A stretch of 64,000 bases of DNA from a virus. Positions within the stretch are counted from its first letter, which is position 1; each line of letters begins with the position of its first letter. This document shows, piece by piece, positions 1 to 64,000 of the stretch. The translations under genes were made by a program, and so were the position numbers. Below the pieces are notes generated by a model, which was given only the letters and a program-made list of their open reading frames with translations, was not told where the DNA came from and ran no database searches. The DNA is taken from positions 186,001 through 250,000 of the IMG/VR virus record IMGVR_UViG_3300025121_000011. One strand, 5' to 3'.

Positions 1-21
1 AAAGAAATAACGGAGTATAAG

Positions 22-807
22 ATGAAAATAGGATTAATTGGTATTGGATTTGTTGGTGGAGCTATTAGGGATTTTTTTATTAAAACAGATGAGACGCTTT
101 TATTATATGACAAATATAATGATAATTATAATGATAAAGAATCCATATTGGAAGCGGATATGATTTTTATATGCGTTCCAACTCCACATATGGAAAATAA
201 TGGATATGATATTTCTGCTATAGAAGATTCGTTGTCTTTTCTAGATTCTCATAAATATAACGGACTAGTAATAATTAAAAGCACTGTTCTTCCTGGAACA
301 ATAGATTCGTTTTCGAAAAAATTTAAATTGAAAATTATACATAATCCGGAATTTCTAACCGCAAGAACGGCGTCTAAAGATTTTGAAAATCAAAAGGTAA
401 TTATTATCGGGGCGAAAGATTCAGATATAATATGCGAATTAGTAGAGTTATATACAAAACATTTTCCGGATTCTATTATTAATATTGTTAAACCGTCTGA
501 ATCAGAATCAATAAAGATTATGGCGAACAGCTTTTACTCTACGAAAATTCAAATTCTAAATGAATTCTATGGCTTATGTCAGGCTCTTGGTATAGACTAT
601 GAAGTTGTTAAAAATAATATAGTAGGTCTTGGCTGGGTAAATAATATGCACACCTCTGTGCCTGGCCATGATGGAAAACTAAGTTATGGCGGAGCATGCT
701 TTATAAAAGATACTCGTGCTCTTTTAGACCAAATGAAGAAAGCACATGTTAATCATCAGGTTTTAGAAGGAGTTGTTAATGAGAGAAATATCATGCGAGA
801 TGATTAA
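22..807 (+). CDS. UDP-glucose/GDP-mannose dehydrogenase family protein, short form
   Basis: Likely NAD-dependent oxidation of a nucleotide sugar to its uronic acid. Visible: an N-terminal Rossmann motif GIGFVG (residues 7-12), STVLPGT near 88, NPEFL near 110, and the catalytic-cysteine motif GGACFIKD with Cys about residue 226, matching the family GGxCxPKD. At 261 residues it is much shorter than the usual ~400-450. It stops just after the catalytic segment, so the C-terminal nucleotide-sugar-binding domain is missing. ATG 22 follows GGAG at 12-15. It opens the surface-sugar cluster. Family call is firm. Substrate and activity of the short form are unknown. Confidence 0.85.
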   Translation: MKIGLIGIGFVGGAIRDFFIKTDETLLLYDKYNDNYNDKESILEADMIFICVPTPHMENNGYDISAIEDSLSFLDSHKYNGLVIIKSTVLPGTIDSFSKKFKLKIIHNPEFLTARTASKDFENQKVIIIGAKDSDIICELVELYTKHFPDSIINIVKPSESESIKIMANSFYSTKIQILNEFYGLCQALGIDYEVVKNNIVGLGWVNNMHTSVPGHDGKLSYGGACFIKDTRALLDQMKKAHVNHQVLEGVVNERNIMRDD

Positions 808-825
808 TAATTTAGGATTTTTATC

Positions 826-1770
826 ATGAGTATTAATCGAGTTAAAGAAGGGTTTTATTATACAGATGGAAATATAACCGGAAAGGCACATAAAAGTTGG
901 TATCGTGGAAAGACATGTAATTTTAATCCAAATATTAAAAATATTTTAGAAGTAGATAGTGTAGATAAATATATTTTAGCTGGATGGTTACCAGATGCCC
1001 CATTTATTGATAAAACAACTGTAATAACAACATTTGGCAGTTGTTTTGCTTTGTATATATCTGAATACCTTGATAAAAAAGGCTATAACGCTTCTCTTAA
1101 GGATGGAAATAATCTAATTGATTTTAAAGCAGGGGTAAATAATACATTTGCGATTAGACAACTGATAGAGTGGGTGTACAATGGGAAAAGCTTTGCAGAG
1201 GAAACATGGCATAGAGATGATAAAAGTATAATTGAAAAGAGTGAATCTCTTAGAAGTAAAACCTTAGAAAGATTTTTAAAAACTGATGTTTTTATAATTA
1301 CATTAGGTCTTAGCGAAATTTGGTATAATAAAGAGACTAATGATGTCTTTTGGAGGGCAATACCAGAAGATCAATTCGACCATAATAAGCACGGATTTAG
1401 AGTCTCTACCTTTCAGGAAAATAAAGATAATATTCGTTATATTTACAACACTATTATATCATTTAATAAGAATGCTAAAGTAATTTTTACAATATCTCCT
1501 GTTCCATTGGTTGCAACATTTCGCCCAGTGTCATGTCTATCTGCAAATTCAGTCTCAAAAGCTATTCTAAGAGCGGCAATAGATGAGTTTTATCGAGAGG
1601 AAAATGGAGATAATATTGACAATATATTTTATTGGCCTTCTTATGAGATTGTAGAAAAGATATTTAATTATAAATTTAATGGTGGGGCTTATGACTTCGA
1701 CTATCGACATATTAAAAAAGAATGTGTAACAGAGATTATGAGATTATTTGGTCAGTATTATACGATTTAA
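826..1770 (+). CDS. GSCFA domain protein
   Basis: The name-giving motif FGSCFA lies near residue 70 (TTFGSCFALYISEYL), with downstream blocks typical of the family (FIITLGLSEIWY, then FTISPVPL). GSCFA proteins are poorly characterised. They resemble SGNH/GDSL hydrolases in pattern (Ser in the GSC block, late His) and often sit among polysaccharide genes, so an esterase or acyltransferase acting on glycans is an inference. AGGA at 814-817 precedes ATG 826. It lies between a sugar dehydrogenase and an epimerase, consistent with glycan modification. The 132-base stretch after it holds no gene I can support. Confidence 0.8.
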   Translation: MSINRVKEGFYYTDGNITGKAHKSWYRGKTCNFNPNIKNILEVDSVDKYILAGWLPDAPFIDKTTVITTFGSCFALYISEYLDKKGYNASLKDGNNLIDFKAGVNNTFAIRQLIEWVYNGKSFAEETWHRDDKSIIEKSESLRSKTLERFLKTDVFIITLGLSEIWYNKETNDVFWRAIPEDQFDHNKHGFRVSTFQENKDNIRYIYNTIISFNKNAKVIFTISPVPLVATFRPVSCLSANSVSKAILRAAIDEFYREENGDNIDNIFYWPSYEIVEKIFNYKFNGGAYDFDYRHIKKECVTEIMRLFGQYYTI

Positions 1771-1902
1771 CATAAATCTTTTGTAATGATTTGATATTAA
1801 TCATTTAAAATATTAAGAAAATTGCATTGATGGAATAACATTTACACGGTAAATTATATATTGCGCTGCCGATTCTGGCAATAGAATTACAAAGGATACT
1901 AT

Positions 1903-2862
1903 ATGAATGCATTGGTAACTGGTGGGGCAGGCTTTATTGGAAGTCATTTGGTTGATGCGTTAGTAGCGGATCAACATTTTGATAAAATACTTGTGATAGA
2001 CAATTATAGTACCGGATTAAAAAAGAATTTAGAACACTTAGAAGATAAGATTGTCATCACGCATGATAGTGTATCAAAGCCTCATGCTGTATATCAAATG
2101 GCAGATTTATTTCATGCTTCTCAAATTGATGTCGTGTTTCATTTAGCTGCGGCTCCAGGCGTTCCCTTCTCAATGAAAGAACCGGCTCTTTCTCATATGG
2201 AAAATGTCAACGGTACTTTTAATGTATTGGAAGCAGCCAGACAAGCTAAAGTAAAGAGAGTTGTTTTCTCATCTTCATCTTCTATTTATGGGGGAAAAGC
2301 AAATTTTCCAACTTATGAAGCCGATTTTCCAATGATTGAATATAGACCGCAATCTCCATACGCACAATTTAAAGCAGTTGGAGAACAGTATTGTAAAATG
2401 TATTCTTCTATGTTTGGATTAGATACAGTTTGTTTAAGATATTTTAATGTTATGGGCCCCCGACAAAGAGCAGATTCTGCATATGCCGCTGTTGTTGCTG
2501 CATTTATAGACTGCGCAGTTAATAATAAAATTCCAAAAATTCATGGAGATGGATTAGCTTTTCGCGATTTTACCTTTGTAGATAATGTAGTTAGTGCTAA
2601 TATTTTAGCTGCCACTTATCCTAATCTTTTAAGAGGTGAATCTTTTAACGTAGGAACCGGAAGAAAAATTACCGTTAATGACGTACACAAGGTTAGTGGT
2701 GCTTTGCCCGCTATTTATAGTGAAAATAGAATTGGAGATGTAAATGGATCTCAGGCATCAATAGAAAAAATTTCTAAAGTTTTAGGATATAAAGTATTGG
2801 TCAATTTCGAAGATGGTATGAAATTAACTAAAGAATGGCATTTAGCTCAAAAAGGAGTATAA
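1903..2862 (+). CDS. NAD-dependent nucleotide-sugar epimerase/dehydratase
   Basis: Extended short-chain dehydrogenase/reductase. TGGAGFIGSH at residues 6-15 is the Rossmann NAD-binding loop. FSSSSSIYG and SPYAQFK carry the catalytic Ser and the Tyr-x3-Lys pair. LRYFNVMGPRQ and the late RDFTFVDN block are typical of UDP-glucose 4-epimerase-like enzymes. Length (319) is normal. AAGGA lies upstream of ATG 1903. It is followed within 3 bases by a nucleotidyltransferase, so the two are probably co-translated. Exact substrate (UDP-Glc, UDP-GlcNAc or another) cannot be told from sequence. Confidence 0.9.
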   Translation: MNALVTGGAGFIGSHLVDALVADQHFDKILVIDNYSTGLKKNLEHLEDKIVITHDSVSKPHAVYQMADLFHASQIDVVFHLAAAPGVPFSMKEPALSHMENVNGTFNVLEAARQAKVKRVVFSSSSSIYGGKANFPTYEADFPMIEYRPQSPYAQFKAVGEQYCKMYSSMFGLDTVCLRYFNVMGPRQRADSAYAAVVAAFIDCAVNNKIPKIHGDGLAFRDFTFVDNVVSANILAATYPNLLRGESFNVGTGRKITVNDVHKVSGALPAIYSENRIGDVNGSQASIEKISKVLGYKVLVNFEDGMKLTKEWHLAQKGV

Positions 2863-2864
2863 TA

Positions 2865-3308
2865 ATGGCAGATTCAAGACCTACCGTAGCAGTATCAGGA
2901 GGATTAGATCCTGTACATATGGGCCATATAAAATTAATTCAAGAGGCATATAGATATGGAGATGTAATTGTTATTTTAAATAGTGATCATTGGCTTTTTG
3001 AAAAGAAAGGTTTTTGTTTTATGTCTTTTGACGAACGAGCTACAATTTTAGCAGCAATCAAAGGTGTGGTCAAGGTTGTGGAAGTAGATGACAGTGATGG
3101 AACAGTTTGTGAAGCCTTAGAAAGGTTACATCCAGATTACTTTGCCAATGGTGGTGATAGAAAAGAGTATAATGTACCAGAAGTTGAATTATGTAAAAAA
3201 TTAGGAATTAAACTATTATGGAATATTGGCGGGGACAAGATGCAGAGTAGTAGTGATTTAGTTTCTAGACTTGTAAAAAAGAGTAATATCAAAATAAGTG
3301 AAAGATGA
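2865..3308 (+). CDS. Cytidylyltransferase-like nucleotidyltransferase
   Basis: HxGH-type nucleotidyltransferase: SGGLDPVHMGHIKLI near the N-terminus has the HxGH ATP/CTP-binding motif, and QSSSDLV near the C-terminus corresponds to the family ISSTxI. FANGGDR matches RfaE/HldE-domain and TagD-like enzymes. It probably activates a sugar or polyol phosphate as a CDP/ADP derivative for the glycan pathway. An in-frame ATG exists at 2835 inside the epimerase gene, but AAAGGAGT at 2851-2858 places the start at 2865. Length 147 residues, normal for a single-domain member. Confidence 0.85.
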   Translation: MADSRPTVAVSGGLDPVHMGHIKLIQEAYRYGDVIVILNSDHWLFEKKGFCFMSFDERATILAAIKGVVKVVEVDDSDGTVCEALERLHPDYFANGGDRKEYNVPEVELCKKLGIKLLWNIGGDKMQSSSDLVSRLVKKSNIKISER

Positions 3309-3700
3309 AAGTATTAACCAAGGAACAAATTGAGATAAACAGACAAGAGCGTTTGTCTAAAGTTGCGCCAAAAAAAGCAATTAGACGGAATATATGGGGA
3401 ATTGAAAAATCATTACAATCTCACGAATATATTATTCCGGAGCCTAATGCTGATTATCTTGGATTAACACGAGATGATCTTGAGGAGCATACAGTTAAAA
3501 GAGCGATAGAAGCTATGCGTGCAATTCGAAAACAGATAGAGTCACTGGGAGCCCTGCTTAAAAATATAGATCCTGAAAAAATTCCGATTTTATGTAAAGA
3601 GCTTGGAATGGAAGGTGAATTGAATGCGATATTATCAAGTCCAAATATATCAGAGAATTTAAAATGGCAAATTATTTATAATTTGGATAAAGTAGTTTAA
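3305..3700 (+). CDS. Hypothetical protein, 131 aa
   Basis: I do not recognise this protein. It starts with an ATGA overlap on the upstream nucleotidyltransferase stop, indicating translational coupling. The N-terminus is basic and polar. The middle (about residues 55-85) is predicted helical (EEHTVKRAIEAMRAIRKQIE), and the C-terminus looks helical as well. No metal or nucleotide motif is visible. Its place between nucleotidyltransferase and GDP-mannose dehydratase suggests co-expression with the sugar cluster, but its sequence does not resemble an enzyme of that pathway. Confidence 0.65.
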   Translation: MKVLTKEQIEINRQERLSKVAPKKAIRRNIWGIEKSLQSHEYIIPEPNADYLGLTRDDLEEHTVKRAIEAMRAIRKQIESLGALLKNIDPEKIPILCKELGMEGELNAILSSPNISENLKWQIIYNLDKVV

Positions 3701-3722
3701 TGAATTAAGGTTGGAGATATGA

Positions 3723-5867
3723 ATGGAAAATGAAAAATACCTCAGAGCTGTTTTGACTGGCGTAGCGGGTCAGGATGGTTCGTATCTGTCAGAACATTTA
3801 CTTGGTTTAAATTATACGGTAATAGGAATATCTAGGCGAAAATCTGTAGAACAGGGTCTTACAAATATACAACATCTTATATCCAATCCGAATTTTCATC
3901 TTTTGATTGGCGATATTACAGACTCTACATTTATTAGTCGCACATTGCATGATTGGCAGCCGCATGAATATTATGGATTAGCCGCAATGTCTAATGTGGG
4001 GCAATCTTTTAAAGAACCTCTTAATACATTTAGAACTAATGCAGAAGCTGTAATTATGCAATTAGAAATGATTAGACAATTATCACCATCTACTAGATAT
4101 TATCAAGCATCTACTTCGGAACTTTTTGGAGGCATCAATTGCCCCGAAGAGGGTTATGATGAATCATCTCCAATTTATCCTAGATCTCCATATGCAGTTG
4201 CCAAAGCTGCGGCTTATTATGCTGTAATTAATTACAGAGAAGCCTATGGGATTCATGCTTCCAACGGAATATTATTCAACCACAGTTGTATTGCTCCAAA
4301 TACGGCGGTAATAATAAAAAGAAATAAAAATATAGAAATAGTAAATCCAACCGATATTCTTCGGCCTTCTGTTTTAGAGGTCGGTCTTAATTTAAGTGAT
4401 GAAAATATAGATATATGGGATGGAGAAGAATGGGTTAAATTAAAATCCATAACTGCAAAACCCGTTAAGGATAGTGATTTAGATATGGTTGGGCAAATTA
4501 CAAATACGAGAAGTGGTGTTGTCTTTACGACAAAAAATCATAATTTACTTGATAAAAACAGTAAAAAGGTTCGGGCAGATTCTGTAGGTATTGGAACCAA
4601 TCTTTTGCATGGTAAATACCCAATGATAAATAGAAATTTAAATGAATTTAGTGTTGATGAGGCGGAATTAATCGGATTAATTGTTGGAGACGGTTGGATT
4701 CATAAAGAAAAGACGATATGTCATATAGGAAATAATTCTGACGATATAGTTGAAAGAATAAGGGTACTATGGTCACAGATAAATAATTCAACAATCACCA
4801 TAGGAAAGTTTTATAACAAAAAGGGGTCTTTTGGAAAAAGTAGAAATATAAAAATTAATAACTTCTCAGATTGGCATTATGCGGGATATCTCAGAGATAT
4901 GATATATAATTTTGATAATAAGAAAAAAATACCAATTGGTATTTTAAATTCCTCTGTTGATGTTCAATTAGCTTTTCTCAATGGATATAATATGGCAGAT
5001 GGATTGAAAAAGAATAAATGCAGATATAAGTTTAAAAATTTCAAGACCAACAGTCAGGAATTAGCTGCGGGGCTTCTTTTGTTAATTCATAATACAACAA
5101 AGCAGACTTACAATCTAAATATAGAATATAGAAATAATAAATATTATTACAGTATTAATTTATTATCAGATAAGCAAACCTCAAATGAAAAACAATCAGA
5201 AATAAAGCACCTGCTATCTCTCGGCCTTTCTCAAAGAGAAATAAACAGAAGAACTGGAATATCAAGAGTTTTTATTAGAAAGGTTCAAAATAATGAACAA
5301 ATAATAACCAAACATTATAGATTTTTAAACAGAGCAGAAGTTAAAAAGATTTTAAATACAAAATATAATTGTGTTTATGATATCGAAACAGAATCTGGAA
5401 AGTTTATGGCAGGAGCGGGAAGCATTGTAATCGCAAACTCTCCTCGCAGGGGATTTGACTTCGCAACCAGAAAGATAACCAGTGGAATAGCTAAAATCAA
5501 ATTAGGCTTAGAGCCTAATCTTAAAATGGGAAACCTTGATGTGTTTAGAGACGAGGGGCATGTCAAGGATCATATGAAAGCAATGCATTTAATATTGCAA
5601 CAAGAGACTCCAGATGATTATGTAATATGTACAGAAACAGGTGCAACGATTAAAGAAATGTTAGAATATGTTTGTGAATTAGCAGAATTGGATTTTGAGA
5701 ATGTATATGAAATGGACCAAGATTTTATGCGCCCATCAGATGTTAAATTTTTAAAAGGAAACGCAACAAAGGCTAGGTTAGTTTTGGGATGGGCACCAGA
5801 ATATACTTGGAAAGAAACGTTAAAAGAAATGTATGAAAATGATCTTAAAATATTGCAGAAATTATAG
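3723..5867 (+). CDS. gmd: GDP-mannose 4,6-dehydratase with in-frame intein
   Basis: Converts GDP-mannose to GDP-4-keto-6-deoxymannose. The mature extein is residues 1-188 plus 573-714 (330 aa, slightly shorter than the ~340-370 usual). TGVAGQDGSYL is the NADP-binding glycine loop, STSELFG and SPYAVAK give the catalytic Thr/Ser-Glu and Tyr-x3-Lys. NGILFNHS joined to SPRRGFDFATRKIT recreates the family signature (NHESPRRG in most members). The 384-residue intein sits exactly inside this signature. ATG 3723 follows GGAG. Without splicing the active fold would be split. Confidence 0.92.
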   Translation: MENEKYLRAVLTGVAGQDGSYLSEHLLGLNYTVIGISRRKSVEQGLTNIQHLISNPNFHLLIGDITDSTFISRTLHDWQPHEYYGLAAMSNVGQSFKEPLNTFRTNAEAVIMQLEMIRQLSPSTRYYQASTSELFGGINCPEEGYDESSPIYPRSPYAVAKAAAYYAVINYREAYGIHASNGILFNHSCIAPNTAVIIKRNKNIEIVNPTDILRPSVLEVGLNLSDENIDIWDGEEWVKLKSITAKPVKDSDLDMVGQITNTRSGVVFTTKNHNLLDKNSKKVRADSVGIGTNLLHGKYPMINRNLNEFSVDEAELIGLIVGDGWIHKEKTICHIGNNSDDIVERIRVLWSQINNSTITIGKFYNKKGSFGKSRNIKINNFSDWHYAGYLRDMIYNFDNKKKIPIGILNSSVDVQLAFLNGYNMADGLKKNKCRYKFKNFKTNSQELAAGLLLLIHNTTKQTYNLNIEYRNNKYYYSINLLSDKQTSNEKQSEIKHLLSLGLSQREINRRTGISRVFIRKVQNNEQIITKHYRFLNRAEVKKILNTKYNCVYDIETESGKFMAGAGSIVIANSPRRGFDFATRKITSGIAKIKLGLEPNLKMGNLDVFRDEGHVKDHMKAMHLILQQETPDDYVICTETGATIKEMLEYVCELAELDFENVYEMDQDFMRPSDVKFLKGNATKARLVLGWAPEYTWKETLKEMYENDLKILQKL
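4287..5438 (+). mobile_element. Intein with LAGLIDADG endonuclease in GMD
   Basis: In-frame insertion, residues 189-572 of the precursor. Starts at Cys1 (CIAPNTAV). Block B is TTKNH. It ends IVIAN, followed by Ser+1. A two-motif LAGLIDADG nuclease lies in the middle (LIGLIVGDG and FLNGYNMADG), both with the catalytic Asp. After the nuclease is a helix-turn-helix-like segment (LGLSQREINRRTGISRVFIRK). The penultimate residue is Ala rather than the usual His, a known but less common variant. Boundaries rest on Cys1/Asn-Ser+1 and on restoring the NHxSPRRG host motif. Confidence 0.9.
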
Positions 5868-5909
5868 AACGATAAGCTATTAATTCAGTTAATTAAGATA
5901 GGGGATGCG

Positions 5910-6659
5910 ATGTATCAATTAACTGAATTATTAAATATTCTGAAGAGATCACACTCTGATTCTAGTGAGATTCGAAATATAATTCATAAGATAGCAACTC
6001 GACCATTACCTATACCATCCAAAGAGGAACTTCAGCCAACAGCAGATAAGATAATAGAATATATAGAGCATCAATTAAAAACTGTTCCAATATATTCTAG
6101 CATAATGCGCAATACTCAAAAGAAGCATTATAAAAGTTCTATTCCAATTGAAACATTAAAATTAAAAAATGTTAAAGATGATGAAATTAAAATAGATATT
6201 TTTTGGGCTTATACATCTGAAGACATGAAGGGATTTTTGGAAGAAATTTCTGATGAATATAAAAAAATATATATCTTTATAAGATCTGATATCCCAAAAA
6301 TAGAAGCCTTTAAAGATTTACGTAAACATATTATTGTTTCATTGGAACACGAAATAACTCATGCACTTGATATTCTTTCGCTATCAGATGAATATCTTTC
6401 TCTGGATGGTAAGCAAGATTTTATAGCATATGTAAATGATTCTGGAGAGATCAAAGCATTTATACGTACATTATATTCCGAAATACAAGAAGAGGTAAGA
6501 GAAAGAATAGATAATGGTGGATCATTGGGTTCGGCCATTATGCATGCGTTAAGTACAAACCTTGACTGGAAGCAAATTAAAAAATATGTGTCTGATAAAA
6601 ACAAAGCAGTTTTGTTAAAAGGATTAGTAACAGCCTTTCAAGATGAAGGTTTAATGTAG
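5910..6659 (+). CDS. Putative HExxH metallopeptidase
   Basis: Unknown family. A clear HExxH zinc motif occurs in EHEITHALDIL (about residues 147-157), preceded by a hydrophobic helix (HIIVSLEH), as in zincin peptidases. The third ligand is not obvious. The N-terminus (LTELLNILKRS...EIRNIIHKIA) weakly resembles the shared N-terminal module found on several other proteins here. The start at 5910 has AGGGGA upstream. It leads a run of putative effector genes (5.9-11.6 kb). Peptidase activity is inferred from the motif alone. Confidence 0.65.
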   Translation: MYQLTELLNILKRSHSDSSEIRNIIHKIATRPLPIPSKEELQPTADKIIEYIEHQLKTVPIYSSIMRNTQKKHYKSSIPIETLKLKNVKDDEIKIDIFWAYTSEDMKGFLEEISDEYKKIYIFIRSDIPKIEAFKDLRKHIIVSLEHEITHALDILSLSDEYLSLDGKQDFIAYVNDSGEIKAFIRTLYSEIQEEVRERIDNGGSLGSAIMHALSTNLDWKQIKKYVSDKNKAVLLKGLVTAFQDEGLM

Positions 6660-6668
6660 GAGATAATT

Positions 6669-6863
6669 ATGTCATTTAAAAAAACTGGAGAGATTAAAGT
6701 TTATCGAAAAGATAAAGAAGGCATATCTAAGAAAGCCGGAAAAGAGAGTCCTGCGAGATATACCGTAGATGATTTGGTAGATGAATCTGAAGCTGGATAC
6801 GATCCTTATGAGGAAGAAGATTGGGATCTGGAAATATCACCAAAAGAACAAGCAGAATCATAA
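6669..6863 (+). CDS. Small acidic hypothetical protein, 64 aa
   Basis: Not recognised. The first half is lysine-rich (KVYRKDKEGISKKAGK). The second half is strongly acidic (DDLVDESEAGYDPYEEEDWD). GGAG lies just upstream, and the gap to the putative metallopeptidase is 9 bases, so it is probably translated with it. Charge-segregated, likely disordered. A small binding or inhibitor protein is possible but unsupported. Confidence 0.6.
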   Translation: MSFKKTGEIKVYRKDKEGISKKAGKESPARYTVDDLVDESEAGYDPYEEEDWDLEISPKEQAES

Positions 6864-6900
6864 TTTCATCCAACCTTTAAGAATGTGATTGGAGAATATA

Positions 6901-7311
6901 ATGTGGGATAAAATAAAAATACTTTCTAATGTTTTAAAACGTTTTGGATTAGCCAAAGATGTAGATGCACTATTAGAATCTGAAGGATTTTCTGAAGATA
7001 TACATATTTTATTTTTAAAACAGGGAGGAAAAAAAGATCATCTTTTATCCTTATTTCATCATTTACATCATTCAATAAGTGATAGAAAAATAGAACACGA
7101 AGTTCATCATTGTGGTGGGAAACATAAAGGTAAAGATATAAATTATACTATATCTCATTGTTCTCATAATAAACATAGAATAGATAAAGAAGATGCCATC
7201 GGACATGGCACAACACACGGAGATGATCTTTTAGCAGTTAAAATTCATTTTACGGAAAAATGTTCTGATGGTGGTTGGCACATAGAAAGCGGAAAAATAA
7301 AAGATGATTAA
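6901..7311 (+). CDS. His-rich protein with shared N-terminal module
   Basis: The first ~30 residues (WDKIKILSNVLKRFGLAKD, then VDALLES) match the amphipathic module seen on other proteins in this window. The rest is extraordinarily histidine-rich (HHLHHS, EVHHCGGKHKG, SHCSHNKH, GHGTTHGDD) with several cysteines, suggesting metal binding. An in-frame TTG lies at 6889, but GGAG at 6891-6894 with six-base spacing fixes ATG 6901. It overlaps the following gene by 8 bases. Function unknown. Metal binding is an inference from composition. Confidence 0.7.
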   Translation: MWDKIKILSNVLKRFGLAKDVDALLESEGFSEDIHILFLKQGGKKDHLLSLFHHLHHSISDRKIEHEVHHCGGKHKGKDINYTISHCSHNKHRIDKEDAIGHGTTHGDDLLAVKIHFTEKCSDGGWHIESGKIKDD

Positions 7312-8080
7312 TGAATATGAAGCTATTTGCAGTAAAATAAACAACTATGATTGGCATCCAAGTTATGATTCTTTTGAGAATAAAGTATATTCATTAAATA
7401 TTGCTATTACTCAAGATCTTGATAAAATTGTTAATAAAATAACTGTAAATAAACAAGAAATTCATTTAGCTTATTCGGGTGGAGTAGATTCTACAATTAT
7501 TTTATTTAAGCTTTTAAAATATAATATTCCAATTTTTGCTCATACAATTGCTTCGAGTGAAAATCATTTTGATTTTATATATGCAAAAAAAGTGTTATCT
7601 TCTTCTAATATATTATCAAGCGTTAAACATATACCTCATATTTTATCTGTGAAAGAAGATGATCTTATAGAGTCTAACAATATTTTAGAATCAAATGATA
7701 AAAGACCAGATAATTATTATTATTTAATGCGATCTATATTGCATTATACTCAATCAGTTATTAATTGCGATATAATAGATGAACTACTTGGTGGATATTA
7801 TTTGCATTATGGACCGAATATTCCAATGTTTTATGATTGTTTAAATAAGTTAATAAAAGATCATTTATATATTTTAAATAAGATTTCTACACATTTTAAT
7901 ATAGAAGTGTTTCTTCCATATGGTGGAGATAATTTTATGCATAAATGTGAATCTTTTTCTTTTGATGAATTGGTCGGAATAAATCAGCGAAAAAAGCCTG
8001 TATATGAAATCGCAAAATTATGTAATATTCCAGAATATATAATGGAGCGCAAAAAAATGGGATTAGTTTCTGCTTTATAA
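7304..8080 (+). CDS. Asparagine-synthase-like PP-loop protein
   Basis: The ATP-pyrophosphatase motif SGGVDSTI (near residue 56) marks the PP-loop superfamily. The C-terminal end KKPVYEIAKL...IPEYIMERKKMG matches the end of the synthetase domain of AsnB-type enzymes. At 258 residues it holds only the synthetase domain, with no N-terminal glutamine amidotransferase, so ammonia would have to come from elsewhere. In this sugar cluster it may amidate a carboxylated sugar or a peptide instead of making asparagine. The start overlaps the upstream gene, and no strong ribosome binding site is seen. Confidence 0.8.
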   Translation: MINEYEAICSKINNYDWHPSYDSFENKVYSLNIAITQDLDKIVNKITVNKQEIHLAYSGGVDSTIILFKLLKYNIPIFAHTIASSENHFDFIYAKKVLSSSNILSSVKHIPHILSVKEDDLIESNNILESNDKRPDNYYYLMRSILHYTQSVINCDIIDELLGGYYLHYGPNIPMFYDCLNKLIKDHLYILNKISTHFNIEVFLPYGGDNFMHKCESFSFDELVGINQRKKPVYEIAKLCNIPEYIMERKKMGLVSAL

Positions 8081-8099
8081 AATAGAGGTATATAAGTTT

Positions 8100-8606
8100 A
8101 TGTTAAATAAACTACAAAATTTAGAATATGCTCTTTTGTCTTATGGTCTTGCAAAAGAGGCACGTTTTGTGAATTTATTAAATAGAAATATATCCACCGC
8201 TTCTTCTATTGCCGATTCAACGGAGCGTGCAATTCACACGCCATTTAATTCAGAAAAACTAATAGCAACAGATGGCATAAGAATACCTTTTGGTGATTTT
8301 AATGAACCATGGGAAGTGTTTATATTAGAAGGCGACAACTATTCTGGAGTCAGAGCGGGCAGAATACTATTGGGATATCAAGATGAACCAGCTGGAGGAA
8401 TCAAGTGGTTTGAGGAGGATGGTAGACCAGTAATAACTCATTATTTTCTTGATGAAGATTTAAGAGGCAAAAAAGTTATTTCTCAATTGCTAGAAATTTA
8501 TAAAAAGTATGTTTCGGATCGTATTATTATAACTGGTCCATTTTCAGAGCAGGGAAAAGCGGTGGCGGATAAAAAGGCAGATGAAATTGTAGATTATAAA
8601 TATTAA
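8100..8606 (+). CDS. GNAT-like acetyltransferase with N-terminal module
   Basis: Residues 1-32 carry the shared module (LNKLQNLEYALLSYGLAKEA, then RFVNLL). The remainder has a GNAT-like pattern: paired strands (GRILLGYQDEPAGGIKWF, then VITHYFL), then DEDLRGKKVISQLLEIYKKY. The last resembles the acetyl-CoA loop RGxGxxxxLL and following helix, although glycines are reduced. The length, 168 aa, fits tag plus one GNAT domain. AGAGGT lies upstream of ATG 8100. Protein acetylation would be consistent with an effector, but the target is unknown and the GNAT call is moderate. Confidence 0.6.
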   Translation: MLNKLQNLEYALLSYGLAKEARFVNLLNRNISTASSIADSTERAIHTPFNSEKLIATDGIRIPFGDFNEPWEVFILEGDNYSGVRAGRILLGYQDEPAGGIKWFEEDGRPVITHYFLDEDLRGKKVISQLLEIYKKYVSDRIIITGPFSEQGKAVADKKADEIVDYKY

Positions 8607-8615
8607 TGAGGTCAA

Positions 8616-9563
8616 ATGAAGATTGCCATTTTAACATTTAATTATGGATATGCTGGGAAAGTTGTTAATGGTCCTGGCATGTGCTTGGCTAACTTTGTCA
8701 AATTTTTAAACCAAGTAATACCCAGTATAGAAGTAGAAGTTTTTACGCAACTAACACCAATCAAACCGATACCAAATGTGCATTCTATAAGTAATAATAA
8801 GCTCTTATCTAAGACTATTAAATATGTAGACCTCGTACATCATTGGAGCGGAATTACACCGGAGTTAGTTCGAGCAGTTATATATGCAAATCAATTGCAA
8901 AAGAAAGTCATCATCGGTCCAAATGTTTTAGATACTGTAGAGTTTGAAAAAGAAAAAGGATTTCTAAGGAAAGTAGCTTTTGAAAAAATATTAACAGCAA
9001 ATAATCGATTATCTTTTAAGATTTCCAAAGAACATAATATTCCGATAAATAAAGTAATTTCATTTCAAGTTGGACCAGATTTAGACTTATGGACTCCCTC
9101 GGCAGAAAGAGATGGCACAATTCTCTGGAAGGGAAATAGTAAACAATTTGTAAAAGATGTAGATTTTGCTAAAAGAATAGAAAGTAAAATAGGAAATAAA
9201 TATACTTTTAAATTTATTGGATATCCTAATCCTTATGATTATTATAATCATATTGCCGAAGCTCGATTATCTAAGATGACTATAACAACATCACTTAGTG
9301 AAACCATGAATCTTTCTCAGTTAGAATCTTGGAGTTCTGGAATACCATCAGTAAGTCATCCAAAAATTTATATGCATGGAAAAAATTATCAAACAGGCAT
9401 TATAACTAATAAAACTATTGATGAATATATAGATGCAATTAATGAAATTATGCAAAATGAACAACTCTATCAATATTTATCTTTAGGTTGTAGACAATAT
9501 ATTTTAGATGAATTTTCTGCAAGTAAAACTGTAGAGAAGTATTTACAAATTATTAGCAATTAA
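8616..9563 (+). CDS. Glycosyltransferase, GT-B fold (group 1/GT4-like)
   Basis: The N-terminus ILTFNYGYAGKVVNGPGMCLANFVKFL is the glycine-rich opening of GT-B enzymes. The C-terminal half has TILWKGNSKQFVKD, KFIGYPNPYDYY, and a donor-binding-like stretch (ITTSLSETMNLSQLESWSSGIPSVSHP) corresponding to the GT4 E-x7-E region. Length 315 is on the short side. It starts 9 bases after the GNAT-like gene with GAGGT. It likely adds a sugar made by the upstream nucleotide-sugar enzymes. Donor and acceptor are unknown. Confidence 0.8.
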   Translation: MKIAILTFNYGYAGKVVNGPGMCLANFVKFLNQVIPSIEVEVFTQLTPIKPIPNVHSISNNKLLSKTIKYVDLVHHWSGITPELVRAVIYANQLQKKVIIGPNVLDTVEFEKEKGFLRKVAFEKILTANNRLSFKISKEHNIPINKVISFQVGPDLDLWTPSAERDGTILWKGNSKQFVKDVDFAKRIESKIGNKYTFKFIGYPNPYDYYNHIAEARLSKMTITTSLSETMNLSQLESWSSGIPSVSHPKIYMHGKNYQTGIITNKTIDEYIDAINEIMQNEQLYQYLSLGCRQYILDEFSASKTVEKYLQIISN

Positions 9564-11599
9564 TGAGAAAGCCAATGAAAAATATTTTTGGAAAATTGAC
9601 TAAATTAGCAAATGTTTTGTATAAACTTGGTCAAAAAAAAGAAAGTATATATGTTATACTTTTAAGATCATCATTTTTTAAAAGTGCCGTTACTTTATAT
9701 CATGGTGGTTTAGTAGAAAATAAAGATAGTATACAACATAGTGGATTAATACCACAAGTTGGTCCATGGGTAGAAGAGGTTTTAAGTGGTGCAACTGATC
9801 AAGATATTGATTTTGATGAACATGGTTTAGTTTTTGCAGCAGATAAGCATAGATTTGATATGGCGGTATATGCTATGTTATGGCATATAGCAAATAAACT
9901 TGGTAAAAGTGCAAATAATATTACACCAGAAGAAATCATTAAATATGGATTATTAGTTATAATTAAAGAAGGTGAATCTTCATTTGTAAAGCGACCAAAA
10001 GATGATATGCAATGGTATAAAATGCAAGAGGAAATTAGTTATGATACAGGCAACCCCTTGTGGGCAGTTGAACCAGAAGATTGGTTCTCTACGGAAGGAT
10101 CTGATGCGGATATTTTATTAACTGGAAATAAATTATTAAGTTATATCACAAGAAGAGGAGCCTATCCACTCAAGGGATCTATGACTGCCGGTTATGATAA
10201 ATGGTTGCGACAAGAATATATTAAACAAAAAAAGAAGGATCCTCAGCAACATTTGTTTCCTGAATCCACAGAAGATTTACAAAAGAGATTATCTGATATG
10301 TCAGAATCAGAAATCAAAAAAGAGTTGGATGCAATCAAAGCATCTATAAAGTGTACATCAGCCTATGATACTCCATTTTTAAAACAACTCGATGATTCTG
10401 GGCGTTATGATATAGAGTTAGATCCTGATAATACTATTGAACACTTGGAAACCTATCGCTATAAGCCAAAAGGTATTGAACACTGGAATGAAGATAGTAG
10501 GCATCTTACAGATCCCAATTCAGGAAAAACCTTTAAAAGCCGTCCCATTAGATGGGATCCTGAAATTACAGATGTAACAACAATTGAAGATGAGTGGGGT
10601 AAAGATTTTAAGGATCAGTTAAAAGAGGGCTGGTTAGACAAATTGCCTCAAAATCCAAATTTAATATATCGTGGAATGTCATGGGAGGAATATCAATTTA
10701 TACTTAAAACAAATAATATTCAATCATTGGGAGATTATAATTTAGGTGATGAACAAATTGGATTAACTTATTTTAGTACAGATCCAAATAGTGCAGCTTA
10801 TTATGCTCATAGTTTTGCCCCAACTCAATATAAAGCTACACCAGAAAAACCCGCCTATGTAGTTGCTGTTCCCAAAAGAGATGGAGTACCTGTAGCTGGA
10901 ACTGGAGAGCATGAGGTTGGTGTGCGAGGACCGATACCCGCTAATGAAGTTGTTGAAGTTTGGGAAGGGATGCCGTATTATATGACCGCCGGTGGTTCAT
11001 TGGATATTATTAATGACTGGGGCGGTCGTAGAGAAGGGTCTAGAGTATCTCCATTGATAAGTGTGGCATGGAGAAAAATAATTCCTTCTTTAAAAACTAA
11101 AGCTTCTATTCTAAAAACTTTTAATAAACATGAAATAGAAGATGAAGATTTATTAGAATCTAAATCCACAGAAACATCTTCAAAAACTATATTAGAGAGA
11201 GCCATAGAGTATTTTGGACTAACTTATAGCGCAAGAGCAGCTGGTTACATTCTGCCGGATGGCAGGCTTTTGGATTTCTCGGAAAAGACTGGAGAAAGAA
11301 TCTCAGATCATCGAGAGGTAGGATTTTTAGTAGAGGAATATGGACCTTTTGAATATGAATCTGATGCTATGGATAGATTTATGAAGGAAACAGGTTGTAT
11401 AAGATTAGGAGTTTATAATAGATATATGCAGATAGATGCTCAAACAGTACCAACTGAAAAACAAATGAAGACAATACAGTCTATTATAAAAAGATATAAT
11501 ATAGAAGGAGCATCTGTTATAAAGCCCGGCAGAATTTCAGATGAAGAAATAGATTTTCCAACGGCTAATCAAATTTTTAAAATTTTAACAAGTAATTAA
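9563..11599 (+). CDS. Large protein with two ADP-ribosyltransferase-like regions
   Basis: Residues ~5-38 carry the shared N-terminal module (GKLTKLANVLYKLGQKKES). Near residue 46, LYHGG...GLIP followed by GLVFAADKHRF recalls the H-containing first motif of KptA/PARP-type transferases. Near 369-410, LIYRGMS then TYFSTDPNSAAYYAH matches the Arg and STxxxxA motifs of R-S-E type enzymes, and a late EHEVGVRG may supply the acidic part. A C-terminal region (GYILPDGRLLDFSE, then ISDHREVG) recurs in phage proteins but I cannot name it. ATG 9563 overlaps the previous stop; ATG 9575 is an alternative. Possible injected effector comparable in concept to T4 Alt. Confidence 0.65.
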   Translation: MRKPMKNIFGKLTKLANVLYKLGQKKESIYVILLRSSFFKSAVTLYHGGLVENKDSIQHSGLIPQVGPWVEEVLSGATDQDIDFDEHGLVFAADKHRFDMAVYAMLWHIANKLGKSANNITPEEIIKYGLLVIIKEGESSFVKRPKDDMQWYKMQEEISYDTGNPLWAVEPEDWFSTEGSDADILLTGNKLLSYITRRGAYPLKGSMTAGYDKWLRQEYIKQKKKDPQQHLFPESTEDLQKRLSDMSESEIKKELDAIKASIKCTSAYDTPFLKQLDDSGRYDIELDPDNTIEHLETYRYKPKGIEHWNEDSRHLTDPNSGKTFKSRPIRWDPEITDVTTIEDEWGKDFKDQLKEGWLDKLPQNPNLIYRGMSWEEYQFILKTNNIQSLGDYNLGDEQIGLTYFSTDPNSAAYYAHSFAPTQYKATPEKPAYVVAVPKRDGVPVAGTGEHEVGVRGPIPANEVVEVWEGMPYYMTAGGSLDIINDWGGRREGSRVSPLISVAWRKIIPSLKTKASILKTFNKHEIEDEDLLESKSTETSSKTILERAIEYFGLTYSARAAGYILPDGRLLDFSEKTGERISDHREVGFLVEEYGPFEYESDAMDRFMKETGCIRLGVYNRYMQIDAQTVPTEKQMKTIQSIIKRYNIEGASVIKPGRISDEEIDFPTANQIFKILTSN

Positions 11600-11609
11600 T
11601 TGAGGATAA

Positions 11610-12359
11610 ATGAAGGTTGATATAATAATACCAGCTTATAATCCGGGTTCATACTTAAAAGATGCTTTAGATAGCTGTTTGGCTCAAACATATAAAAATT
11701 ATCAGATTTATGTAATTGATGATTGCTCTACAGAAAATATTAAAAGTGTAACAAACGACTACCCTAATATTTGTTATATTAGAACGCCACATCATCTAGG
11801 ACCGGGAGGTACCAGAAATTATGGTATCGCCAATGGAAGTGGAGAATTACTTAGCTTCTTAGATGCAGATGATATGTGGGAACCAAAGAAGCTAGAATGG
11901 AGCGTAACGGAGTTTGAAAAAGATAAATCTATAGCGATGACCTGTGGGAATTATCGTAGACTAGAAGATAGAAAAAGACTTTGTAATCCATTTTATCGTC
12001 ATCCGCCCATTATAACCTGGCAGAATTTGATGAGGGTGAACCTTGTTGCATGTGGAAGTGTTACTCTGCTTAGAAGTATATTTGAAAAAATAGGAGGATT
12101 TTCAGAAAAAATCTGGATTTGTGAAGATTATAACTTATGGCTAAAAGTTTCTGAACAATATAAAATTAAGTATGTTGATCAGGTATTATATCTCTACAGT
12201 GTAATTAAAGATGGAAAATCTTTAACGAATCAGCAATCACTTCAGATTGCTCATAAAGGTGTTGGTGATATAATTAGAAGAGAGTCAATGGAGAGAGTAA
12301 ATGCACTTAAGCAACTTGAAGCCAAATCAAACAATTTTAATAAAAACATATTTACATGA
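11610..12359 (+). CDS. Glycosyltransferase family 2
   Basis: Classic GT-A fold start VDIIIPAYNPGSYLKDALDS, then YVIDDCS and the DxD-type motif LSFLDADDMW (about residues 87-96), with GGTRNYGIANGSG before it. EDYNLWLKVSEQ near 180 holds the catalytic-base-like ED. 249 residues, normal for a single GT2 domain. GAGGA precedes ATG 11610. The 3' end overlaps the next glycosyltransferase by 59 bases, so the two are likely co-translated and act on the same glycan. Confidence 0.9.
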   Translation: MKVDIIIPAYNPGSYLKDALDSCLAQTYKNYQIYVIDDCSTENIKSVTNDYPNICYIRTPHHLGPGGTRNYGIANGSGELLSFLDADDMWEPKKLEWSVTEFEKDKSIAMTCGNYRRLEDRKRLCNPFYRHPPIITWQNLMRVNLVACGSVTLLRSIFEKIGGFSEKIWICEDYNLWLKVSEQYKIKYVDQVLYLYSVIKDGKSLTNQQSLQIAHKGVGDIIRRESMERVNALKQLEAKSNNFNKNIFT

Positions 12360-13344
12360 GTCTGGTCTTTTTTATCTTGCAAAAAGTCTTGGGGATAGAT
12401 TAAAATCTGAGGGTCATCATGTTATTTATGTTCCTAAATCTAAATATTTACTTCAAGGTTCTATATTTCAAAGAGATTATTTAACTCCCACTGATAATAA
12501 ATTATTAGATAATGAAACAGTTCATTGGTTTGATAAACGGTATCCAATAGAAAATCAAATATCTGAGATGATTATTAAATATAAAGTTGATCTTTTGATT
12601 TCATTTGAAACTTTAATGGAGAAATCTCAGTGGGTTTCACGAGTAAAGCAAAGAACTGGGATCAAAGTTATTGACATTCCAATGGTTGAATGGGTAAATG
12701 ATAAACTTTTAAATGGTCGCTCTTATTCTATTTTTGATGAGATTTGGTGTTTAACCGAACAATGTTATTCATATTTTAAAATTTATCCAGATGCAAAAAA
12801 AATTATTTGGAATTGGGTTGATCCGTTTTTGTTTCATACAGTAGAAAAGCAAGATGGTATTGTGCGTTTTTATCACGCCGGAAGCTTAAATTCGGAATAT
12901 TCTAGTAAAAATACGGAATTAGTTATTCAAGCTTTTGACCTCTTTTTAAGAGAGAGTCCTGATGCTATATTAATTGTTTCGGGAAATATAACAGATAAGA
13001 CAAGTCTTCGACTTATTAAAAAGCATGAAAATATTTTTATTACAAATGGTGTTTTAGATAGAAAAGATATTGCAAAATTATATCAAGACAGCCACTGTGT
13101 AATAGCACCCTCCTCAAGAGAGGGTTTGGGCTTGAGTCTTTATGAGGCCAAAGCATGTGACTGTTTGGTAATAACAACAGATATGCCACCAATGAACGAA
13201 TGTGATACTAAATACTTATGTAAAGTTAAAAATCTTAAAAGAGATCATAAATTAACACCACTTGGAATTATAGATGTTAAAGAAATATATGAGCAAATTA
13301 AACAAGTTTATGGAGATATAAATGTCAGATGTAAAGATAAGTAA
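12301..13344 (+). CDS. Glycosyltransferase family 4-like
   Basis: GT-B protein. The C-terminal donor-binding half shows FYHAGSLNSEYSSKNTELV, ILIVSGNI, and VIAPSSREGLGLSLYEAKAC, the E-x7-E block of GT4 enzymes. The N-terminal half (KTYLHESGLFYLAKSLGDRL) is the acceptor domain. ATG 12301 is chosen because GGAGAG lies just upstream and no better start gives the N-terminal strand. It therefore overlaps the GT2 gene by 59 bases in another frame. Its own stop overlaps the tubulin-like gene. Confidence 0.82.
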   Translation: MHLSNLKPNQTILIKTYLHESGLFYLAKSLGDRLKSEGHHVIYVPKSKYLLQGSIFQRDYLTPTDNKLLDNETVHWFDKRYPIENQISEMIIKYKVDLLISFETLMEKSQWVSRVKQRTGIKVIDIPMVEWVNDKLLNGRSYSIFDEIWCLTEQCYSYFKIYPDAKKIIWNWVDPFLFHTVEKQDGIVRFYHAGSLNSEYSSKNTELVIQAFDLFLRESPDAILIVSGNITDKTSLRLIKKHENIFITNGVLDRKDIAKLYQDSHCVIAPSSREGLGLSLYEAKACDCLVITTDMPPMNECDTKYLCKVKNLKRDHKLTPLGIIDVKEIYEQIKQVYGDINVRCKDK

Positions 13345-14773
13345 GGAAATACTTAATAGCTCTAAAACTACGGCAATAATTACTAAAGAAAATGAAGAAC
13401 TTTTAGCGGCTTTTATGAGCGCAGAAAAAATTTCAAAGGAGAAGTCACAAATGGATCAAGAAACATTAGATAAACTTAAGGCTAGAAAATTAGAGAAGCA
13501 AGCTTTAGAAGTAAAGTCAGAAGAAGTAACTTCAGAAGGAGAGGTAGATATGATGGATGTAATAACTAATCAAGAAGTTAGTATTAATATTGGGGTGGTT
13601 GGTATTGGTCAAGCTGGTTCTAGAATTGCCGAGGAGTTTCATAAGTGCGGATATGATGTTGGCGTTATCAACACTTCTGCTCAAGATCTAAAATTCATTG
13701 ATGTGATGCCACATCAAAAGTTATTATTGGAAGGTAGTTTGGGTGGAACTGGAAAAAATCTGGTATTGGGTCGAGAAATTTTTGAAGTAAATGAATCTTT
13801 GGTTAGAAGTTTTATAGAAGATATAGCAGAAGGAAATACTATGATCTTTTTAGCTGTTTCTGGAGGTGGTGGCACGGGTGCTTCATCAGTATCTTCTGTT
13901 ATTCCAATGATGTTTGAATTGGGTATTCCGGTTGGTGTAATTTATGTATTGCCTAAAGCTACAGAGGACGCCCAATCTAAGAAGAATGCTGTAGAAACTC
14001 TTGCGAAGTTGGCTCGTCAAACTACTGATAATTTAATCTCATCTTTAATTGTAGTGGATAATGCAAGAATAGAAAATATTTACGGCGGATTAGGTCAAGC
14101 TCAATTCTGGAAAACAGCCAATGCTGCTATTGTAGAACCATTACATTTGTTTAATACCAAAACAGCTCAGCCATCTAGATTTACTTCTTTAGATCCTTCA
14201 GATTTTGGAAGAATCATCTCTTGTGGCGATTGCTCAATATATGGTGTTATTGAAGTAGAAAATTATCTTGATGAAACAGCATTAGCAGAAGCAGTAATGG
14301 ATAGTTTAAGTGGAAACATGCTAGCTGAAGGGTTTGATTTAAAACAAACTAGAGCTGGTGGAGTAATTATTGTAGGTTCAGAATCTGCTTTGGAACAACT
14401 TCCATCTGTAAATATTGATTATTGTTTTCATATAATTTCAGATGAAACAAATGGTGCAAATATTTTCCAAGGAATTTATTCTGATAATAAGATGGCTGAA
14501 GATAAAATAAAAATATATAGTTGGTTTTCGGGATTAGGTCTTCCTCAGGATAGAATAGAAAATTTAAGAAAAGAAAGCAAATTAGCATCTTCCGTGGCCG
14601 CTGAAAAAGAGAAGGCTAGGAATTCTCAAATGACGTTAGATTTAGAAGAAGATAAAATAGCTAGCGCTGCTGATAAGATCCATAATAAAATAAGAGAAAA
14701 AAATTCTGGATTTAATCGGTTACAGGGCGGCGCTCGAAAGTCTATTCTTGACAAACGTAAGCATAGCAGATAA
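13322..14773 (+). CDS. FtsZ/tubulin-like GTPase
   Basis: The tubulin superfamily signature SGGGGTGAS lies at residues ~179-187. The first nucleotide loop GVVGIGQAGSRIAEEF is near 90, and LDPSDFGRII resembles the catalytic T7 loop with its Asp. An ~85-residue charged N-terminal extension, probably coiled coil, precedes the GTPase core, and the C-terminus is basic (KSILDKRKHSR). Phage tubulins such as PhuZ form filaments that position replicating phage DNA, and other phage members exist. Which role applies here is unknown. It overlaps the upstream glycosyltransferase by 23 bases and has its own GGAG. Confidence 0.8.
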   Translation: MSDVKISKEILNSSKTTAIITKENEELLAAFMSAEKISKEKSQMDQETLDKLKARKLEKQALEVKSEEVTSEGEVDMMDVITNQEVSINIGVVGIGQAGSRIAEEFHKCGYDVGVINTSAQDLKFIDVMPHQKLLLEGSLGGTGKNLVLGREIFEVNESLVRSFIEDIAEGNTMIFLAVSGGGGTGASSVSSVIPMMFELGIPVGVIYVLPKATEDAQSKKNAVETLAKLARQTTDNLISSLIVVDNARIENIYGGLGQAQFWKTANAAIVEPLHLFNTKTAQPSRFTSLDPSDFGRIISCGDCSIYGVIEVENYLDETALAEAVMDSLSGNMLAEGFDLKQTRAGGVIIVGSESALEQLPSVNIDYCFHIISDETNGANIFQGIYSDNKMAEDKIKIYSWFSGLGLPQDRIENLRKESKLASSVAAEKEKARNSQMTLDLEEDKIASAADKIHNKIREKNSGFNRLQGGARKSILDKRKHSR

Positions 14774-14865
14774 TGTTTGAAATTGTATATTAATTATTTA
14801 ATAATTGATATATGATGGAATCATATTCAAATCTCACTAAGAGTTTGTTCCATTTGGAGAATAAG

Positions 14866-17800
14866 ATGGATAGAGAAGAGAGGCAAAAGAAACTCATAAA
14901 TATTTTAAAAAGTTCTATTGATAATAATCTCAATCTTCCAGAAGACCAAATTAGAGAAAGTTTTAGTAATACTGCTTTTGCCTTTCCCTATAAATTAGAC
15001 ACCTTAGAAAATCCCGGTTTTATTGATGAATATATAGTTACTTCAGAAGAGATTGAGAGTTATATTGAGCAATATCAAAAAGTTGCTAATATTCTTGAAA
15101 ATGGACTTGCTAAATTTTTAAGATTGCAAGAAAAAGTTAAAGCTTTTATGGCCACAAATTCTTTAACAAAAGATATAGAACCAGAGAGACTTTTCAAAAG
15201 AATTTATAGATTAGATAATTATGCTAAAAATTTATTTATGATGTTTATGCTGCCGACAGGAGGTTCTTATGGATATAATAAATATCTTGAGCGAAGTATA
15301 AATAAATCATCTACTTCCCGCGAGGATTATCTTCAAAAAATAGAGCGCATAGAAATGGATGCCATTGAAATAGTTAGGAGTATTCCAAGTGATATAGATG
15401 ACTTAGTTAAAATATATGATTTAAATTCTGAAGATGAATTAGCAGAGGCAATATTTTATTTAAGTAAATCTCCTAAACTTATTGGTGTAAATAGATATAT
15501 AAATCAGAATACTCCAGAATCTTTTTCTCCTATTGCATTTGAAATTCATCCACAACAGATGTTAGAAGCTGGTAGAAAGTATAAGACATTATCACTTTAT
15601 GGGTATGAACCACAAGGACCACAAGGATTTCCAGAATTCCAGTCACATACTAAAAAAGAAAAGCAATATAAATATAATCCAGATTTAGAATTACCAGAAT
15701 CTGATTATAGAGGTAAGGGATTTTTAATAAATAAATTTATTGATGAACAAATTTCTAATTACTTTGAAAGATATTATGAAAAAACAGATAAAGAGATTAT
15801 TAATGCCACTAGAGATGAATTGCAACAAAGATTAGTTAAATCTCTAAATGAAAGAGTAAGTAGTCTTGAGGAAATGATTCAGGTGTATGGTTTTCCTGAA
15901 TTTCTTATTAAAGATATAAAATCAAGAATTTATTCTAATGATTTTGGAAAACTTATGTCTTCTGGAATTAATACTGAAAAAGAATATAGTGACAATTCTA
16001 ATGAGATTTTAATACATAGCCTTATAACGAATGGAAATTTTTCAGCTCTTCGGTATATAATTAAATTATCAGAATCAAAAAATGATAATCAAGCAAAGGA
16101 TTTTTTTAAAAAAGCCATAAAAGAACAAGTATCTGATATAGATTTTCGATCTGAAGAAAATGCTAAAGTTGATATTTTAGATATCATAACAGAAATTGAT
16201 AGAAAATATGGTGAGAAAATTAGACAACAGGGCTTGCAAGCTGTTTTCCCCTATGCTTGGAAAGCTATATTTCAAATACCAACTATGTATGGGCTAAATT
16301 TTGATATAGATACATATGCAGTTAGCAGTAGAAGCGGTATTTTGGGTATTATTTCAAAAATATATAAAGAAAAAATAAGAACAGCTTTAGAGGAGCAAGC
16401 CTATGGAAATGGTAAAAAATTAAAAGATACTTCAACTTTTAAAGAAATAATATTTCTTAGCAGAATTAAACACCTAGGATTTTCTGGTTACAGGAAAATG
16501 AATCAATACATGGATGAGGAAAAAGAAAATTACGAGCCATTTGATAAAGTTTCCGAAGAACCAAATCCAAAAGAGCGGGCGCGCATACTTAATACATTAA
16601 AAGATACAGTAAAAGATCCTGAAAATATTTCAGAAATATATGAAGCATACGATGAATATATTAAAAGATATAAAGATTTATCAGTTCCAGGATTGCAAGA
16701 AAAGAAAGACATTTGGAATCATTTCTTATTAAAAGTAATTGGGAAATTATACCGTCAGGAAGAAGCTTATATAACCGGAAAGACAAATCAATTATTTGAT
16801 AAATTTCCAGATATCATTGTGCCAGATCTCCCAGCTATATCTTGGGATAAATTTTTAATTTCTTCGGCATCATTTGGATGCGCATCTACTCCGATTACAA
16901 TTCTTAAAACATTACAAGATGGTATAAAAACGGGATTAATTCCACTTTTTGTAAAATTATCATCTGTTGATGAATTTAACTCCATTGAAAGAATGGAAGG
17001 TTTTTTATTAAAATTAGTTCAAATATATAATCTTTATAAAAATAACCGAGACATTTTTAATTTAAGACTCGTACAACCTTTTCCAGATTTATATAAAAAA
17101 ATTACCGGAACAAAAGAAGAGCGAATAGAGAAAATTTTACAAATTGCCAATTTATTAGATAATTATCAATTTAAAGAAGAAATTGTTGCATCAAAATATA
17201 TTGATAAAATTAATCTTGATATTATTAAAAAAGCAATAAAAACATATGCAGAATATAAAAGAGCTATTAAATCTATTGAAACAGAAAATAAAGACAGATC
17301 AAGTGATGAAAATGAAGAAGAGGGCGAGTGGGTACATGATGTATGGGTTCCACATGAGTCAAGCGAGTCAAGCAATTTAAAGAATACTGATTTTATAAAT
17401 GTATTAATTAAAAATATACAAGATATTAGAGAAAAAACAAAATCATCAGAAGATATTTTTCCGAAGGATATGGAAAACATATTACTATCTTTGCCAGCAG
17501 ATATTAGTTTGGATAAGTTTATAGATTATTTTGAAATTAATATTGGAGAATTATCAGGATCTCAAGCTCAATTGGCAAGGGCAAAACTTGCTAGATTATC
17601 ATATGGCCTATCCATTTATGGGCAGATTTCAACTGTGATGGAATATTATAATGAAGCTGAGAAAAAAAATTCTCATTTATTTGATGCAGAATTTAGTGGG
17701 AAAAACTTTAGATTTCGTGTTTTAAGGGATCTGGATCCATATCATTTCCAGGTTGGAGCTGACACTGATTGTTGTCAAATGGTTGGCGGAGCGGGTGAAC

Positions 17801-18429
17801 AAGCTGCTGTCGATTCTTTTGTAAATAGTTTAGCGGGAGTAATTGTTTTAGAGGTTATGATTGATGGAGAATGGCAACTTGTATCTCAATCTTACTTCCA
17901 TTATGTTCCAAGGCAAAATATTTTTATTCTTGATAATATTGAAGCCGGAAAATGGTCTGAAAAGAATTCAACTTTAAAAAGTATAACTGGTTATAATTTT
18001 CCTGAAATTTATGCATTATTAGGGCAGCATTTAAAAGAAAAAGGATATCAAGATGTTCTGGTTGGAATAAATTATACAAAAGTTATTACAAGATCTGAAT
18101 TTAAAAGAGATAAGAGAGATACGGATCTACGAAGATTTAAAGTAGATGATCCATATACAGATTATGAACCAGAAGACTCTATTTCGCTTTCTAATCCTAA
18201 ATTTAAAATTGTACAAAGTAAGATAAAGAATTTTATTATAGATTGGGAAATTAATAAAACAGCGCAAATCAGTCGAGAACTTATACCTTGTTTATTCCCA
18301 AGTCAAAGAATTCAAAAAATTACGCAAATAAAAATTACACCACTTAAGAAGGCTCTTTTGTCTCTTGGGCTAAAGGCTGAGGTGCGGCAAATTAACAAAC
18401 TAATTGGTCTTTCACTATCTTCTAAATAA
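14866..18429 (+). CDS. Very large protein with candidate C-H-D domain and C-terminal module
   Basis: About 1190 residues, mostly helical and charged, with no nameable fold for the first ~950. A more conserved-looking region near the end (ADTDCCQMVGGAGEQAAVD, SQSYFHYVP, FILDNIEAGKW) presents Cys, His and Asp/Asn in the order of a cysteine-type catalytic triad. A segment resembling an acetyltransferase or ligand-binding half follows. The last ~30 residues (LKKALLSLGLKAEVRQINKL) match the module found at the N-terminus of other proteins here. An in-frame ATG at 14812 lacks a ribosome binding site. GGAG at 14856-14859 supports 14866. Possibly a virion-packaged effector. Confidence 0.7.
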   Translation: MDREERQKKLINILKSSIDNNLNLPEDQIRESFSNTAFAFPYKLDTLENPGFIDEYIVTSEEIESYIEQYQKVANILENGLAKFLRLQEKVKAFMATNSLTKDIEPERLFKRIYRLDNYAKNLFMMFMLPTGGSYGYNKYLERSINKSSTSREDYLQKIERIEMDAIEIVRSIPSDIDDLVKIYDLNSEDELAEAIFYLSKSPKLIGVNRYINQNTPESFSPIAFEIHPQQMLEAGRKYKTLSLYGYEPQGPQGFPEFQSHTKKEKQYKYNPDLELPESDYRGKGFLINKFIDEQISNYFERYYEKTDKEIINATRDELQQRLVKSLNERVSSLEEMIQVYGFPEFLIKDIKSRIYSNDFGKLMSSGINTEKEYSDNSNEILIHSLITNGNFSALRYIIKLSESKNDNQAKDFFKKAIKEQVSDIDFRSEENAKVDILDIITEIDRKYGEKIRQQGLQAVFPYAWKAIFQIPTMYGLNFDIDTYAVSSRSGILGIISKIYKEKIRTALEEQAYGNGKKLKDTSTFKEIIFLSRIKHLGFSGYRKMNQYMDEEKENYEPFDKVSEEPNPKERARILNTLKDTVKDPENISEIYEAYDEYIKRYKDLSVPGLQEKKDIWNHFLLKVIGKLYRQEEAYITGKTNQLFDKFPDIIVPDLPAISWDKFLISSASFGCASTPITILKTLQDGIKTGLIPLFVKLSSVDEFNSIERMEGFLLKLVQIYNLYKNNRDIFNLRLVQPFPDLYKKITGTKEERIEKILQIANLLDNYQFKEEIVASKYIDKINLDIIKKAIKTYAEYKRAIKSIETENKDRSSDENEEEGEWVHDVWVPHESSESSNLKNTDFINVLIKNIQDIREKTKSSEDIFPKDMENILLSLPADISLDKFIDYFEINIGELSGSQAQLARAKLARLSYGLSIYGQISTVMEYYNEAEKKNSHLFDAEFSGKNFRFRVLRDLDPYHFQVGADTDCCQMVGGAGEQAAVDSFVNSLAGVIVLEVMIDGEWQLVSQSYFHYVPRQNIFILDNIEAGKWSEKNSTLKSITGYNFPEIYALLGQHLKEKGYQDVLVGINYTKVITRSEFKRDKRDTDLRRFKVDDPYTDYEPEDSISLSNPKFKIVQSKIKNFIIDWEINKTAQISRELIPCLFPSQRIQKITQIKITPLKKALLSLGLKAEVRQINKLIGLSLSSK

Positions 18430-18478
18430 AGTTACAAAAATTTAATAATTTTAGTAAAATCTAGCCATGGAGTAATTC

Positions 18479-19921
18479 ATGGTTACAATATATATTGAAA
18501 ATACTAAATGTAAATTAAATGGCTTAAATGATGATAAGATTGCTAATGAAATAGATAATTTACTAAGTTATAATGTTCAGAGTTATCAATTTATGAGAAA
18601 GCAAACCGGATGGGATGGTAGATATCGTTTATTTAATAAAAAAAGTGGAGTATTCCCTGTTGGTTTGCTAACCATGTTAGAAAACGTTTTAAAAGCCCAT
18701 CAGATACCCTACAATCTATCTGATAATCGTACCTCACCAGTATATGGGGAATCAATTAAAGCCGAATCTAATAGCGTTTATGAGGCTAGAGATTATCAAA
18801 CAAAGGCTATAGGTTTAGCTATACAAGCCGGTAGTGGAATCTTACGAGCAGCGACAGGTTCTGGTAAGACATATATAATTGCTATGATTGCTGGGCATTA
18901 TAATGTTAATACAGTTATTTATGTGATTGGAAAAGAATTACTTTATCAAATGAAAACCACAATAGAAAATTCTCTCGGTGTAGAGTGTGGTGTGATAGGG
19001 GATGGAATATGTAATATCGTAAAAGGCATTAACGTTTGCACCATTTGGTCCGCTGCCGCAGCATTTAATAAAAAAATCACCCTTTTAGACTCAGATTTCA
19101 CTAAAGGAAAAGCATTATCTCAAGATAAAAAACAAGCGGTTAGAAATTTAGTGAATAATGCGGAATTGTTTTTTTTAGATGAATGCCAATACGGTTCTAC
19201 AATTTCAATGCAATTTATTCACAAAGAATCATCATCTGCTAGACACAGATTCTTATTATCTGGGACTCCATGGAGAGAGGGTGGTGATGATATTTTAATT
19301 GAAGCAATAAGTGGTCCTAAATTTTGTGATATTACTGCAACAGAATTGATTGAAAAAGGATGGTTAGTAAAGCCATATATTACATTTGTTGATATTCCAA
19401 CGATTAGAGGTGTTGGGAAAACTTATCAGGAAGTATATGATAACTTTATAGTTAATAATGATTATCGTAATTTTAAAATTGCGGAATCTGCTAAAATAAT
19501 GGCAGAGGCCGGAAGAAAGGTTTTAATTCTCGTCACTAAAGTTAGTCATGGAGATGTTATTCAAGAATTTTTAGATCCAAATTTGAAAGTGAATAGTCTC
19601 AACGGTATGAACTCTACACGGGACCGGATGCAATCCATTCAGCAAATGAAAAATGGAGAGTTAGATGTTATGATAGCATCTAGAATTTTTGATCAAGGAA
19701 TTGATATTCCCGAACTGGATGCTTTAATTTTAGCGGGATCCGGCAAATCAACAGCACGCGCCCTTCAGAGGATTGGCAGAGTTATTAGAAGGAAAAAAGG
19801 CAAGTCTAATGCGGTAGTAGTTGATTTTTTTGATAACTGTAAATATTTGAGAGAACATAGTCAAGCTAGGTATAGAATTTATTCTACAGAGCCTGCATTT
19901 AAAATCAAGAGGAATAGCTAA
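18479..19921 (+). CDS. UvsW-like superfamily 2 DNA helicase
   Basis: Helicase motifs in order: ARDYQTKAI (Q-like), ATGSGKT Walker A at residues 125-131, FFLDECQ (DExx box), LLSGTPW (motif III), then SRIFDQGIDIPELDALI and ALQRIGRVIRRKKGK (motifs V/VI). The N-terminal ~100 residues (KQTGWDGRYRLFNKKSGVFP) resemble the UvsW substrate-binding domain of T4. In T4, UvsW unwinds R-loops and branched DNA, switching replication mode and aiding recombination. Length 480 is close to T4 UvsW. GGAG precedes ATG 18479. Confidence 0.9.
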   Translation: MVTIYIENTKCKLNGLNDDKIANEIDNLLSYNVQSYQFMRKQTGWDGRYRLFNKKSGVFPVGLLTMLENVLKAHQIPYNLSDNRTSPVYGESIKAESNSVYEARDYQTKAIGLAIQAGSGILRAATGSGKTYIIAMIAGHYNVNTVIYVIGKELLYQMKTTIENSLGVECGVIGDGICNIVKGINVCTIWSAAAAFNKKITLLDSDFTKGKALSQDKKQAVRNLVNNAELFFLDECQYGSTISMQFIHKESSSARHRFLLSGTPWREGGDDILIEAISGPKFCDITATELIEKGWLVKPYITFVDIPTIRGVGKTYQEVYDNFIVNNDYRNFKIAESAKIMAEAGRKVLILVTKVSHGDVIQEFLDPNLKVNSLNGMNSTRDRMQSIQQMKNGELDVMIASRIFDQGIDIPELDALILAGSGKSTARALQRIGRVIRRKKGKSNAVVVDFFDNCKYLREHSQARYRIYSTEPAFKIKRNS

Positions 19922-20238
19922 TGTATAGTAGAAAAAAAGCACAAATTCATAAACCAACCTCTACTTCAGTACAAAAAATAATCGAAAGTTCTGGACAGTT
20001 AAAATATTTAAGAGATATATTAGTTGGACGCGGAGCAAAAACTACTTGGAGACATAGATATAAAACAGTAGATGATAAATATTATTGGTACCTTATGCGT
20101 GACGACTCGTTGAGATACCAACGGGGAAAGGGTGGGCCATTTTTGAGTCCCGAAGAAATGGCTTCTGAAGCCTCAGGAGAGTTGCTAGAGGTACTTGAAT
20201 CCTTAGGTGTAAGAATATCAAAGCCCACTAAAGAATAA
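19921..20238 (+). CDS. Hypothetical protein, 105 aa
   Basis: Not recognised. ATG 19921 overlaps the helicase stop, so translation is coupled. Basic N-terminus (YSRKKAQIHK), then aromatic strands (TTWRHRYKTVDDKYYWYL) suggest a small beta-containing domain that could bind nucleic acid. The C-terminus is helical. Its tight linkage to the helicase hints at a role in DNA metabolism, without direct support. Confidence 0.6.
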   Translation: MYSRKKAQIHKPTSTSVQKIIESSGQLKYLRDILVGRGAKTTWRHRYKTVDDKYYWYLMRDDSLRYQRGKGGPFLSPEEMASEASGELLEVLESLGVRISKPTKE

Positions 20239-20241
20239 ATT

Positions 20242-20529
20242 ATGGATCAATATATTTGTACAAAAGGTGAGCCTAATCTGGAACGTTTACAGCTTTTGGA
20301 TCTCTTAGAAGAAGTACCTCGATTATATACAATAATAAAAGGTCACGAGCAAACTGCTCAATATAATATAATTTCTGAAAATGGCCGTATTACTACCAAT
20401 AGAATTTTTGTCGATATGTCTGGAAGGATAATTTTTGATACTTCTTCAGAATATGATAAAGATTATTTATTTAACATTATGCCTAAACATATTCAGGAAC
20501 AATTTATTTATTATTTAGACAGATTATGA
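20242..20529 (+). CDS. Hypothetical protein, 95 aa
   Basis: Not recognised. Acidic. Alternating strand-like segments in the middle (YNIISENGRITTNRIFVDM) and a helical end (HIQEQFIYYLDRL). It follows the previous gene by 3 bases and ends the forward operon, facing the reverse-strand gene that ends at 20614. The tail resembles the ends of other small unknown proteins at 23.8-24.4 kb (YLDFF, YYLEIF), but too weakly to claim homology. Confidence 0.55.
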   Translation: MDQYICTKGEPNLERLQLLDLLEEVPRLYTIIKGHEQTAQYNIISENGRITTNRIFVDMSGRIIFDTSSEYDKDYLFNIMPKHIQEQFIYYLDRL

Positions 20530-20539
20530 GACTAAAAGT

Positions 20540-20571
20540 TATATTATATATAGATTATATTATATATAGAT
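20540..20571. repeat. Two tandem 16-bp AT repeats between convergent genes
   Basis: The unit TATATTATATATAGAT occurs twice with no spacer, in the 84-base gap between the convergent genes ending at 20529 (+) and 20614 (-). No GC-rich hairpin with a T-run is visible in this gap. The repeat may serve as a weak bidirectional transcription end or simply be low-complexity spacer. Confidence 0.7.
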
Positions 20572-20613
20572 ATTAAACATAAAGAAGTACAAGATATAAA
20601 TTAATATTATATT

Positions 20614-22011
20614 TTATTCGACATTTTCCGGTTTGTTTGTAGATACTTCTGGGAATAATTCATCTATTTTAGGGCCAAAATCAAAAACTATAGCTTCTGC
20701 CTCAGCAGCGTCAACATCAAAGCGGGATGCCTGTTCTATCAACCATTTCTTTATTCTATCTCCAACACCAGGAGATGGACCCTTTCCTTTAAGAAAACCA
20801 TTAAAACCGTTTAGTAAAGATTTTTCTAGGTATTCAATAAACATATTTCTTTTGGTTTGTTCATCATCCATAGAACGCCTATCATCAAAATTTATAGATT
20901 TTGGTAAATCGATTGATGGAGGGACTTTAAGAAGTGGCCCAGCCTCTAGTTTGCGTCTGATAATACTAACATTAACCTGTGTAATATCATAATTAAGAGC
21001 TTTGGATAAATAATCGGCAATTAAAGTATCACTTAACCCATCTTTATATAGTTTCATAATAACATTTGCTATGTAAATTTTTAGATGTTTTTTAAGATCA
21101 GAAAGAGCTGCCATAAAAACTGTTTTTTTATTTTTTAGAGTAGAGTTGGGATATTTTTTGTCAAATATTTTCTCAATATCAGAAGCAGTTAAGGTGCCCT
21201 TACCAGTGGGACTGGTCAACTCTTTCATAATTAATTCAACAATAATTAGATTATAATCATTAGAGCTTTCCGCTTCAAATACCGATGCAGCTCTAATTGC
21301 GTTTGCAGGATCGAGTGGATTATGGGGATATTTCCTTTTAAAAACATTGATAATGTCTAGCGCTTTTACGACTTTGCCAGGATTAAGATTTTTGATATCT
21401 CTAGCGATTTGTAGGCATACAATTTCAATGTCCTCCTCGGATTTATTTTCCGCGTCAATAATATTTTTGTAATCTGGAGACATTTTTATAAATCTTATTG
21501 ATGTGGTTGATTTATAAAAGAATCCCCTTTCTTTTAATTTTAATAATATTTCTTGGTTAGAAATTTCTGGTTCTTCAGAAACCCAGTCCTTAACTATTTT
21601 CATAATTATGCTGCCAATTGCAGCGGTAATAATTTGACTGTTATGCTTTATTTTTTTAACTGTTTCGCTGAATACGGGGTTTTGTTTTAGTAGATGTGCA
21701 ATATATACAATTTGATTGGCATGAAAACCTTTAGGGCTAAAGTCATATCCGCTTATTGTAGAATAGTTTTTATTAAAATGCTTAAATATTAAATTAATAA
21801 TATTTTCTATATCATTTCTTGTTTCATCTGACATAGATTGTCTTCCCTCGCCAGATCTACGAGCTTTATCAGCCCCCTCGTCAGGACCATATTCAGATAA
21901 TAGTTTTGAGATATTAGCAGCGTGTGCCAACAATGTATCAACTTCATTGGCCTCTTTAATATACCCATGTTTCATTAAGGTTTCAGATAAAATTCTTAAA
22001 TCTATATACAT
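20614..22011 (-). CDS. Unknown protein with shared N-terminal module, 465 aa
   Basis: The first ~35 residues (YIDLRILSETLMKHGYIKEA, then NEVDTLL) are a clear copy of the module. The rest is helical and lysine/glutamate-rich without a recognisable catalytic motif. There are several IIRRKLEAG- and FDKKYPNS-type helical segments and a proline-containing stretch (KVPPSIDLPKS) near residue 370. It is transcribed opposite to its neighbours, alone. GAGGAA precedes ATG 22011. By its tag it probably belongs to the same class as the kinase, lysozyme and ART proteins. Function unknown. Confidence 0.7.
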   Translation of the reverse strand: MYIDLRILSETLMKHGYIKEANEVDTLLAHAANISKLLSEYGPDEGADKARRSGEGRQSMSDETRNDIENIINLIFKHFNKNYSTISGYDFSPKGFHANQIVYIAHLLKQNPVFSETVKKIKHNSQIITAAIGSIIMKIVKDWVSEEPEISNQEILLKLKERGFFYKSTTSIRFIKMSPDYKNIIDAENKSEEDIEIVCLQIARDIKNLNPGKVVKALDIINVFKRKYPHNPLDPANAIRAASVFEAESSNDYNLIIVELIMKELTSPTGKGTLTASDIEKIFDKKYPNSTLKNKKTVFMAALSDLKKHLKIYIANVIMKLYKDGLSDTLIADYLSKALNYDITQVNVSIIRRKLEAGPLLKVPPSIDLPKSINFDDRRSMDDEQTKRNMFIEYLEKSLLNGFNGFLKGKGPSPGVGDRIKKWLIEQASRFDVDAAEAEAIVFDFGPKIDELFPEVSTNKPENVE

Positions 22012-22058
22012 AAATATTCCTCGGTCTATTTACTTTTCAATATTAGTAAGGAGGTCAT

Positions 22059-22658
22059 ATGACTCGCACAGAATTTTATCAACAGATTGATACTTGGATA
22101 GAACAAGATAAATCTCGTTGGAATCATTTGACATTAATGGCTTATTTTTATCACAAATATAATAAAAGAACTGGAGTTAATTTTATACCAGCAAGTTGGA
22201 AGAGCAATCCAGCTTTAACAAAAGAGAGCAGAGATTTTGCTAAGCTTTTTAAATTATTTGCTCCAGAATATTATGAGTCTATGTCTGGTGAATTAAAAAC
22301 TCAAACTAAACATAAAATTAATCAGAAAATATATAATTATATTAATTGGTTATTTGATTTCAAGATGAGATATGGTAGCAAAACGGTAACTGGTACAGGA
22401 ATATTTTTGAATAATAATATGTTAAATGAATTTGAAGTTATGTATAATGCACAACTCAAAAAACGAGAGGAGTCTAGTAGTATTGAAGATCTTAAGAAGT
22501 GGGCGCAAAAACTTATTCCAATGGTTTTAGAATCTCATCAATTGGAAAGAGTTGAAGATCTAAATATGATATTAAGATACATAGAAATGTATAGCCTGGA
22601 TGATTCATCTCCAGAGAAGCAACTTATAAAGAAAGCACAGGAAATGAAATTAATATGA
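22059..22658 (+). CDS. Hypothetical protein of the replication block, 199 aa
   Basis: Not recognised. Helical, with tryptophan-rich N-terminal part (IDTWIEQDKSRWNHLTLMAY). A very strong AAGGAGG site lies before ATG 22059, in the 47-base divergent gap to the reverse-strand gene, so it starts the replication operon. It is followed by a Sm-like small gene, a DnaC-like loader and the DnaB-type helicase. Helical accessory factors of this size (for example helicase loaders or SSB partners) occupy such places in T4-like genomes, but I see no specific match. Confidence 0.65.
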   Translation: MTRTEFYQQIDTWIEQDKSRWNHLTLMAYFYHKYNKRTGVNFIPASWKSNPALTKESRDFAKLFKLFAPEYYESMSGELKTQTKHKINQKIYNYINWLFDFKMRYGSKTVTGTGIFLNNNMLNEFEVMYNAQLKKREESSSIEDLKKWAQKLIPMVLESHQLERVEDLNMILRYIEMYSLDDSSPEKQLIKKAQEMKLI

Positions 22659-23101
22659 AACAAAATTTAGAAAAAAAATATATTACAGTCTTTACTGATG
22701 GAGGCTGGTGTGTAACAGGACTTGTAGAATTAGATCAAGATGATCGAATAGGATTACTTAGTGATGATGGTGATGCTATTTTAATTTTAAAATCTAAAAT
22801 ATCTATAATTAAAATGTCCGCAGTAGTTAGAAAAAAAGAAGTGCATATAGATCCAAAAGAATCGGGCCGGTACAATCTTCCTAAGGATAGAGAGCTAGAT
22901 GGTCTTAAAATAGAAAATAACATTTATTCACCAACGGAGGAAAATTCAATCGGCATAAATAATCAATATGGAAGTATTCTTCCAAGTGATTTATTAGAAG
23001 GCGAATCTGATAATGATTCGGCAAATGAGTTTGCCATATCATGGGGTCCTCCAAACAAAGGTAAAATAGAGGTATTATTTGATCCCACAAAAAAAGATTG
23101 A
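22655..23101 (+). CDS. Hypothetical protein with Sm/Hfq-like N-terminal pattern
   Basis: Residues ~8-55 show a succession of short strands (YITVFTDGGWCVTGLVELDQ, then RIGLLSDDGDAILILKSKIS) in the layout of a Sm fold: strand-turn-G strand, acidic turn, strand, and a final ISIIK block like Hfq HAIST. The C-terminal half is polar, likely disordered. ATG overlaps the previous stop, and its own stop overlaps the loader gene. The Sm idea rests on pattern only. It could be another small beta barrel. Confidence 0.5.
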   Translation: MKQNLEKKYITVFTDGGWCVTGLVELDQDDRIGLLSDDGDAILILKSKISIIKMSAVVRKKEVHIDPKESGRYNLPKDRELDGLKIENNIYSPTEENSIGINNQYGSILPSDLLEGESDNDSANEFAISWGPPNKGKIEVLFDPTKKD

Positions 23102-23744
23102 TTTTATAAAGACTAAGATTAAAGAACGATGCGAGTGTGTCGGAGCAGGATGTAAAAAATGTCGCTCAATAATAAGTAGGATTGGAACATATGCTGAAGC
23201 CGGAATACCAATAGATTATTGGTTATTATCATTTAAAGATTTTGAAGGCGATGCAAATCTAAAGATATTTGTTTCCAGTTTGTTAAAAACTATTGATGAA
23301 ATTTATGAAGAAGGCAAATCATATGCATTTGTAGGAAATTTAGGAACAGGGAAAACTTATGCAGCAACATCTATATTAAAAAAAGCTATTGTCAGCGGAT
23401 TTACAGCCAAATATTATCACATGGATCAAGTAATTAGATTAAGTATTGGAAACGATAGTACAAGTTTTTTTAATGAAATTACTGGTGCAGATTTTATTTG
23501 CATAGATGAATATGATTCTAGATTTGTCTTTCCATCTGAAAAGTCTGAAATTCTATTTGGACAAACCATGGAATCTGTGTTGAGATACAGGTTTCAAAAT
23601 AAAATGCCAACCATTATATGTTCTAATACTTCAGATGTAACAAAGGTATTAGCTGGAGATTTTTCTAGAACTACAGATTCCTTATTTTCTAAATATGTAA
23701 AGATTATTTATGTTGCTGGAAAAGATTTTAGAAAGAAAAAATAA
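23079..23744 (+). CDS. DnaC-like AAA+ ATPase, probable helicase loader
   Basis: Walker A GNLGTGKT at residues 86-93 and Walker B FICIDEYD, with a sensor-1-like IICSNTS block and a late basic tail, match DnaC/IstB-type ATPases. The N-terminus has a CECVGAGCKKC cysteine cluster that may bind zinc, as in some loaders. Start is TTG 23079, supported by AGAGGT five bases upstream. There is no ATG before the cysteine cluster. It lies three genes upstream of the DnaB-type helicase, consistent with loading it on DNA. Confidence 0.82.
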   Translation: MIPQKKIDFIKTKIKERCECVGAGCKKCRSIISRIGTYAEAGIPIDYWLLSFKDFEGDANLKIFVSSLLKTIDEIYEEGKSYAFVGNLGTGKTYAATSILKKAIVSGFTAKYYHMDQVIRLSIGNDSTSFFNEITGADFICIDEYDSRFVFPSEKSEILFGQTMESVLRYRFQNKMPTIICSNTSDVTKVLAGDFSRTTDSLFSKYVKIIYVAGKDFRKKK

Positions 23745-23756
23745 AGAGAGGTTGTT

Positions 23757-24092
23757 ATGGGAGGAATTCCGATATCCTATTTTCACGATATGGTTACAGA
23801 ACTTAAAATGAGTTTGGAATATACTTATGATGATTCTTGGTATGGTAATGTGGTATACAGAGGGTATTCTTATAGATTTCCAGAAGGAAATGTTACTTTA
23901 GCGGTGGTTCCATATCACTCATATTATTTTATGCCACCAAGTTATATTAACTTTTTTTCTGGTGGTCGATTTTACAGACCAGGTCCTATATCTCCAAGAG
24001 AGGCGGCAGAAATTTTGTTAGATCATAAGATCCCAATTTATAATTATTTGGATTTTTTTAATTCTGATGTTTATGTTGATGGAGATATTTAA
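23757..24092 (+). CDS. Hypothetical protein, 111 aa
   Basis: Not recognised. Rich in Tyr, Phe and Gly, with strand-like segments (WYGNVVYRGYSYRFPEGNVT) and a final YNYLDFFNSDVYVDGD. The neighbour at 24095 has a similar layout and ending (IIYYLEIFNPSYRVGDY), so the two may be diverged duplicates. GAGAGG lies upstream. It lies in the replication operon between loader and helicase. Confidence 0.6.
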   Translation: MGGIPISYFHDMVTELKMSLEYTYDDSWYGNVVYRGYSYRFPEGNVTLAVVPYHSYYFMPPSYINFFSGGRFYRPGPISPREAAEILLDHKIPIYNYLDFFNSDVYVDGDI

Positions 24093-24094
24093 AT

Positions 24095-24379
24095 ATGATT
24101 GGAGCAACTTTTCGCGAGATGGAAAGATGTCGAATCTTAAAATTTAATAAAATTGATAATAGAACAATATATTATTACTTTATTAATTTACCTACTTTTG
24201 GACTTTTTTATAATTATAGAGATGGTGGAATTTTATTTTTCAGTGGGTACTTTACACCTGATGTTATATCTAATTATAGTCAAAATGATTCAACAGCAGA
24301 AGTGTTAATCAAAGTTGATCCAAGAATAATTTATTATTTAGAAATTTTTAATCCTAGTTATCGAGTTGGAGATTATTAA
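24095..24379 (+). CDS. Hypothetical protein, 94 aa
   Basis: Not recognised. Aromatic-rich, possible paralogue of the upstream 111-aa protein (shared FSG...P block and YYLEIFN end). GGAG precedes ATG 24095 and the stop overlaps the ATG of the helicase gene by one base, so it is coupled to helicase translation. No motif visible. Confidence 0.6.
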   Translation: MIGATFREMERCRILKFNKIDNRTIYYYFINLPTFGLFYNYRDGGILFFSGYFTPDVISNYSQNDSTAEVLIKVDPRIIYYLEIFNPSYRVGDY

Positions 24380-25737
24380 TGTCTATAAGAGAAAGAAAGG
24401 TCCTCAAATATATGATGCAAGGACCAATTCAATATAATCAAGTAGGGAGATTTATAGATATTAATCTATTGATCGAAGCCATGTTGCCAGAATATAAAAC
24501 AACGGCTAGAGCAATTAGAGATTATTTTAAAAGATATAAATCTCCTCCCACACCAGAGTTATTACAAGATAATTTATTAGAAGATTTAGATGATATTGAA
24601 ATTGCTATGGCAATTCAAGAAGTAGAGTGTCAAGAAGGTGAATATGCTTTTCACATTGATGCTATCAAAAAAAGATATCAGGCTTATTTAGCTAAGAACT
24701 TAGCAGAGTCAATTATATCTGAACAAGATGAATTAGATCTAGAAGAGTTTTCTTCTAATCTTTCTAAAATTAATTCTAAAATAGACAGAATGAATAGAAG
24801 CGTGGTTTTTGCAGAAGGAAATTTTGCAGATTCTGCACAAGATAGGCTAACAACATATAAACATGTAGAAGCAAATCCAGGAGAGGTATCCGGTATTTTA
24901 ACCGGTTTTCGAGAAATCGATAATTATATTTGGGGAATCAAAAAGCAAGAATTGATGATTATTGCTGGGCCATCATCTTCTGGAAAGTCTATGTTGATGA
25001 TGAATATGGCAGTAAATGCTTGGTTAGGAACAAACGATCCATTACAAGGATTTCCGACAAAAACAGATGGGGCAAATGTCCTTTATTTTACTTTAGAAAT
25101 GTCTAAATCTCAGACTGAGTTAAGATTGGATGCATGTACCGCCGGCATTCTGCATATGCACTTAACAAGAGGCATGCTAACTGATCAAGAAAAAGAGAGA
25201 TGGAGTAAGGTTCTTAAGTTTCAGTCCAAATATGACAAAAAATTATATATTTGTGATATGCCTCGTGGCTCTAAGATGTCAGATATAGAGGCAAGATATG
25301 AAACTATTATTGCAGAGTTTAATCCAGATTTGGTTTGTATCGATTATTTGGGAATTATGCAGCCGAATAGTACCAATAATTCTGACTGGTTAGATTTAGG
25401 ATATATAGCTGAGAATATGGCAGAATTCGCTAGAGCAAAAGATGTTCCGGTAGCTACAGCTTCTCAGCGAAAGGCCAAAGTTAAAACCTCCAAAGATGAT
25501 AGCAATGACCTTGAGGATCTGGCTAGGTCTAAGATGATTGGTGATAATGCTAATATTGTTTTATTAATTGAGAAGAGAGCTGACGAGCATCTCATGGAGG
25601 ATATGATTGTGCATATAGCTAAGAACAGAGATGGCGCCTTAGGAAAGGTGAAATTATTGAAAGAATTTCCAAAATCTAGAATATCAAACATACCTGATGA
25701 CTGGGCTGAGACATTGGGTGCTGAAAATGAAGTATAA
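24379..25737 (+). CDS. dnaB: Replicative DNA helicase, DnaB family
   Basis: RecA-fold hexameric helicase. GILTGFREIDNYIWGI introduces the ATPase domain, Walker A GPSSSGKS is at residues 197-204, VLYFTLEMS is the H1a-like block, LVCIDYLGIM is Walker B, and VATASQRKAKVK followed by DLARSKMIGDNANIVL completes the DnaB-type motifs. The N-terminal ~150 residues are helical, as in T4 gp41 and DnaB. Length 452 is typical. It is followed immediately, with an 11-base overlap, by a homing endonuclease gene. Confidence 0.92.
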   Translation: MSIRERKVLKYMMQGPIQYNQVGRFIDINLLIEAMLPEYKTTARAIRDYFKRYKSPPTPELLQDNLLEDLDDIEIAMAIQEVECQEGEYAFHIDAIKKRYQAYLAKNLAESIISEQDELDLEEFSSNLSKINSKIDRMNRSVVFAEGNFADSAQDRLTTYKHVEANPGEVSGILTGFREIDNYIWGIKKQELMIIAGPSSSGKSMLMMNMAVNAWLGTNDPLQGFPTKTDGANVLYFTLEMSKSQTELRLDACTAGILHMHLTRGMLTDQEKERWSKVLKFQSKYDKKLYICDMPRGSKMSDIEARYETIIAEFNPDLVCIDYLGIMQPNSTNNSDWLDLGYIAENMAEFARAKDVPVATASQRKAKVKTSKDDSNDLEDLARSKMIGDNANIVLLIEKRADEHLMEDMIVHIAKNRDGALGKVKLLKEFPKSRISNIPDDWAETLGAENEV

Positions 25738-27304
25738 AGACAAAGAGTTTTTAATTGAGGAATATATAGTTAAAAATAAAAGTGCAACTCAAATAGCGAT
25801 AGAATTAAATATACACTCTAGTTCAATTTATAGATTTCTTAAGAAATTTGGAATTGAAAAAGATAAAACAATTATACAAACTGATAGATGCTTAAAACAG
25901 CAACAATCTTTATTAGATAAATATGGGATTAATAATCCCATTTTAATTCCAGGTGCAACGGAAAAAGCTAAAGCTACAAATATAGAAAAATACGGTGTTT
26001 CGACATATTTAAATAGTAAAGATGGTAAAGAAAGATCAAGGGTTACTTCTTTAGTTAAGTACGGAACGGAGCACCCATTTTCATCTAAAGAAATTCAAGA
26101 TAAACAAAAAGATACTATGTTATTTCGTTATAATGTAGAAAAGCCTCTTCAAAAGGAAGAGTTTAAAGATGCTTTTAAAGAAACTATGAAAGAAAAATAT
26201 GGTTATGATAGTGTTTTGGGTAATCCAGAAATGATGGAAACGCATAATGCTGTTATGTTAAAACGATATGGTGTACATAGTATTGCTCAAACATCAGAAG
26301 GTATTTCGAAAATACTTAATACCAAAGTGGAAAAAGGACAAATTAAATTAGTTAATGGACAACTTAAAACGACATTTGCAAAAGATAATGACATACCTTA
26401 TTCTACATTAACTCATCTTATGCGAAGTACTAATATAACGGCAGAAGAAATATTAAAACAAGAATTTGACAATCAAACATCTTTAGAACATTTTTCATCT
26501 AAAGTTTTTAAACTAGATAAATATAATAAATATTTTGATTTAGAAAAATATCAAGAGTTACGATATAAACCAGATTTTAAACTTTCAGAAAAAGCGGCTT
26601 TTAATGTAGATGGATTATATTGGCATTCTGAAATCAATAAAGATAAAAATTATCATTTTGATATGCGCAGGATGTATGAACAACTTGGGTTGAGAGTATT
26701 TCAGTTTCGTGAAGATGAAGTTATGGAAAAGCATGAGATTATACAATCCATATTGAATAATTTTCTTGGACATTCACATAAAATTGGAGCAAGAAAAACT
26801 AAAATATTAAAACTTAGTATTTCAGAATCTAAAAATTTTTATGAGAAAAATCATATTAAAGGTTGGAGAAGGGCCTCTAAACATTATGGTTTAAAATTTC
26901 AAGACGAGATAGTTTTTGCTGCATCTGTAATAAAAACAGGAAATATATTAAAAATAGAAAGGCTGTGTAGTAAAATAGGATACACAATCATAGGCGGATG
27001 GAGTAAAATTCTGAAACAAATATTAAAAGAATATTCCTCAGTAGATAGAGTAGAGTATTGGGTTGATTTACGATATGGAACCGGAAATTTTTTAGATAAA
27101 TTTGGATTTAAAATTGAAAGAGATATTCTTGGTTGGGAATGGACGGACAAGAAAAAAACATATAATCGTCTACAGTGCAAAGCTAATATGGATCAGCGTA
27201 AGCTATCTCAACAAGAGTACGCCGCAGAACTTGGATGGATTAAGATTTATGATGCGGGACAGAGACTTTGGTCTCTAAACTTAAAGGATAAATCTTATGC
27301 CTAG
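25727..27304 (+). CDS. Free-standing homing endonuclease, Vsr-like, copy 1
   Basis: Order of domains: N-terminal helix-turn-helix (ATQIAIELNIHSSSIYRFLK), about six degenerate repeats of the type (T..)KYGV..P....E....(K), then a PD-(D/E)xK nuclease of Vsr/EDxHD type (YKPDFKLS, NVDGLYWHSE, GLRVFQFREDEV). A conserved C-terminal domain follows (NHIKGWRRASKHYGL, YWVDLRYGTGNF, YDAGQRLW). Same family as the proteins at 29964 and 35020. ATG 25727 aligns its KYKD start with copy 2; an in-frame ATG 25697 lies further inside the helicase gene. It probably spreads itself by cutting unoccupied helicase loci. Confidence 0.82.
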   Translation: MKYKDKEFLIEEYIVKNKSATQIAIELNIHSSSIYRFLKKFGIEKDKTIIQTDRCLKQQQSLLDKYGINNPILIPGATEKAKATNIEKYGVSTYLNSKDGKERSRVTSLVKYGTEHPFSSKEIQDKQKDTMLFRYNVEKPLQKEEFKDAFKETMKEKYGYDSVLGNPEMMETHNAVMLKRYGVHSIAQTSEGISKILNTKVEKGQIKLVNGQLKTTFAKDNDIPYSTLTHLMRSTNITAEEILKQEFDNQTSLEHFSSKVFKLDKYNKYFDLEKYQELRYKPDFKLSEKAAFNVDGLYWHSEINKDKNYHFDMRRMYEQLGLRVFQFREDEVMEKHEIIQSILNNFLGHSHKIGARKTKILKLSISESKNFYEKNHIKGWRRASKHYGLKFQDEIVFAASVIKTGNILKIERLCSKIGYTIIGGWSKILKQILKEYSSVDRVEYWVDLRYGTGNFLDKFGFKIERDILGWEWTDKKKTYNRLQCKANMDQRKLSQQEYAAELGWIKIYDAGQRLWSLNLKDKSYA

Positions 27305-27602
27305 ACTAAAGAAATTTGATTTTGTAGAGATCGAAACAGATTCATCCATAATTATAGCAATTTTATTAACCAAAAGAAGAGATGCATTTGAAATTCTTCC
27401 AATTTTTAAATTTGATACACCAGAAGATATATCAGATATAATTTGTAAAATAACTTTATTACGTTCATCTGTTAAAAAAATAAACAGATTAAGTAAAAAG
27501 CATATAGATCAAATCATTTATTTGCTGGGAATCAATAATAATATTATTAAACGAGCAACAGAAAGAGTATTAGATGAGAGAACAAGTAATAGGAAAAATT
27601 AA
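27297..27602 (+). CDS. Hypothetical protein, 101 aa
   Basis: Not recognised. Begins with MPRLKKFDFVEIETDSSIII and has strand-rich first half then helices (KKHIDQIIYLLGI). It overlaps the end of the homing endonuclease gene by 8 bases and the next small gene by 29 bases. This suggests that the endonuclease was inserted precisely between two co-translated genes. Confidence 0.6.
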   Translation: MPRLKKFDFVEIETDSSIIIAILLTKRRDAFEILPIFKFDTPEDISDIICKITLLRSSVKKINRLSKKHIDQIIYLLGINNNIIKRATERVLDERTSNRKN

Positions 27603-27762
27603 AAATTTAATTGTTTCTTCTGAAAATAATGATTTAGAAATTACAATTTTAATAACAGATGCTAAGTTTAAAAAAAAACTTCTTAGAGATTTATCTTTAT
27701 CAGGTAATCTAAAAGTAAATGGAACTGATGTTGTTTTCATAGATAAGGAACAAGATGCCTAA
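27574..27762 (+). CDS. Hypothetical protein, 62 aa
   Basis: Not recognised. Short alternating strand pattern (DLEITILITDAKFKK, then NLKVNGTDVVFID). It overlaps both neighbours, typical of a compact phage operon. No catalytic or metal motif is visible. Confidence 0.55.
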   Translation: MREQVIGKIKNLIVSSENNDLEITILITDAKFKKKLLRDLSLSGNLKVNGTDVVFIDKEQDA

Positions 27763-28045
27763 ATATACTTTTGAATGTGATAAATGTGATTTTAATGATA
27801 TTAAGACTTTTAGTATTTCTGATTTTTTGATATATAAAGAAGAGAAAAAAGAATGTCCAGAATGTAATGCTGGCGTATTATCTCATAAGCTGGGGAAAAT
27901 TAGAAATGAAGTTGATAAAAGTTCTTTAGAAATAATGGATGATATAAGAATAGATGTACAGAAGACAATTAAAAAGATAGAAGCTGGAGATCAAAGGACT
28001 ATTGAGTCCATCTATGGCGATAAACCTAACCCATATAAGGAGTGA
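27755..28045 (+). CDS. FmdB-type zinc-ribbon protein
   Basis: The N-terminal zinc ribbon is CDKC...CPEC spaced as in FmdB/CxxC_CxxC_SSSS regulators (PKYTFECDKCDFNDIKTFS). The tail is helical and charged (MDDIRIDVQKTIKKIEAGDQ). It lies directly upstream of the PrkA gene, whose ribosome binding site AAGGAG overlaps its 3' end. Phages often carry such small zinc ribbons. Function is unknown, perhaps a protein-binding adaptor. Confidence 0.75.
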   Translation: MPKYTFECDKCDFNDIKTFSISDFLIYKEEKKECPECNAGVLSHKLGKIRNEVDKSSLEIMDDIRIDVQKTIKKIEAGDQRTIESIYGDKPNPYKE

Positions 28046-28047
28046 AT

Positions 28048-29952
28048 ATGGCGGATACCAACCTAATGGACTTGCTTCAAAGTCATATTGAAAAGAAATC
28101 AGAGTTGTCTTGGACTGGAACCTTAAAAGAGTACGTCCAAATGGTAGTTGAAAATCCCGGATTATATAAAAATGCTCATCAAAGAGTTTTAGAAATGATT
28201 GAGTCTCATGGCATAGAAAAAGATGCAGATGGTAATATAACTGGATATACTTTTTTCAAAGATGATTTATTTGGTATTGACACTCCTATTGAACAGATAA
28301 TGTCTTATTTGCGTGCTGCCGCAGCCGGAAGCGAAGTAGGAAGAAGAATTCTGTTATTATTTGGTCCAACATCTTCTGGAAAATCACAATTAGCAATTTT
28401 ATTAAAGAGAGGACTGGAACAATATTCTAAAACAGATGCTGGAGCAATTTATGAACTAGTAGATTCTCCAATGCACGAAGAACCATTAATAGCAGTTCCA
28501 CAAGAATTAAGACCAATGTTTAAAGAACGTTATGGAATAAATATACAAGGCGAATTAAGTCCATTAACAGCTCTTCTTCTTAAAGAAAAATATAATGGTG
28601 ATTTTCTAAAGATGCCGGTTAGAAGAACGACAATCTCCGAACGAGATAGAACTTGTATAGGAACTTTTGTCCCATCTGATAAGAAAAGTCAAGATATTTC
28701 AGAATTAGTTGGTTCACTAGACTTGAGCACTATAGGAACTTATGGATGCGAATCTGACCCAAGAGCTTATAGATTTGATGGAGAGTTGAATGTTGCGAAT
28801 CGTGGTATCATGGAATTCGTAGAAATGTTAAAGGTAGATCAAAAGTTCTTATATGTTTTGTTGACATTGGCACAAGAGAAAAATATTAAGACTGGAAGAT
28901 TTCCACTGATATATGCAGATGAATTTATTCTATCGCACAGTAATGAGACGGAATACAATAGATTCTTAGCTAAAGATGAAATGGAAGCACTTCACGATAG
29001 AACAATTGTTGTTAGAGTTCCATATAATCTGCAAGTAGAAGAAGAAATTAAAATTTATCAAAAGTTGATAGATCAAGCAGACTTCAAGAAATGTCATATT
29101 GCACCACACACTTTACGCTGTGCGGCTATGTTAGCTGTTTTATCTAGACTAAAGAACTCCAATAATCAGAGTTTATCTCCACTTAAAAAGATGCATCTTT
29201 ATAACGGAGAAGATGTAGAAGGATTTACTGCCGCAGAAGCTAGCAAATTTAAGAGTGAATTTCCATCAGAAGGTATGACCGGACTTTCTCCGCGATATGT
29301 TATCAATCGATTATCTGCGGAATTAGCAAATGGAAAAGAGTTTGTTACTCCTATTGATATTATTAGGTCATTACGTGACGGATTAGAATCCAATCCTAAA
29401 GTTAATGCTCAGGAGACTGCTCGATTAGAAGATCTTTTAACATTGATCATTGAAGAATATAATAAAATGGCAAGAAATGATGTGCAAAAGGCATTCTTTG
29501 TAAACTTTGATTCTGAAATAGGTGCTTTGCTTAAGAATTATTTAGATCAAGTTGAAGCCTTTTTAGATGGAGCAAAATTAGAAGATGCCTGGGGTAAAAA
29601 GGTTCCTCCTGACGAAAGATTAATGCGATCCATCGAAGAGAAGGTTCAGATCTCCGAAAGCGGGAAAACGTCCTTTAGACAAGAAATTTATAGAAAGATG
29701 TTAAAATCTCAAAAAGATCATGGAGAATATCGTTATCAAGATCATCCAAGACTTAAAGAGGCTTTAGAGAAGCAGCTTTTCGAGGAGCGTAAGGACACTA
29801 TTAGACTTACAATAAGTTCTCGCAACCCAGACAAAGAAGAGCTGAAGAGAATTAATGGTGTTATAAGTATTCTATGTGAAAGGCATGGATATATTGTTGA
29901 ATCTGCTAATCAGCTACTTAGGTATGTAGGCTCATTAATGGCTCGCAACTAA
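28048..29952 (+). CDS. prkA: PrkA-like AAA+ serine protein kinase
   Basis: Strong match to PrkA/YeaG: DDLFGIDTPIEQIMSYLRAA leads into Walker A GPTSSGKS (residues 106-113). Downstream are MHEEPLIAVPQELRP, the RANRG-like VANRGIMEFVEML (arginine finger region), PLIYADEFILSHSNETEY, and a C-terminal kinase-like region. Length 634 is normal. GTG 28042 is in frame, but AAGGAG at 28038-28042 supports ATG 28048. In bacteria PrkA acts with YhbH/YeaH and SpoVR, and both of those are also encoded 4-9 kb downstream here. Confidence 0.92.
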   Translation: MADTNLMDLLQSHIEKKSELSWTGTLKEYVQMVVENPGLYKNAHQRVLEMIESHGIEKDADGNITGYTFFKDDLFGIDTPIEQIMSYLRAAAAGSEVGRRILLLFGPTSSGKSQLAILLKRGLEQYSKTDAGAIYELVDSPMHEEPLIAVPQELRPMFKERYGINIQGELSPLTALLLKEKYNGDFLKMPVRRTTISERDRTCIGTFVPSDKKSQDISELVGSLDLSTIGTYGCESDPRAYRFDGELNVANRGIMEFVEMLKVDQKFLYVLLTLAQEKNIKTGRFPLIYADEFILSHSNETEYNRFLAKDEMEALHDRTIVVRVPYNLQVEEEIKIYQKLIDQADFKKCHIAPHTLRCAAMLAVLSRLKNSNNQSLSPLKKMHLYNGEDVEGFTAAEASKFKSEFPSEGMTGLSPRYVINRLSAELANGKEFVTPIDIIRSLRDGLESNPKVNAQETARLEDLLTLIIEEYNKMARNDVQKAFFVNFDSEIGALLKNYLDQVEAFLDGAKLEDAWGKKVPPDERLMRSIEEKVQISESGKTSFRQEIYRKMLKSQKDHGEYRYQDHPRLKEALEKQLFEERKDTIRLTISSRNPDKEELKRINGVISILCERHGYIVESANQLLRYVGSLMARN

Positions 29953-29963
29953 GGGAGTGGCTT

Positions 29964-31913
29964 TTGGATAAAAAATACAAAGATGCGCTATGGTTGAGTA
30001 AAACCTATTTAGATGATAGACAATCTGCGGAGACTATAGCGCATTTCTGCGGAGTCTCAAGCCAGACTATAAGATATTTTATTAATAAATATAATTTACG
30101 TGATGAAAGAGTTAAAATAGATAACGACTTAAAGGAAAAGTTTTTATTTAAACTTAAAAGTCTCTATATAGATGAGAATCTCTCTGTAAGAGAGATCTCC
30201 TGCTTGTTAGAACAAAATGAAGGCACCATAATGTCTATTTTGGCTAAAAACAATATTCAAAAAAGCTTGAATATTCGTCACGAAAAAGCTAAAGAAGCTA
30301 GGGCAAAAACACTTATTAAAAAGTATGGAGTAAATCACGTTAGTAAGATTCCTGGTATAAAAGAGAAAATTGAAGCTACTAACTTAGCAAGATATGGTCA
30401 TTCTAATGTATTAAAATCCTTGGAAATTAGAGAAAAGATTAAAGCTACAAATCTTGAAAGGTATGGTGTAGAAACCCCACTTGAATTGAAAGAATTTCGT
30501 GACAAGTCTAATAAAACGTGTCTAGAAAAATATGGAGAAATATATCCTCAACGGCTTAGTTGCATAAAAGATAAAACATCCAAAACTAATTTAGAACGAT
30601 ATGGTTTTGATAATCCAATGAAAGTTGAAGAATTTGCAAATAAGCAGAAAGAGTCAGTATTTAAAAATTATGGAGTGGATCATCCGCTTCAAAGTATGGA
30701 GATCTATTCGAAGTTATGTGAATATAATCTTGAAAAGTTTGGAGTGGACAACGTTTTAAAGTTAAAAGAAACAAGAGATAAATCTAATGCAACTAAACTA
30801 TCCAGGTACGGAACAATACATCCGTTACAAAATGAGAATATTCTAAATAAAGTAAAGAATACTAATTTAGAACGTTATGGTACAAAATGGTCGATTCAAA
30901 ATAAAGAGATTCGTTCAAAAGGAAGAGAAGCTTCTATTTCAAATGGATTATTTACAATCTATCATGGGAAAACTGCTCATGAATGGGCGAACGAGTATGA
31001 CATACCAATGGTTGGCTTCTATAAGTGGATTGGCAATAATCCATTGTCATCGAGAGAGCAGATTATCTCGTATCTGGAAGGATTCGAAAGACATAAAACA
31101 GATATAGAGAATATTATAGAAGAGAAATTTGGTTTTGATAAGTTTAATAAAATTTTTGACAAGTCTATGAATTATAGACCAGATTTTAAATTAACTAACT
31201 CAATAGCTCTTAATGTGGATGGCCTGTATTGGCATTCAGAGCTAACTAAAGATAAATCATATCACTTTGAAATGAGGTCTAAGTATGAAGCTGCTGGTCT
31301 TAGAATTTTACAATTCAGAGAAGATGAAATTTATCAGAAGCTAGATATAGTTGAGTCAATGATTAATAACGTGCTGCACAAAAACACATCTAAAATAGGT
31401 GCTAGAAAATGTTCTATACAGCTTGTCAAAAATTCAGAAGCTTCAAAATTCTTAGAAAAAAATCACATAAAGGGAGCAAAACACGCTAAGCATATTGGTT
31501 TGTATTATAATGATGAATTGTTATCGGTAATGTCCTATAAAACAAATTCAAATTTAACATGCAAGATCGAGAGATTTTGCACAAAATTAGGAACTGTGGT
31601 GTCTGGCTCATTCTCTAGACTTCTTGGTTTTTTGATTAAGAATAACGAAATAGCAATTATTCATTACTGGGTTGATCTGCGATATGGAAGTGGAAAGTTT
31701 TTGCAGCAATTTGGATTTGTACATGCCAAGGACACGCTTGGTTGGAACTGGACAGATAAAGTAAATACCTATAATAGACTAAGGTGTAGAGCTAATATGG
31801 ATAAGAGAGGGTTATCTCAAGCAAAACATGCTGAAGAATTAAAATGGTTTAAAATATATGATGCAGGACAACGTTTATATATTTTAAATAATAAAACAAA
31901 TTTAGGAGATTGA
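29964..31913 (+). CDS. Free-standing homing endonuclease, Vsr-like, copy 2
   Basis: Largest of the three paralogues (649 aa) because the middle has about eight or nine ~27-residue repeats of the form TNLERYGV.NPL...E.R.K. N-terminal HTH-like segment (SAETIAHFCGVSSQTIRYFI). The nuclease core has YRPDFKLTNS, NVDGLYWHSE and GLRILQFREDEI, and the C-terminal domain has NHIKGAKHAKHIGL, YWVDLRYGSG and YDAGQRLYIL. TTG 29964 is supported by GGGAG just upstream. It sits 11 bases behind prkA, so prkA is the likely target locus. Confidence 0.82.
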   Translation: MDKKYKDALWLSKTYLDDRQSAETIAHFCGVSSQTIRYFINKYNLRDERVKIDNDLKEKFLFKLKSLYIDENLSVREISCLLEQNEGTIMSILAKNNIQKSLNIRHEKAKEARAKTLIKKYGVNHVSKIPGIKEKIEATNLARYGHSNVLKSLEIREKIKATNLERYGVETPLELKEFRDKSNKTCLEKYGEIYPQRLSCIKDKTSKTNLERYGFDNPMKVEEFANKQKESVFKNYGVDHPLQSMEIYSKLCEYNLEKFGVDNVLKLKETRDKSNATKLSRYGTIHPLQNENILNKVKNTNLERYGTKWSIQNKEIRSKGREASISNGLFTIYHGKTAHEWANEYDIPMVGFYKWIGNNPLSSREQIISYLEGFERHKTDIENIIEEKFGFDKFNKIFDKSMNYRPDFKLTNSIALNVDGLYWHSELTKDKSYHFEMRSKYEAAGLRILQFREDEIYQKLDIVESMINNVLHKNTSKIGARKCSIQLVKNSEASKFLEKNHIKGAKHAKHIGLYYNDELLSVMSYKTNSNLTCKIERFCTKLGTVVSGSFSRLLGFLIKNNEIAIIHYWVDLRYGSGKFLQQFGFVHAKDTLGWNWTDKVNTYNRLRCRANMDKRGLSQAKHAEELKWFKIYDAGQRLYILNNKTNLGD

Positions 31914-31919
31914 CATAAA

Positions 31920-32918
31920 ATGAAAATTACTAGAATAAGTGAAAATGAGAAACAATTTACTGATAATAGCCCTATGAATGAGCTTGATCAGCCTTTCCCT
32001 ACAAAAGTAGTGGAAGAAGATGAGGAGATTAATAATGCCCCGTTATTATACAATAGTTTTAAAGTATCTCCACTAAAAGTAAATAGAGTGCAAGCTTCTA
32101 GGATTGTTGATGGAGAGATTATAGATTATAAAGATTTCAAACCCCAAGCTAAGCTTATCATGGGAGTTTTATATAATCCGAATATTGTTCCTGTAGCTTC
32201 AGGAAGTATGTTTCAAATTTTGGGAGTTGAAAGCAAAGAATGCCAAGCTAAAGTTCCGCTTCTTTTATCATTTGATGTACTTGAAAAAAGCAAACCAATT
32301 GCGATTCAATCAGTTGAATTTGCTGTTCAAACGGAACCAAATTTTCTGGAAGAAATTTCACGTACATATTTTGGTACATATTTTGGATCTAAATCTATTA
32401 TATGTGCCGCAGATATTGTTTCCGATATGTTTCATATTGCTTTTAAGTCATCATTTAATTTTGCCATATATGAATTGGAAAAAAGTTACGTAAATCATTT
32501 TGGCCGATATCCATCGGCAATAATGTTAATTTCGCGAAATACGGACCCGCCATTCTTTTTTCTTGACACTATAAGTATGATTAAAGGGGGGACCTCTTAT
32601 GAAAGATCATATGGATTTGATGGATTTATAGTTGCTCTTGATGAAGAAGGTGAAGAGTTAATAACTCAATATTTATTGAAAGATAGCATTTGCAAAACTA
32701 GAGCATTTGCGACAAGTGAGTCAATAAAAGACTTTGCTACTCCAATTGAAAAAAATATGTTTCATGAAGACTATAATTCTGTTGAGTCCATATATAAGAT
32801 TATGGATAGTAAGCTAAATATTGAAATTCTTAAAGAAAAGAAAGAAAAGTTAAATGATATTTTTAATCCTAGCAAAGTGATAATAGCTGGAAAAAACGAA
32901 ACATTGTTTTCTGACTGA
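31920..32918 (+). CDS. Hypothetical protein, 332 aa
   Basis: Not recognised. Acidic, polar N-terminus (about 40 residues) followed by a mixed alpha/beta body with hydrophobic strands (AKLIMGVLYNPNIVPVASGS, then YPSAIMLISRN) and a helical end. There is no clear catalytic motif. GGAG lies upstream of ATG 31920. It is placed between prkA/endonuclease and the yhbH-like gene, so it could belong to the same functional unit. Confidence 0.65.
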   Translation: MKITRISENEKQFTDNSPMNELDQPFPTKVVEEDEEINNAPLLYNSFKVSPLKVNRVQASRIVDGEIIDYKDFKPQAKLIMGVLYNPNIVPVASGSMFQILGVESKECQAKVPLLLSFDVLEKSKPIAIQSVEFAVQTEPNFLEEISRTYFGTYFGSKSIICAADIVSDMFHIAFKSSFNFAIYELEKSYVNHFGRYPSAIMLISRNTDPPFFFLDTISMIKGGTSYERSYGFDGFIVALDEEGEELITQYLLKDSICKTRAFATSESIKDFATPIEKNMFHEDYNSVESIYKIMDSKLNIEILKEKKEKLNDIFNPSKVIIAGKNETLFSD

Positions 32919-32928
32919 CGAAGAAATA

Positions 32929-33000
32929 ATGTCACAACAGCATGATGCTGGTCAACGATTATATATATATATATTTTTGATTAATAATGCTAAACAATAA
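32929..33000 (+). pseudogene. Relic of a fourth homing endonuclease (3' tail)
   Basis: A 23-codon frame reads MSQQHDAGQRLYIYI and on to a stop at 33000. HDAGQRLYI is the conserved end of the three full-length Vsr-like endonucleases (YDAGQRLYIL in copy 2). At DNA level, ATGATGCTGGTCAACG here matches ATGATGCAGGACAACG at the end of copy 2 with two changes. The first 12 bases, ATGTCACAACAG, equal the first 12 bases of the yhbH-like gene at 33840, suggesting a recombination scar. A microsatellite-like TATATATA follows. Confidence 0.7.
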
Positions 33001-33020
33001 ATATAAAGTAGAGGTTTAAA

Positions 33021-33140
33021 ATGAGTAAAACAATCAAAGTTGATTTTGAAAACTCTAGGTTAACTAATATTATTAGATATCAATCTAAATCGGTCAATCA
33101 ACTTCTAGGATACGTTAGCTCTTTAACGGTTAGAGACTAA
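33021..33140 (+). CDS. Small protein, 39 aa
   Basis: Short frame starting MSKTIKVDFENSR and ending SSLTVRD, with a good AGAGG site 5-6 bases before ATG 33021, and its stop directly abutting the ATG of the next gene (TAAATG). Not recognised. The ribosome binding site and exact junction support real translation. A leader or coupling peptide is possible. Confidence 0.5.
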   Translation: MSKTIKVDFENSRLTNIIRYQSKSVNQLLGYVSSLTVRD

Positions 33141-33434
33141 ATGAATTATAATAACACCGTACAATGTGCTTCTTGGGAAGAATTTATATCAGAAATTAAA
33201 AATAGGCGAGCATTAAAACATAGTTTGGATTTTCAAGATTTTCCAATGCGACTTTCATTTGGATTTGAAGATGAAGAATTGGGAGAACTGGTTATGGCAA
33301 GCATTAGAGCTATTTCTCCTATAATGGCCTCTATGTCTGGTAAAGAAAAAAATATCTTTACATCTCAAATCGAAGACTTTAGTACCGGTGAAAATATCTT
33401 GCATATTTTATATCCTGAATTATGTGAAGATTAA
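33141..33434 (+). CDS. Hypothetical protein, 97 aa
   Basis: Not recognised. Residues ~30-60 (LDFQDFPMRLSFGFEDEELG) are strand-like, followed by a helix with small residues (VMASIRAISPIMASMSGKEK). Acidic C-terminus. Tightly packed between the 39-aa frame and the next gene. No motif visible. Confidence 0.6.
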   Translation: MNYNNTVQCASWEEFISEIKNRRALKHSLDFQDFPMRLSFGFEDEELGELVMASIRAISPIMASMSGKEKNIFTSQIEDFSTGENILHILYPELCED

Positions 33435-33435
33435 A

Positions 33436-33828
33436 ATGGCAAATAATTTTTTTAAAATAATAAAGATATGTACATTAGTTGGGAAAAAGTATCCAGAATT
33501 TGCTGATACTTTCCACATTATTAAAGATGAAGTACCCGATGAATATAGTATTCCATTTCATTACTTAGAAACAGATAAGTTTGCTAAAATAGAAGATGAA
33601 GAAAATATTATATTTAACACTGGTGACACAAAATTAGATGTTAAAACTCCATTTTTATTATCGGATAACCCCAAGATTCTCATTAGAGAGGTTTCAGAAA
33701 AAATTATATTTTTAATCGAAGAATATGTTAAGTATTATAATCATCTGCCATATCAAATAGCAATTTCTGTGCAAAATAATATGTATGGAGTTTTTGCAGT
33801 AGGTGATTTTAATTTAAAGAGAATATAA
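33436..33828 (+). CDS. Hypothetical protein, 130 aa
   Basis: Not recognised. Begins MANNFFKIIKICTLVGKKYP. Mixed strands and helices, ending in a beta-rich segment (QIAISVQNNMYGVFAVGDFN). An in-frame ATG at 33388 lies inside the previous gene. The start at 33436, one base after that gene's stop, is more economical. GGAG of the next gene lies just after its stop. No function suggested. Confidence 0.6.
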   Translation: MANNFFKIIKICTLVGKKYPEFADTFHIIKDEVPDEYSIPFHYLETDKFAKIEDEENIIFNTGDTKLDVKTPFLLSDNPKILIREVSEKIIFLIEEYVKYYNHLPYQIAISVQNNMYGVFAVGDFNLKRI

Positions 33829-33839
33829 ATGGAGTAATT

Positions 33840-35036
33840 ATGTCACAACAGTATGATAGCTTATCTGATATTTGGAAGCTTAAGGGTCGTGGGAAACGCG
33901 ATTCTGAGCGACACAAAGAATTGGTTAAACGTGCCATTCGAGAAAATGGAAGGGACCTGATCACAGAATACAATATCATACGTTCTGATGGAAGTAAAAA
34001 AGTAAAAGTCCCAATTCGCTTTTTAGATAAATATCATTTTAAATATGGAAAATTAAAAGATGATAAAGGAGTTGGACAAGGATTAGATGGTAAGCCTGGA
34101 GATAAATATAAAGTTGGAAGCCCAGCACCCGCCGGAGGCTCTGGACAAGCAGGCAATGGAGATGGAGAACGTTATTATGACGCAGAGGTTTCAATTGATG
34201 AAATTGTCGATATTCTGATGCAAGAACTTAATCTTCCTTGGCTTGAACCAAAAGGTACAGCACAGATAGAATCAGAAGAAGAGCAGTTTGACTCTATTGA
34301 AAAGAAAGGCATTATGCCCAACTTAGATATTAAACGATCTTTGATTCAAAATATTATTCGACACGCTGCAAAAGGTGACCCAAAAGTTGGTCAATTTCAT
34401 AAAAATGATCTTCGTTTTAAAGAATGGGAAAATGTAAAAGAGTATCATTCTAATGCAGCCATTTACCTCTTAATGGATCGCTCTGGTTCTATGACTCTCG
34501 AAAAGACTCATATTGCTAAAAGTTTTTTCTTTTGGATGGTTCAATTTTTAAAGAAGCGATATAAAAAAATAGATATCATTTTTATAGCGCACGACACTAA
34601 GGCTTGGATTGAAACAGAGGAAAACTTCTTTGCTATAAATTCCGGAGGCGGCACTCAATGCAGTTCAGCATTTGCGTTGGCGCACGACCATATAATCACA
34701 CACCATCCTGCGGACCGATGGAATAATTATGTTATTGAATTCAGCGATGGAGATAACTGGGGTAACGATAATCTATTGTGTCTAGATTATGTTAAGAAAC
34801 TATTGCCATTATGCCGGGCCATCGGTTATGGAGAAATTATTCCAGATTCAGATAAGGAAAATGCTTGGTTTAATAAATCTAATTTATTATCTACTGTATT
34901 AGAAAAAAATATTAAACGAACAAGATATGTAACATTAAGATTGCAAAAACGAGATGATGTTTTTGATGCACTAAAGAAATTCTTTAATATTGATGGAGCA
35001 TCAGATAAAAATCTAAGAGATGAGAATGGAAAATGA
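33840..35036 (+). CDS. yhbH: YhbH/YeaH family VWA-domain protein (DUF444)
   Basis: Full-length member of the DUF444 family. The N-terminus RGKRDSERHKELVKRAIREN and the PGDKYKVG/GGSGQAGNGDGE linker are typical. The VWA domain begins AIYLLMDRSGSMT with the MIDAS Asp213-x-Ser215-x-Ser217, then FIAHDTKAWIETEENFF and SGGGTQCSSAFALA. In bacteria this protein is encoded with PrkA and SpoVR and is thought to be a partner of the kinase. GGAG precedes ATG 33840. The 3' end overlaps the third homing endonuclease gene by 17 bases. Confidence 0.9.
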   Translation: MSQQYDSLSDIWKLKGRGKRDSERHKELVKRAIRENGRDLITEYNIIRSDGSKKVKVPIRFLDKYHFKYGKLKDDKGVGQGLDGKPGDKYKVGSPAPAGGSGQAGNGDGERYYDAEVSIDEIVDILMQELNLPWLEPKGTAQIESEEEQFDSIEKKGIMPNLDIKRSLIQNIIRHAAKGDPKVGQFHKNDLRFKEWENVKEYHSNAAIYLLMDRSGSMTLEKTHIAKSFFFWMVQFLKKRYKKIDIIFIAHDTKAWIETEENFFAINSGGGTQCSSAFALAHDHIITHHPADRWNNYVIEFSDGDNWGNDNLLCLDYVKKLLPLCRAIGYGEIIPDSDKENAWFNKSNLLSTVLEKNIKRTRYVTLRLQKRDDVFDALKKFFNIDGASDKNLRDENGK

Positions 35037-36630
35037 AAAACCAAAATATCAAGATGAAATTTGGCTTAAAACTGAGATTTTAATATCTAAAAAAACTGCT
35101 ACAAAAATAGCAAAAGAAAACGGATGGTCTGCTTCTACGGTTTTAAAATGGCAAAGGCATTTTGGAATTATAGAAGAATATAAGAATCACAAATGGCTCC
35201 AACATCAGTTTTTAGATCTTAATAAAACAGCTTTAGAGATTTCAAGAGAACAACATTGTTCTTCAATCACAATAAATAAATACCTCTGTAAGTTTAATAT
35301 TAAAAAATCTTATGACGCAGCAATACAGGCTAAGATTCTTTCAACAAAAAGAACTTGTATCGATAGATATCAAGTAGATAATCCTATGAAGTTGGCAAAT
35401 ATCAAACAAAGAGTAAAGATAACTTCTAAAGATAAATATGGTGAAGAACATTTTTTAAAAACAAATACAGGCAGAGAGAAACTAAAAGAATCTATTAAAC
35501 AAAAATATGGTTGTGATTATATAACTCAAACACCAGAAGTAAAATTAAAAATCAAAGAAACAGTAATGAATAAGTACGGTGTTTGTAATGTTTCTATGGT
35601 GCCTGAGATCGCAAAAAAGAAAAGACAGACGCTTATCTGTTTGCATGGATTTAATCCGGCAACAGAACAGACGGGACTCTGTAGAGTTATTAATGGTCTT
35701 ACAACCAAAGAATTAGCTGAGAAGCATAATGTACCATATTCTTCTTTGAATTATATTTTTAGAACATTTCATATAGAAACTGAAGAATCTTTAGAAGCAT
35801 TCTTATCAGATTACAAGATTGGACCTAATAATTTAGAAAAGTATTTAGAAGATTTAATAGATCTTCCACATTGGAATATTGCGCCTGAAAATGTTAAATT
35901 ATCATATAGACCAGATTTTAGATTAAGTAATTCTATTTATTTAAATGTTGATGGGTTATATTGGCACTCTGATAAATTTAAAGATAAAAATTATCATTAT
36001 AAAATGAGAGAAGAGTTTGAATCCGCAGGCTTGCAAATCGTACAATTTAGGGCAGACGAGATACATGCAAAGCCAAAAATCATTAAATCTATTATAAATA
36101 ATAAGGCAGGAAAGTCGCAAAAGATCTCCGCTAGAAAAACCATCATTAAAAAAGTGTCTCATGAAAATGCTATGATTTTTCTAAATGAGAGTCACATAAA
36201 AGGATATAAAGCTGCAAAACATATTGGATTATATTTTGAAAATATTTTGGTCATGATTTGTTCTTATAAGATTATAAATAAAATTTTGAAAATTGAAAGA
36301 CTTGCAACATTACTTGATCATTTAGTTGTTGGAGGAGCATCTAAATTGTTTAAATTCCTTGAACGTAATTTAAAATTTGATATGATTCATTATTGGGTTG
36401 ATTTACGATACGGAAAAGGAGATTTTTTAAGTTCTATGGGGTTCTCTAAGAACAAAGATGTTCTTGGATGGGAGTGGACTGACTATGTTAAAACATATAA
36501 TCGTTTACAATGTAGAGCCAATATGGATGATAGAGGTTTATCACAATCAGAACACGCTTGTGAGTTGGGATGGGTCAAAATTTACGATGCAGGACAAAGA
36601 TTATGGATCAAACAAAACAATCTTCGATGA
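35020..36630 (+). CDS. Free-standing homing endonuclease, Vsr-like, copy 3
   Basis: 536 aa, same layout as the other two: HTH-like N-terminus (ATKIAKENGWSASTVLKWQ), only four or five KYG-type repeats, nuclease core YRPDFRLSNS, NVDGLYWHSD, GLQIVQFRADEI, then SHIKGYKAAKHIGL, YWVDLRYGKGDF and YDAGQRLWI. Starts within the end of the yhbH-like gene; ATG 35026 is an alternative start. It ends with an ATGA overlap onto the next gene. Its placement implies the yhbH locus as homing target. Confidence 0.82.
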   Translation: MRMENEKPKYQDEIWLKTEILISKKTATKIAKENGWSASTVLKWQRHFGIIEEYKNHKWLQHQFLDLNKTALEISREQHCSSITINKYLCKFNIKKSYDAAIQAKILSTKRTCIDRYQVDNPMKLANIKQRVKITSKDKYGEEHFLKTNTGREKLKESIKQKYGCDYITQTPEVKLKIKETVMNKYGVCNVSMVPEIAKKKRQTLICLHGFNPATEQTGLCRVINGLTTKELAEKHNVPYSSLNYIFRTFHIETEESLEAFLSDYKIGPNNLEKYLEDLIDLPHWNIAPENVKLSYRPDFRLSNSIYLNVDGLYWHSDKFKDKNYHYKMREEFESAGLQIVQFRADEIHAKPKIIKSIINNKAGKSQKISARKTIIKKVSHENAMIFLNESHIKGYKAAKHIGLYFENILVMICSYKIINKILKIERLATLLDHLVVGGASKLFKFLERNLKFDMIHYWVDLRYGKGDFLSSMGFSKNKDVLGWEWTDYVKTYNRLQCRANMDDRGLSQSEHACELGWVKIYDAGQRLWIKQNNLR

Positions 36631-37043
36631 TTGATAAGATATATACCACTGGATTATTCACCCCAATATCATTAGACAAAGGAGAGTTTTCGCTTAATGG
36701 AACTGATTATATTGCAGTTGCAAGAGGAGATCATGTTAATTGGATTGTGAAGAAAGTTATTCATGTTCGGCCCGAAATCTCACATGGAAGCTTCGCCAGA
36801 GCAGATAGTAATGCATCAAGGGTTAAAATTCGATATGTCTCAGTTTCCTTTGAAGAAGTATTTGATAATTGTTCAGATCGAATTAAAAAAGAATTGATTT
36901 ATCATTTTGATATTTTTAATGATAATAAAAAGAACAATTATTTAGAAACACCTGTTTTTGAAATACAATCAAATCCACAAATTCATCTATCGGATATTAA
37001 AATACGTAGATTCAAAATGTTAGAATATATTTGGAGAAAATAA
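36627..37043 (+). CDS. Hypothetical protein, 138 aa
   Basis: Not recognised. Start is uncertain: ATG 36627 gives an ATGA overlap with the endonuclease stop, and in-frame ATGs at 36603 and 36570 lie inside that gene. It is strand-rich in the first half (EFSLNGTDYIAVARGDHVNW), then helical and basic at the end (KIRRFKMLEYIWRK). It lies between the yhbH-like and spoVR genes, so it may have been part of that operon before the endonuclease arrived. Confidence 0.6.
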   Translation: MIDKIYTTGLFTPISLDKGEFSLNGTDYIAVARGDHVNWIVKKVIHVRPEISHGSFARADSNASRVKIRYVSVSFEEVFDNCSDRIKKELIYHFDIFNDNKKNNYLETPVFEIQSNPQIHLSDIKIRRFKMLEYIWRK

Positions 37044-37044
37044 T

Positions 37045-39699
37045 ATGAATGATGTTCTGGAAAGAAGAATTAAAATGTTAGAAGAGTTAGCAACTAAAGA
37101 ATTAGGATTAGACTTCTTTCCAATTATGTGGGAAATAGTTCCTGAAGAGGTAATGTTAGAAGTGATGTGCTATGGACTACCTTCAAGAATTAGGCATTGG
37201 TCTTATGGGCAAAGTTATGAGTATCAAAAGACGCAGGGAGAAATGGGAGCATCTAAAGTTTATGAATTGGTTTTAAATAATGATCCCGCATTCGCCTTTT
37301 TGTTAGATTCTAACAGTAATATTGCAAATTCAATGGTCGCGGCACATGTTTTGGGTCATGTGCATTTCTTTAAGAATAATTATTTATTTAAACAAACCGA
37401 CCGTAAAATGGTTTATCATGCTGCTGAGCGAGCATCAAGAGTAGAGGAGTATATTACTCAATTCGGATTAGAAGAAGTAGAAAAAACCATGAATATTGCT
37501 TTAGCTATGGATAAGAATATTAATTGGAAAAGAGGAATAAATAGAACACAATATGGTGATAGGAAAAGTGTCTGGCAAAAGAGAAAGGTACAAGAGTTTG
37601 ATGATATGTTTGGACTAAATAAAAAACCCGAATTAGAGCGAGTCATTGAAAATGATATATTTCCACCAAGTCCAGAGGAGGATTTGCTGTGGTTCTTCGC
37701 TAATTATGCGCGTTTAGAGCCCTGGCAAAAAGATATTTTTGAAATTATTAGAGAAGAGTCATTTTACTTCTATCCGCAATATAATACACAAATAATAAAC
37801 GAAGGTTTTGCCTGTGTTTCCGGAGATACGCTTGTTCCAACTGAACAAGGTATTCTACAGATTAAGGATATAGTTTTAGGTGATGCATTATATGTTGATG
37901 ATAATGAAAAGAGGAGGCAGATTGTTGGAAAAAAGATAATTGGAGAGAAAGAGTGCAAAAAGATTATAACTAAACGAGGCTATGAGTTATGTGGTGCAAA
38001 TAATCATCGTGTATTATGTGATAATAAGTGGAGGCAGCTAGATGAGTTAGAAGTAGGGCAAAGAATAGATATATCTTTAAATAACGAGATTTGGTCAAAT
38101 AATTACGTACAAGTTGATTATAAACCCAAAAGAGCGAAGAAAACTTTACTAGATATATCAAGACTCGCAGGAGTTGCTCCAGTCACTATTGCTAGAAGGA
38201 GGATGGGTTTAAATGTTAAAAATCTAAATCATATAGATTCTTTAATTAAGATTTATGAGGCTGAACAAAATGATTTAACTTTATGCAGCTCATATAGCTT
38301 TGATAGGCGAAAAATATTTTTAATTCCAGATCATATTGATGAGAAATTTGGAAGGTTTTTGGGCTTATTGATTGGTGATGGACATATATCCAGAGCAAGC
38401 AGATCTTTTGGATTTACATCTGGTGATTTAGAATTAGCTGAAGAATTTAGGACCTTAATTTGTGATTTATTTGCAACAAAGTCTGTGCTCAAGAAGGATG
38501 AAAATCGATATAGAATCATCTGTCATTCAGAGGGAATATCTGATTTTTTAATAAATTATATAGGATGCAAGCAAGGAGTTTCTGCGAGAAAAAAAGATGT
38601 GCCATCGATAATTTTACAATCTCCAAAGTCCGTTATGTCATCGTTTATTAGTGGATTATTCGATGCAGATGGATGTGCTCATAAAAATGGAATTACATTC
38701 GTAACTGCTAGTAAGCAGATGGCGAAATTAATTCAAACTATTTTAGTTAATTATAATATTCTTTCTAGTAAATATTACAGACAAGATGAGACATATGCTA
38801 TTAATATATTTGGATTATCAGCAAAGAAATTTTCTGAACAAATTGGATTCGGATTAAACAGAAAACAAAATATTTTAAATGCTTTTATACAGAATAAAAA
38901 ATGGTTTAAGAAAGAAAAATCATATGATGAGATTAAACATATAGAATCGCTTACTGAAATAGTTTATGATATTTCTGTTGAAGAGTCTAATAGATATGTG
39001 GCAAATGGATTAATTAATCACAACTCATTTTTTCACGCAGAATTAATGTATTTGCTTTCGGAAAAAGAACTTAGTTCAACTGAATATTTAGAATTTGTTA
39101 AGATTCATGAGCGCGTTATTCAACCAGGAAATAATAAGTTAAATATCAATCCATATTTTTTGGGATTTACGATTTTAAATGATATTAGAGCAAAATGGGA
39201 TAAGAAGCATAAAGATGGAGAATCGGAACTTACCGGAATACAAAAAATTCTAAAAGTAGTAGAATTAGAGGATGATATTTCATTTTTAAGAAATTATCTG
39301 ACACAGGAAATTGTTGATAAACTTAAAATGTTCGTCTATATTGAAGAATTTGATCACGCAAAAAATAAATTTATCGAAATTAAAAGTACCCGAGTAGAGG
39401 ACGTAGTAGAATATATAGCGAAGGATATTTACAACTATAGGGCCCCAATTATTTCTATTAATGCAGCCACTCCAACTGGAATTGAATTAGTACATCAAAG
39501 TAGAGAAGTTGGAACACTAGACCCAAAGCATTTAGAAAAGGTAATGGGATACATATATGAAATATGGCCAGGAATTGTAGATTTGGAAACGATAGATAAT
39601 CATGGTGAAATAATTAATTTTACTTTTGATGAATTTGGAATGAGTTTCCAAGACGATGAAAAAACGGGAAAACATCGTATAACTTTTAAAAAGAAATAA
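37045..39699 (+). CDS. spoVR: SpoVR family protein with in-frame intein
   Basis: SpoVR/YcgB homologue. The host part is residues 1-256 plus 661-884 (480 aa, normal length). Family blocks: LGLDFFPIMWEIVPEEVMLE, PSRIRHWSYGQSYEYQK, MVAAHVLGHVHFFKNN (conserved histidines), FYPQYNTQIINEGFA joined to SFFHAELM (NEGWAxxxH in most members), and the C-terminal DDxxGxxRITF-like end. SpoVR is needed for spore cortex in Bacillus; YcgB is a stress protein elsewhere. Together with PrkA and YhbH it completes a known bacterial three-protein module. GGAG precedes ATG 37045. Confidence 0.92.
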   Translation: MNDVLERRIKMLEELATKELGLDFFPIMWEIVPEEVMLEVMCYGLPSRIRHWSYGQSYEYQKTQGEMGASKVYELVLNNDPAFAFLLDSNSNIANSMVAAHVLGHVHFFKNNYLFKQTDRKMVYHAAERASRVEEYITQFGLEEVEKTMNIALAMDKNINWKRGINRTQYGDRKSVWQKRKVQEFDDMFGLNKKPELERVIENDIFPPSPEEDLLWFFANYARLEPWQKDIFEIIREESFYFYPQYNTQIINEGFACVSGDTLVPTEQGILQIKDIVLGDALYVDDNEKRRQIVGKKIIGEKECKKIITKRGYELCGANNHRVLCDNKWRQLDELEVGQRIDISLNNEIWSNNYVQVDYKPKRAKKTLLDISRLAGVAPVTIARRRMGLNVKNLNHIDSLIKIYEAEQNDLTLCSSYSFDRRKIFLIPDHIDEKFGRFLGLLIGDGHISRASRSFGFTSGDLELAEEFRTLICDLFATKSVLKKDENRYRIICHSEGISDFLINYIGCKQGVSARKKDVPSIILQSPKSVMSSFISGLFDADGCAHKNGITFVTASKQMAKLIQTILVNYNILSSKYYRQDETYAINIFGLSAKKFSEQIGFGLNRKQNILNAFIQNKKWFKKEKSYDEIKHIESLTEIVYDISVEESNRYVANGLINHNSFFHAELMYLLSEKELSSTEYLEFVKIHERVIQPGNNKLNINPYFLGFTILNDIRAKWDKKHKDGESELTGIQKILKVVELEDDISFLRNYLTQEIVDKLKMFVYIEEFDHAKNKFIEIKSTRVEDVVEYIAKDIYNYRAPIISINAATPTGIELVHQSREVGTLDPKHLEKVMGYIYEIWPGIVDLETIDNHGEIINFTFDEFGMSFQDDEKTGKHRITFKKK
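37813..39024 (+). mobile_element. Intein with LAGLIDADG endonuclease in SpoVR
   Basis: 404 residues in frame (257-660). Cys1 opens CVSGDTLVPTEQG, and INHN followed by Ser+1 closes it. The block-B position reads GANNH. Two LAGLIDADG motifs with intact acidic residues (FLGLLIGDGHI and FISGLFDADGC) predict an active nuclease. An HTH-like segment (LLDISRLAGVAPVTIARR) lies before it. Removal restores NEGFASFFHAE, the most conserved SpoVR stretch. Confidence 0.92.
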
Positions 39700-39709
39700 G
39701 GGAGTTGCG

Positions 39710-40264
39710 ATGAATACTGAAGTTACAGAAGGACAAGTATCTGTTAAAAAAGAGCCGTACATCGATTATTCTTTTCAATTTAATTTAGCAAGAGAAAGAA
39801 CGGAAAAGAAAATTTTTAGTTATATGTGCGATCTTGCTAAGAAGTTATTAGAAACCAAAAGAAAATTAGGGCTCTTAGTTGTTTTAGGGACATTCGATAG
39901 GTATTCGGATTATTCTGTTCCTGGTATGCGTCAATTGGGAAAGAATACTATTCAGAAGTATATAAATGTTGCTTTTGGTCAATTCGAAACAGATATAGAG
40001 AAAATATTCGAATCAAAAGAAGACGGAGCTATTATTATAAATCATAATGGTCAGATTTTGGGCACCGGAATTTATCTTACAGTAGATCACCCCTCTTTGG
40101 AGATACCAGAGGGCGCCGGAACAAGACATATTTCTGCTGCTTCTTTTTCTACTAGAGATGATGTAATATCTACATTTACTCTCTCAGAAGAGACCCTGAC
40201 TGTTCGATTATGGAAAGATGGAGCCTTTACGGAACAATATGGGCCAGAAGAAGATGCAGTCTGA
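39710..40264 (+). CDS. DisA_N-type diadenylate cyclase-like protein
   Basis: Single DAC domain. KRKLGLLVVLG near 45 and FESKEDGAIIINHNG with the DGA motif at 105-107 match the diadenylate cyclase family. IPEGAGTRHISAASFSTRDD contains the second motif, normally GTRHR, here GTRHI (T138-R139-H140-I141). SEETLTVRLWKDG is the usual end. Known members make c-di-AMP from two ATP. The Arg-to-Ile change could alter activity or substrate. GGGAG precedes ATG 39710. The stop is fused as TGATG to the sigma-like gene, suggesting joint expression. Confidence 0.78.
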   Translation: MNTEVTEGQVSVKKEPYIDYSFQFNLARERTEKKIFSYMCDLAKKLLETKRKLGLLVVLGTFDRYSDYSVPGMRQLGKNTIQKYINVAFGQFETDIEKIFESKEDGAIIINHNGQILGTGIYLTVDHPSLEIPEGAGTRHISAASFSTRDDVISTFTLSEETLTVRLWKDGAFTEQYGPEEDAV

Positions 40265-40800
40265 TGTCCTTGCTTAGTAATGAAGAAATTCATAAGATTT
40301 TCTTAGATAATCAAGACTCTTTTAATAATCATTGGAGGCAAGATTTATTTATAAATCTCTGTCCTTTGGTTATTAGTAGAATAAAAAAATTTAAAACTTT
40401 TTCTTATGTTCAAGATCTAGAGCAAGAGTTCAAATTAGCTTTATGGTCTGCAATTAAAAGTTTTGACCACCATAAACATTTTGACTTTTACCGTTGGGTG
40501 AATTGGTACTTTGCCAATTCCAGTAGAAATTTTCAAAAAAATTATAATAAGATTAACTCTATTAATCTTGATGGTAATGATATAAAAATGCCAGATGATT
40601 TATTATTCGCAGAAGAGATGTTGAATTGTCAACAGCTTTCGTTAAGAGAAAAGTATATCATCCAAAAAATATTTTTTGAAGACCAATCATTAGAAGTAAT
40701 TAGTAAAGAATTAAATCTCTCAATAGAGAGAGTATGGATACTTAAAAATAAAGCAATTAAAAAAATGAAAAATATGGAGTATGATTATAATGAATGTTAA
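40264..40800 (+). CDS. Sigma-70-like RNA polymerase sigma factor
   Basis: About 178 residues. FKTFSYVQDLEQEFKLALWS and the following FDHHKHFDFYRWVNWYFANS correspond to sigma region 2 (the helix with DLxQE and aromatic residues that contact the -10 element). LSLREKYIIQKIFFEDQSLE then VISKELNLSIERVWILKNKA is region 4 with its helix-turn-helix. An in-frame ATG at 40210 lies inside the DAC gene, but the TGATG overlap supports 40264. Possibly directs host polymerase to phage middle or late promoters, as T4 gp55 does, although similarity to gp55 itself is not evident. Confidence 0.78.
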   Translation: MSLLSNEEIHKIFLDNQDSFNNHWRQDLFINLCPLVISRIKKFKTFSYVQDLEQEFKLALWSAIKSFDHHKHFDFYRWVNWYFANSSRNFQKNYNKINSINLDGNDIKMPDDLLFAEEMLNCQQLSLREKYIIQKIFFEDQSLEVISKELNLSIERVWILKNKAIKKMKNMEYDYNEC

Positions 40801-43546
40801 TGGAAGTATTCTGAGTGATATTATTATGCATAATAAATATGCTAGATGGAATGAGAATTTACTCAGAAGAGAGACTTACTCAGAATGTGTTGATAGAAAT
40901 AAACTGATGCATTTAGAAAAATTTCCAGAGCTTAAAGATGAAATAGAGGCGGCGTATACCTTTGTGTATGATAAAGTTGTGTTGCCATCTATGAGAAGCA
41001 TGCAATTTGCTGGTAAGCCTATTAAGATAGCCCCAAATCGTATGTTTAATTGTTTTGCGAAAGAGACAAAATTTGTTACATCTAAAGGGACTAAATCTTT
41101 TGAAGAATTTTCTGATGGTGATCATGTAGAAGTTGTAACGCATACAGGTACATTTAAACAAGCAGTTGTTAGATCTTATGGAGAACAAGAACTGTTTGAA
41201 ACAATTTTAATCAGAGGTCGTAATTCTCAAACGGTATATGCTACAAAAGATCATAGATGGATTAAATATGATGGAGAGCAAACAACTAGATTACAAAAAA
41301 AGGATGTTTTATATCCAACTCCAAAGCTTGAGTTATTTAATTATGCTACTTCAGAACCATTAGAAAAGTTATATTGGTGTTATGGCTATGCCTATGGGAA
41401 TGGCACCATTATAGAAAATGAAACTTCTCAACATTATATTGTTAATTTGCATAGTGTAAATTCTAAGAAATACGCCTCTCGATTTCAAGAAATGGGATTT
41501 GAAACAAGTAATCTTAAGTCACATAATGATTTTTTAGCTTGCATTGGAAATTATCATAAGCTTATATCAAATATAGATGCCAATTCTAAAGACTTAATAA
41601 AAGCATTTTTTACCGGATATTTAAATTCATCTGGAATTAGAAATACAGATTTTAATAACAATGATTCTGTGTCTAAATATAAACAAATTTCAACCACTGA
41701 TTTGGAGCATGCGCAGTTTATAGAAAAGTGTGCAGAAATTTCTGGATATTTTATATTATCTAAGAAAAAAATCATTAAGAATAAAATTATAACTTATCGT
41801 TATACTTTAACAAATAATATTGGAAGCAGTATATCGACAGCTTATTCTGTAAAAAATATTAAAAAAACTGATAGAAAAGAAGAAGTATGGTGTTTAGAGG
41901 TTGAAGAAGATCATAGTTTTATATTGTCTGGTGGAATAGTTACTGGAAATTGCGTTTTTGCTCCAGTTGATGATTATCGTATTTTTGGTGAGGTTATGTT
42001 TTTGCTTCTTGGAGGAAGTGGAGTCGGTTATAGTGTTCAAAATCATCATATAGATAATCTTCCTGAAATTAGAAAGCCTATTAAAACCAGAAGATATTTA
42101 GTAGGTGACTCCATTGAGGGGTGGGCTGAGTCGGTTAAACTTCTCATTAAATCATATTTTCTTAATAGCTCTAAACCTGATTTTGATTTTTCTGATATTA
42201 GATCAAAGGGTGCAAGGTTGATTACATCAGGTGGTAAGGCTCCAGGTCCAGCTCCATTGCAAAAGTGTTTATTTTTAATTGAGCAATTATTAAATTCCAA
42301 AACAGATGGCGATAAGCTTAAGCCAATAGATGCTCATGATATAATGTGTTATATAGCTGACGCTGTGCTCGCCGGAGGGATTAGGCGATCTGCAATGATT
42401 GCGTTATTCTCTATCGATGATATAGAAATGTTAACTTGTAAATCCGGAAATTGGTTTGAAAAGCATCCTCATCGTGGAAGAGCAAACAACTCTGCTGTAG
42501 TTTTACGTTCTAGAGTTACAAAAGAATCTTTTGGAAAACTATTTGAATTCATGAAAGAAAACAAAACTGGAGAGCCTGCTATATTTTTAACAAATGATAA
42601 AGACATGGGTCTTAATCCATGTGGAGAGGCTTCGCTTAGAGCATTTTCTGGTTGTAATTTAACAGAGATAAATGCTTCTTTAATTAACTCTCAAGAGGAA
42701 TTAAATGCTGCGGCAAAAGCGGCTTCATTTATAGGAACTCTTCAAGCTTCTTATACGAGATTTCATTATTTACGTCCAATTTGGGAACGAGGATTTAAAA
42801 AAGATTCTTTAATTGGAGTAGGTATTACTGGTTTAGCAAATGAAAATTTCTTAAAATTAGATTTAACTAATGCTGCTAAAATTGTAGTAAATGAAAATAA
42901 AAAGATATCAGAAACAATAGGAATTAAACAAGCTGCTCGAACAACTTTAGTTAAGCCTAGTGGGACGACAGCTCTTTTACTTGGAACAAGTTCTGGTATA
43001 CATGATTGGTATGCAAAATATTATATACGTCGTATTAAGTTATTAAAAAATGAAGAGATATATCATTATCTTGCTAGAGAATTACCGGAACTAATGGAAG
43101 ATGATTGGGAGAAGCCACACATACAAGCCATATTATCTATTCCTATGAAAGCACCAGAAGGCGCCATTTTAAGAGAAGATACAACACCAATCGCTCTTTT
43201 GGAAAGAGTTAAAGATGTTTATAAGCGTTGGATATTTCCTGGACATATTACTGGTAGCAATACTCATGCAATTAGCTGCACCGTTAATGTTAAAGATAAT
43301 GAATGGGATGAAGTAGAAAATTGGATGTGGACTAATAAAGATAGTTATAACTGCATTTCTGTTTTTCCACATTTTGGTGGTTCATATAAACAACTTCCAT
43401 TTGAAGAAATTACTGAAGAATGCTACTACAAAATGAGTACTAATATACACAGGATTGATTTAACAAAGATATTGGAAATGGCAGACGATACAAATCTTAC
43501 CGGAGAAGCAGCATGTGCTGGTGGTGCATGTGAACTAACATTTTAA
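40790..43546 (+). CDS. nrdJ: Class II (B12-dependent) ribonucleotide reductase with intein
   Basis: Reduces ribonucleotides to deoxyribonucleotides for phage DNA synthesis. Host part ~618 aa. Blocks: LPSMRSMQFAGKPIKIAPN, then RMFN joined to CVFAPVDDYRIFGE (N-terminal redox Cys), LLLGGSGVGYSVQ, LNPCGEASLRAFSGCNLTE (radical Cys and Glu), KPSGTTALLLG, and a C-terminal redox tail CAGGACELTF. This is the monomeric adenosylcobalamin type. No small radical-generating subunit gene is nearby. GGAG at 40776-40779 is spaced for ATG 40790; ATG 40781 is in frame but too close. Confidence 0.9.
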   Translation: MNVNGSILSDIIMHNKYARWNENLLRRETYSECVDRNKLMHLEKFPELKDEIEAAYTFVYDKVVLPSMRSMQFAGKPIKIAPNRMFNCFAKETKFVTSKGTKSFEEFSDGDHVEVVTHTGTFKQAVVRSYGEQELFETILIRGRNSQTVYATKDHRWIKYDGEQTTRLQKKDVLYPTPKLELFNYATSEPLEKLYWCYGYAYGNGTIIENETSQHYIVNLHSVNSKKYASRFQEMGFETSNLKSHNDFLACIGNYHKLISNIDANSKDLIKAFFTGYLNSSGIRNTDFNNNDSVSKYKQISTTDLEHAQFIEKCAEISGYFILSKKKIIKNKIITYRYTLTNNIGSSISTAYSVKNIKKTDRKEEVWCLEVEEDHSFILSGGIVTGNCVFAPVDDYRIFGEVMFLLLGGSGVGYSVQNHHIDNLPEIRKPIKTRRYLVGDSIEGWAESVKLLIKSYFLNSSKPDFDFSDIRSKGARLITSGGKAPGPAPLQKCLFLIEQLLNSKTDGDKLKPIDAHDIMCYIADAVLAGGIRRSAMIALFSIDDIEMLTCKSGNWFEKHPHRGRANNSAVVLRSRVTKESFGKLFEFMKENKTGEPAIFLTNDKDMGLNPCGEASLRAFSGCNLTEINASLINSQEELNAAAKAASFIGTLQASYTRFHYLRPIWERGFKKDSLIGVGITGLANENFLKLDLTNAAKIVVNENKKISETIGIKQAARTTLVKPSGTTALLLGTSSGIHDWYAKYYIRRIKLLKNEEIYHYLARELPELMEDDWEKPHIQAILSIPMKAPEGAILREDTTPIALLERVKDVYKRWIFPGHITGSNTHAISCTVNVKDNEWDEVENWMWTNKDSYNCISVFPHFGGSYKQLPFEEITEECYYKMSTNIHRIDLTKILEMADDTNLTGEAACAGGACELTF
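41051..41950 (+). mobile_element. Intein in NrdJ with decayed LAGLIDADG motifs
   Basis: 300 residues in frame. Cys1 (CFAKETKFVTSKG), block B ATKDH, block F VWCLEVEEDHSFIL, end VTGN followed by Cys+1, which is the host's N-terminal redox cysteine. The two nuclease motifs are degenerate: CYGYAYGNG has Asn, and FFTGYLNSSG has Ser, where catalytic Asp is expected. Splicing residues look intact apart from Gly at the penultimate position. The nuclease is therefore probably inactive. Confidence 0.88.
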
Positions 43547-43887
43547 TGATTACAATACGCTCAAACAAAACTAATTATTTAGAAAAAATAGAAAAGGCCA
43601 AAATAGATTGGATTAATCTATTGTTAGATTATGTTGGTGTTGATTTAGATGTATTACATTCATATGATTTACCTCGACAAGTAGAGGCTTTGTTGGAGCA
43701 ATATAAAATAGAAATTATAACCAAACCGGGCATTGGAGCTTTACGTATTATAATGGAGGGAGAGGTAATTGGTACGTGGGGAAGCCCAAGTTTTTTGTTG
43801 AAAACAAATCTAGAAGCAGGCTATAAATATTATGAAATCACAGTAGAGACCTGGACTTTAATGGATGAAGAAATTGCAATGAATTAG
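43546..43887 (+). CDS. Hypothetical protein, 113 aa
   Basis: Not recognised. ATG overlaps the nrdJ stop (TAATG), so it is coupled to reductase translation. The first half is helical (KIDWINLLLDYVGVDLDVLH), the second strand-rich (GIGALRIIMEGEVIGTWGSP). A small accessory of the reductase is possible by position only. Confidence 0.6.
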   Translation: MITIRSNKTNYLEKIEKAKIDWINLLLDYVGVDLDVLHSYDLPRQVEALLEQYKIEIITKPGIGALRIIMEGEVIGTWGSPSFLLKTNLEAGYKYYEITVETWTLMDEEIAMN

Positions 43888-43941
43888 TTTAGTCAAAGTA
43901 CACAAAACATAAAGCAACGGAACATTCCAGGAGATTCACTT

Positions 43942-45264
43942 ATGAGCATTAACTCATTACTTGAAAGAAAAATTTTAGTTTTAGATACATCATCATTAAT
44001 TGCGTTCCCTGAAATATTAGACACCATTATGGATTCTACTGTTTTAATTCCTTTGGAAGTTTTAGAAGAGCTTGATAATATAAAGACTTATAAAGATCAA
44101 GCAGGAATGATGGCACGACAGGTAAATCGCAAACTTGACTCAATGAGACAGTTTGGATGTTTATTCAATGGTATAGATAATCAAGCCAATTCTAAGGTTT
44201 ACGTAGTTTCTAATTCTTCAATGGCGTGTCTGCCAAGTAGTTTGGCAGACACAGTTGATAATAAAATAATTTCTATAGCCAAACAAGCCAAAAGTATTTT
44301 TGACGATGTCACCCTGATTAGTGAAGATATTGCTCTAAGAGTTAAATGTGATTCTTTAAATATTGCATGTCATGGCGCGAAAGTATTTGCCAAATCTGTA
44401 AAAGATGATTCATATTTAGGGTTTCAACATCTTGATATTTCTCAAGAAATCATGGATATGTTTTACCAAGAAGGAGAAATTGTACCAAAAGAATTCGGTA
44501 TTACTGAGTCTTATTATCCAAATGAGTTCTTAATTTTAAAATCTGGACAAAGTAGCGCTCTAGCTAGAGTACGACATGATGGACTATGGAGGAAATTAGA
44601 CTTTGTTGGAAATGCTAAGAAAATTAAAGTAAGCAATATTTCTCCAAGAAACAAAGAACAAACATTAGCCTTGGAATTGCTTTTGGATCCAGCTGTTGCA
44701 ATGGTTACGCTTACAGGTATGGCTGGCAGTGGTAAGACTATTATGGCGATTTCAGCGGCTCTTCAAGAATTACAAGCAAAGAATTATAGTAAAATTGTAA
44801 TTTCTCGACCTGCGGAAAGCACTTCAAAAGAAATAGGATTTTTACCAGGATCTTTAGAAGATAAGATGATGCCATGGATGCAGCCGATTATGGATAATTT
44901 AAAAATATTATTAGGAAAAAATGGTTCCAACTATATATCTATGATGTTTGAACATGGAGAAATTGAGGTAGAATCTTTATCATATATTCGAGGAAGAAGC
45001 TTTCAAGATACATATCTTATTATAGATGAAGCGCAAAATATCAGTGCAAGTGAAGCCAAAGCTTTGATTACAAGAATGGGCAATAAATCCAAGATTGTTT
45101 TAATAGGAGACTTAGAACAGATAGATTCCTGTAGGGTGACTCAAAAAACGTCTGGTCTCGGAATTGTAGTAGAAAAGTTTAAAGATTTTGAAGCTTCTGG
45201 ACATATTACACTCTTAAAAGGTGAAAGAAGTAAGCTCGCTACATATGCTGCAAAGATAATGTAA
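43942..45264 (+). CDS. phoH: PIN-PhoH fusion (PhoH2-like ATPase/ribonuclease)
   Basis: Two domains. Residues ~10-150 are a PIN nuclease (ILVLDTSSLIAFPEI with the first Asp, IPLEVLEELDNIK, and a late ISEDIAL acidic position). Residues ~240-440 are a PhoH P-loop ATPase with GMAGSGKT at 259-266, ISRPAEST, GFLPGSLEDKMMPWMQP and TYLIIDEAQN (Walker B). PhoH2 proteins are RNA helicase/ribonucleases and PhoH is widespread in phages. Length 440 fits. AGGAG precedes ATG 43942. Confidence 0.92.
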   Translation: MSINSLLERKILVLDTSSLIAFPEILDTIMDSTVLIPLEVLEELDNIKTYKDQAGMMARQVNRKLDSMRQFGCLFNGIDNQANSKVYVVSNSSMACLPSSLADTVDNKIISIAKQAKSIFDDVTLISEDIALRVKCDSLNIACHGAKVFAKSVKDDSYLGFQHLDISQEIMDMFYQEGEIVPKEFGITESYYPNEFLILKSGQSSALARVRHDGLWRKLDFVGNAKKIKVSNISPRNKEQTLALELLLDPAVAMVTLTGMAGSGKTIMAISAALQELQAKNYSKIVISRPAESTSKEIGFLPGSLEDKMMPWMQPIMDNLKILLGKNGSNYISMMFEHGEIEVESLSYIRGRSFQDTYLIIDEAQNISASEAKALITRMGNKSKIVLIGDLEQIDSCRVTQKTSGLGIVVEKFKDFEASGHITLLKGERSKLATYAAKIM

Positions 45265-45299
45265 CTTACTAATTTATTATATCTCAGTGAGAGGTAATA

Positions 45300-46118
45300 A
45301 TGGATAAACTTGCTGACTTATGTGAATATTTAAAAGAACATAAATATTATGAAGAAGCAGAATTCTTATTAAAATATATTAAGAAAGCAGGTTTATCTTT
45401 TGATATTATTAAAGAAGCAAAAAAATATCAGATTAAAAGTGGAGACACACCTTACACTTTATCCAAGGGAAATTATCAATATCAAAAAGCAATAGAAAAT
45501 GCTAATAAACAGATTAAAGATTGGTCAAAAATTCAAATAGATCAAGTAATTGAATTGCCTCCGATTGCTAAATCAGAAAATCCAAATAATGATGTAGTAT
45601 ATACTATTAAAGCAATAGCTTTAATTAAAAAAGTAGAAACAGAAGTTTTGTATACTTATCCAGACTTTGGATATAGAGCTTATGGATATGGTCACAGATA
45701 TGGTAAAATGGATGCTGGAGAAATAACTAGGTACAAACAAACTTTAACTAAACGAAATAAAATAGGTACTTCTGGATTTTTGACTGCTCGGGAATGTAAG
45801 TTTATTTTTGGAAAGAATTTTAAACAAATAGACTCTGGAACGGCAAATAAACTATTGCTTCAAGATATAAATATAGCATTGGGATGCATCAAGCGAAACA
45901 TAAAACATAAGCTTAACCAAAATCAAGTGGATGCATTAATTAGTATTATTTATAATACAGGTTGTGGAACTTTTGCTCAGTCTTCTTTATTAGATACTAT
46001 TAATGCGGGAAAATTAAACACAGCTGCTAAACTAATTCCTACAAGTTTTATTTTATCTGAAACTCATAAAGAAAGAAGAAAGTTTGAAGCAGAGTTATTT
46101 AGAACGGAACTTATATGA
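45300..46118 (+). CDS. GH24 lysozyme with N-terminal module and LysM-like domain
   Basis: Residues 1-31 carry the shared module (DKLADLCEYLKEHKYYEEAE, then LLKYIKKA). Residues ~40-85 look like a LysM repeat (YQIKSGDTPYTLSKG, then VIELPP). The rest is a T4-type muramidase (YPDFGYRAYGYGHRYGKM with the Asp of the E-D-T triad, and the NQVDALISIIYNTGCGTF block). There is no signal peptide or membrane segment. A cell-wall hydrolase that is internal to the virion or needs a holin would fit. The tag argues for particle association. GAGAGG precedes ATG 45300. Confidence 0.82.
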   Translation: MDKLADLCEYLKEHKYYEEAEFLLKYIKKAGLSFDIIKEAKKYQIKSGDTPYTLSKGNYQYQKAIENANKQIKDWSKIQIDQVIELPPIAKSENPNNDVVYTIKAIALIKKVETEVLYTYPDFGYRAYGYGHRYGKMDAGEITRYKQTLTKRNKIGTSGFLTARECKFIFGKNFKQIDSGTANKLLLQDINIALGCIKRNIKHKLNQNQVDALISIIYNTGCGTFAQSSLLDTINAGKLNTAAKLIPTSFILSETHKERRKFEAELFRTELI

Positions 46119-46309
46119 AAATAATACTCAATTCTGATAGTTATATGATAGTAGAAAAAGATGAGGATGTTGTTATCCTTGGTATTAAAACTAAGCAAGG
46201 AAAGGAAAGTTATACTATAACTGCAACTTTACAAAAAGATCATCTTGATTTATTAATTACACAACTAGTATCTATGCGCGCAAGGATAAGTTATGTCGAA
46301 CAAGAATGA
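46115..46309 (+). CDS. Hypothetical protein, 64 aa
   Basis: Not recognised. Short strand-rich start (KIILNSDSYMIVEKDEDVVI) and helical end. ATG overlaps the lysozyme stop and its own end overlaps the next gene by 17 bases. No motif visible. Confidence 0.55.
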   Translation: MKIILNSDSYMIVEKDEDVVILGIKTKQGKESYTITATLQKDHLDLLITQLVSMRARISYVEQE

Positions 46310-46580
46310 CGAAATTAAAATAGATACTTCGGCTTTTAATATTCTAGATGATATTAAGAAAAAAGAAGCATCTGGAGAAGAAATAGATGAATACACTAAA
46401 GAGGCACTTAAAACTATAGAATTTGCTAGCGCATTAATGGATTCAATTCTATCGGGTAGACATATAGATTTAGCCTTTTATAAAGCTTATACTAGAAATG
46501 CTATTACAAATATACGTCGAATAGATAAACGTAATGGTATAAAAAGAGTTATTAAAACAAGAATAGAAAATGAAGATTAA
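46293..46580 (+). CDS. Hypothetical protein, 95 aa
   Basis: Not recognised. Acidic helical N-terminus (FNILDDIKKKEASGEEIDEY) and basic C-terminus (IRRIDKRNGIKRVIKTRIEN). AGGA precedes ATG 46293. It converges on the reverse-strand protease gene with a 4-base overlap of the ends. Confidence 0.55.
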   Translation: MSNKNDEIKIDTSAFNILDDIKKKEASGEEIDEYTKEALKTIEFASALMDSILSGRHIDLAFYKAYTRNAITNIRRIDKRNGIKRVIKTRIENED

Positions 46581-47332
46581 TTTGTATGATAATCCACACC
46601 CAAATTATCAAGCCATTTAGTTATATCTTTTGATTGAATAGCTAAGCCACCAAAAGTTGTTGCTGTGGTGGCAAATATAATTCCAACCACATTTCCTTTT
46701 TTATTAAACAAAGGACTGCCTGAGCTTCCAGGAAGTATTATTCCGCTAAGAAATAAATAATCAGTTCCACTATTTTCCATAATAGGAAATAGAGCATCTG
46801 AGCGTGAAATGACACTAGAAACATATGTATCTGTTACAATTGGAAACGCGCCCTCTGGGGCACCGACAGTAGTTACTGGAATGGGTAAAATAAGGTCTGA
46901 TGTATCGAATACAACAGCTGAAAGATATTGTTCAGTTTCTAATAAACATAAGTCCGCTTCCGGATCAGTGTATATTACAGAAGCCATACCAGTGGGTTTA
47001 TATGAATAACTTATTTGGTCTATACCGCTATTATAAGTAATTATAGTGGGTATTAATGGATTTAAATTAATTTCCAATTCTTTAGAACAAAAATGATCAT
47101 TAGCTAAAATATAACTAATATTATCTTCTTTATAACTTGCTACTACAAATCCGGTAGCGTTAGAGTGTCGTATGGGTCCAAATCCAATATCTTTAAATAA
47201 ATTTAATGAAATTATTGGAGTTAAATAAGTTTCATATATTGGAGTAGGTTTTAGTAAATTTGTAAAGAAAAATATTGAAAGAAAAATTAAAATAGATAAA
47301 TAAACTAGTTTTTGTGAATTAATTTTTTTCAA
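46577..47332 (-). CDS. Membrane-anchored trypsin-like serine protease
   Basis: N-terminal hydrophobic segment after two lysines (LVYLSILIFLSIFFFTNLL, residues ~9-27) is a signal anchor or uncleaved signal peptide. The catalytic triad of a chymotrypsin-fold protease is visible: His in ILANDHFC, Asp in DPEADLCLLE, Ser in LPGSSGSPLFN, followed by NVVGIIFA. No PDZ domain follows. TTG start at 47332 is supported by AAGGAG six bases upstream. It is transcribed alone against its neighbours. A phage protease exported across the inner membrane could act on envelope proteins during infection or superinfection. Confidence 0.82.
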   Translation of the reverse strand: MKKINSQKLVYLSILIFLSIFFFTNLLKPTPIYETYLTPIISLNLFKDIGFGPIRHSNATGFVVASYKEDNISYILANDHFCSKELEINLNPLIPTIITYNSGIDQISYSYKPTGMASVIYTDPEADLCLLETEQYLSAVVFDTSDLILPIPVTTVGAPEGAFPIVTDTYVSSVISRSDALFPIMENSGTDYLFLSGIILPGSSGSPLFNKKGNVVGIIFATTATTFGGLAIQSKDITKWLDNLGVDYHTN

Positions 47333-47348
47333 ATTATTCTCCTTGGTT

Positions 47349-47373
47349 TTGAGAGTAAAAAGCTCTCAATTTT
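47349..47373 (+). terminator. Possible intrinsic terminator
   Basis: A 7-bp stem TTGAGAG / CTCTCAA with loop TAAAAAG is followed by TTTT on the plus strand. It lies in the 111-base gap between the reverse-strand protease and the forward gene at 47444, where it could stop plus-strand read-through. The stem is short, so a 5' leader hairpin of the protease transcript is an alternative. Confidence 0.4.
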
Positions 47374-47443
47374 AACTTAATATATTAATACGATTTGAAA
47401 GAGAATGCTAATATTACAAATAACTTTATGAGGAAGAATTTAT

Positions 47444-47590
47444 ATGGGATGTGGTTGTAATAAAAAAAAGAAAAAAAACAAAGAAGCTGTACCACTTGGT
47501 AGCACTGTTCATAAGCCTATGGTTGGTAATAAAAAACCAAAAGTTATAATAAGTAGTATAGTAAGATTTAAAAAAAAGAAGTCAAAATAA
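47444..47590 (+). CDS. Small Lys-rich protein, 48 aa
   Basis: Frame starting MGCGCNKKKKKNK and ending RFKKKKSK. GAGGAAG lies 8 bases before ATG. The two N-terminal cysteines and heavy lysine content recall small phage proteins of unknown role. A DNA- or membrane-binding peptide is possible. It is supported by its ribosome binding site and by its position after the divergent gap. Confidence 0.55.
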   Translation: MGCGCNKKKKKNKEAVPLGSTVHKPMVGNKKPKVIISSIVRFKKKKSK

Positions 47591-47659
47591 ATAGATTTTA
47601 AAATTCTTTAATGTTTCATTTGTTACGAACCGGTAAAAATATTTGGGAGGGCTCTGTGG

Positions 47660-48070
47660 ATGCCATGGAAATCATACTTACAGGTTATAGTTTTGTGGGC
47701 AGAGGAACATGATTACATTGTAGATTTAGATGGAATAGATAATTGTATATGTTTAGAATCTAAAATTATTGAATTAAATGCAAACATTAATGATTTAGAA
47801 GTAAAGACTTATATTGCTCTACATGAAGCAGGACATATACTAGTCAGACAGTCACCTGGATTATTGAAGCTTTTATCTCCAAAAAAAAGAGAAGAAAAGG
47901 AGCTTACAGTAGAAGAAAAAGTAAGTGTTATTTTAGAAGAAACAGAAGCTTGGAAAAGAGGATATAAATTGGGTATTAGATTAAAAATTCCTATTAATTT
48001 AATAAAATGGGAAACAGAACAGGCTGTGGCTTTAAATAAATATATGAAGTGGGTTCTTAAGGAGTATTAA
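47660..48070 (+). CDS. ImmA/IrrE-like putative zinc metallopeptidase
   Basis: TYIALHEAGHILVRQ contains HExxH in a helix, followed ~40 residues later by EETEAWKRGYKLG, whose Glu fits the third ligand position (EExEAW/ExxAN) of small ImmA-type peptidases. 136 residues, single domain, no signal peptide. GGGAGG lies upstream of ATG 47660. In bacteria such enzymes cleave repressors. In phages their targets are unknown. Confidence 0.7.
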   Translation: MPWKSYLQVIVLWAEEHDYIVDLDGIDNCICLESKIIELNANINDLEVKTYIALHEAGHILVRQSPGLLKLLSPKKREEKELTVEEKVSVILEETEAWKRGYKLGIRLKIPINLIKWETEQAVALNKYMKWVLKEY

Positions 48071-48072
48071 TA

Positions 48073-48597
48073 ATGATTAAAATGTCTACTGAAATAAAAC
48101 TGTTAAATGAAAAAGCTGTAATTCCAAAGAGAGCGCACGAAACAGATTCTGGCTATGATTTAACTTTTATAGGATTTGATAAAATTATAGGAGATGTTAT
48201 TATATTTAAAACAGGCATAGCTTTATCTCCACCAAGTGGTTATTATTGGGAGATTGTTCCTTGTAGCAGAATTGTAAAGCAGGGATTATCTTTGGCAAAC
48301 TCTATTGCTATTATAGACGAAGATTATCGTGGAGAATTACTGGTGGCTCTAAGAGTTCATCATTCTTATGCTGGTGATGGAATTAGCAAAAGTCAGCAAT
48401 TTGCAAGTGGAATTATAGATTTTGAAGGTAATAGGTTTAGAACTTTATCTTCCTTAGCAGAAGCTATAATTGAACAAAAACCTGTATTAACACAAATTAT
48501 TTTAAGAAAGAGATATAGTTCTAAATTTGAGATAGTAGAAAATTTATCTGAGACACATAGAGGTGATGGAGGCTTTGGTTCTACCGAGCTATCTTAA
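48073..48597 (+). CDS. dut: dUTP diphosphatase
   Basis: All five dUTPase motifs are recognisable: HETDSGYDLTF (1), PCSRIVKQGLSLANS (2), SIAIIDEDYRGEL (3, catalytic Asp), a fourth region with ALRVHHSY and QIILRKRY, and the P-loop-like RGDGGFGST at the C-terminus (5). There is an insertion (about 35 residues, KSQQFASGIIDFEG onwards) before motif 4, so it is longer than the usual ~150. AAGGAG precedes ATG 48073. Keeps uracil out of DNA and feeds dTMP synthesis with reductase and thymidine kinase. Confidence 0.9.
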   Translation: MIKMSTEIKLLNEKAVIPKRAHETDSGYDLTFIGFDKIIGDVIIFKTGIALSPPSGYYWEIVPCSRIVKQGLSLANSIAIIDEDYRGELLVALRVHHSYAGDGISKSQQFASGIIDFEGNRFRTLSSLAEAIIEQKPVLTQIILRKRYSSKFEIVENLSETHRGDGGFGSTELS

Positions 48598-48682
48598 TAT
48601 TTATATATTTGAGTTGAATAAATAAGTTTACATTAAACCTAAATAAAATACTAATTATCGTTCTCTTTTTTAGAGGTTATAT

Positions 48683-51600
48683 ATGTCTGATTATAGTATT
48701 TATCCAAACGCAATTGATGGTTATTCTCAGCTACCAACAATAGTTGATGGAATTACTCAAGTTAATGCCAGAAGTGTAAATACTTTGCGTTCTGCTATAA
48801 TAAATATTGAAACAGAATTGGGAATTGCACCATCTGGTAGTTTTTATAGTGTTTCTGCGCGTATGGATAATATATCTTCATCACAATCAGATATACAATC
48901 TGATGTTCAAGATTTAACATCAAACCTTGGAGAACTAACATTAAAAGTAGATGAACATATTATTAATGAAGAAAACCCACATCAAATTGGATTTAATAAT
49001 TTAATCGGTGGAACTTTAGGAAGTTTAAACAGCTTAATTACTGATGCTACATTAGATAATTCTACTGATTCAAGAACGCCATTATCTCATCATACAAGCC
49101 ATGAAGCAGGTTCTTCTGATACAATAGATGGTGATATCTTGGGAATATCTTTTGTTCCAACAAATTATACACCGGATACAACTCCTACAGAGGTCACCTC
49201 CACATCTCAATTAACAGCCCATTTAAAAGGAATAGATAACAAATGCGTTCCATTGGCTCAAGTAATTACAGTTGCAAAAAGCGGAGGAGATTATACCACT
49301 ATTGAAGATGGACTTGCTGAAGCTGCACTTATAATAGCTGGTGGTAATAGATGTCTAATTGAGATTTATCCAGGAGATTATTATGAAAATAATCCATTAA
49401 TAGTCCCAAATACATGCTCAATTAATTGTCATGGTCGACACGAAACTACTCAAATGTTTTGTTTGAATACTGGTGCAGGTGTACATGGAATTATTTGCGC
49501 TATTGATTCAGAAATAATTGGATTGAAAGTTCAAAATGCTTCCGGAAGTAATGCCTCAGGATTTTATATTGGTCCAACTATTTATAATTGTATGCTACAT
49601 GATACAAAAATTAAAGATTGTTATATTGGATGGTTATCTGAATCAACAGTTTTTTCTCCGGGAATTATTATTCGAGAACCATATGTTAATGAGGGTACTT
49701 GTACAAGTATTTTTAAAACTATAAATGGTGGGCAAATGAATATTGAAAATGCCCGAGTACTCGCCTCTGTAAGTTGTAATAATGCGTGGCATGTTGATGG
49801 ATTAAATTCTACAATGCGAGTACTTTCTTCCAGGCTTAATGGTACAGGAGCTGTTTATGCTATAAGATCGGAAAATCTTGGAACAATAGAGGCAACTAGT
49901 GTAACAATAAATTATTCTCAAAATGGCATCATTATTCCTGCATCTGGTGGGGTTGTTTCTATGCAGGCTTGTGCAATTTATTCTGATACATTAGATTTAA
50001 CTTTGGCTGATACGGCTAATGTTATATGTGAACTTTTTGGATGTGTATTAGATTCTGGAAAATTTAGTATTGGCGCATCAGCTCAAATATCTGGATATGG
50101 ACAAGATATTAATTCGTTAAGTCCAGGACCAATGATTCTGGGAGAATTATGGCTTGGAGCAGATTCCACAGAAAGAGTACCTTTAAGTAGTTATTCAAGA
50201 GGTACGTTTTTAACCGGACTTATTAGTGGAGGAGAAGTTGAGTTTTCAGCACTTGGTGGACCATTAGATTTAGATATAAATACGGGAAGTGGATTTATAA
50301 ATACAGGTACAGGTGTTAAAAAAATAATTTGGGATTTGACAACAATTCCAACATCAATAAATACTGATTTTTATATTTACGTTAATTCAAGTGGAGTTGT
50401 TTCTAACTCATCTACACCAGCATCTACAAATACAAATATTACTCTTGCATCTGGTCGTTCTGGGGCTTCTGGAGTTTTATATATTTCTAAAGATGTTATT
50501 ATTCTTAGTCATTCACATCTTAATATACATAATTGGATTTCAATAAATGTTGGATTATTATGGTTATCTGGTTTGGAAACAACTGTTTTTGCAGGATTAC
50601 AAGTTGCGGTAAGTAGCGGATCTTTTTCTCGTCCTGATGAAACAGTAACAATAGTTGGCGGAAGTCCAATAACAATGCTTAGATGGTATAGAGATCCAAT
50701 AGTTGGTTGGAAACACACAATCGGCGATGTTGATGATGGATTTTATGATGATGGAAGTGGTACATTAGCTGCAATACCGGGAGGTACTCCTTGGAAGAAA
50801 GATGCAATCTATGTAACAAAAAATGGTTCTGAAATATTTCATTATTTTTATTCTCAAAGTACTTATATAGATCAAGTAACAGCAGAGGCAGCGTCTCTTC
50901 CGATTCCACCTAATCAATTTCAAACAGGATCTTTAGCTTTTTTATTATCTGGGTCTGTAGTAAATTTAAATGCCGGAACTATTGCCACATTTACTGATGA
51001 ATTAAGAACGTTGGGAGTATCTGGAGTGGGTTCTGGATCTCCAGCCACAGATCATGGAAGTCTTGCGGGTCTTGGTGATGATGATCATAATAGATATGTG
51101 GATCTTTCTGGTAATGCAGGAAGAAATTCATTTACAGGAACCTTAGATGCATCAAATGGTTCTATTATATTACCAGCTAACGCAACCCCATCTCAAACAA
51201 CTGAAGGATCTGTGGTTTGGGATAATAATGATGATTTATTGACAATTGGAACGGGCGTTTCTCGCAAAATTATGGTCGATACAAACTCTAATCAGAATTT
51301 GGCGGGAAAAACACTTACAACTCCAGTAATATCATCTTATATAGATTTTATACCTATAGCACCAATTACTTCATCTGAGGGGCGAACATATTATGATTCT
51401 TCAGATCATTGCTTAGCTTATGGAACAAGTGATGGGTCAACCATTCAAGTTAATCAAGAAGAAATAATTAGATGCCTTAATAATTCTGGAGTACAAATTA
51501 ATGATGGTCAGGCTGTTTATATTTCTGGATCATCATCAAGCCGTCCAGAAATTTCTTTAGCAAATGCTTCTTCAAGTTTAACATCAGATTCTGTAATTGG

Positions 51601-52432
51601 TTTGGCTACACAAAATATTGGAGATACGCTTCAAGGTTTTGTAACATCACATGGTTTGGTACGTAATATCGATACTACTGGTGGGCTTGAATCTTGGATA
51701 GCGGGAGATGTTCTTTGGCTCAGTACAACATCTGGTGGATTAACAAATGTGCGTCCAATATCTCCAAATCATGTAATTAGAATCGGATATGCTTTATTAA
51801 TCAATGCAACATTGGGAGTTATTTTTGTAGATATAGATGTATATCCACATTTAACTGAACTTTGTGATGTTAAAATTTCAGCAGTACTCGATGGAGATGT
51901 GCTTACTTATGAAAATGCAACATCCTTATGGAAAAATATTGCACCACCAATAGCTTCTGAAATTCTAGCTGGAAAGATTGAAATAGCCACCCAAATTGAG
52001 GTAACAACAGGAACAGATGATACTAAGGCAATAACACCATTAAAACTTGCATCTAAATTATCATCTATTGCTGGTTTAGTAAATTCTCATGTTATCTCGT
52101 TATCAGCATCATTTAATATTAATAGTGTAACACCCACAACGGTATTTGGTATGTTTTGGACTCCAACGGTTGGAACATGGGATATAAGATGGGAAGGAGA
52201 AGTATATTCCAATGGCAATGCCATATCTTCTTGCCAATTTTATAAAGATGCTGTTGCTATTGGCTCAATTAGACGCAGAAATCGTAGTAATAATACATAT
52301 GGATATTCTGAAAATTTTGTACAAGTAACAGTTACTGGTACAGAGATTATTTCCTTACGTATGGCTATAACCTCATCTAATATCAATGTTTATGGGCGCT
52401 CTTTATCTTTTACAAAAGTAAATGTGGTATAA
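48683..52432 (+). CDS. Large tail-fibre/spike protein with beta-helix region
   Basis: 1249 residues. The N-terminus (QVNARSVNTLRSAIINIETE, then LGIAPSGSFYSVSARMD) is a motif common in phage structural proteins, followed by a coiled-coil-like stretch. Residues ~195-470 have right-handed beta-helix character (GDYTTIEDGLAEA, EIYPGDYYENNPLI, SIFKTINGGQMNIENA), as in pectate-lyase-like spikes. The remainder is Ser/Thr/Gly-rich. The last ~120 residues (SHVISLSASFNINSVTPTTV, then WDIRWEGEVYSN) look like a compact receptor-binding knob. Expected on the virion surface. Confidence 0.85.
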   Translation: MSDYSIYPNAIDGYSQLPTIVDGITQVNARSVNTLRSAIINIETELGIAPSGSFYSVSARMDNISSSQSDIQSDVQDLTSNLGELTLKVDEHIINEENPHQIGFNNLIGGTLGSLNSLITDATLDNSTDSRTPLSHHTSHEAGSSDTIDGDILGISFVPTNYTPDTTPTEVTSTSQLTAHLKGIDNKCVPLAQVITVAKSGGDYTTIEDGLAEAALIIAGGNRCLIEIYPGDYYENNPLIVPNTCSINCHGRHETTQMFCLNTGAGVHGIICAIDSEIIGLKVQNASGSNASGFYIGPTIYNCMLHDTKIKDCYIGWLSESTVFSPGIIIREPYVNEGTCTSIFKTINGGQMNIENARVLASVSCNNAWHVDGLNSTMRVLSSRLNGTGAVYAIRSENLGTIEATSVTINYSQNGIIIPASGGVVSMQACAIYSDTLDLTLADTANVICELFGCVLDSGKFSIGASAQISGYGQDINSLSPGPMILGELWLGADSTERVPLSSYSRGTFLTGLISGGEVEFSALGGPLDLDINTGSGFINTGTGVKKIIWDLTTIPTSINTDFYIYVNSSGVVSNSSTPASTNTNITLASGRSGASGVLYISKDVIILSHSHLNIHNWISINVGLLWLSGLETTVFAGLQVAVSSGSFSRPDETVTIVGGSPITMLRWYRDPIVGWKHTIGDVDDGFYDDGSGTLAAIPGGTPWKKDAIYVTKNGSEIFHYFYSQSTYIDQVTAEAASLPIPPNQFQTGSLAFLLSGSVVNLNAGTIATFTDELRTLGVSGVGSGSPATDHGSLAGLGDDDHNRYVDLSGNAGRNSFTGTLDASNGSIILPANATPSQTTEGSVVWDNNDDLLTIGTGVSRKIMVDTNSNQNLAGKTLTTPVISSYIDFIPIAPITSSEGRTYYDSSDHCLAYGTSDGSTIQVNQEEIIRCLNNSGVQINDGQAVYISGSSSSRPEISLANASSSLTSDSVIGLATQNIGDTLQGFVTSHGLVRNIDTTGGLESWIAGDVLWLSTTSGGLTNVRPISPNHVIRIGYALLINATLGVIFVDIDVYPHLTELCDVKISAVLDGDVLTYENATSLWKNIAPPIASEILAGKIEIATQIEVTTGTDDTKAITPLKLASKLSSIAGLVNSHVISLSASFNINSVTPTTVFGMFWTPTVGTWDIRWEGEVYSNGNAISSCQFYKDAVAIGSIRRRNRSNNTYGYSENFVQVTVTGTEIISLRMAITSSNINVYGRSLSFTKVNVV

Positions 52433-52506
52433 GTTTCATTATAATTAGTTTTAAAAATAAAATATTATACTGGTAATATTAATTTATAGAATGTGGAGAT
52501 TTATCT

Positions 52507-52866
52507 ATGCGAGAATCAATTTTAACTAAAGAATGGACAGTTTCAGCTGTTAATGGTGGCTCAATTGTAGTTGAAAATATATTTGGTACGCAATTTTCGT
52601 TTAATGGATATATTGATCAAATTATTGTAAGAGCTAGTGCTGGTGGTGGTGCTAATTTTGATATGCAAATACGACGAGATGATACCTCTTCTAATATAGA
52701 AGATTTAATTTATAGTACGGCAGCTGAACCATTTCCAATGACAGATTCGGCTATTAATGCACCATTTGATACCGCACGAGCAGAAGATAAAGATTTGAGT
52801 ATTTGGATGGATCCTGCCGTTAATGGTACAGTTGTAATTAGAATCGATTTTAGATTGCTTGGATAA
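52507..52866 (+). CDS. Small fibre-associated structural protein, 119 aa
   Basis: Beta-rich (KEWTVSAVNGGSIVVENIFG, then FDMQIRRDDTSSNIEDLIYS and WMDPAVNGTVVIRIDFRLLG). It resembles C-terminal knob-type domains of fibre proteins, including the end of the upstream 1249-aa protein in general style. GGAG precedes ATG 52507. Located inside the fibre cluster, so probably a virion decoration or receptor-binding subunit. No specific family recognised. Confidence 0.65.
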   Translation: MRESILTKEWTVSAVNGGSIVVENIFGTQFSFNGYIDQIIVRASAGGGANFDMQIRRDDTSSNIEDLIYSTAAEPFPMTDSAINAPFDTARAEDKDLSIWMDPAVNGTVVIRIDFRLLG

Positions 52867-52874
52867 GGTGTCAT

Positions 52875-53111
52875 ATGATTAATAGATTAATTAAAATTGC
52901 AGATTTTTTAGACCGTTCTGGGCGCCAAGAAGATGCGGATTTTATGACTGGACTTCTCATAGCTTATAAAAAGGCGCAATCCGGTATAGATGGTATTAAT
53001 ATAGAATCAGATTACATACCTGAAAGTTTAGAAATTCCAGATGATGAATACGATCTTTTAATGGATGTATTTTCTTCTTTAGGTAAAAGTCTAAATAAGG
53101 ATGTTAAATAA
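52875..53111 (+). CDS. Short protein made mostly of the shared module, 78 aa
   Basis: MINRLIKIADFLDRSGRQED then ADFMTGLLIAYKKA is one of the clearest examples of the shared module. Only ~40 acidic residues follow, so this may be the tag nearly on its own. It lies between two structural genes, which supports the idea that the module belongs to virion-associated proteins. Stop overlaps the ATG of the next gene by one base. Confidence 0.7.
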   Translation: MINRLIKIADFLDRSGRQEDADFMTGLLIAYKKAQSGIDGINIESDYIPESLEIPDDEYDLLMDVFSSLGKSLNKDVK

Positions 53112-54334
53112 TGCCAAGAACAATTCCTTCTATCACTGCGACATCTAGAACTATACCTTCACCATCAAGTACTACATCTGCACCAATTCCATCTGGTTCT
53201 ATTGGAGAAGATAGTACACAAAATAATTTAACAGCAATAGATTGTGATGCTAGCTTGCTTTCAGATGCAACATCTTGGTCGTGGACTATAGTAGTAGATG
53301 AAGATGGTACATATACTTCTGTTGCTACTTTTAGTAATAATACTGCTGAACAAACAACAATTACTCCGGATGGTCCAGGAGTTTATACTATTACATGTGC
53401 AGCCACTAATGATTCTGAAACTATATATTTCACACGCAGAATTATTGTCACAATAACCAAACCAGTTGCCTCATTATCTGTGTCTGTATCTCAAGTTGAT
53501 TTTTCTCCAATAACATTTAATGGAAGTGGTTCAACTGGTACTGGAATTACTTATAATCATACATTGATCAAACCATTAGCATCATCTTCTGTACTAAGTG
53601 CCAATGATGTTGCTTCTCCAACTGTTATTCCTGATAGAATTGGTTTATATTCATCCAGTTTAACTATAACAGATGTATATGGTAGAACATCAACAACTGT
53701 GGCTACTACTGAAGTTGGTAGAGCTAGTCCATCTGGCTCAATTGGCATTGATAGTACACAAAATGATTTATCACCAATAACATGTAATGCAGCCCCCCTT
53801 TCAGATGCTATATCTTGGCTGTGGACTATATCAGTAGATGAAGATGGTACATATGCTTCTACAGCTACCTTCAGTAACAATACGGCGGAACAAACTACAA
53901 TAACTCCGGATGGTCCAGGGATTTGGATTGTTACTTGCGCAGCTTCTAATAATTCCGGAACCACGTATTTTAGACGTAAAATAGTTGTTGCAATTGTCAA
54001 ACCAATAGCGACAGTGGATCCTATAACAGCTCAATATACTTTAGCACAGATTACACTTAATAGTTCGACATCTACCGGAATAAGCATCACACAGGTTTGG
54101 ACTCTTTATGAAAACAGCAGAGAGGATGGAGTTGTGGATGTATCCTCGCGTTTGTCATCATTATCAGATGTATCTCCAACTTTTTATCCAAGGCGTCGTG
54201 AGGCTACTTATATTGCGATATGTACTATTACAGATATGTGGGGAAACACAGATGTTGCCAGTACTGCGATAATTATTTCACCTCGTCCTTCTTCTGTTAC
54301 TGTTGATACATCTACTGTCGCAATCGCAATATAG
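53111..54334 (+). CDS. Ig-like (PKD-type) repeat surface protein
   Basis: 407 residues, four beta-sandwich-like domains arranged A-B-A'-B'. The A units are nearly identical over ~90 residues (SGSIGEDSTQN and SGSIGIDSTQN, both containing TFSNNTAEQTTITPDGPG). The B units (SPITFNGSGSTG, then IVIP-like ends with ITDVYGRTS or ITDMWGNTD) are more diverged. The N-terminus is Pro/Ser/Thr-rich. Ig-like domains on phage structural proteins commonly mediate weak surface adhesion. Start overlaps the upstream stop. Confidence 0.8.
   Translation: MPRTIPSITATSRTIPSPSSTTSAPIPSGSIGEDSTQNNLTAIDCDASLLSDATSWSWTIVVDEDGTYTSVATFSNNTAEQTTITPDGPGVYTITCAATNDSETIYFTRRIIVTITKPVASLSVSVSQVDFSPITFNGSGSTGTGITYNHTLIKPLASSSVLSANDVASPTVIPDRIGLYSSSLTITDVYGRTSTTVATTEVGRASPSGSIGIDSTQNDLSPITCNAAPLSDAISWLWTISVDEDGTYASTATFSNNTAEQTTITPDGPGIWIVTCAASNNSGTTYFRRKIVVAIVKPIATVDPITAQYTLAQITLNSSTSTGISITQVWTLYENSREDGVVDVSSRLSSLSDVSPTFYPRRREATYIAICTITDMWGNTDVASTAIIISPRPSSVTVDTSTVAIAI
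53189..54005 (+). repeat. Direct repeat encoding duplicated Ig-like domain
   Basis: Two ~277-base copies, beginning near 53189 and 53729, 540 bases apart, with high nucleotide identity (for example GATAGTACACAAAAT and GTAGATGAAGATGGTACATA in both). This indicates a fairly recent duplication of an A-B domain pair within the gene. Confidence 0.75.
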
Positions 54335-54343
54335 GAGTTGTTA

Positions 54344-55312
54344 ATGTCTTATTTTTTACCTGATCTCGGAGAAACTCGTCGTATAGTTGGATTTGCTACC
54401 CCAACAGGAAACAATGTTGAAGATGCAATTGCTACATTAAAAGTTTTGGCTGCACTAACTACTTATCTTGCTGCCGATGCGCGTACACCGGGGGCTGATG
54501 TTGCGTGGTCATTAATCGCAGGTACTTCTGAGTGTGCTCATATGCGCAGGCCAAGTGGAAGTCCTGCAAATTGCGACGTGTTGATTGCCGGAAAAAATGG
54601 GGCTGCTACCCCTCTAATGGCACCGGGTGCTTATCAAAGTAATACACTTCTTGCTGGAGTAGCGGCTACAATTACTGGTACGCTTGACACTTGGAATCAT
54701 GCAACGCTTCCTTTGGGTGCAGGTTCTCGATTTGGAGGGTATGGTTGTACTTCTGTTGCTCTAGGAGGTCCTCCCGGCATTTGTTGGATGCTGGAAAGTG
54801 CAGAGGATATGATTTTCTGTGGAACATTAAATAATCAAAAATTTGCTGTAGCATTAGGCGCTTGTATTGACCCACAGACCGATGAAGCACTTGATGCAGA
54901 AGCTGATGGGCGACTTTATTCTGTTTTTACAACTGGACGTTCTGCGTTTCGAACTGTTACTTGGAGTTCTGATCGTGGATGGGCAAAGGATGGAAACAGT
55001 TTATCTGATGAATCCGCTTGGCATGTGACAATTGGGGCTACAGCTCCTACGTGGATTTCTGCGGAACCACGAGAATATGTGCATTCTGCTGCGACTACAC
55101 ATAAACAGCGCTCTGGCCTATATAATTGGATTCCAATTACGATGCGAACTGGAAACTATATAACCGCTGGTAATGGCATTGGTGTATTGCGCGGATTCTT
55201 CCGTGGTCCCATGGGTGGGATGGGGGAAACGCGATCATCTGATGGTCATACTTATTTCTGTTTATCCGGCGGCACTCCGGGTGAAGCAGTCTGGGTCAAA
55301 TGTTTGGCTTAA
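54344..55312 (+). CDS. Probable fibre-tip/structural protein of different base composition
   Basis: 322 residues, Gly/Ala/Thr-rich and strand-rich (ATLPLGAGSRFGGYGCTSVA, GNYITAGNGIGVLRGFFRGP). It ends with HTYFCLSGGTPGEAVWVKCL. No named family. AGGAG at 54332-54336 supports ATG 54344 over an in-frame TTG at 54338. The gene is visibly richer in G+C than its neighbours: the 60-base row from 54541 has 30 G+C against 15 in a typical row such as that from 16021. This fits horizontal exchange of a host-range determinant. Confidence 0.7.
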   Translation: MSYFLPDLGETRRIVGFATPTGNNVEDAIATLKVLAALTTYLAADARTPGADVAWSLIAGTSECAHMRRPSGSPANCDVLIAGKNGAATPLMAPGAYQSNTLLAGVAATITGTLDTWNHATLPLGAGSRFGGYGCTSVALGGPPGICWMLESAEDMIFCGTLNNQKFAVALGACIDPQTDEALDAEADGRLYSVFTTGRSAFRTVTWSSDRGWAKDGNSLSDESAWHVTIGATAPTWISAEPREYVHSAATTHKQRSGLYNWIPITMRTGNYITAGNGIGVLRGFFRGPMGGMGETRSSDGHTYFCLSGGTPGEAVWVKCLA

Positions 55313-55409
55313 TTAGCCTTATAAACCATTATTACATTTAACTGTAAAGAGAAAAATATATTTTCAAGTCGTGCAAATATTTGCTCAGTACAATATTATT
55401 GGAGCGATA

Positions 55410-55454
55410 ATGTACATGCTTTATAAAAATATAATATATTTTGGTGCCCAATGA
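55410..55454 (+). CDS. Candidate 14-aa leader peptide before topA
   Basis: A short frame MYMLYKNIIYFGAQ has a good GGAG site at 55401-55404 and ends in an ATGA overlap with the topA start, which itself lacks a clear ribosome binding site. This layout suggests translational coupling. The preceding ~95 bases after 55312 hold no other gene that I see. Confidence 0.4.
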   Translation: MYMLYKNIIYFGAQ

Positions 55455-58400
55455 AATTAGTAATTGTAGAGTCTCCCAACAAATGTTCCAAGATAAAAAA
55501 AATCTTGGGAAGTAATTATCTTGTCATGGCCTCTGTTGGTCATATCATGGATTTATCAAAAGAAAAGAAAGATAAAACTTCAAGATTTTGGAACGGAATA
55601 GATTTGAGTACTTGGGATGTGAATTATAGTGTTAGTCCTGGAAAAAAAGATGTAGTAAGTAATTTAAAAGACGCTGCAAAAAAATGTGAAGAAATCTATA
55701 TCGCAACAGATGATGATCGCGAAGGAGAAGCTATAGCTTTTAATATATTAGATATTCTTCCTAAAAAAGGTATCAAAATACATCGAGTTATATTTAAGAC
55801 TATTACACAAAAGGATATTTTAGATGGTATTAAAAATCCTATTCCATTTAATGATAATCTATATGCAGCTCAACAAGCTAGACGAATCACAGATAGATTG
55901 GTAGGATTTAAAGTTAGTCCAATCATGTGGACAAAAGGTTTAAGAAAAACAAGCGCAGGAAGGGTGCAATCTGCCGCTCTTAAGTTTATTGTAGATAGAG
56001 AACGAGAGATTAGAGGTTTTAAACCAGAAGAATATTGGACTATTAAAGCCAAAACTGATTTAAAATTTGATGCTAGTTTTTATGGAATAGATTCTAAGAA
56101 ATATATTCCAAAAACAAAAAAGAAAGTAGATGAAATTTTAAAAGATTTATCAAAAGATATAACTGTTGCTTCTTATGTAACAAAACAAAGAGAGAGATCT
56201 CCAGAGCCGCCTTTTATTACAGCATCTATGCAAAAAGATGCTGGTAATAAATTTGGATGGACTGGTAAAAAAGTTATGGATATAGCACAGAATTTATTTT
56301 CAAGTGGGTTGATTACGTATCACCGTTGTTTCCCTGGGTATGTAAGAATATCTACATCTAAAGGTCTAATTCCTATTAGAGATATTAAGATAGGTGAAGG
56401 AGTTCATACTATCAATGGAATTAAAAACGTAACCGATATAGTTAAAAATAAGAATCGAGATATATTTAAACTAAACACCAAACACGGATATCAAATTTTC
56501 GGATCTAATAATGAACCATTTATGATTTATGATTGTGAGAATAGAGTGCCGGTTTGGAAAAGATTAGATAAATTGAGAGCCGGTGATCTAATAGCTCTTA
56601 GTGGGCAAGAAGGCTTTTCTGAGGTTAAAAATAATATCTTTGAATACACTTGTCCATTTGAATCAGAAATGGATTCAAATAACCTATTAACATGTAATAT
56701 TTGCAATAAAAAATTCAAGTCTTTGTCACCACATATCAAAAGATATCATAAGTTAACGGGCAAAGAATATGTTAAAAAATTCGGAAAAACAAACTTACAC
56801 ACAAACTCTGTAGAAAAATTTAATATTCCTAAAATAATGACTCCGGATTTGGCAAAAATATTAGGATATATATTATCCGAAGGGTGTATATCTAAGAACG
56901 GAAGAAATATTTTATTTTATAATAATTCCAGAGAGGTTTTGAATGATTTTGCGGTCTCTTTTAATAAAATATTTGGTACACAATACAGTCCAATGTATAA
57001 TTCTAATAAATTCGAAGTTAACTCAAAAAGAATAGTTTGCTTTTTGAGTTATTTGGGAATGAATAGTAAACTTTCAATAGAAAAAGAGATTCCACATATA
57101 ATATTTAAATCTGATTTAGAATCTAAAACTGCCTTTATTAAAGCATTTTGGGAAGGAGACGGAAGTTATGATTCAATCATTACTAATTCCGAAAAACTTA
57201 AAAATGATCTAAAATTATTACTTCTTTCTATCGGAATACCTACTGGATGCCATATTAATAGGGAGTACACTGGTTTTTCGATTGGAAATTCATCATATAA
57301 GGTTCAGCTTTCTGGATTTTATATTCAAAAGTTTTTTAATTTAATCGGAGAGCCGATTTCTAAGCACAGAATGGAGCAAAAAGAGAAATTACTAGAAAGA
57401 ACACCAAATGGACAGCATTGGTCAAATAATAAGTTAACAACCGATAATGTTATTTGGGATAAAGTTATTGATAGCTCCTATTCACATAAAGAGGATACCT
57501 GGGATCTTACTGTTGAAGAGCAGCATCATTATATTGCAGAAGGATTTATTGCTCACAATACTGATAGTATTCGGTCAGATCCAGCAAAAATAATTGATAT
57601 TAGAGATAGAATTGAAAAATTACATGGAAAACAATATTTATCTCCACAAACCAGAAAATATGCTTCAGGCGGAAATTCTCAAGATGCGCATGAAAGTATT
57701 AGACCTACTTTTGATACGGTTTCTGTATCATTAGGAACAGATGAACGAAAATTATTAGAATTAATTACTAATAGATTTATGTCCTCGCAAATGGCAGATG
57801 CCATATTTGACCAGGCTGCTGTTAGATTGGAAACAACGGGAAAAGATCACACATACGAGTTTCGCGCCAATGGATCAGTCCAAAGATTTGATGGTTTTTT
57901 AAAGGTATATGGAGCAGCATCAAAAGACAACGTTCTACCAGCATTAAAGAATGGACAAAAGATTGGGGTTGATAAGTATGAATCAAGTCAGCATCACACA
58001 GAAGCCCCCGCCAGATATACGGATCCCGGAACATTTACAGATAAGATGGAAAAGGAGGGTATCGGACGACCAGCTACTTATGCTTCTACAATGGATACTT
58101 TAATTGATCGCAACTATGTTGAGAGAGAAAAACAGAAAATTAAAGCTACAGAAGTAGGTATCATGGTTTCTGATTATTTAACGCATTTCTTTAAAAATGT
58201 TACTAGTTCTGCCTTTACAGCTACAATGGAAACAGAGCTTGATGAAATCGCTGAAGGCAAAAGACAATTTAAAACATCTATGGATACATTTTTTAATCAA
58301 TTAACATTAGAAGTAGACGCAGCCAAAACATCTAAAGTTCAAATATTTAAAACAGATATAGATTGTAGTAGTTGCAATGATGGAACTAAAATGATTAAAA

Positions 58401-58951
58401 AGATTTCTGATTTAGGTGTATTCTTAGGATGCGATAATTGGCCTAAGTGTGGACACACAGTTAATTTTGATACTGATGGAAATATGGTAAATGAAGAGGT
58501 GGATACAGGCTATGAATGTCCAATTTGTGGAAATATATTAGAAAAAAGAAAGGGACCATATGGAGAATACTATCGCTGTAAGGGCTCTGCTTGTAGTTTT
58601 ACAGGAAAAGAAAAAGATGGATCCGTAGTTGCTTCCGGAAAGTCTGCTTCTGTAGATCTGGGCGTTCCCTGTCCTAAATGTAAAAAAGGAACTTTGCTTA
58701 AAAGAGAAAGTGCGAAAGGCCCTTGGGTTGGATGTAGCGAGTTTAAAAATGGTTGTAAATTTACAGGTTCTATTGATGATTCTGGTAGTATTGTAGTTAA
58801 AAAGACACAGACAAAAACTTCTAGTGGGAAAACAACAAACGAATCATGCCCACTTTGTAAAACTGGAAAATTAATTGAAAGAAAATCTAAATTTGGTGCC
58901 GGAACTTGGTTAAGTTGTGATGGTTTCCCAAAGTGCAGATATAAGAAATAG
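55451..58951 (+). CDS. topA: DNA topoisomerase I (type IA) with in-frame intein
   Basis: Relaxes negatively supercoiled DNA. Host part ~755 aa. The TOPRIM domain opens KLVIVESPNKCSKIKKILG with YIATDDDREGEAIAF (DxDxE). The TYPE IA core has TSAGRVQSAAL, and GLITYHR joined to TDSIRSDP contains the active-site tyrosine. The C-terminus has four zinc ribbons (CSSCNDG, CPICGNI, CPKCKKG, CPLCKTG). The start at 55451 is fixed by the invariant N-terminus. The intein interrupts the codon block immediately after the catalytic Tyr-His-Arg, so splicing is needed for activity. Confidence 0.93.
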   Translation: MKLVIVESPNKCSKIKKILGSNYLVMASVGHIMDLSKEKKDKTSRFWNGIDLSTWDVNYSVSPGKKDVVSNLKDAAKKCEEIYIATDDDREGEAIAFNILDILPKKGIKIHRVIFKTITQKDILDGIKNPIPFNDNLYAAQQARRITDRLVGFKVSPIMWTKGLRKTSAGRVQSAALKFIVDREREIRGFKPEEYWTIKAKTDLKFDASFYGIDSKKYIPKTKKKVDEILKDLSKDITVASYVTKQRERSPEPPFITASMQKDAGNKFGWTGKKVMDIAQNLFSSGLITYHRCFPGYVRISTSKGLIPIRDIKIGEGVHTINGIKNVTDIVKNKNRDIFKLNTKHGYQIFGSNNEPFMIYDCENRVPVWKRLDKLRAGDLIALSGQEGFSEVKNNIFEYTCPFESEMDSNNLLTCNICNKKFKSLSPHIKRYHKLTGKEYVKKFGKTNLHTNSVEKFNIPKIMTPDLAKILGYILSEGCISKNGRNILFYNNSREVLNDFAVSFNKIFGTQYSPMYNSNKFEVNSKRIVCFLSYLGMNSKLSIEKEIPHIIFKSDLESKTAFIKAFWEGDGSYDSIITNSEKLKNDLKLLLLSIGIPTGCHINREYTGFSIGNSSYKVQLSGFYIQKFFNLIGEPISKHRMEQKEKLLERTPNGQHWSNNKLTTDNVIWDKVIDSSYSHKEDTWDLTVEEQHHYIAEGFIAHNTDSIRSDPAKIIDIRDRIEKLHGKQYLSPQTRKYASGGNSQDAHESIRPTFDTVSVSLGTDERKLLELITNRFMSSQMADAIFDQAAVRLETTGKDHTYEFRANGSVQRFDGFLKVYGAASKDNVLPALKNGQKIGVDKYESSQHHTEAPARYTDPGTFTDKMEKEGIGRPATYASTMDTLIDRNYVEREKQKIKATEVGIMVSDYLTHFFKNVTSSAFTATMETELDEIAEGKRQFKTSMDTFFNQLTLEVDAAKTSKVQIFKTDIDCSSCNDGTKMIKKISDLGVFLGCDNWPKCGHTVNFDTDGNMVNEEVDTGYECPICGNILEKRKGPYGEYYRCKGSACSFTGKEKDGSVVASGKSASVDLGVPCPKCKKGTLLKRESAKGPWVGCSEFKNGCKFTGSIDDSGSIVVKKTQTKTSSGKTTNESCPLCKTGKLIERKSKFGAGTWLSCDGFPKCRYKK
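56327..57559 (+). mobile_element. Intein with LAGLIDADG nuclease and Ros-like zinc finger in TopA
   Basis: 411 residues in frame (293-703). Cys1 in CFPGYVRISTSKG, end FIAHN followed by Thr+1. LAGLIDADG motifs are ILGYILSEG (Glu) and FIKAFWEGDG (Asp). Between splicing block B and the nuclease lies CNICNKKFKSLSPHIKRYH, a C2H2 finger followed by KLTGKEYVKKFG, resembling the Ros/MucR type. At the block B position the sequence reads GSNNEPF, with Glu where His is expected. Confidence 0.9.
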
Positions 58952-58969
58952 AATTTAAACGGAGTATAT

Positions 58970-59542
58970 ATGGCGCGGTTCGTTTTGTATGTAGGTCCAA
59001 TGTTTTCTGGTAAGACTACCAGATTGTTAGCAGAATTAGATAGATATAAATATAAAAATAAAAGAATCCTCCTTTTAAAACCAGATATGGATAGACGTTA
59101 TTTTCACTCAAAAATTTGCACACATTCAGGTTCTGTAGCGGATGGCGTAGGAGTAAATAATATAACAGAAATTGCTTCTTTAAATCCTTTTGATTATGAT
59201 GTGATTGCTATTGATGAAGCTTTTATGATTCCAAATATCGATCAAATGGCTATTAGCTTATATTCGCAAGGTAAGATTGTTTTAATATCTTCACTGGATT
59301 TGTCTTCTTCTTTGTTGCCATTTCCTGAAATATCTCGAATGATGCCTTATGCTACAGAAATTTGTAAATGTAATGCTGTTTGTGGTGTAAAAAATTGTTA
59401 TCAAAATGCTTTTTTAACGTATAAAATAGAGGGAGTTGGCAAAAAGGATTCTGGAGAAATTGAAATAGGTGGAGCAGAAATGTATGAACCAAGATGTTGT
59501 TTGCATCATCCAATTTTGGCATCTTTTAAACACTTAAGTTAA
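58970..59542 (+). CDS. tdk: Thymidine kinase
   Basis: Type II thymidine kinase: GPMFSGKTTRLL (residues 9-20) is the P-loop, VIAIDEAFMI the Walker B/Asp region, ICKCNAVCGV gives the first zinc cysteines, and IGGAEMYEPRCCLHH the substrate lasso with YxxRC and final zinc ligands. 190 residues, normal length. GGAG precedes ATG 58970. Salvages thymidine to dTMP together with the dUTPase and reductase encoded upstream. Confidence 0.93.
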   Translation: MARFVLYVGPMFSGKTTRLLAELDRYKYKNKRILLLKPDMDRRYFHSKICTHSGSVADGVGVNNITEIASLNPFDYDVIAIDEAFMIPNIDQMAISLYSQGKIVLISSLDLSSSLLPFPEISRMMPYATEICKCNAVCGVKNCYQNAFLTYKIEGVGKKDSGEIEIGGAEMYEPRCCLHHPILASFKHLS

Positions 59543-59560
59543 TATTTTATTGGAGTAAAA

Positions 59561-60094
59561 ATGTATGAATTAGCTTCAGAATTTAAAAATGAATTGATTC
59601 ATATTATTAGTCAAAAAAGACATGCCAATAAAGAAGATGTAGATTATATTGTTAAAGTATTGGTTTGTTATTTAAAATCAGAAGACCTATGGCCTAAGGG
59701 TAAAATATATTTAGTTGATTTATATCTTGAGGCAAACAAAACAAATAACAAATTTATTCGAATACAAAAATTTCGTACTCTTGGCGATTATTCTTTAGTT
59801 ATGTCTGGTTTTTTTCCAGAAAGTATATCAAACCCTTCTTATTATATAGATATGGGATCTGCTGCATATTATGAGGTATCAATGTTAAAGAATCAATCAG
59901 AGCTATATAGGCGATTAGCTTTTGAATATTTACATTATGTTAATGCATTAAATCATGTTTCAATGGCAAGTAGATTATCGGGTGTAGAGCAAATTGGGTT
60001 AATATATCAGAAATATATAGAAACTCATAGTCCGATGCTTAAAAATAAATTACATGCTCTGGGGCTTTTGGATTTAAATGAGATAATGAGTTAA
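59561..60094 (+). CDS. Hypothetical protein, 177 aa
   Basis: Not recognised. Mostly helical (ELASEFKNELIHIISQKRHA; LYRRLAFEYLHYVNALNHVS) with a central strand-rich part (FRTLGDYSLVMSGFFPESIS). GGAG precedes ATG 59561. No catalytic motif visible. It sits in a run of nucleotide-metabolism and small genes. Confidence 0.65.
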   Translation: MYELASEFKNELIHIISQKRHANKEDVDYIVKVLVCYLKSEDLWPKGKIYLVDLYLEANKTNNKFIRIQKFRTLGDYSLVMSGFFPESISNPSYYIDMGSAAYYEVSMLKNQSELYRRLAFEYLHYVNALNHVSMASRLSGVEQIGLIYQKYIETHSPMLKNKLHALGLLDLNEIMS

Positions 60095-60130
60095 TAAAAT
60101 AAATAAAAATATGATTTAATGGAGGAGATA

Positions 60131-60451
60131 GTGTCTAAAGAGTTTACATTAGAAGAAGTACAAATTTTAATTGCCAAGGAATGCGACAATATAAAATTTC
60201 TATTATTAGAAAAAAATAAATCATATGGTAATTCTGTAATTAGTCCTAAACGAATCTTTTCTAAAGCTTCACCAATAGAACAAATTAAAGTCAGAATTGA
60301 TGATAAACTTTCGAGATTGGAAAACTTAAAATCATCAAACAGTGATTTAACAGAAGATCCAGCTTATCGTAGAAACCAAGAAGATACAGAACAAGATATG
60401 ATAGGTTATTTAATTTTATTAAGAGTGGCCAAACAATTATATGGAGATTAA
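60131..60451 (+). CDS. Nucleotide-modification-associated small protein (DUF1599/Nmad1-like)
   Basis: LLEKNKSYGNSVISPKRIFS then IEQIKVRIDDKLSRLENLK and EDTEQDMIGYLILLR form a pattern seen in many phage proteins of the DUF1599/nucleotide-modification-associated type, related in layout to MazG-like all-alpha pyrophosphatases (acidic helices). The strong GGAGGAG at 60121-60127 lies just before GTG 60131; the in-frame ATG 60119 would put it inside the gene. Function is inferred only by family resemblance. Confidence 0.6.
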   Translation: MSKEFTLEEVQILIAKECDNIKFLLLEKNKSYGNSVISPKRIFSKASPIEQIKVRIDDKLSRLENLKSSNSDLTEDPAYRRNQEDTEQDMIGYLILLRVAKQLYGD

Positions 60452-60453
60452 AA

Positions 60454-60867
60454 ATGATTACTATTGAAGAAATTTATGATATTATGAATTATGAAGAACC
60501 TATTTATTTCGCTGAAAATAGAGAATTGGAAAATTTACGTAAAATCAAACAAGGAGAAGTCCCTGTTCGAGAAGTTTTTAGACGCACAGGTCGTTCTACA
60601 TTTTTAATTGCTTCAGCTATTTTTTTAGCTTCAATTGGTAAAAGTGTAGCAATTAAAACAGAAACTTTTAAACAAGCATTATATTTAAATCATGTAATGG
60701 AATTTATAACTAAAAACATTAACTGTGCTATGGAAACTGAAGTTAAATATGATAATATTTATTTTTATACTAATCCCATACATTTAATGGGCATCAAAGT
60801 AGATGTTTATTTAGAAGATTCGGTTTTGATAGACTTACGAATTAATCAAACTGGATTTTACGCATGA
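60454..60867 (+). CDS. Hypothetical protein, 137 aa
   Basis: Not assigned. VFRRTGRSTFLIASAIFLAS near residues 48-68 recalls a short phosphate-binding loop followed by a hydrophobic helix, as in some phage RTGR-T proteins, but there is no canonical GxxGxGK(S/T). Ends in alternating strands. GGAG precedes ATG 60454 and the 3' end overlaps the Fe-S carrier gene. Confidence 0.6.
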   Translation: MITIEEIYDIMNYEEPIYFAENRELENLRKIKQGEVPVREVFRRTGRSTFLIASAIFLASIGKSVAIKTETFKQALYLNHVMEFITKNINCAMETEVKYDNIYFYTNPIHLMGIKVDVYLEDSVLIDLRINQTGFYA

Positions 60868-61202
60868 TAGTAGCTACAGAAAGGGCAATTCAAGAAATGG
60901 TTTCTTTGCGTAAAGAGCTACAAATGCCTGATGGTTATTTGCGAATAGGGATAAGTGGAGGAAGTAGCTGTCAAGGATTCATATATAAACTATCTTTTGA
61001 AGAAGATATCTTAGATGATGAATTGATAGTTATTTCAGAAAAACACGAAGAATGCGTTTTACTTTGTCCATTAGCAAAAGAATATATTAAAAATTTAGAA
61101 ATTGATTATTCTGATGATATAGAAAATGAAGGATTTGTGTTAAGTATTCCGGGCATACATGGTTGTCAATGCGGCGAAGGAACTTGCTCTAAAAAAAAAT
61201 AA
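60864..61202 (+). CDS. A-type iron-sulfur carrier (IscA/HesB-like)
   Basis: 112 residues of the HesB-like fold. The three-cysteine layout is modified: the first Cys is C36 in GISGGSSCQGFIY (canonical GCSGFxY), and the C-terminal pair lies in GCQCGEGTC (C101, C103, C108; canonical CGCGxSF), giving one extra Cys. Members carry Fe-S clusters or iron to target proteins, and phage-borne copies are known in some groups. ATG overlaps the preceding stop. It may support a phage or host Fe-S enzyme. Confidence 0.82.
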   Translation: MIVATERAIQEMVSLRKELQMPDGYLRIGISGGSSCQGFIYKLSFEEDILDDELIVISEKHEECVLLCPLAKEYIKNLEIDYSDDIENEGFVLSIPGIHGCQCGEGTCSKKK

Positions 61203-61208
61203 TATAAT

Positions 61209-61703
61209 TTAAGATAAAAAGCTATATGAACCCCAAGGAAGGATTTCTATTTTCTCATTCGGAAGTCTTGTCAGTTTTTCCGAAAAATACTTTAAAATTT
61301 CTGTTCTTAATGACAAGATTATATTTTGCATAGAATCTGAAGCGAGATTTCCTTCTACAAGGAGAATCATTGTGCCCGAAAGATTCTCTTTAGGTATATA
61401 CCAATAGATACTAACCTGAAAGTGAGCACCTTTTTGAATTGGAGTTTTATGTAAATTAATAAGACAACGAATATTGGAGGGGCTTGGTAAAACTTCTGAT
61501 GTTAATACCTCGGGAGTTAATACTTCTGGAATTAATACTTCTGGAATTAATACTTCTGGAATTAATACTTCTGGAATTAATACTTCGGGAATTTCAAGTT
61601 CTACTTCTTGATTTATATTTTCTTGGTTGATTTTATGTAAAGATTTAATAATGGTAAATGGTTCTGATTTTATAAATGGGTTGATTTTGTTAATTTTCCT
61701 CAT
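61209..61703 (-). CDS. Unknown protein with PEVLI pentapeptide repeats
   Basis: 164 residues. After a basic N-terminus, residues ~37-72 are about seven tandem five-residue units PEVL(I/T), encoded by 15-base repeats. The remaining ~90 residues form a strand/helix domain (HFQVSIYWYIPKENLSGTMI, IEILPWGSYSFLS) that I cannot name. AGGA precedes ATG 61703. It faces the Fe-S carrier gene and lies downstream of the kinase gene on the same strand, likely one transcript. Confidence 0.6.
   Translation of the reverse strand: MRKINKINPFIKSEPFTIIKSLHKINQENINQEVELEIPEVLIPEVLIPEVLIPEVLIPEVLTPEVLTSEVLPSPSNIRCLINLHKTPIQKGAHFQVSIYWYIPKENLSGTMILLVEGNLASDSMQNIILSLRTEILKYFSEKLTRLPNEKIEILPWGSYSFLS
61490..61595. 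repeat. 15-bp tandem repeats (minisatellite)
   Basis: About seven head-to-tail copies of a 15-base unit, plus-strand form ATTAATACTTCTGGA, with the central four identical and the outer ones carrying single changes. They are in frame with the reverse-strand gene, so copy-number change would lengthen or shorten the PEVLI segment without frameshift. Confidence 0.85.
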
Positions 61704-61724
61704 ATTAAATTGTCCTATAAATTA

Positions 61725-62849
61725 TTAAATTTTAAACACTCCAACATCTACCAGTTTTATCTCTCGATCTTTTTTTCCAATCATAATATTTTCTTCGTGT
61801 ACATCTTTCCATTTAATACCATAATCTTCTAAAATTCGCAAAAAATCCAGAAAAGATTGAAACTCTGAACTCGGATTATCTTCCGGTTCATTATAATGTA
61901 TTGGAAAAGGAGAAGAATATAAATCATAAAGGTCAAAATTATCATCTATATATATAATTATTTCTCTATATATTTTATCTGGAATATTTCCTTGATATAT
62001 TCCAGAATAGCTTAAGTAATTTTTAAGAAAAGAACGAAGCAAAGAATATGTCATTTCAAATGTATTTTTAGCATCAGTTAAACGTTTTAAAACTTCTCGT
62101 CTGGTGGGAACAACGATTTGTTTAGATAAACTTATTAATTGTTCATCTTTTGAATCTATTAAGATTTTCTGAATTTGGCGCTTAAATTCTTCTGGATGAT
62201 ATATAAGATTAACCATATCTGTTAAATTTCCTTTAAGCTCCCCAAAGCTAAAAGCCTTTTTTATAGAACTTGGAACGGGATCTAATTCTTCCATTAAGAT
62301 AATATAATATCGAATAGTGGTATTATATTTTTTAGATTCTACAGAACCGGTAAATGTACCATATATATTTGGAATATGTTTTTGTAATTCTGGAGCAATG
62401 TTTTGTGAAGCTTGTTGAATCGCCCTCCATACTTCTACATCTTGAGCTTCTCCCCACTCTAATTGTTTGCCATAAAACCCTATTTTTGCAGATACGGGTT
62501 TTCCTTCATATACAGCGGAATATACTGTAGCATATTTTCCAACTCCTAAAAATCCAGAATTATCTCCTCTGGTAACCGGAGTAATTCCATGTTGATGTAG
62601 AGCGGTAAGTTCTTCATCCTTCATAGACTCTGGAGGAATAGTTACATTTTTTAATAACTCTTCTTCAGATTCATATTTTTCAGGAAATTCTTTTACCGCT
62701 TCTTCATGCCAAGGCTCATCATATTCATCGGGTTCATCGGGTTCATTAGGTTCATCATATTCTGAAGCTAATGAATCAACTTCATTAGCATAAGATTTAA
62801 GATGCAATCGACTTAAAATACTAGATAATTTTAATAACCTATTTTTCAT
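61725..62849 (-). CDS. Protein-kinase-like protein with N-terminal module
   Basis: 374 residues. Residues 1-32 are the shared module (KNRLLKLSSILSRLHLKSYA, then NEVDSLA), followed by an acidic EPDEPDEY linker. Kinase features: glycine loop GVGKYATVYSA with AKI Lys, hinge ILMEELD, catalytic loop KDVHEENIMI (Asp and Asn), and DVG in place of DFG in IKLVDVG. The protein stops five residues after DVG, so there is no activation segment or later C-lobe. About 150 helical residues lie before the catalytic loop instead. Probably a virion or early effector kinase. Substrate unknown. Confidence 0.75.
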   Translation of the reverse strand: MKNRLLKLSSILSRLHLKSYANEVDSLASEYDEPNEPDEPDEYDEPWHEEAVKEFPEKYESEEELLKNVTIPPESMKDEELTALHQHGITPVTRGDNSGFLGVGKYATVYSAVYEGKPVSAKIGFYGKQLEWGEAQDVEVWRAIQQASQNIAPELQKHIPNIYGTFTGSVESKKYNTTIRYYIILMEELDPVPSSIKKAFSFGELKGNLTDMVNLIYHPEEFKRQIQKILIDSKDEQLISLSKQIVVPTRREVLKRLTDAKNTFEMTYSLLRSFLKNYLSYSGIYQGNIPDKIYREIIIYIDDNFDLYDLYSSPFPIHYNEPEDNPSSEFQSFLDFLRILEDYGIKWKDVHEENIMIGKKDREIKLVDVGVFKI

Positions 62850-62897
62850 TGTTCACCTTAAATATTTAATTTTATATTAATAGTTATCAAGATTAGC

Positions 62898-62928
62898 AAA
62901 AAGGCAGTTCTCAAGAGCTGCCTTTTTT
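62898..62928 (-). terminator. Bidirectional-looking intrinsic terminator
   Basis: Hairpin AAGGCAGTTC - TCAA - GAGCTGCCTT (10-bp stem with one G-T pair) flanked by A-run and T-run, so each strand reads stem then T residues. It lies just past the end of the reverse-strand gene at 62935 and before the kinase gene, and so most likely ends the YkuK-like transcript. Confidence 0.8.
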
Positions 62929-62934
62929 AATTGA

Positions 62935-63423
62935 TTAACGGCATACTTTATCTGCTACTCCTGATGCGCACCAAGCTTCTGGTTTAATAGAGCATTCATA
63001 ACCTTGACTAGCAACAAGGCCAATTAACTCTACTTTAAAAGCAGATGTTTTAGACAGCTTTGGATTTGGTCCAATATCTAAGTGAATATGAATTGTCTTT
63101 TTAAAATCTGGTTCAATCTCCATAGCTGCTTCTAAAGAGCGATAAGCTTCTAGCATCATTCTCATCCTAAGATTAGGATAATCCTTTTTAAGTATTTTTT
63201 CTTTAACATAAAAAACCCGACCAGAACAATCTGATCCATACCTAGAGTTTCTTCTAACAAAAGCTATGCAGGTGGCGATATAGATTTTATTTTTAATTAC
63301 TTGAGAATCAGTGCCTATATAGGCATCATATCCTTCTGAATCATATTGTTTTAATATTTTAATAAATTCTTCATATGAATATTCAACTTGATTTAGATTT
63401 TTAATTTTTTGCTCTTTTAGCAT
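62935..63423 (-). CDS. YkuK-like RNase H-fold protein (DUF458)
   Basis: AYIGTDSQVIKNKIYIATCI gives the first acidic strand, TIHIHLDIGPNPKLSKTSAF the central acidic strand, and ELIGLVASQGYECSIKPEAW followed by SGVADKVCR the family end, all as in the YkuK/DUF458 ribonuclease-H-like family. Length 162 is typical. GAGG precedes ATG 63423, and a good terminator follows. Biochemical function is not established for the family. Nucleic-acid processing is expected from the fold. Confidence 0.8.
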   Translation of the reverse strand: MLKEQKIKNLNQVEYSYEEFIKILKQYDSEGYDAYIGTDSQVIKNKIYIATCIAFVRRNSRYGSDCSGRVFYVKEKILKKDYPNLRMRMMLEAYRSLEAAMEIEPDFKKTIHIHLDIGPNPKLSKTSAFKVELIGLVASQGYECSIKPEAWCASGVADKVCR

Positions 63424-63473
63424 ATAAATTTGCCTCTGAATTTGCTATTAATATTTTATAGCAAGATAGACAG

Positions 63474-63479
63474 TATAAT
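63474..63479 (+). promoter_or_regulatory. Candidate -10 element in divergent gap
   Basis: A perfect TATAAT lies in the 104-base gap between the divergent genes starting at 63423 (-) and 63528 (+), about 50 bases before the forward gene. No good -35 is found at normal spacing (ATATTT at 17 bases), so confidence is low in this AT-rich DNA. Confidence 0.3.
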
Positions 63480-63527
63480 CACAGAAATATTTCATGAATC
63501 CACAACAATCTATGGGTGAATTGTTGA

Positions 63528-63809
63528 ATGAAAACCCCACACAACATACGATACCCAATCAATAATTCAGAAGCAATTCATTTTATACATATAACAAATA
63601 TACATTGGCTGAAGAGTCTTTCAATACCTGATAAAAGAAAACGTTGCAAAGAAACGCTACATATAATTAAAGAAGTACAATTTATATTAAATGAACTTAA
63701 AAAAGAGTTAGATAAATTAAAAAGAGAAAATAAAATAGATTTAGATATTTCAGAAGCATATTTAGTTATTTTAAAGTGGTATGCTACACATTGGAGACTT
63801 AAAAAGTGA
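63528..63809 (+). CDS. Hypothetical protein, 93 aa
   Basis: Not recognised. Basic, with a helix-rich C-terminal part (VQFILNELKKELDKLKRENK) that could form a coiled coil. GGTGA about nine bases upstream is a modest ribosome binding site. The stop overlaps the GTG start of the next gene, indicating coupled translation. Confidence 0.6.
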   Translation: MKTPHNIRYPINNSEAIHFIHITNIHWLKSLSIPDKRKRCKETLHIIKEVQFILNELKKELDKLKRENKIDLDISEAYLVILKWYATHWRLKK

Positions 63810-64000
63810 AACTAAATTCTGCTAAAAGATTGTATAAACTCGGAATTTATTTATTCGATCAAGCTATGAATCAAGAACTTTTATCTTTAGTTAAAATTGC
63901 AAAAGAAAGTTCTGGAGAAATGCCGGGTTTAGAATTAATTGAAGCATCTACTGAAATCAAAACTTATTTAAGTAACTATGTTAATAATTTTGATGATCCT
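63806..64000 (+). CDS. Partial gene with N-terminal module, runs off window
   Basis: GTG 63806 overlaps the upstream stop (GTGA). The visible 65 codons begin KLNSAKRLYKLGIYLFDQAM then NQELLSLVKIAKES, a version of the shared module, and continue into LELIEASTEIKTYLSNYV. The frame is open to the window edge, so the downstream domain and function cannot be seen. Confidence 0.6.
   Translation, partial: MKLNSAKRLYKLGIYLFDQAMNQELLSLVKIAKESSGEMPGLELIEASTEIKTYLSNYVNNFDDP

Follow-up and report, generated by a model that had tools for sequence, protein, structure and literature searches.

The internal proteins IPI–IPIII and Alt of bacteriophage T4 are otherwise unrelated, exchangeable products of variable genes that share a conserved N-terminal element, the capsid-targeting sequence (CTS) (PMC9026906, PMC3012670), which spans 10–20 residues, is strictly N-terminal and is cleaved by gp21. 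The ejection proteins of phiKZ and SPN3US carry conserved N-terminal propeptides that have been proposed to load them into the head; in these relatives the propeptides are long and their scaffold counterpart is unconfirmed (PMC5694885), and how giant phages choose their head proteins is an open question. The Dar proteins of P1 (DarA, Hdf) travel inside the head and are delivered together with the DNA, and the prohead protease cuts the N-terminus of DarA (PMC12810830); the portion of that source on which this comparison draws describes no common short tag for the whole cargo set, unlike the tag reported here. In bacterial microcompartments, unrelated enzymes are directed into the protein shell by encapsulation peptides, short amphipathic helices that may stand at either end of the enzyme (PMC11157265).

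The window analysed here is a stretch of 64,000 nucleotides, positions 186001–250000 of a 335,169-base IMG/VR virus record, and genome coordinates are obtained by adding 186000 to window coordinates. Eight of its proteins share a tag of about 31 residues. Like the T4 CTS, this is an N-terminal element common to otherwise unrelated proteins of one phage, likely effector cargo, and at a head-cluster locus of related phages, although not in the window genome, the cargo gene varies over at least five families while the element is kept. Unlike the CTS, the tag is a longer, predicted hairpin that is also found at internal and C-terminal positions (which counts against head loading), sometimes several times per protein. 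The window genome also differs from T4 in lacking a Pfam match to the gp23 family (PF07068), its MCP belonging to phrog_2522; a myoviral sheath was likewise not found with Pfam, and the phiLo prohead protease, tried as a bridge, had no match in this genome. Our best reading, by analogy, is that the tag would work like the T4 CTS while differing in sequence, size and placement; we do not count it as a T4 CTS because length and placement differ and because we infer packaging. The phiKZ/SPN3US propeptides also belong to giant phages, but most exceed 100 residues and occur on few proteins, whereas the short tag occurs on more than 100 families. The microcompartment peptide is a single helix of 15–20 residues with a flexible linker, cellular and directed to the BMC shell, whereas the tag is a predicted two-helix hairpin found, as far as tested, in phages only.

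An earlier note on this DNA had claimed that one shared module opens these eight proteins, with a weaker ninth member at 5910, and had suggested a profile-HMM search. In addition to leave-one-out profiles, we used a first profile built from an alignment of the eight window N-termini and run on the whole genome, a relatives-only profile built from 17 tags of related phages with the window's own genome excluded, and an external profile built from 128 tags taken from other contigs. All eight proteins were confirmed to carry the tag, with its start refined to 9590 and 63821 in two of them, and 5910 was dropped since no profile supports it. The tags are as follows.

6901..6993, plus strand: tag at the N-terminus of a His-rich 136-aa protein, gene 6901–7311 (E = 8e-4 leave-one-out, 0.004 relatives-only)
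8100..8192, plus strand: tag at the N-terminus of a weakly GNAT-like 168-aa protein, gene 8100–8606 (1.8e-4 leave-one-out, 4e-6 relatives-only)
9590..9682, plus strand: tag near the N-terminus of a 678-aa protein with putative ART-like cargo, ORF 9563–11599 (0.013 leave-one-out, 0.007 relatives-only)
21916..22011, minus strand: tag at the N-terminus of a 465-aa protein without assigned function, gene 22011–20614 (1.2e-4 leave-one-out, 8.8e-4 external)
45300..45389, plus strand: tag at the N-terminus of a LysM-GH24 lysozyme, gene 45300–46118 (5.7e-5 leave-one-out)
52875..52973, plus strand: tag at the N-terminus of a nearly tag-only 78-aa protein with fibre genes on either side, as the earlier note had described it (5e-7 relatives-only, 8.5e-7 to 1.3e-5 external)
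62754..62849, minus strand: tag at the N-terminus of a 374-aa kinase-like protein, gene 62849–61725 (1.1e-6 leave-one-out)
63821..63916, plus strand: tag at the N-terminus of an 886-aa kinase-like protein with a GTG start at 63806 that extends past the window end (0.028 relatives-only, 1.8 leave-one-out)
18329..18426 (approximate), plus strand: possible diverged C-terminal tag of ORF 14812–18429, ITPLKKALLSLGLKAEVRQINKLIGL, seen by eye and missed by the profiles

The leave-one-out profiles recovered seven of the eight window tags, with E-values from 1e-6 to 0.013, the exception being that of the 63806 protein, whose G001 orthologue is likewise tagged. The relatives-only profile placed all eight as the top eight among the 219 window ORFs, with no match at E ≤ 0.01 in 21,900 shuffled ORFs and one at E ≤ 0.1 among 4,527 control-phage ORFs, and seven of the eight were the top seven for the external profile. 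In the whole-genome search the tag at 9590 scores 3.7e-11, being itself a member of that model. A TTG at 6889 is a possible alternative start of gene 6901–7311, and ORF 9563–11599 holds an internal ATG at 9575, upstream of its tag. In the G001 counterpart (L124) of ORF 14812–18429 the tag lies at the N-terminus.

The spread of the tag was examined with a degenerate DNA pattern encoding LDxxGLxKEADxLD. It matched 81 stretches on viral contigs (78 distinct sequences, raw counts being inflated by overlapping loci and near-identical contigs such as G020 and G034), most of which start at the first residue of the ORF, and no match turned up in bacterial and archaeal genomes (257 Gb). With a looser pattern the same 257 Gb yielded two matches, at 107 and 432 residues from the start of the frame and neither of them a tag, and a cellular origin or host tag was rejected. 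Searches of whole records found as many as 26 tags in a single record of 223 kb; seven control records, 2.58 Mb in all, contained none. When 24 records were selected on their MCP, irrespective of the tag, 10 proved to be tagged at E < 1e-3, two of these being near-identical to the window genome, from which we conclude that the system is patchy within the clade; a 178-kb record with the same MCP has no tag, and since some contigs share the MCP and lack the tag, tag and head are not obligately linked. Conversely, every tagged record with a findable capsid gene has the MCP family of the window genome. Thermus phages and very large relatives sharing the PrkA-type kinase gene gave no tags, apart from one weak match (0.07) in LR756511, and a tblastn search of INPHARED with the consensus found nothing real, a 31-residue query having limited power. 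As far as tested, the tag is confined to one phage clade. Searches of Pfam, PHROGs and NCBIfam returned no family that covers the tag and none common to 106 tagged proteins, the best PDB match had an E-value of 0.38, and a full-text search of open-access papers with consensus strings retrieved no published description. As far as the open-access literature shows, it would be a previously undescribed protein-targeting tag.

The canonical tag is MIKELIKLANxLDxKGLxKEADYLDxIIKKA, 31 residues, and the consensus over 171 distinct tags comprises L5, L8, A9, L12, D13, G16, L17, K19, E20, A21, D22, L24, D25 and I27/28. The ending in KKA or KIA that the earlier note saw often holds for the canonical form and less so in the window. 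AlphaFold2, given the tag alignment, predicted a two-helix hairpin (H2–14 and H18–32) with a mean pLDDT of 95.8. The tag starts within 15 residues of the N-terminus in 121 of the 171 distinct sequences, compared with 23 expected under random placement in the same proteins, and exactly at residue 1 in 64. Placement at the C-terminus shows no overall enrichment (18 tags against 18.7 expected) and rests mainly on one orthologous family, in which the tag follows a GGS.LQ.. linker in many contigs; the window genome's copy ends inside the linker, without a tag. Internal copies also occur, and some proteins carry two or three tags. Such proteins, together with the nearly tag-only ones, could serve as connectors if the predicted amphipathic hairpins paired with each other into helical bundles and thereby built multi-protein complexes with no dedicated receptor. 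We consider homotypic oligomerisation of this kind rather unlikely, as the conservation of polar or charged residues (D13, K19, E20 and D25) goes beyond what a generic bundle needs, although some may be helix caps; it would be compatible with virion loading rather than exclusive of it.

Tags within one genome share 49–63% protein identity. Codon position 2 is conserved above position 3, and identical residues use near-random codons, from which we conclude that the tag is selected as a protein; a DNA-level element is ruled out by this codon analysis. Leucine- and lysine-rich amphipathic helices are common, and the tag might in principle be an artefact of chance N-terminal helices, or a recombination element neutral at the protein level. 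The shuffled and control ORFs, the zero strict matches in cellular genomes and the codon-position pattern make this hardly credible, and chance helices in particular are ruled out by the ORF controls and the cellular scan. The enrichment beyond random helices that the earlier note anticipated is thus borne out, as are further tagged proteins in this genome and in related phages.

Run on the whole genome, the first profile found the eight window tags and four new places, 113276(+), 112191(-), 28777(+) and 4687(-), three of them N-terminal and the fourth internal to a protein whose N-terminus is tagged too; with a wider profile the number of matches for this genome rises to 16 at E ≤ 0.021. Among the newly found cargo are an M15 peptidase (Pfam, 1.6e-10) and, at 4687(-), a clear Ser/Thr-kinase-like protein (2.3e-8) homologous to the kinase-like product of 62849–61725, for which the kinase call itself is weak (Pkinase, 0.0024). 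Among the cargo labels of the earlier note, the lysozyme at 45300 is secure (Phage_lysozyme, 2.2e-17; its LysM match is weak), the GNAT call at 8100 is weak (Acetyltransf_1, 0.034), and the dual-ART label of the 9563 protein, whose AlphaFold2 model has a pLDDT of 38, found no database support; the ART-like and some kinase-like labels are putative. Its statement that the cargo is unrelated holds well beyond the window: clustering of 181 tagged ORFs with the tags masked yields 123 unrelated families. Recognisable cargo consists mainly of cell-wall hydrolases (GH24, Hydrolase_2/SleB type, M15, LysM, PG_binding), and other domains are kinase, GNAT, GDSL lipase, cupin, methyltransferase, PilZ, the ArdC N-domain and HAD. 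Tagged LysM or cell-wall hydrolase proteins contain GH24 in the window genome and G001; other relatives have Hydrolase_2 (SleB type) in its place, some with LysM and some without. One 854-aa ORF is organised as tag, endolysin (lysozyme), tag and kinase, and G006 has an internal tag, below threshold at E = 0.18, between an ART-like part and a GNAT domain. The cell-wall enzymes could also be ordinary endolysins or tail lysins, which counts against head loading.

The tag might instead dock proteins to a non-virion scaffold or compartment in the infected cell, such as a replication factory, a TubZ-like filament or a phage nucleus. The genome encodes a TubZ/tubulin-like protein at 13322–14773, tagged genes are dispersed across it, and the microcompartments provide a precedent for short helical docking tags (PMC11157265). 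Against this, the DNA-processing enzymes expected in a replication compartment are untagged (UvsW, DnaB, TopoI, RNR, dUTPase, PhoH and TubZ in the window all lack the tag), cell-wall hydrolases would be odd cargo for a compartment, and related phages place tagged genes in the head cluster; we therefore regard such a scaffold as unlikely. The untagged DnaB, UvsW and TopoI also speak against an import signal for a phage nucleus.

The head-cluster locus was found in nine contigs, where one or two tagged genes lie between an acidic-protein gene and the gene preceding the terminase. Terminase and portal come next, and on contigs that extend far enough maturation protease and MCP follow them (PHROGs, 7e-65, 3e-54, 3e-11 and 3e-71, respectively). 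The cargo at this site belongs to the at least five unrelated families mentioned above. The corresponding proteins of the window genome are 64% (terminase), 64% (portal), 42% (maturation protease) and 79% (MCP) identical to those of the tagged contigs. Its head cluster lies at 80–107 kb, with the gene for the acidic protein at 85635, that for the maturation protease, which has a long C-terminal part, at 97135–100590, one for an 885-aa protein at 102641 and the MCP gene at 105997–107010, and tagged kinase-like and M15 genes follow at 111–114 kb; the site itself holds no tagged gene in G030, G022 and the window genome, which in the last case speaks against head loading. The genome encodes a maturation protease homologue, as compared with the prohead protease that cleaves the CTS in T4; no cleavage site was identified in the tagged proteins. 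Attachment to the tail, baseplate or fibres on the outside of the virion, and not to the head interior, would accord with the position of 52875 between fibre genes, with the hydrolase, LysM and PG-binding domains typical of tail lysins, with single tagged members that matched a tail fibre family and a virion structural family, and with the L219 tagged genes among surface-protein-like genes. It is nevertheless improbable, as kinase-like, GNAT, methyltransferase and ArdC-like cargo acts in the cytoplasm and the variable tagged locus adjoins terminase and portal rather than tail genes.

A second conserved set of tagged genes, encoding metalloprotease-like, PG-binding-like and basic-tailed proteins, is flanked by the GroEL and PurA genes in three records (G031, G023 and G033), and the corresponding set of the window genome adjoins PurA at 27–30 kb. 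The proximity to the phage GroEL gene in these three records might suggest that the tag is a signal for a chaperone (GroEL, for example), for a protease (as a degron would be) or for export. A structured, conserved hairpin is unlike the known hydrophobic or disordered chaperone and degron signals, and by sequence there is no Sec or lipoprotein signal, whereas this phage's own lipoproteins carry ordinary signals; we give this reading very little credence. One protein of this core cluster has a Gly-zipper-like region and several have very basic tails. Both features are seen in ejected proteins.

Taken together, the tag would be a portable protein–protein docking element, an amphipathic hairpin of two helices and 31 residues that a single partner encoded by the phage recognises. 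This partner would most likely belong to the head precursor, whether scaffold, core or inner shell; tagged proteins would thereby collect in the prohead and be delivered along with the DNA. Three points make the head precursor our preferred partner: the head cluster harbours tagged genes whose cargo is exchangeable; one and the same tag marks lysins and cytoplasmic effectors, which even occur fused to each other; and T-even internal proteins likewise conserve only the targeting sequence (PMC3012670, PMC9026906). We infer the binding partner, the packaging, the ejection and a possible cleavage of the tag from genomes, and see an even chance that the tag docks to the head precursor and loads cargo into the virion head. 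The earlier suggestion of capsid loading thus gains from a shared, selected and modular tag that is gained and lost, phage-only as tested, from changing cargo in the head cluster and from the cell-wall enzymes; its likeness to T4 stands as an analogy. A group of uncultivated giant phages carries the tag on more than 100 unrelated proteins, usually right at the beginning, and our best guess is that it marks particle cargo. Slightly more tentatively, this jumbo-phage clade may load a large and quickly exchanged arsenal (lysins, kinases, acetyltransferases, metalloproteases and unknowns) by one universal address tag, any gene that acquires the hairpin at either end or between domains becoming virion cargo. 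A recognisable short tag would make it possible to identify virion cargo in this clade from sequence, would offer hints of function for more than 100 families of unknown proteins and could provide protein delivery with a natural handle for loading. With the tag profile, the prediction of cargo can be tested directly. At genome position 254030, a SOD_Fe_C protein (6.8e-15) has a tag-like N-terminus that scores below threshold.

Besides the tag, the module of about 31 residues predicted to form a helical hairpin, other peptide motifs recur in the tagged proteins. Many tagged proteins of the core cluster, the conserved second set of tagged genes between GroEL and PurA, share a motif of the approximate form RIxKxAxLxSxEF...(L/F)VRR at the extreme C-terminus (loci L217, L218 and L222), which is also found at loci L150 and L166. 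The major capsid protein (MCP) contains a conserved PIRRNLDY-like peptide that recurs in two tagged kinase-like proteins orthologous to each other, and a similar peptide is present in a tagged protein of the related viral record G021 (L120, L121 and L208, in addition to the MCP loci); its occurrence in both MCP and tagged proteins could be due to chance. The N-terminus of a Sod_Fe_C-domain protein (genome 254030-254729) is tag-like, with a profile score below threshold.

Other features of the window are the following:

13322-14773, GTPase resembling TubZ/tubulin (Pfam matches to Tubulin at 5e-13 and to the TubZ-like C domain at 3e-6)
28042-39699, cluster containing a bacterial stress/sporulation set, namely SpoVR and a serine kinase of the PrkA type
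37045-39699, intein in SpoVR, LAGLIDADG domain present
40781-43546, intein in B12-dependent RNR
55451-58951, intein in topoisomerase I, LAGLIDADG domain present
61209-61703, minus strand, protein with IPEVL-type tandem repeats

The stress/sporulation set is present also in the Thermus phages phiYS40, TMA and phiLo. The sugar dehydratase-like gene at window 3723-5867 looks to be interrupted as well. In the head cluster of the same genome, the terminase ORF (genome 87366-90239) spans 957 aa compared with 590 aa in relatives and the portal ORF (genome 90249-94109) 1286 aa compared with 562 aa, and the extra length of both perhaps corresponds to additional inteins.

Follow-up and report, generated by a model that had tools for sequence, protein, structure and literature searches.

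A PrkA-YhbH-SpoVR gene trio in jumbo phages and its union with a diadenylate-cyclase-like gene

Genes at the locus

The stretch of DNA analyzed here, referred to as the window, comprises 64,000 nucleotides and corresponds to bases 186001-250000 of a 335,169-base IMG/VR virus record (335 kb). On its plus strand, genes for a PrkA protein, a DUF444/YhbH VWA protein and a SpoVR protein are followed by a gene for a protein with a diadenylate-cyclase (DAC) domain. The features of the locus are as follows.

27755..28045, +, small zinc-ribbon protein, conserved, just upstream of PrkA and found in most members of the clade (PF09723 3.4e-4, below cut-off)
28042..29952, +, PrkA AAA+ protein, 636 aa (PF08298, PF06798, Walker A GPTSSGKS)
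29964..31913, +, homing endonuclease gene (DUF7487), an insertion between PrkA and VWA (PHROG 3339 7e-73)
31920..33828, +, ORFs without assigned function, outside the conserved block (31920-32918, 33141-33434, 33388-33828)
33840..35036, +, DUF444/YhbH VWA protein, 398 aa (PF04285, TIGR02877, MIDAS intact)
35020..36630, +, homing endonuclease gene, the second insertion (PHROG 3339 4.9e-48)
36570..37043, +, small ORF with a counterpart in the related locus L011 (45% identity)
37045..39699, +, SpoVR, a 480-aa extein interrupted by an intein (PF04293 1.6e-95)
37813..39024, +, intein, 404 aa, with a LAGLIDADG domain (PF14890, PF14528, TIGR01443; boundaries from sequence)
39710..40264, +, DAC-domain protein, 184 aa, with a diadenylate-cyclase fold, directly after SpoVR (PF02457 2.8e-13)
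40210..40800, +, sigma-70-like factor, the conserved next gene after DAC, found in several clade members (PF04545 3.3e-8; PHROG sigma factor)

The PrkA protein matches the AAA_PrkA domain (PF08298, 1.7e-115) and the C-terminal domain (PF06798, 2.9e-65) of Pfam, both nearly end to end, and has a solved homologue, 9xip (E 1.2e-130). G108, P109, K114 and S115 of its Walker A motif are invariant in the PrkA alignment. The sequence-only reading had placed the start of the gene at 28048, while the GTG start codon is actually at 28042, and had called the product a kinase. This label is doubtful, and the literature speaks against PrkA as a proven kinase: purified PrkA of B. anthracis shows negligible kinase and protease activity; it oligomerises when ATP is added (PMC13001217). 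The VWA protein is assigned by Pfam (PF04285, DUF444, 7.3e-86) and by the NCBIfam YhbH model TIGR02877, which is matched over its full length (372 residues) at 1.6e-106, below the equivalog cut-off. Its MIDAS is intact (DRSGS...GGT...SDGD).

As noted in the sequence-only reading, the three genes are present in the order PrkA-VWA-SpoVR within 12 kb, with Walker A, MIDAS and the SpoVR histidines intact. The profiles of all three families are matched. The row is interrupted, however, by homing endonuclease genes and further ORFs, and SpoVR becomes full length only when its intein is spliced out. The endonuclease gene at 29964-31913 is absent from the corresponding place in relatives, and the ORFs of 31920..33828 have no counterpart there between PrkA and VWA; two of these ORFs, 31920-32918 and 33388-33828, were scanned and gave no Pfam or PHROG match. 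A relative of the endonuclease at 35020-36630 is found at the same place in two loci (L014 and L016) and is missing in the others. Relatives encode PrkA, VWA and SpoVR either directly one after another or separated by insertions other than those of the window. A T4-type late promoter, TATAAATA, was considered as a clue to timing and is uninformative, with a single upstream match in the window.

The record itself is a jumbo bacterial virus and not a host chromosome. It encodes a terminase split by an intein at about 87.6 kb (G000:C1; PHROG 675, 1.3e-26, after a weak first match to PF03237), while searches for terminase and sheath with phrog_2, PF07068 and PF04984 were empty. Other phage-type genes are those for DnaB, a PHROG helicase, a PhoH-like protein, a tail-fibre-like protein and an endolysin-like protein, and a class II ribonucleotide reductase (RNR) with an intein is also encoded. 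Near-identical DNA is absent from INPHARED. These hallmark genes, together with the phage-only PrkA clade, the conserved phage synteny and the purifying selection described below, confirm that the locus is phage-borne and rule out bacterial contamination.

Two further observations concern the window. A tubulin/TubZ-like GTPase is encoded at 13322-14773 (PF00091 5.3e-13, PF22453 3e-6). Members of the window clade share it at about 43-64% identity, INPHARED offers a single match, in Bacillus phage G (24%), and the protein is possibly a phage spindle or DNA-positioning protein. The sole tRNA in the window is tRNA-Ile with the anticodon TAT (23838-23927), which overlaps an ORF at 23757-24092.

SpoVR and its intein

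The 884-aa SpoVR ORF consists of the 480-aa SpoVR protein and the intein at residues 257-660. Because the 404-aa intein interrupts the ORF, SpoVR of the window is complete only after splicing. The intein is inserted between NEGFA and SFFH, inside the invariant NEGxA motif of SpoVR. Inteins tend to occupy those motifs of an active site that are conserved most strongly, so NEGxA is marked by this insertion as functionally central. Among relatives, SpoVR inteins are found at about four different sites, in phages and in bacteria, and insertions at NEGxA occur both in phages and in loci of the bacterial groups Chloroflexota and Myxococcota.

HxxxH and NEGxA are intact in the window, where H101, H105 and E253 correspond to H102, H106 and E254 of L011; H52, H102, H106, N113 and E254 are invariant in an alignment of 52 diverse proteins. 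In the predicted structure of SpoVR (pLDDT 90.8), two helices (H93-112 and H250-269) harbor the HxxxH and NEGxA residues. HxxxH and E, as would be sought in a gluzincin-type metallopeptidase, are present, but the model gave no confident match among solved structures in the PDB with Foldseek (best E 0.15). SpoVR was accordingly not assigned to a known metallopeptidase fold, and the weak top matches to metallopeptidases are not taken as evidence. Because the predicted fold is without a confident solved counterpart, the metal site of SpoVR is a putative one.

Inteins are also found elsewhere. A 1368-aa SpoVR at L054 13226-17332 (also L055 and L056) harbors two inteins, and in two viral loci and one locus of Myxococcota PrkA itself is interrupted, at one shared profile position (about 282-288), by an insert that is likely an intein (L029 8006-11035, L132 9941-12844 and L208 5650-8865). 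The intein load of the record is unusual: in addition to SpoVR and the terminase, the following genes of the window appear interrupted.

3723-5867, GDP-mannose dehydratase with a LAGLIDADG insert
40781-43546, class II RNR with an intein
55451-58951, topoisomerase I, apparently intein-interrupted

The diadenylate-cyclase-like gene

A profile of the DAC protein searched against the PDB retrieves CdaA-type cyclases at 8.7e-7. Its AlphaFold model is of moderate confidence (pLDDT 72) and matches CdaA, DacA and CdaM with a Foldseek probability of 1.00 (E 8.6e-7 for CdaA), while the NCBIfam DacZ match, 1.9e-10, is below cut-off. In an alignment of the proteins from eleven contigs including the window, DG, GTRH and SE are conserved; DG is invariant and A of DGA is found in 10 of 11. 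A departure is seen at RHR, which is RHI in the window and has I, T or K as the third residue in relatives; one bacterial DAC (L240) has RHS. Changing RHR to AAA abolishes the activity of M. tuberculosis DacA, and the accessible part of that paper reports no single change of the third residue (PMC3328451). Because this third residue is replaced by I, K or T, the protein of the window may not make c-di-AMP. By its sequence, the phage DAC protein may be regarded as a candidate c-di-AMP synthase with an RHR departure.

The DAC gene is present in 18 viral loci of IMG/VR and adjoins the trio wherever the contig reaches upstream. When whole records were searched, seven of 24 phage records had it, each of them a member of the window's subclade; the gene is confined to the jumbo-phage clade of the window. 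No PHROG family includes it, INPHARED contains no match to it, and it was seen beside the trio at none of the bacterial loci examined here.

Distribution of the trio in phages

The trio is not unique to the phage of the window, as its relatives in INPHARED and IMG/VR demonstrate. Of 50,697 INPHARED records, 16 encode PrkA (11 Thermus phage records, four metagenomic phages of 595-642 kb and one Enterobacter phage); the same 16 carry the VWA gene, and 14 carry SpoVR. The Enterobacter phage LAU1, in which YeaG/YeaH lie at the start of the record, perhaps contains captured host DNA and was excluded as evidence. IMG/VR contains 547 stretches with a gene for a PrkA relative. From the best hits of two scans, which are not a random sample, 63 non-redundant viral loci were taken whose flanks reach 5 kb or more in both directions; some of the proteobacterial (YeaG-type) loci in this set may be host DNA. 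The VWA gene is present in all 63 and the full trio in 60, or 61 when L080, complete on separate inspection, is counted, and MIDAS and Walker A are retained at nearly all of the viral trio loci. Two gene orders are found among the viral loci, and both occur in bacteria too.

Single genes of the trio have been named before. For example, ORF28 and ORF30 of the Ralstonia jumbo phage RsoM2USA are listed as SpoVR and PrkA, respectively (PMC8504454), and spoVR is reported to outnumber every other "sporulation" gene among viruses of a marine oxygen minimum zone (PMC8940887). The sequence-only reading had supposed that the trio was unknown in phages. This does not hold, since the genes are annotated one by one in cultured Thermus phages and PrkA is encoded on hundreds of viral contigs; among the contigs that were checked, nearly all have the other two genes as well. 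The search for co-occurrence in phage genomes that it proposed gives the 60-61 of 63 loci above. That the trio is unrecognized as a phage system stands weakly: the single genes were already named, but no paper treating PrkA-YhbH-SpoVR as one phage system was found in a search that did not extend to subscription journals and preprints.

Origin, selection and neighborhoods

In a PrkA tree of 103 rows, the clade of the window comprises 15 rows, is phage-only and has a support of 100. Other viral groups are the marine phages with the order VWA-SpoVR-PrkA, a third clade with a 595-kb phage, the Thermus phages, whose long branches are placed unsurely, and the YeaG-type viruses. The locus L023, first grouped with the window clade, is placed among Thermomicrobia. 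On the question whether the phage forms are a separate clade, the viral PrkAs fall into several clades, while the YeaG-type viruses are mixed among Proteobacteria. Because the viral groups are separate, the tree fits several acquisitions of PrkA followed by long evolution within phages.

All four genes (PrkA, VWA, SpoVR and DAC) are under purifying selection, with pN/pS of 0.10-0.32 and dS mostly saturated. The block is located at the same position, with conserved flanks, in 13 or more genomes of the window clade, in the order helicase, two small genes, DnaC, DnaB, zinc ribbon, PrkA, VWA, SpoVR, DAC, sigma factor, RNR, a small gene and PhoH. Its neighbors therefore include DnaC, DnaB, RNR, PhoH and a sigma factor, and head or packaging genes are not among them. 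The neighborhoods differ in other groups. In marine phages the trio is accompanied by genes for proteostasis and starvation (GroEL, Hsp20 and PhoH), and a head-tail adaptor-like protein is encoded near some of these loci. The trio of Thermus phage Lalka8 has portal/minor head genes on one side and TerL on the other, and that of phiYS40 is close to TerL. At 25 marine phage loci (e.g., L078 12216-13448), a gene for a GroEL-like chaperonin (PHROG 5725, 6.6e-20) lies downstream of PrkA, about 2.2 kb from its start, and some of these loci also have Hsp20.

Possible roles of the module

Where an AAA+ motor is paired with a MIDAS-bearing VWA adaptor, the pair commonly serves to remodel a client enzyme or to activate it, as in MoxR/VWA, RavA-ViaA and NorQ/NorD. 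PrkA and YhbH fit this motor-adaptor pattern, and by analogy SpoVR would be the natural client. PrkA would form an ATP-driven ring, the VWA protein would act as its adaptor via the MIDAS metal site, and SpoVR would be the partner or client whose metal-like centre of HxxxH and NEGxA is remodelled or activated by the motor. The machine would be made during infection and would keep a stressed, long-infected host (envelope, osmotic balance, proteostasis) able to yield large virions. In the window clade, the DAC-family protein would supply or sense a c-di-AMP-like nucleotide that regulates the same osmotic and envelope response.

The four genes are thus tentatively read as a phage copy of a bacterial stress machine that supports the stressed infected cell and is coupled to a c-di-AMP-type nucleotide, with a probability of roughly 0.4. 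Host support is favored because of the stress phenotypes in bacteria: osmotic stress defeats prkA mutants of B. anthracis, in which the phenotypes concern osmotic stress and sporulation (PMC13001217), and YeaG of E. coli renders part of the nitrogen-starved population metabolically inactive (PMC4664914). The role of c-di-AMP in controlling osmotic homeostasis in bacteria and archaea (PMC6741144) points in the same direction. Furthermore, the linkage of the genes, the kept motifs, the selection, the DAC gene adjoining the trio and the neighbors of proteostasis/starvation or replication type favor it. An enzyme role in host support is weakened because the SpoVR model is without a confident match to a solved structure, and the position of the trio near portal/TerL genes in Lalka8 and phiYS40 fits virion assembly better. 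A more specific proposal, possible but doubtful, is that the phage clade has its own c-di-AMP-type arm wired to the trio, with a DAC protein of changed active site making or binding a cyclic dinucleotide, by which it would seize the osmotic/envelope stress response or answer nucleotide-based immunity.

Virion assembly is the main rival because of the Thermus synteny and the MoxR-vWA precedent, though we consider it rather unlikely. PrkA and VWA would then be an AAA+ chaperone and co-chaperone for the construction or maturation of large capsids and SpoVR a processing metalloenzyme. A MoxR-vWA-metallopeptidase pair has been proposed for group 2.2 jumbo phages, and an archaeal virus requires a MoxR/VWA pair for its tails (PMC7824862); the head-tail adaptor-like protein near some marine loci would agree with such a role. 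However, the AAA+ protein of the window is PrkA and not MoxR, the flanks conserved over 13 or more genomes of its clade are replication and nucleotide genes, and bacteria carry the same trio without a virion.

Less likely still is a growth-arrest or persistence switch by which the trio pushes starved hosts into quiescence, as in pseudolysogeny or carriage. The YeaG starvation phenotype (PMC4664914), spoVR as the commonest sporulation-type gene in oxycline viruses (PMC8940887) and PhoH near the trio speak for it. Quiescence is at odds with a lytic jumbo phage, and integrase or lysogeny genes were not seen in the examined parts of the window.

Second-messenger defences make nucleotide-binding phage proteins useful, and a protein with a DAC fold whose ATP-contact motif is altered, and which is kept throughout the clade, could belong to counter-defence: aided by the AAA+/VWA machine, the DAC-like protein would make a decoy for, or sequester, the cyclic nucleotides of host defences. 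This is improbable, since most phages have the trio without DAC, the trio is a stress operon in bacteria, and no defence-related genes were noted beside the trio, although a PADLOC scan was not included. That the trio, common as it is in bacteria, is functionless passenger DNA from a bacterial host is refuted by the long-standing phage-only clades, the strong purifying selection and the same position in 13 or more genomes.

Significance

The biochemistry of PrkA-YhbH-SpoVR has been murky for decades. What is new is less the widespread trio itself than two of its features: it forms a conserved operon of phages that had gone unrecognized, and it is joined to a diadenylate-cyclase-like gene. That the trio is kept together under strong selection in several lineages and dozens of contigs argues that the three proteins work as a unit from which the virus gains, and its presence in lytic Thermus phages makes such a role testable. 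As far as the present searches show, the DAC-like gene is the first link of the PrkA machine to c-di-AMP-type signalling, and its product may be a cyclic-dinucleotide enzyme encoded by a phage. The results also suggest that the "sporulation" spoVR genes of marine viromes are pieces of this operon and not sporulation genes.

Comparison with known systems

The bacterial prkA-yhbH-spoVR (yeaG-yeaH-ycgB) operon has the same families, motifs and gene order in loci of Chloroflexota, Saccharibacteria and Bdellovibrionota. The trio of the window differs in being on a phage, with PrkA in a phage-only clade, an intein in SpoVR and DAC attached. The Thermus phages phiYS40, TMA, phiLo, Lalka and MN1 resemble the window in that genes of all three families stand next, or almost next, to each other in lytic phages; their order is VWA-SpoVR-PrkA, PrkA shows 36% identity, the trio is beside TerL/portal in some, and no DAC was seen in the annotated regions. 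RsoM2USA is a jumbo phage like that of the window, with SpoVR and PrkA two ORFs apart; in the accessible part of its description, the proteins are closest to the gammaproteobacterial type, the ORF that separates the two genes is left undescribed and DAC is not listed (PMC8504454).

Group 2.2 jumbo phages (PMC7824862) have an AAA+ motor, a VWA adaptor and a possible metal enzyme, resembling the trio of the window. In these phages, however, MoxR takes the place of PrkA, and VWA and peptidase form one fusion protein, whereas SpoVR of the window is a separate protein of a different fold. The phage DAC protein shares the DAC fold, the DGA motif, GTRH and SEE with the cyclases CdaA, DacA, CdaM and DacZ, and differs from them in being a soluble form of 184 aa with I, K or T as the third residue of RHR and in its linkage to a phage PrkA operon.
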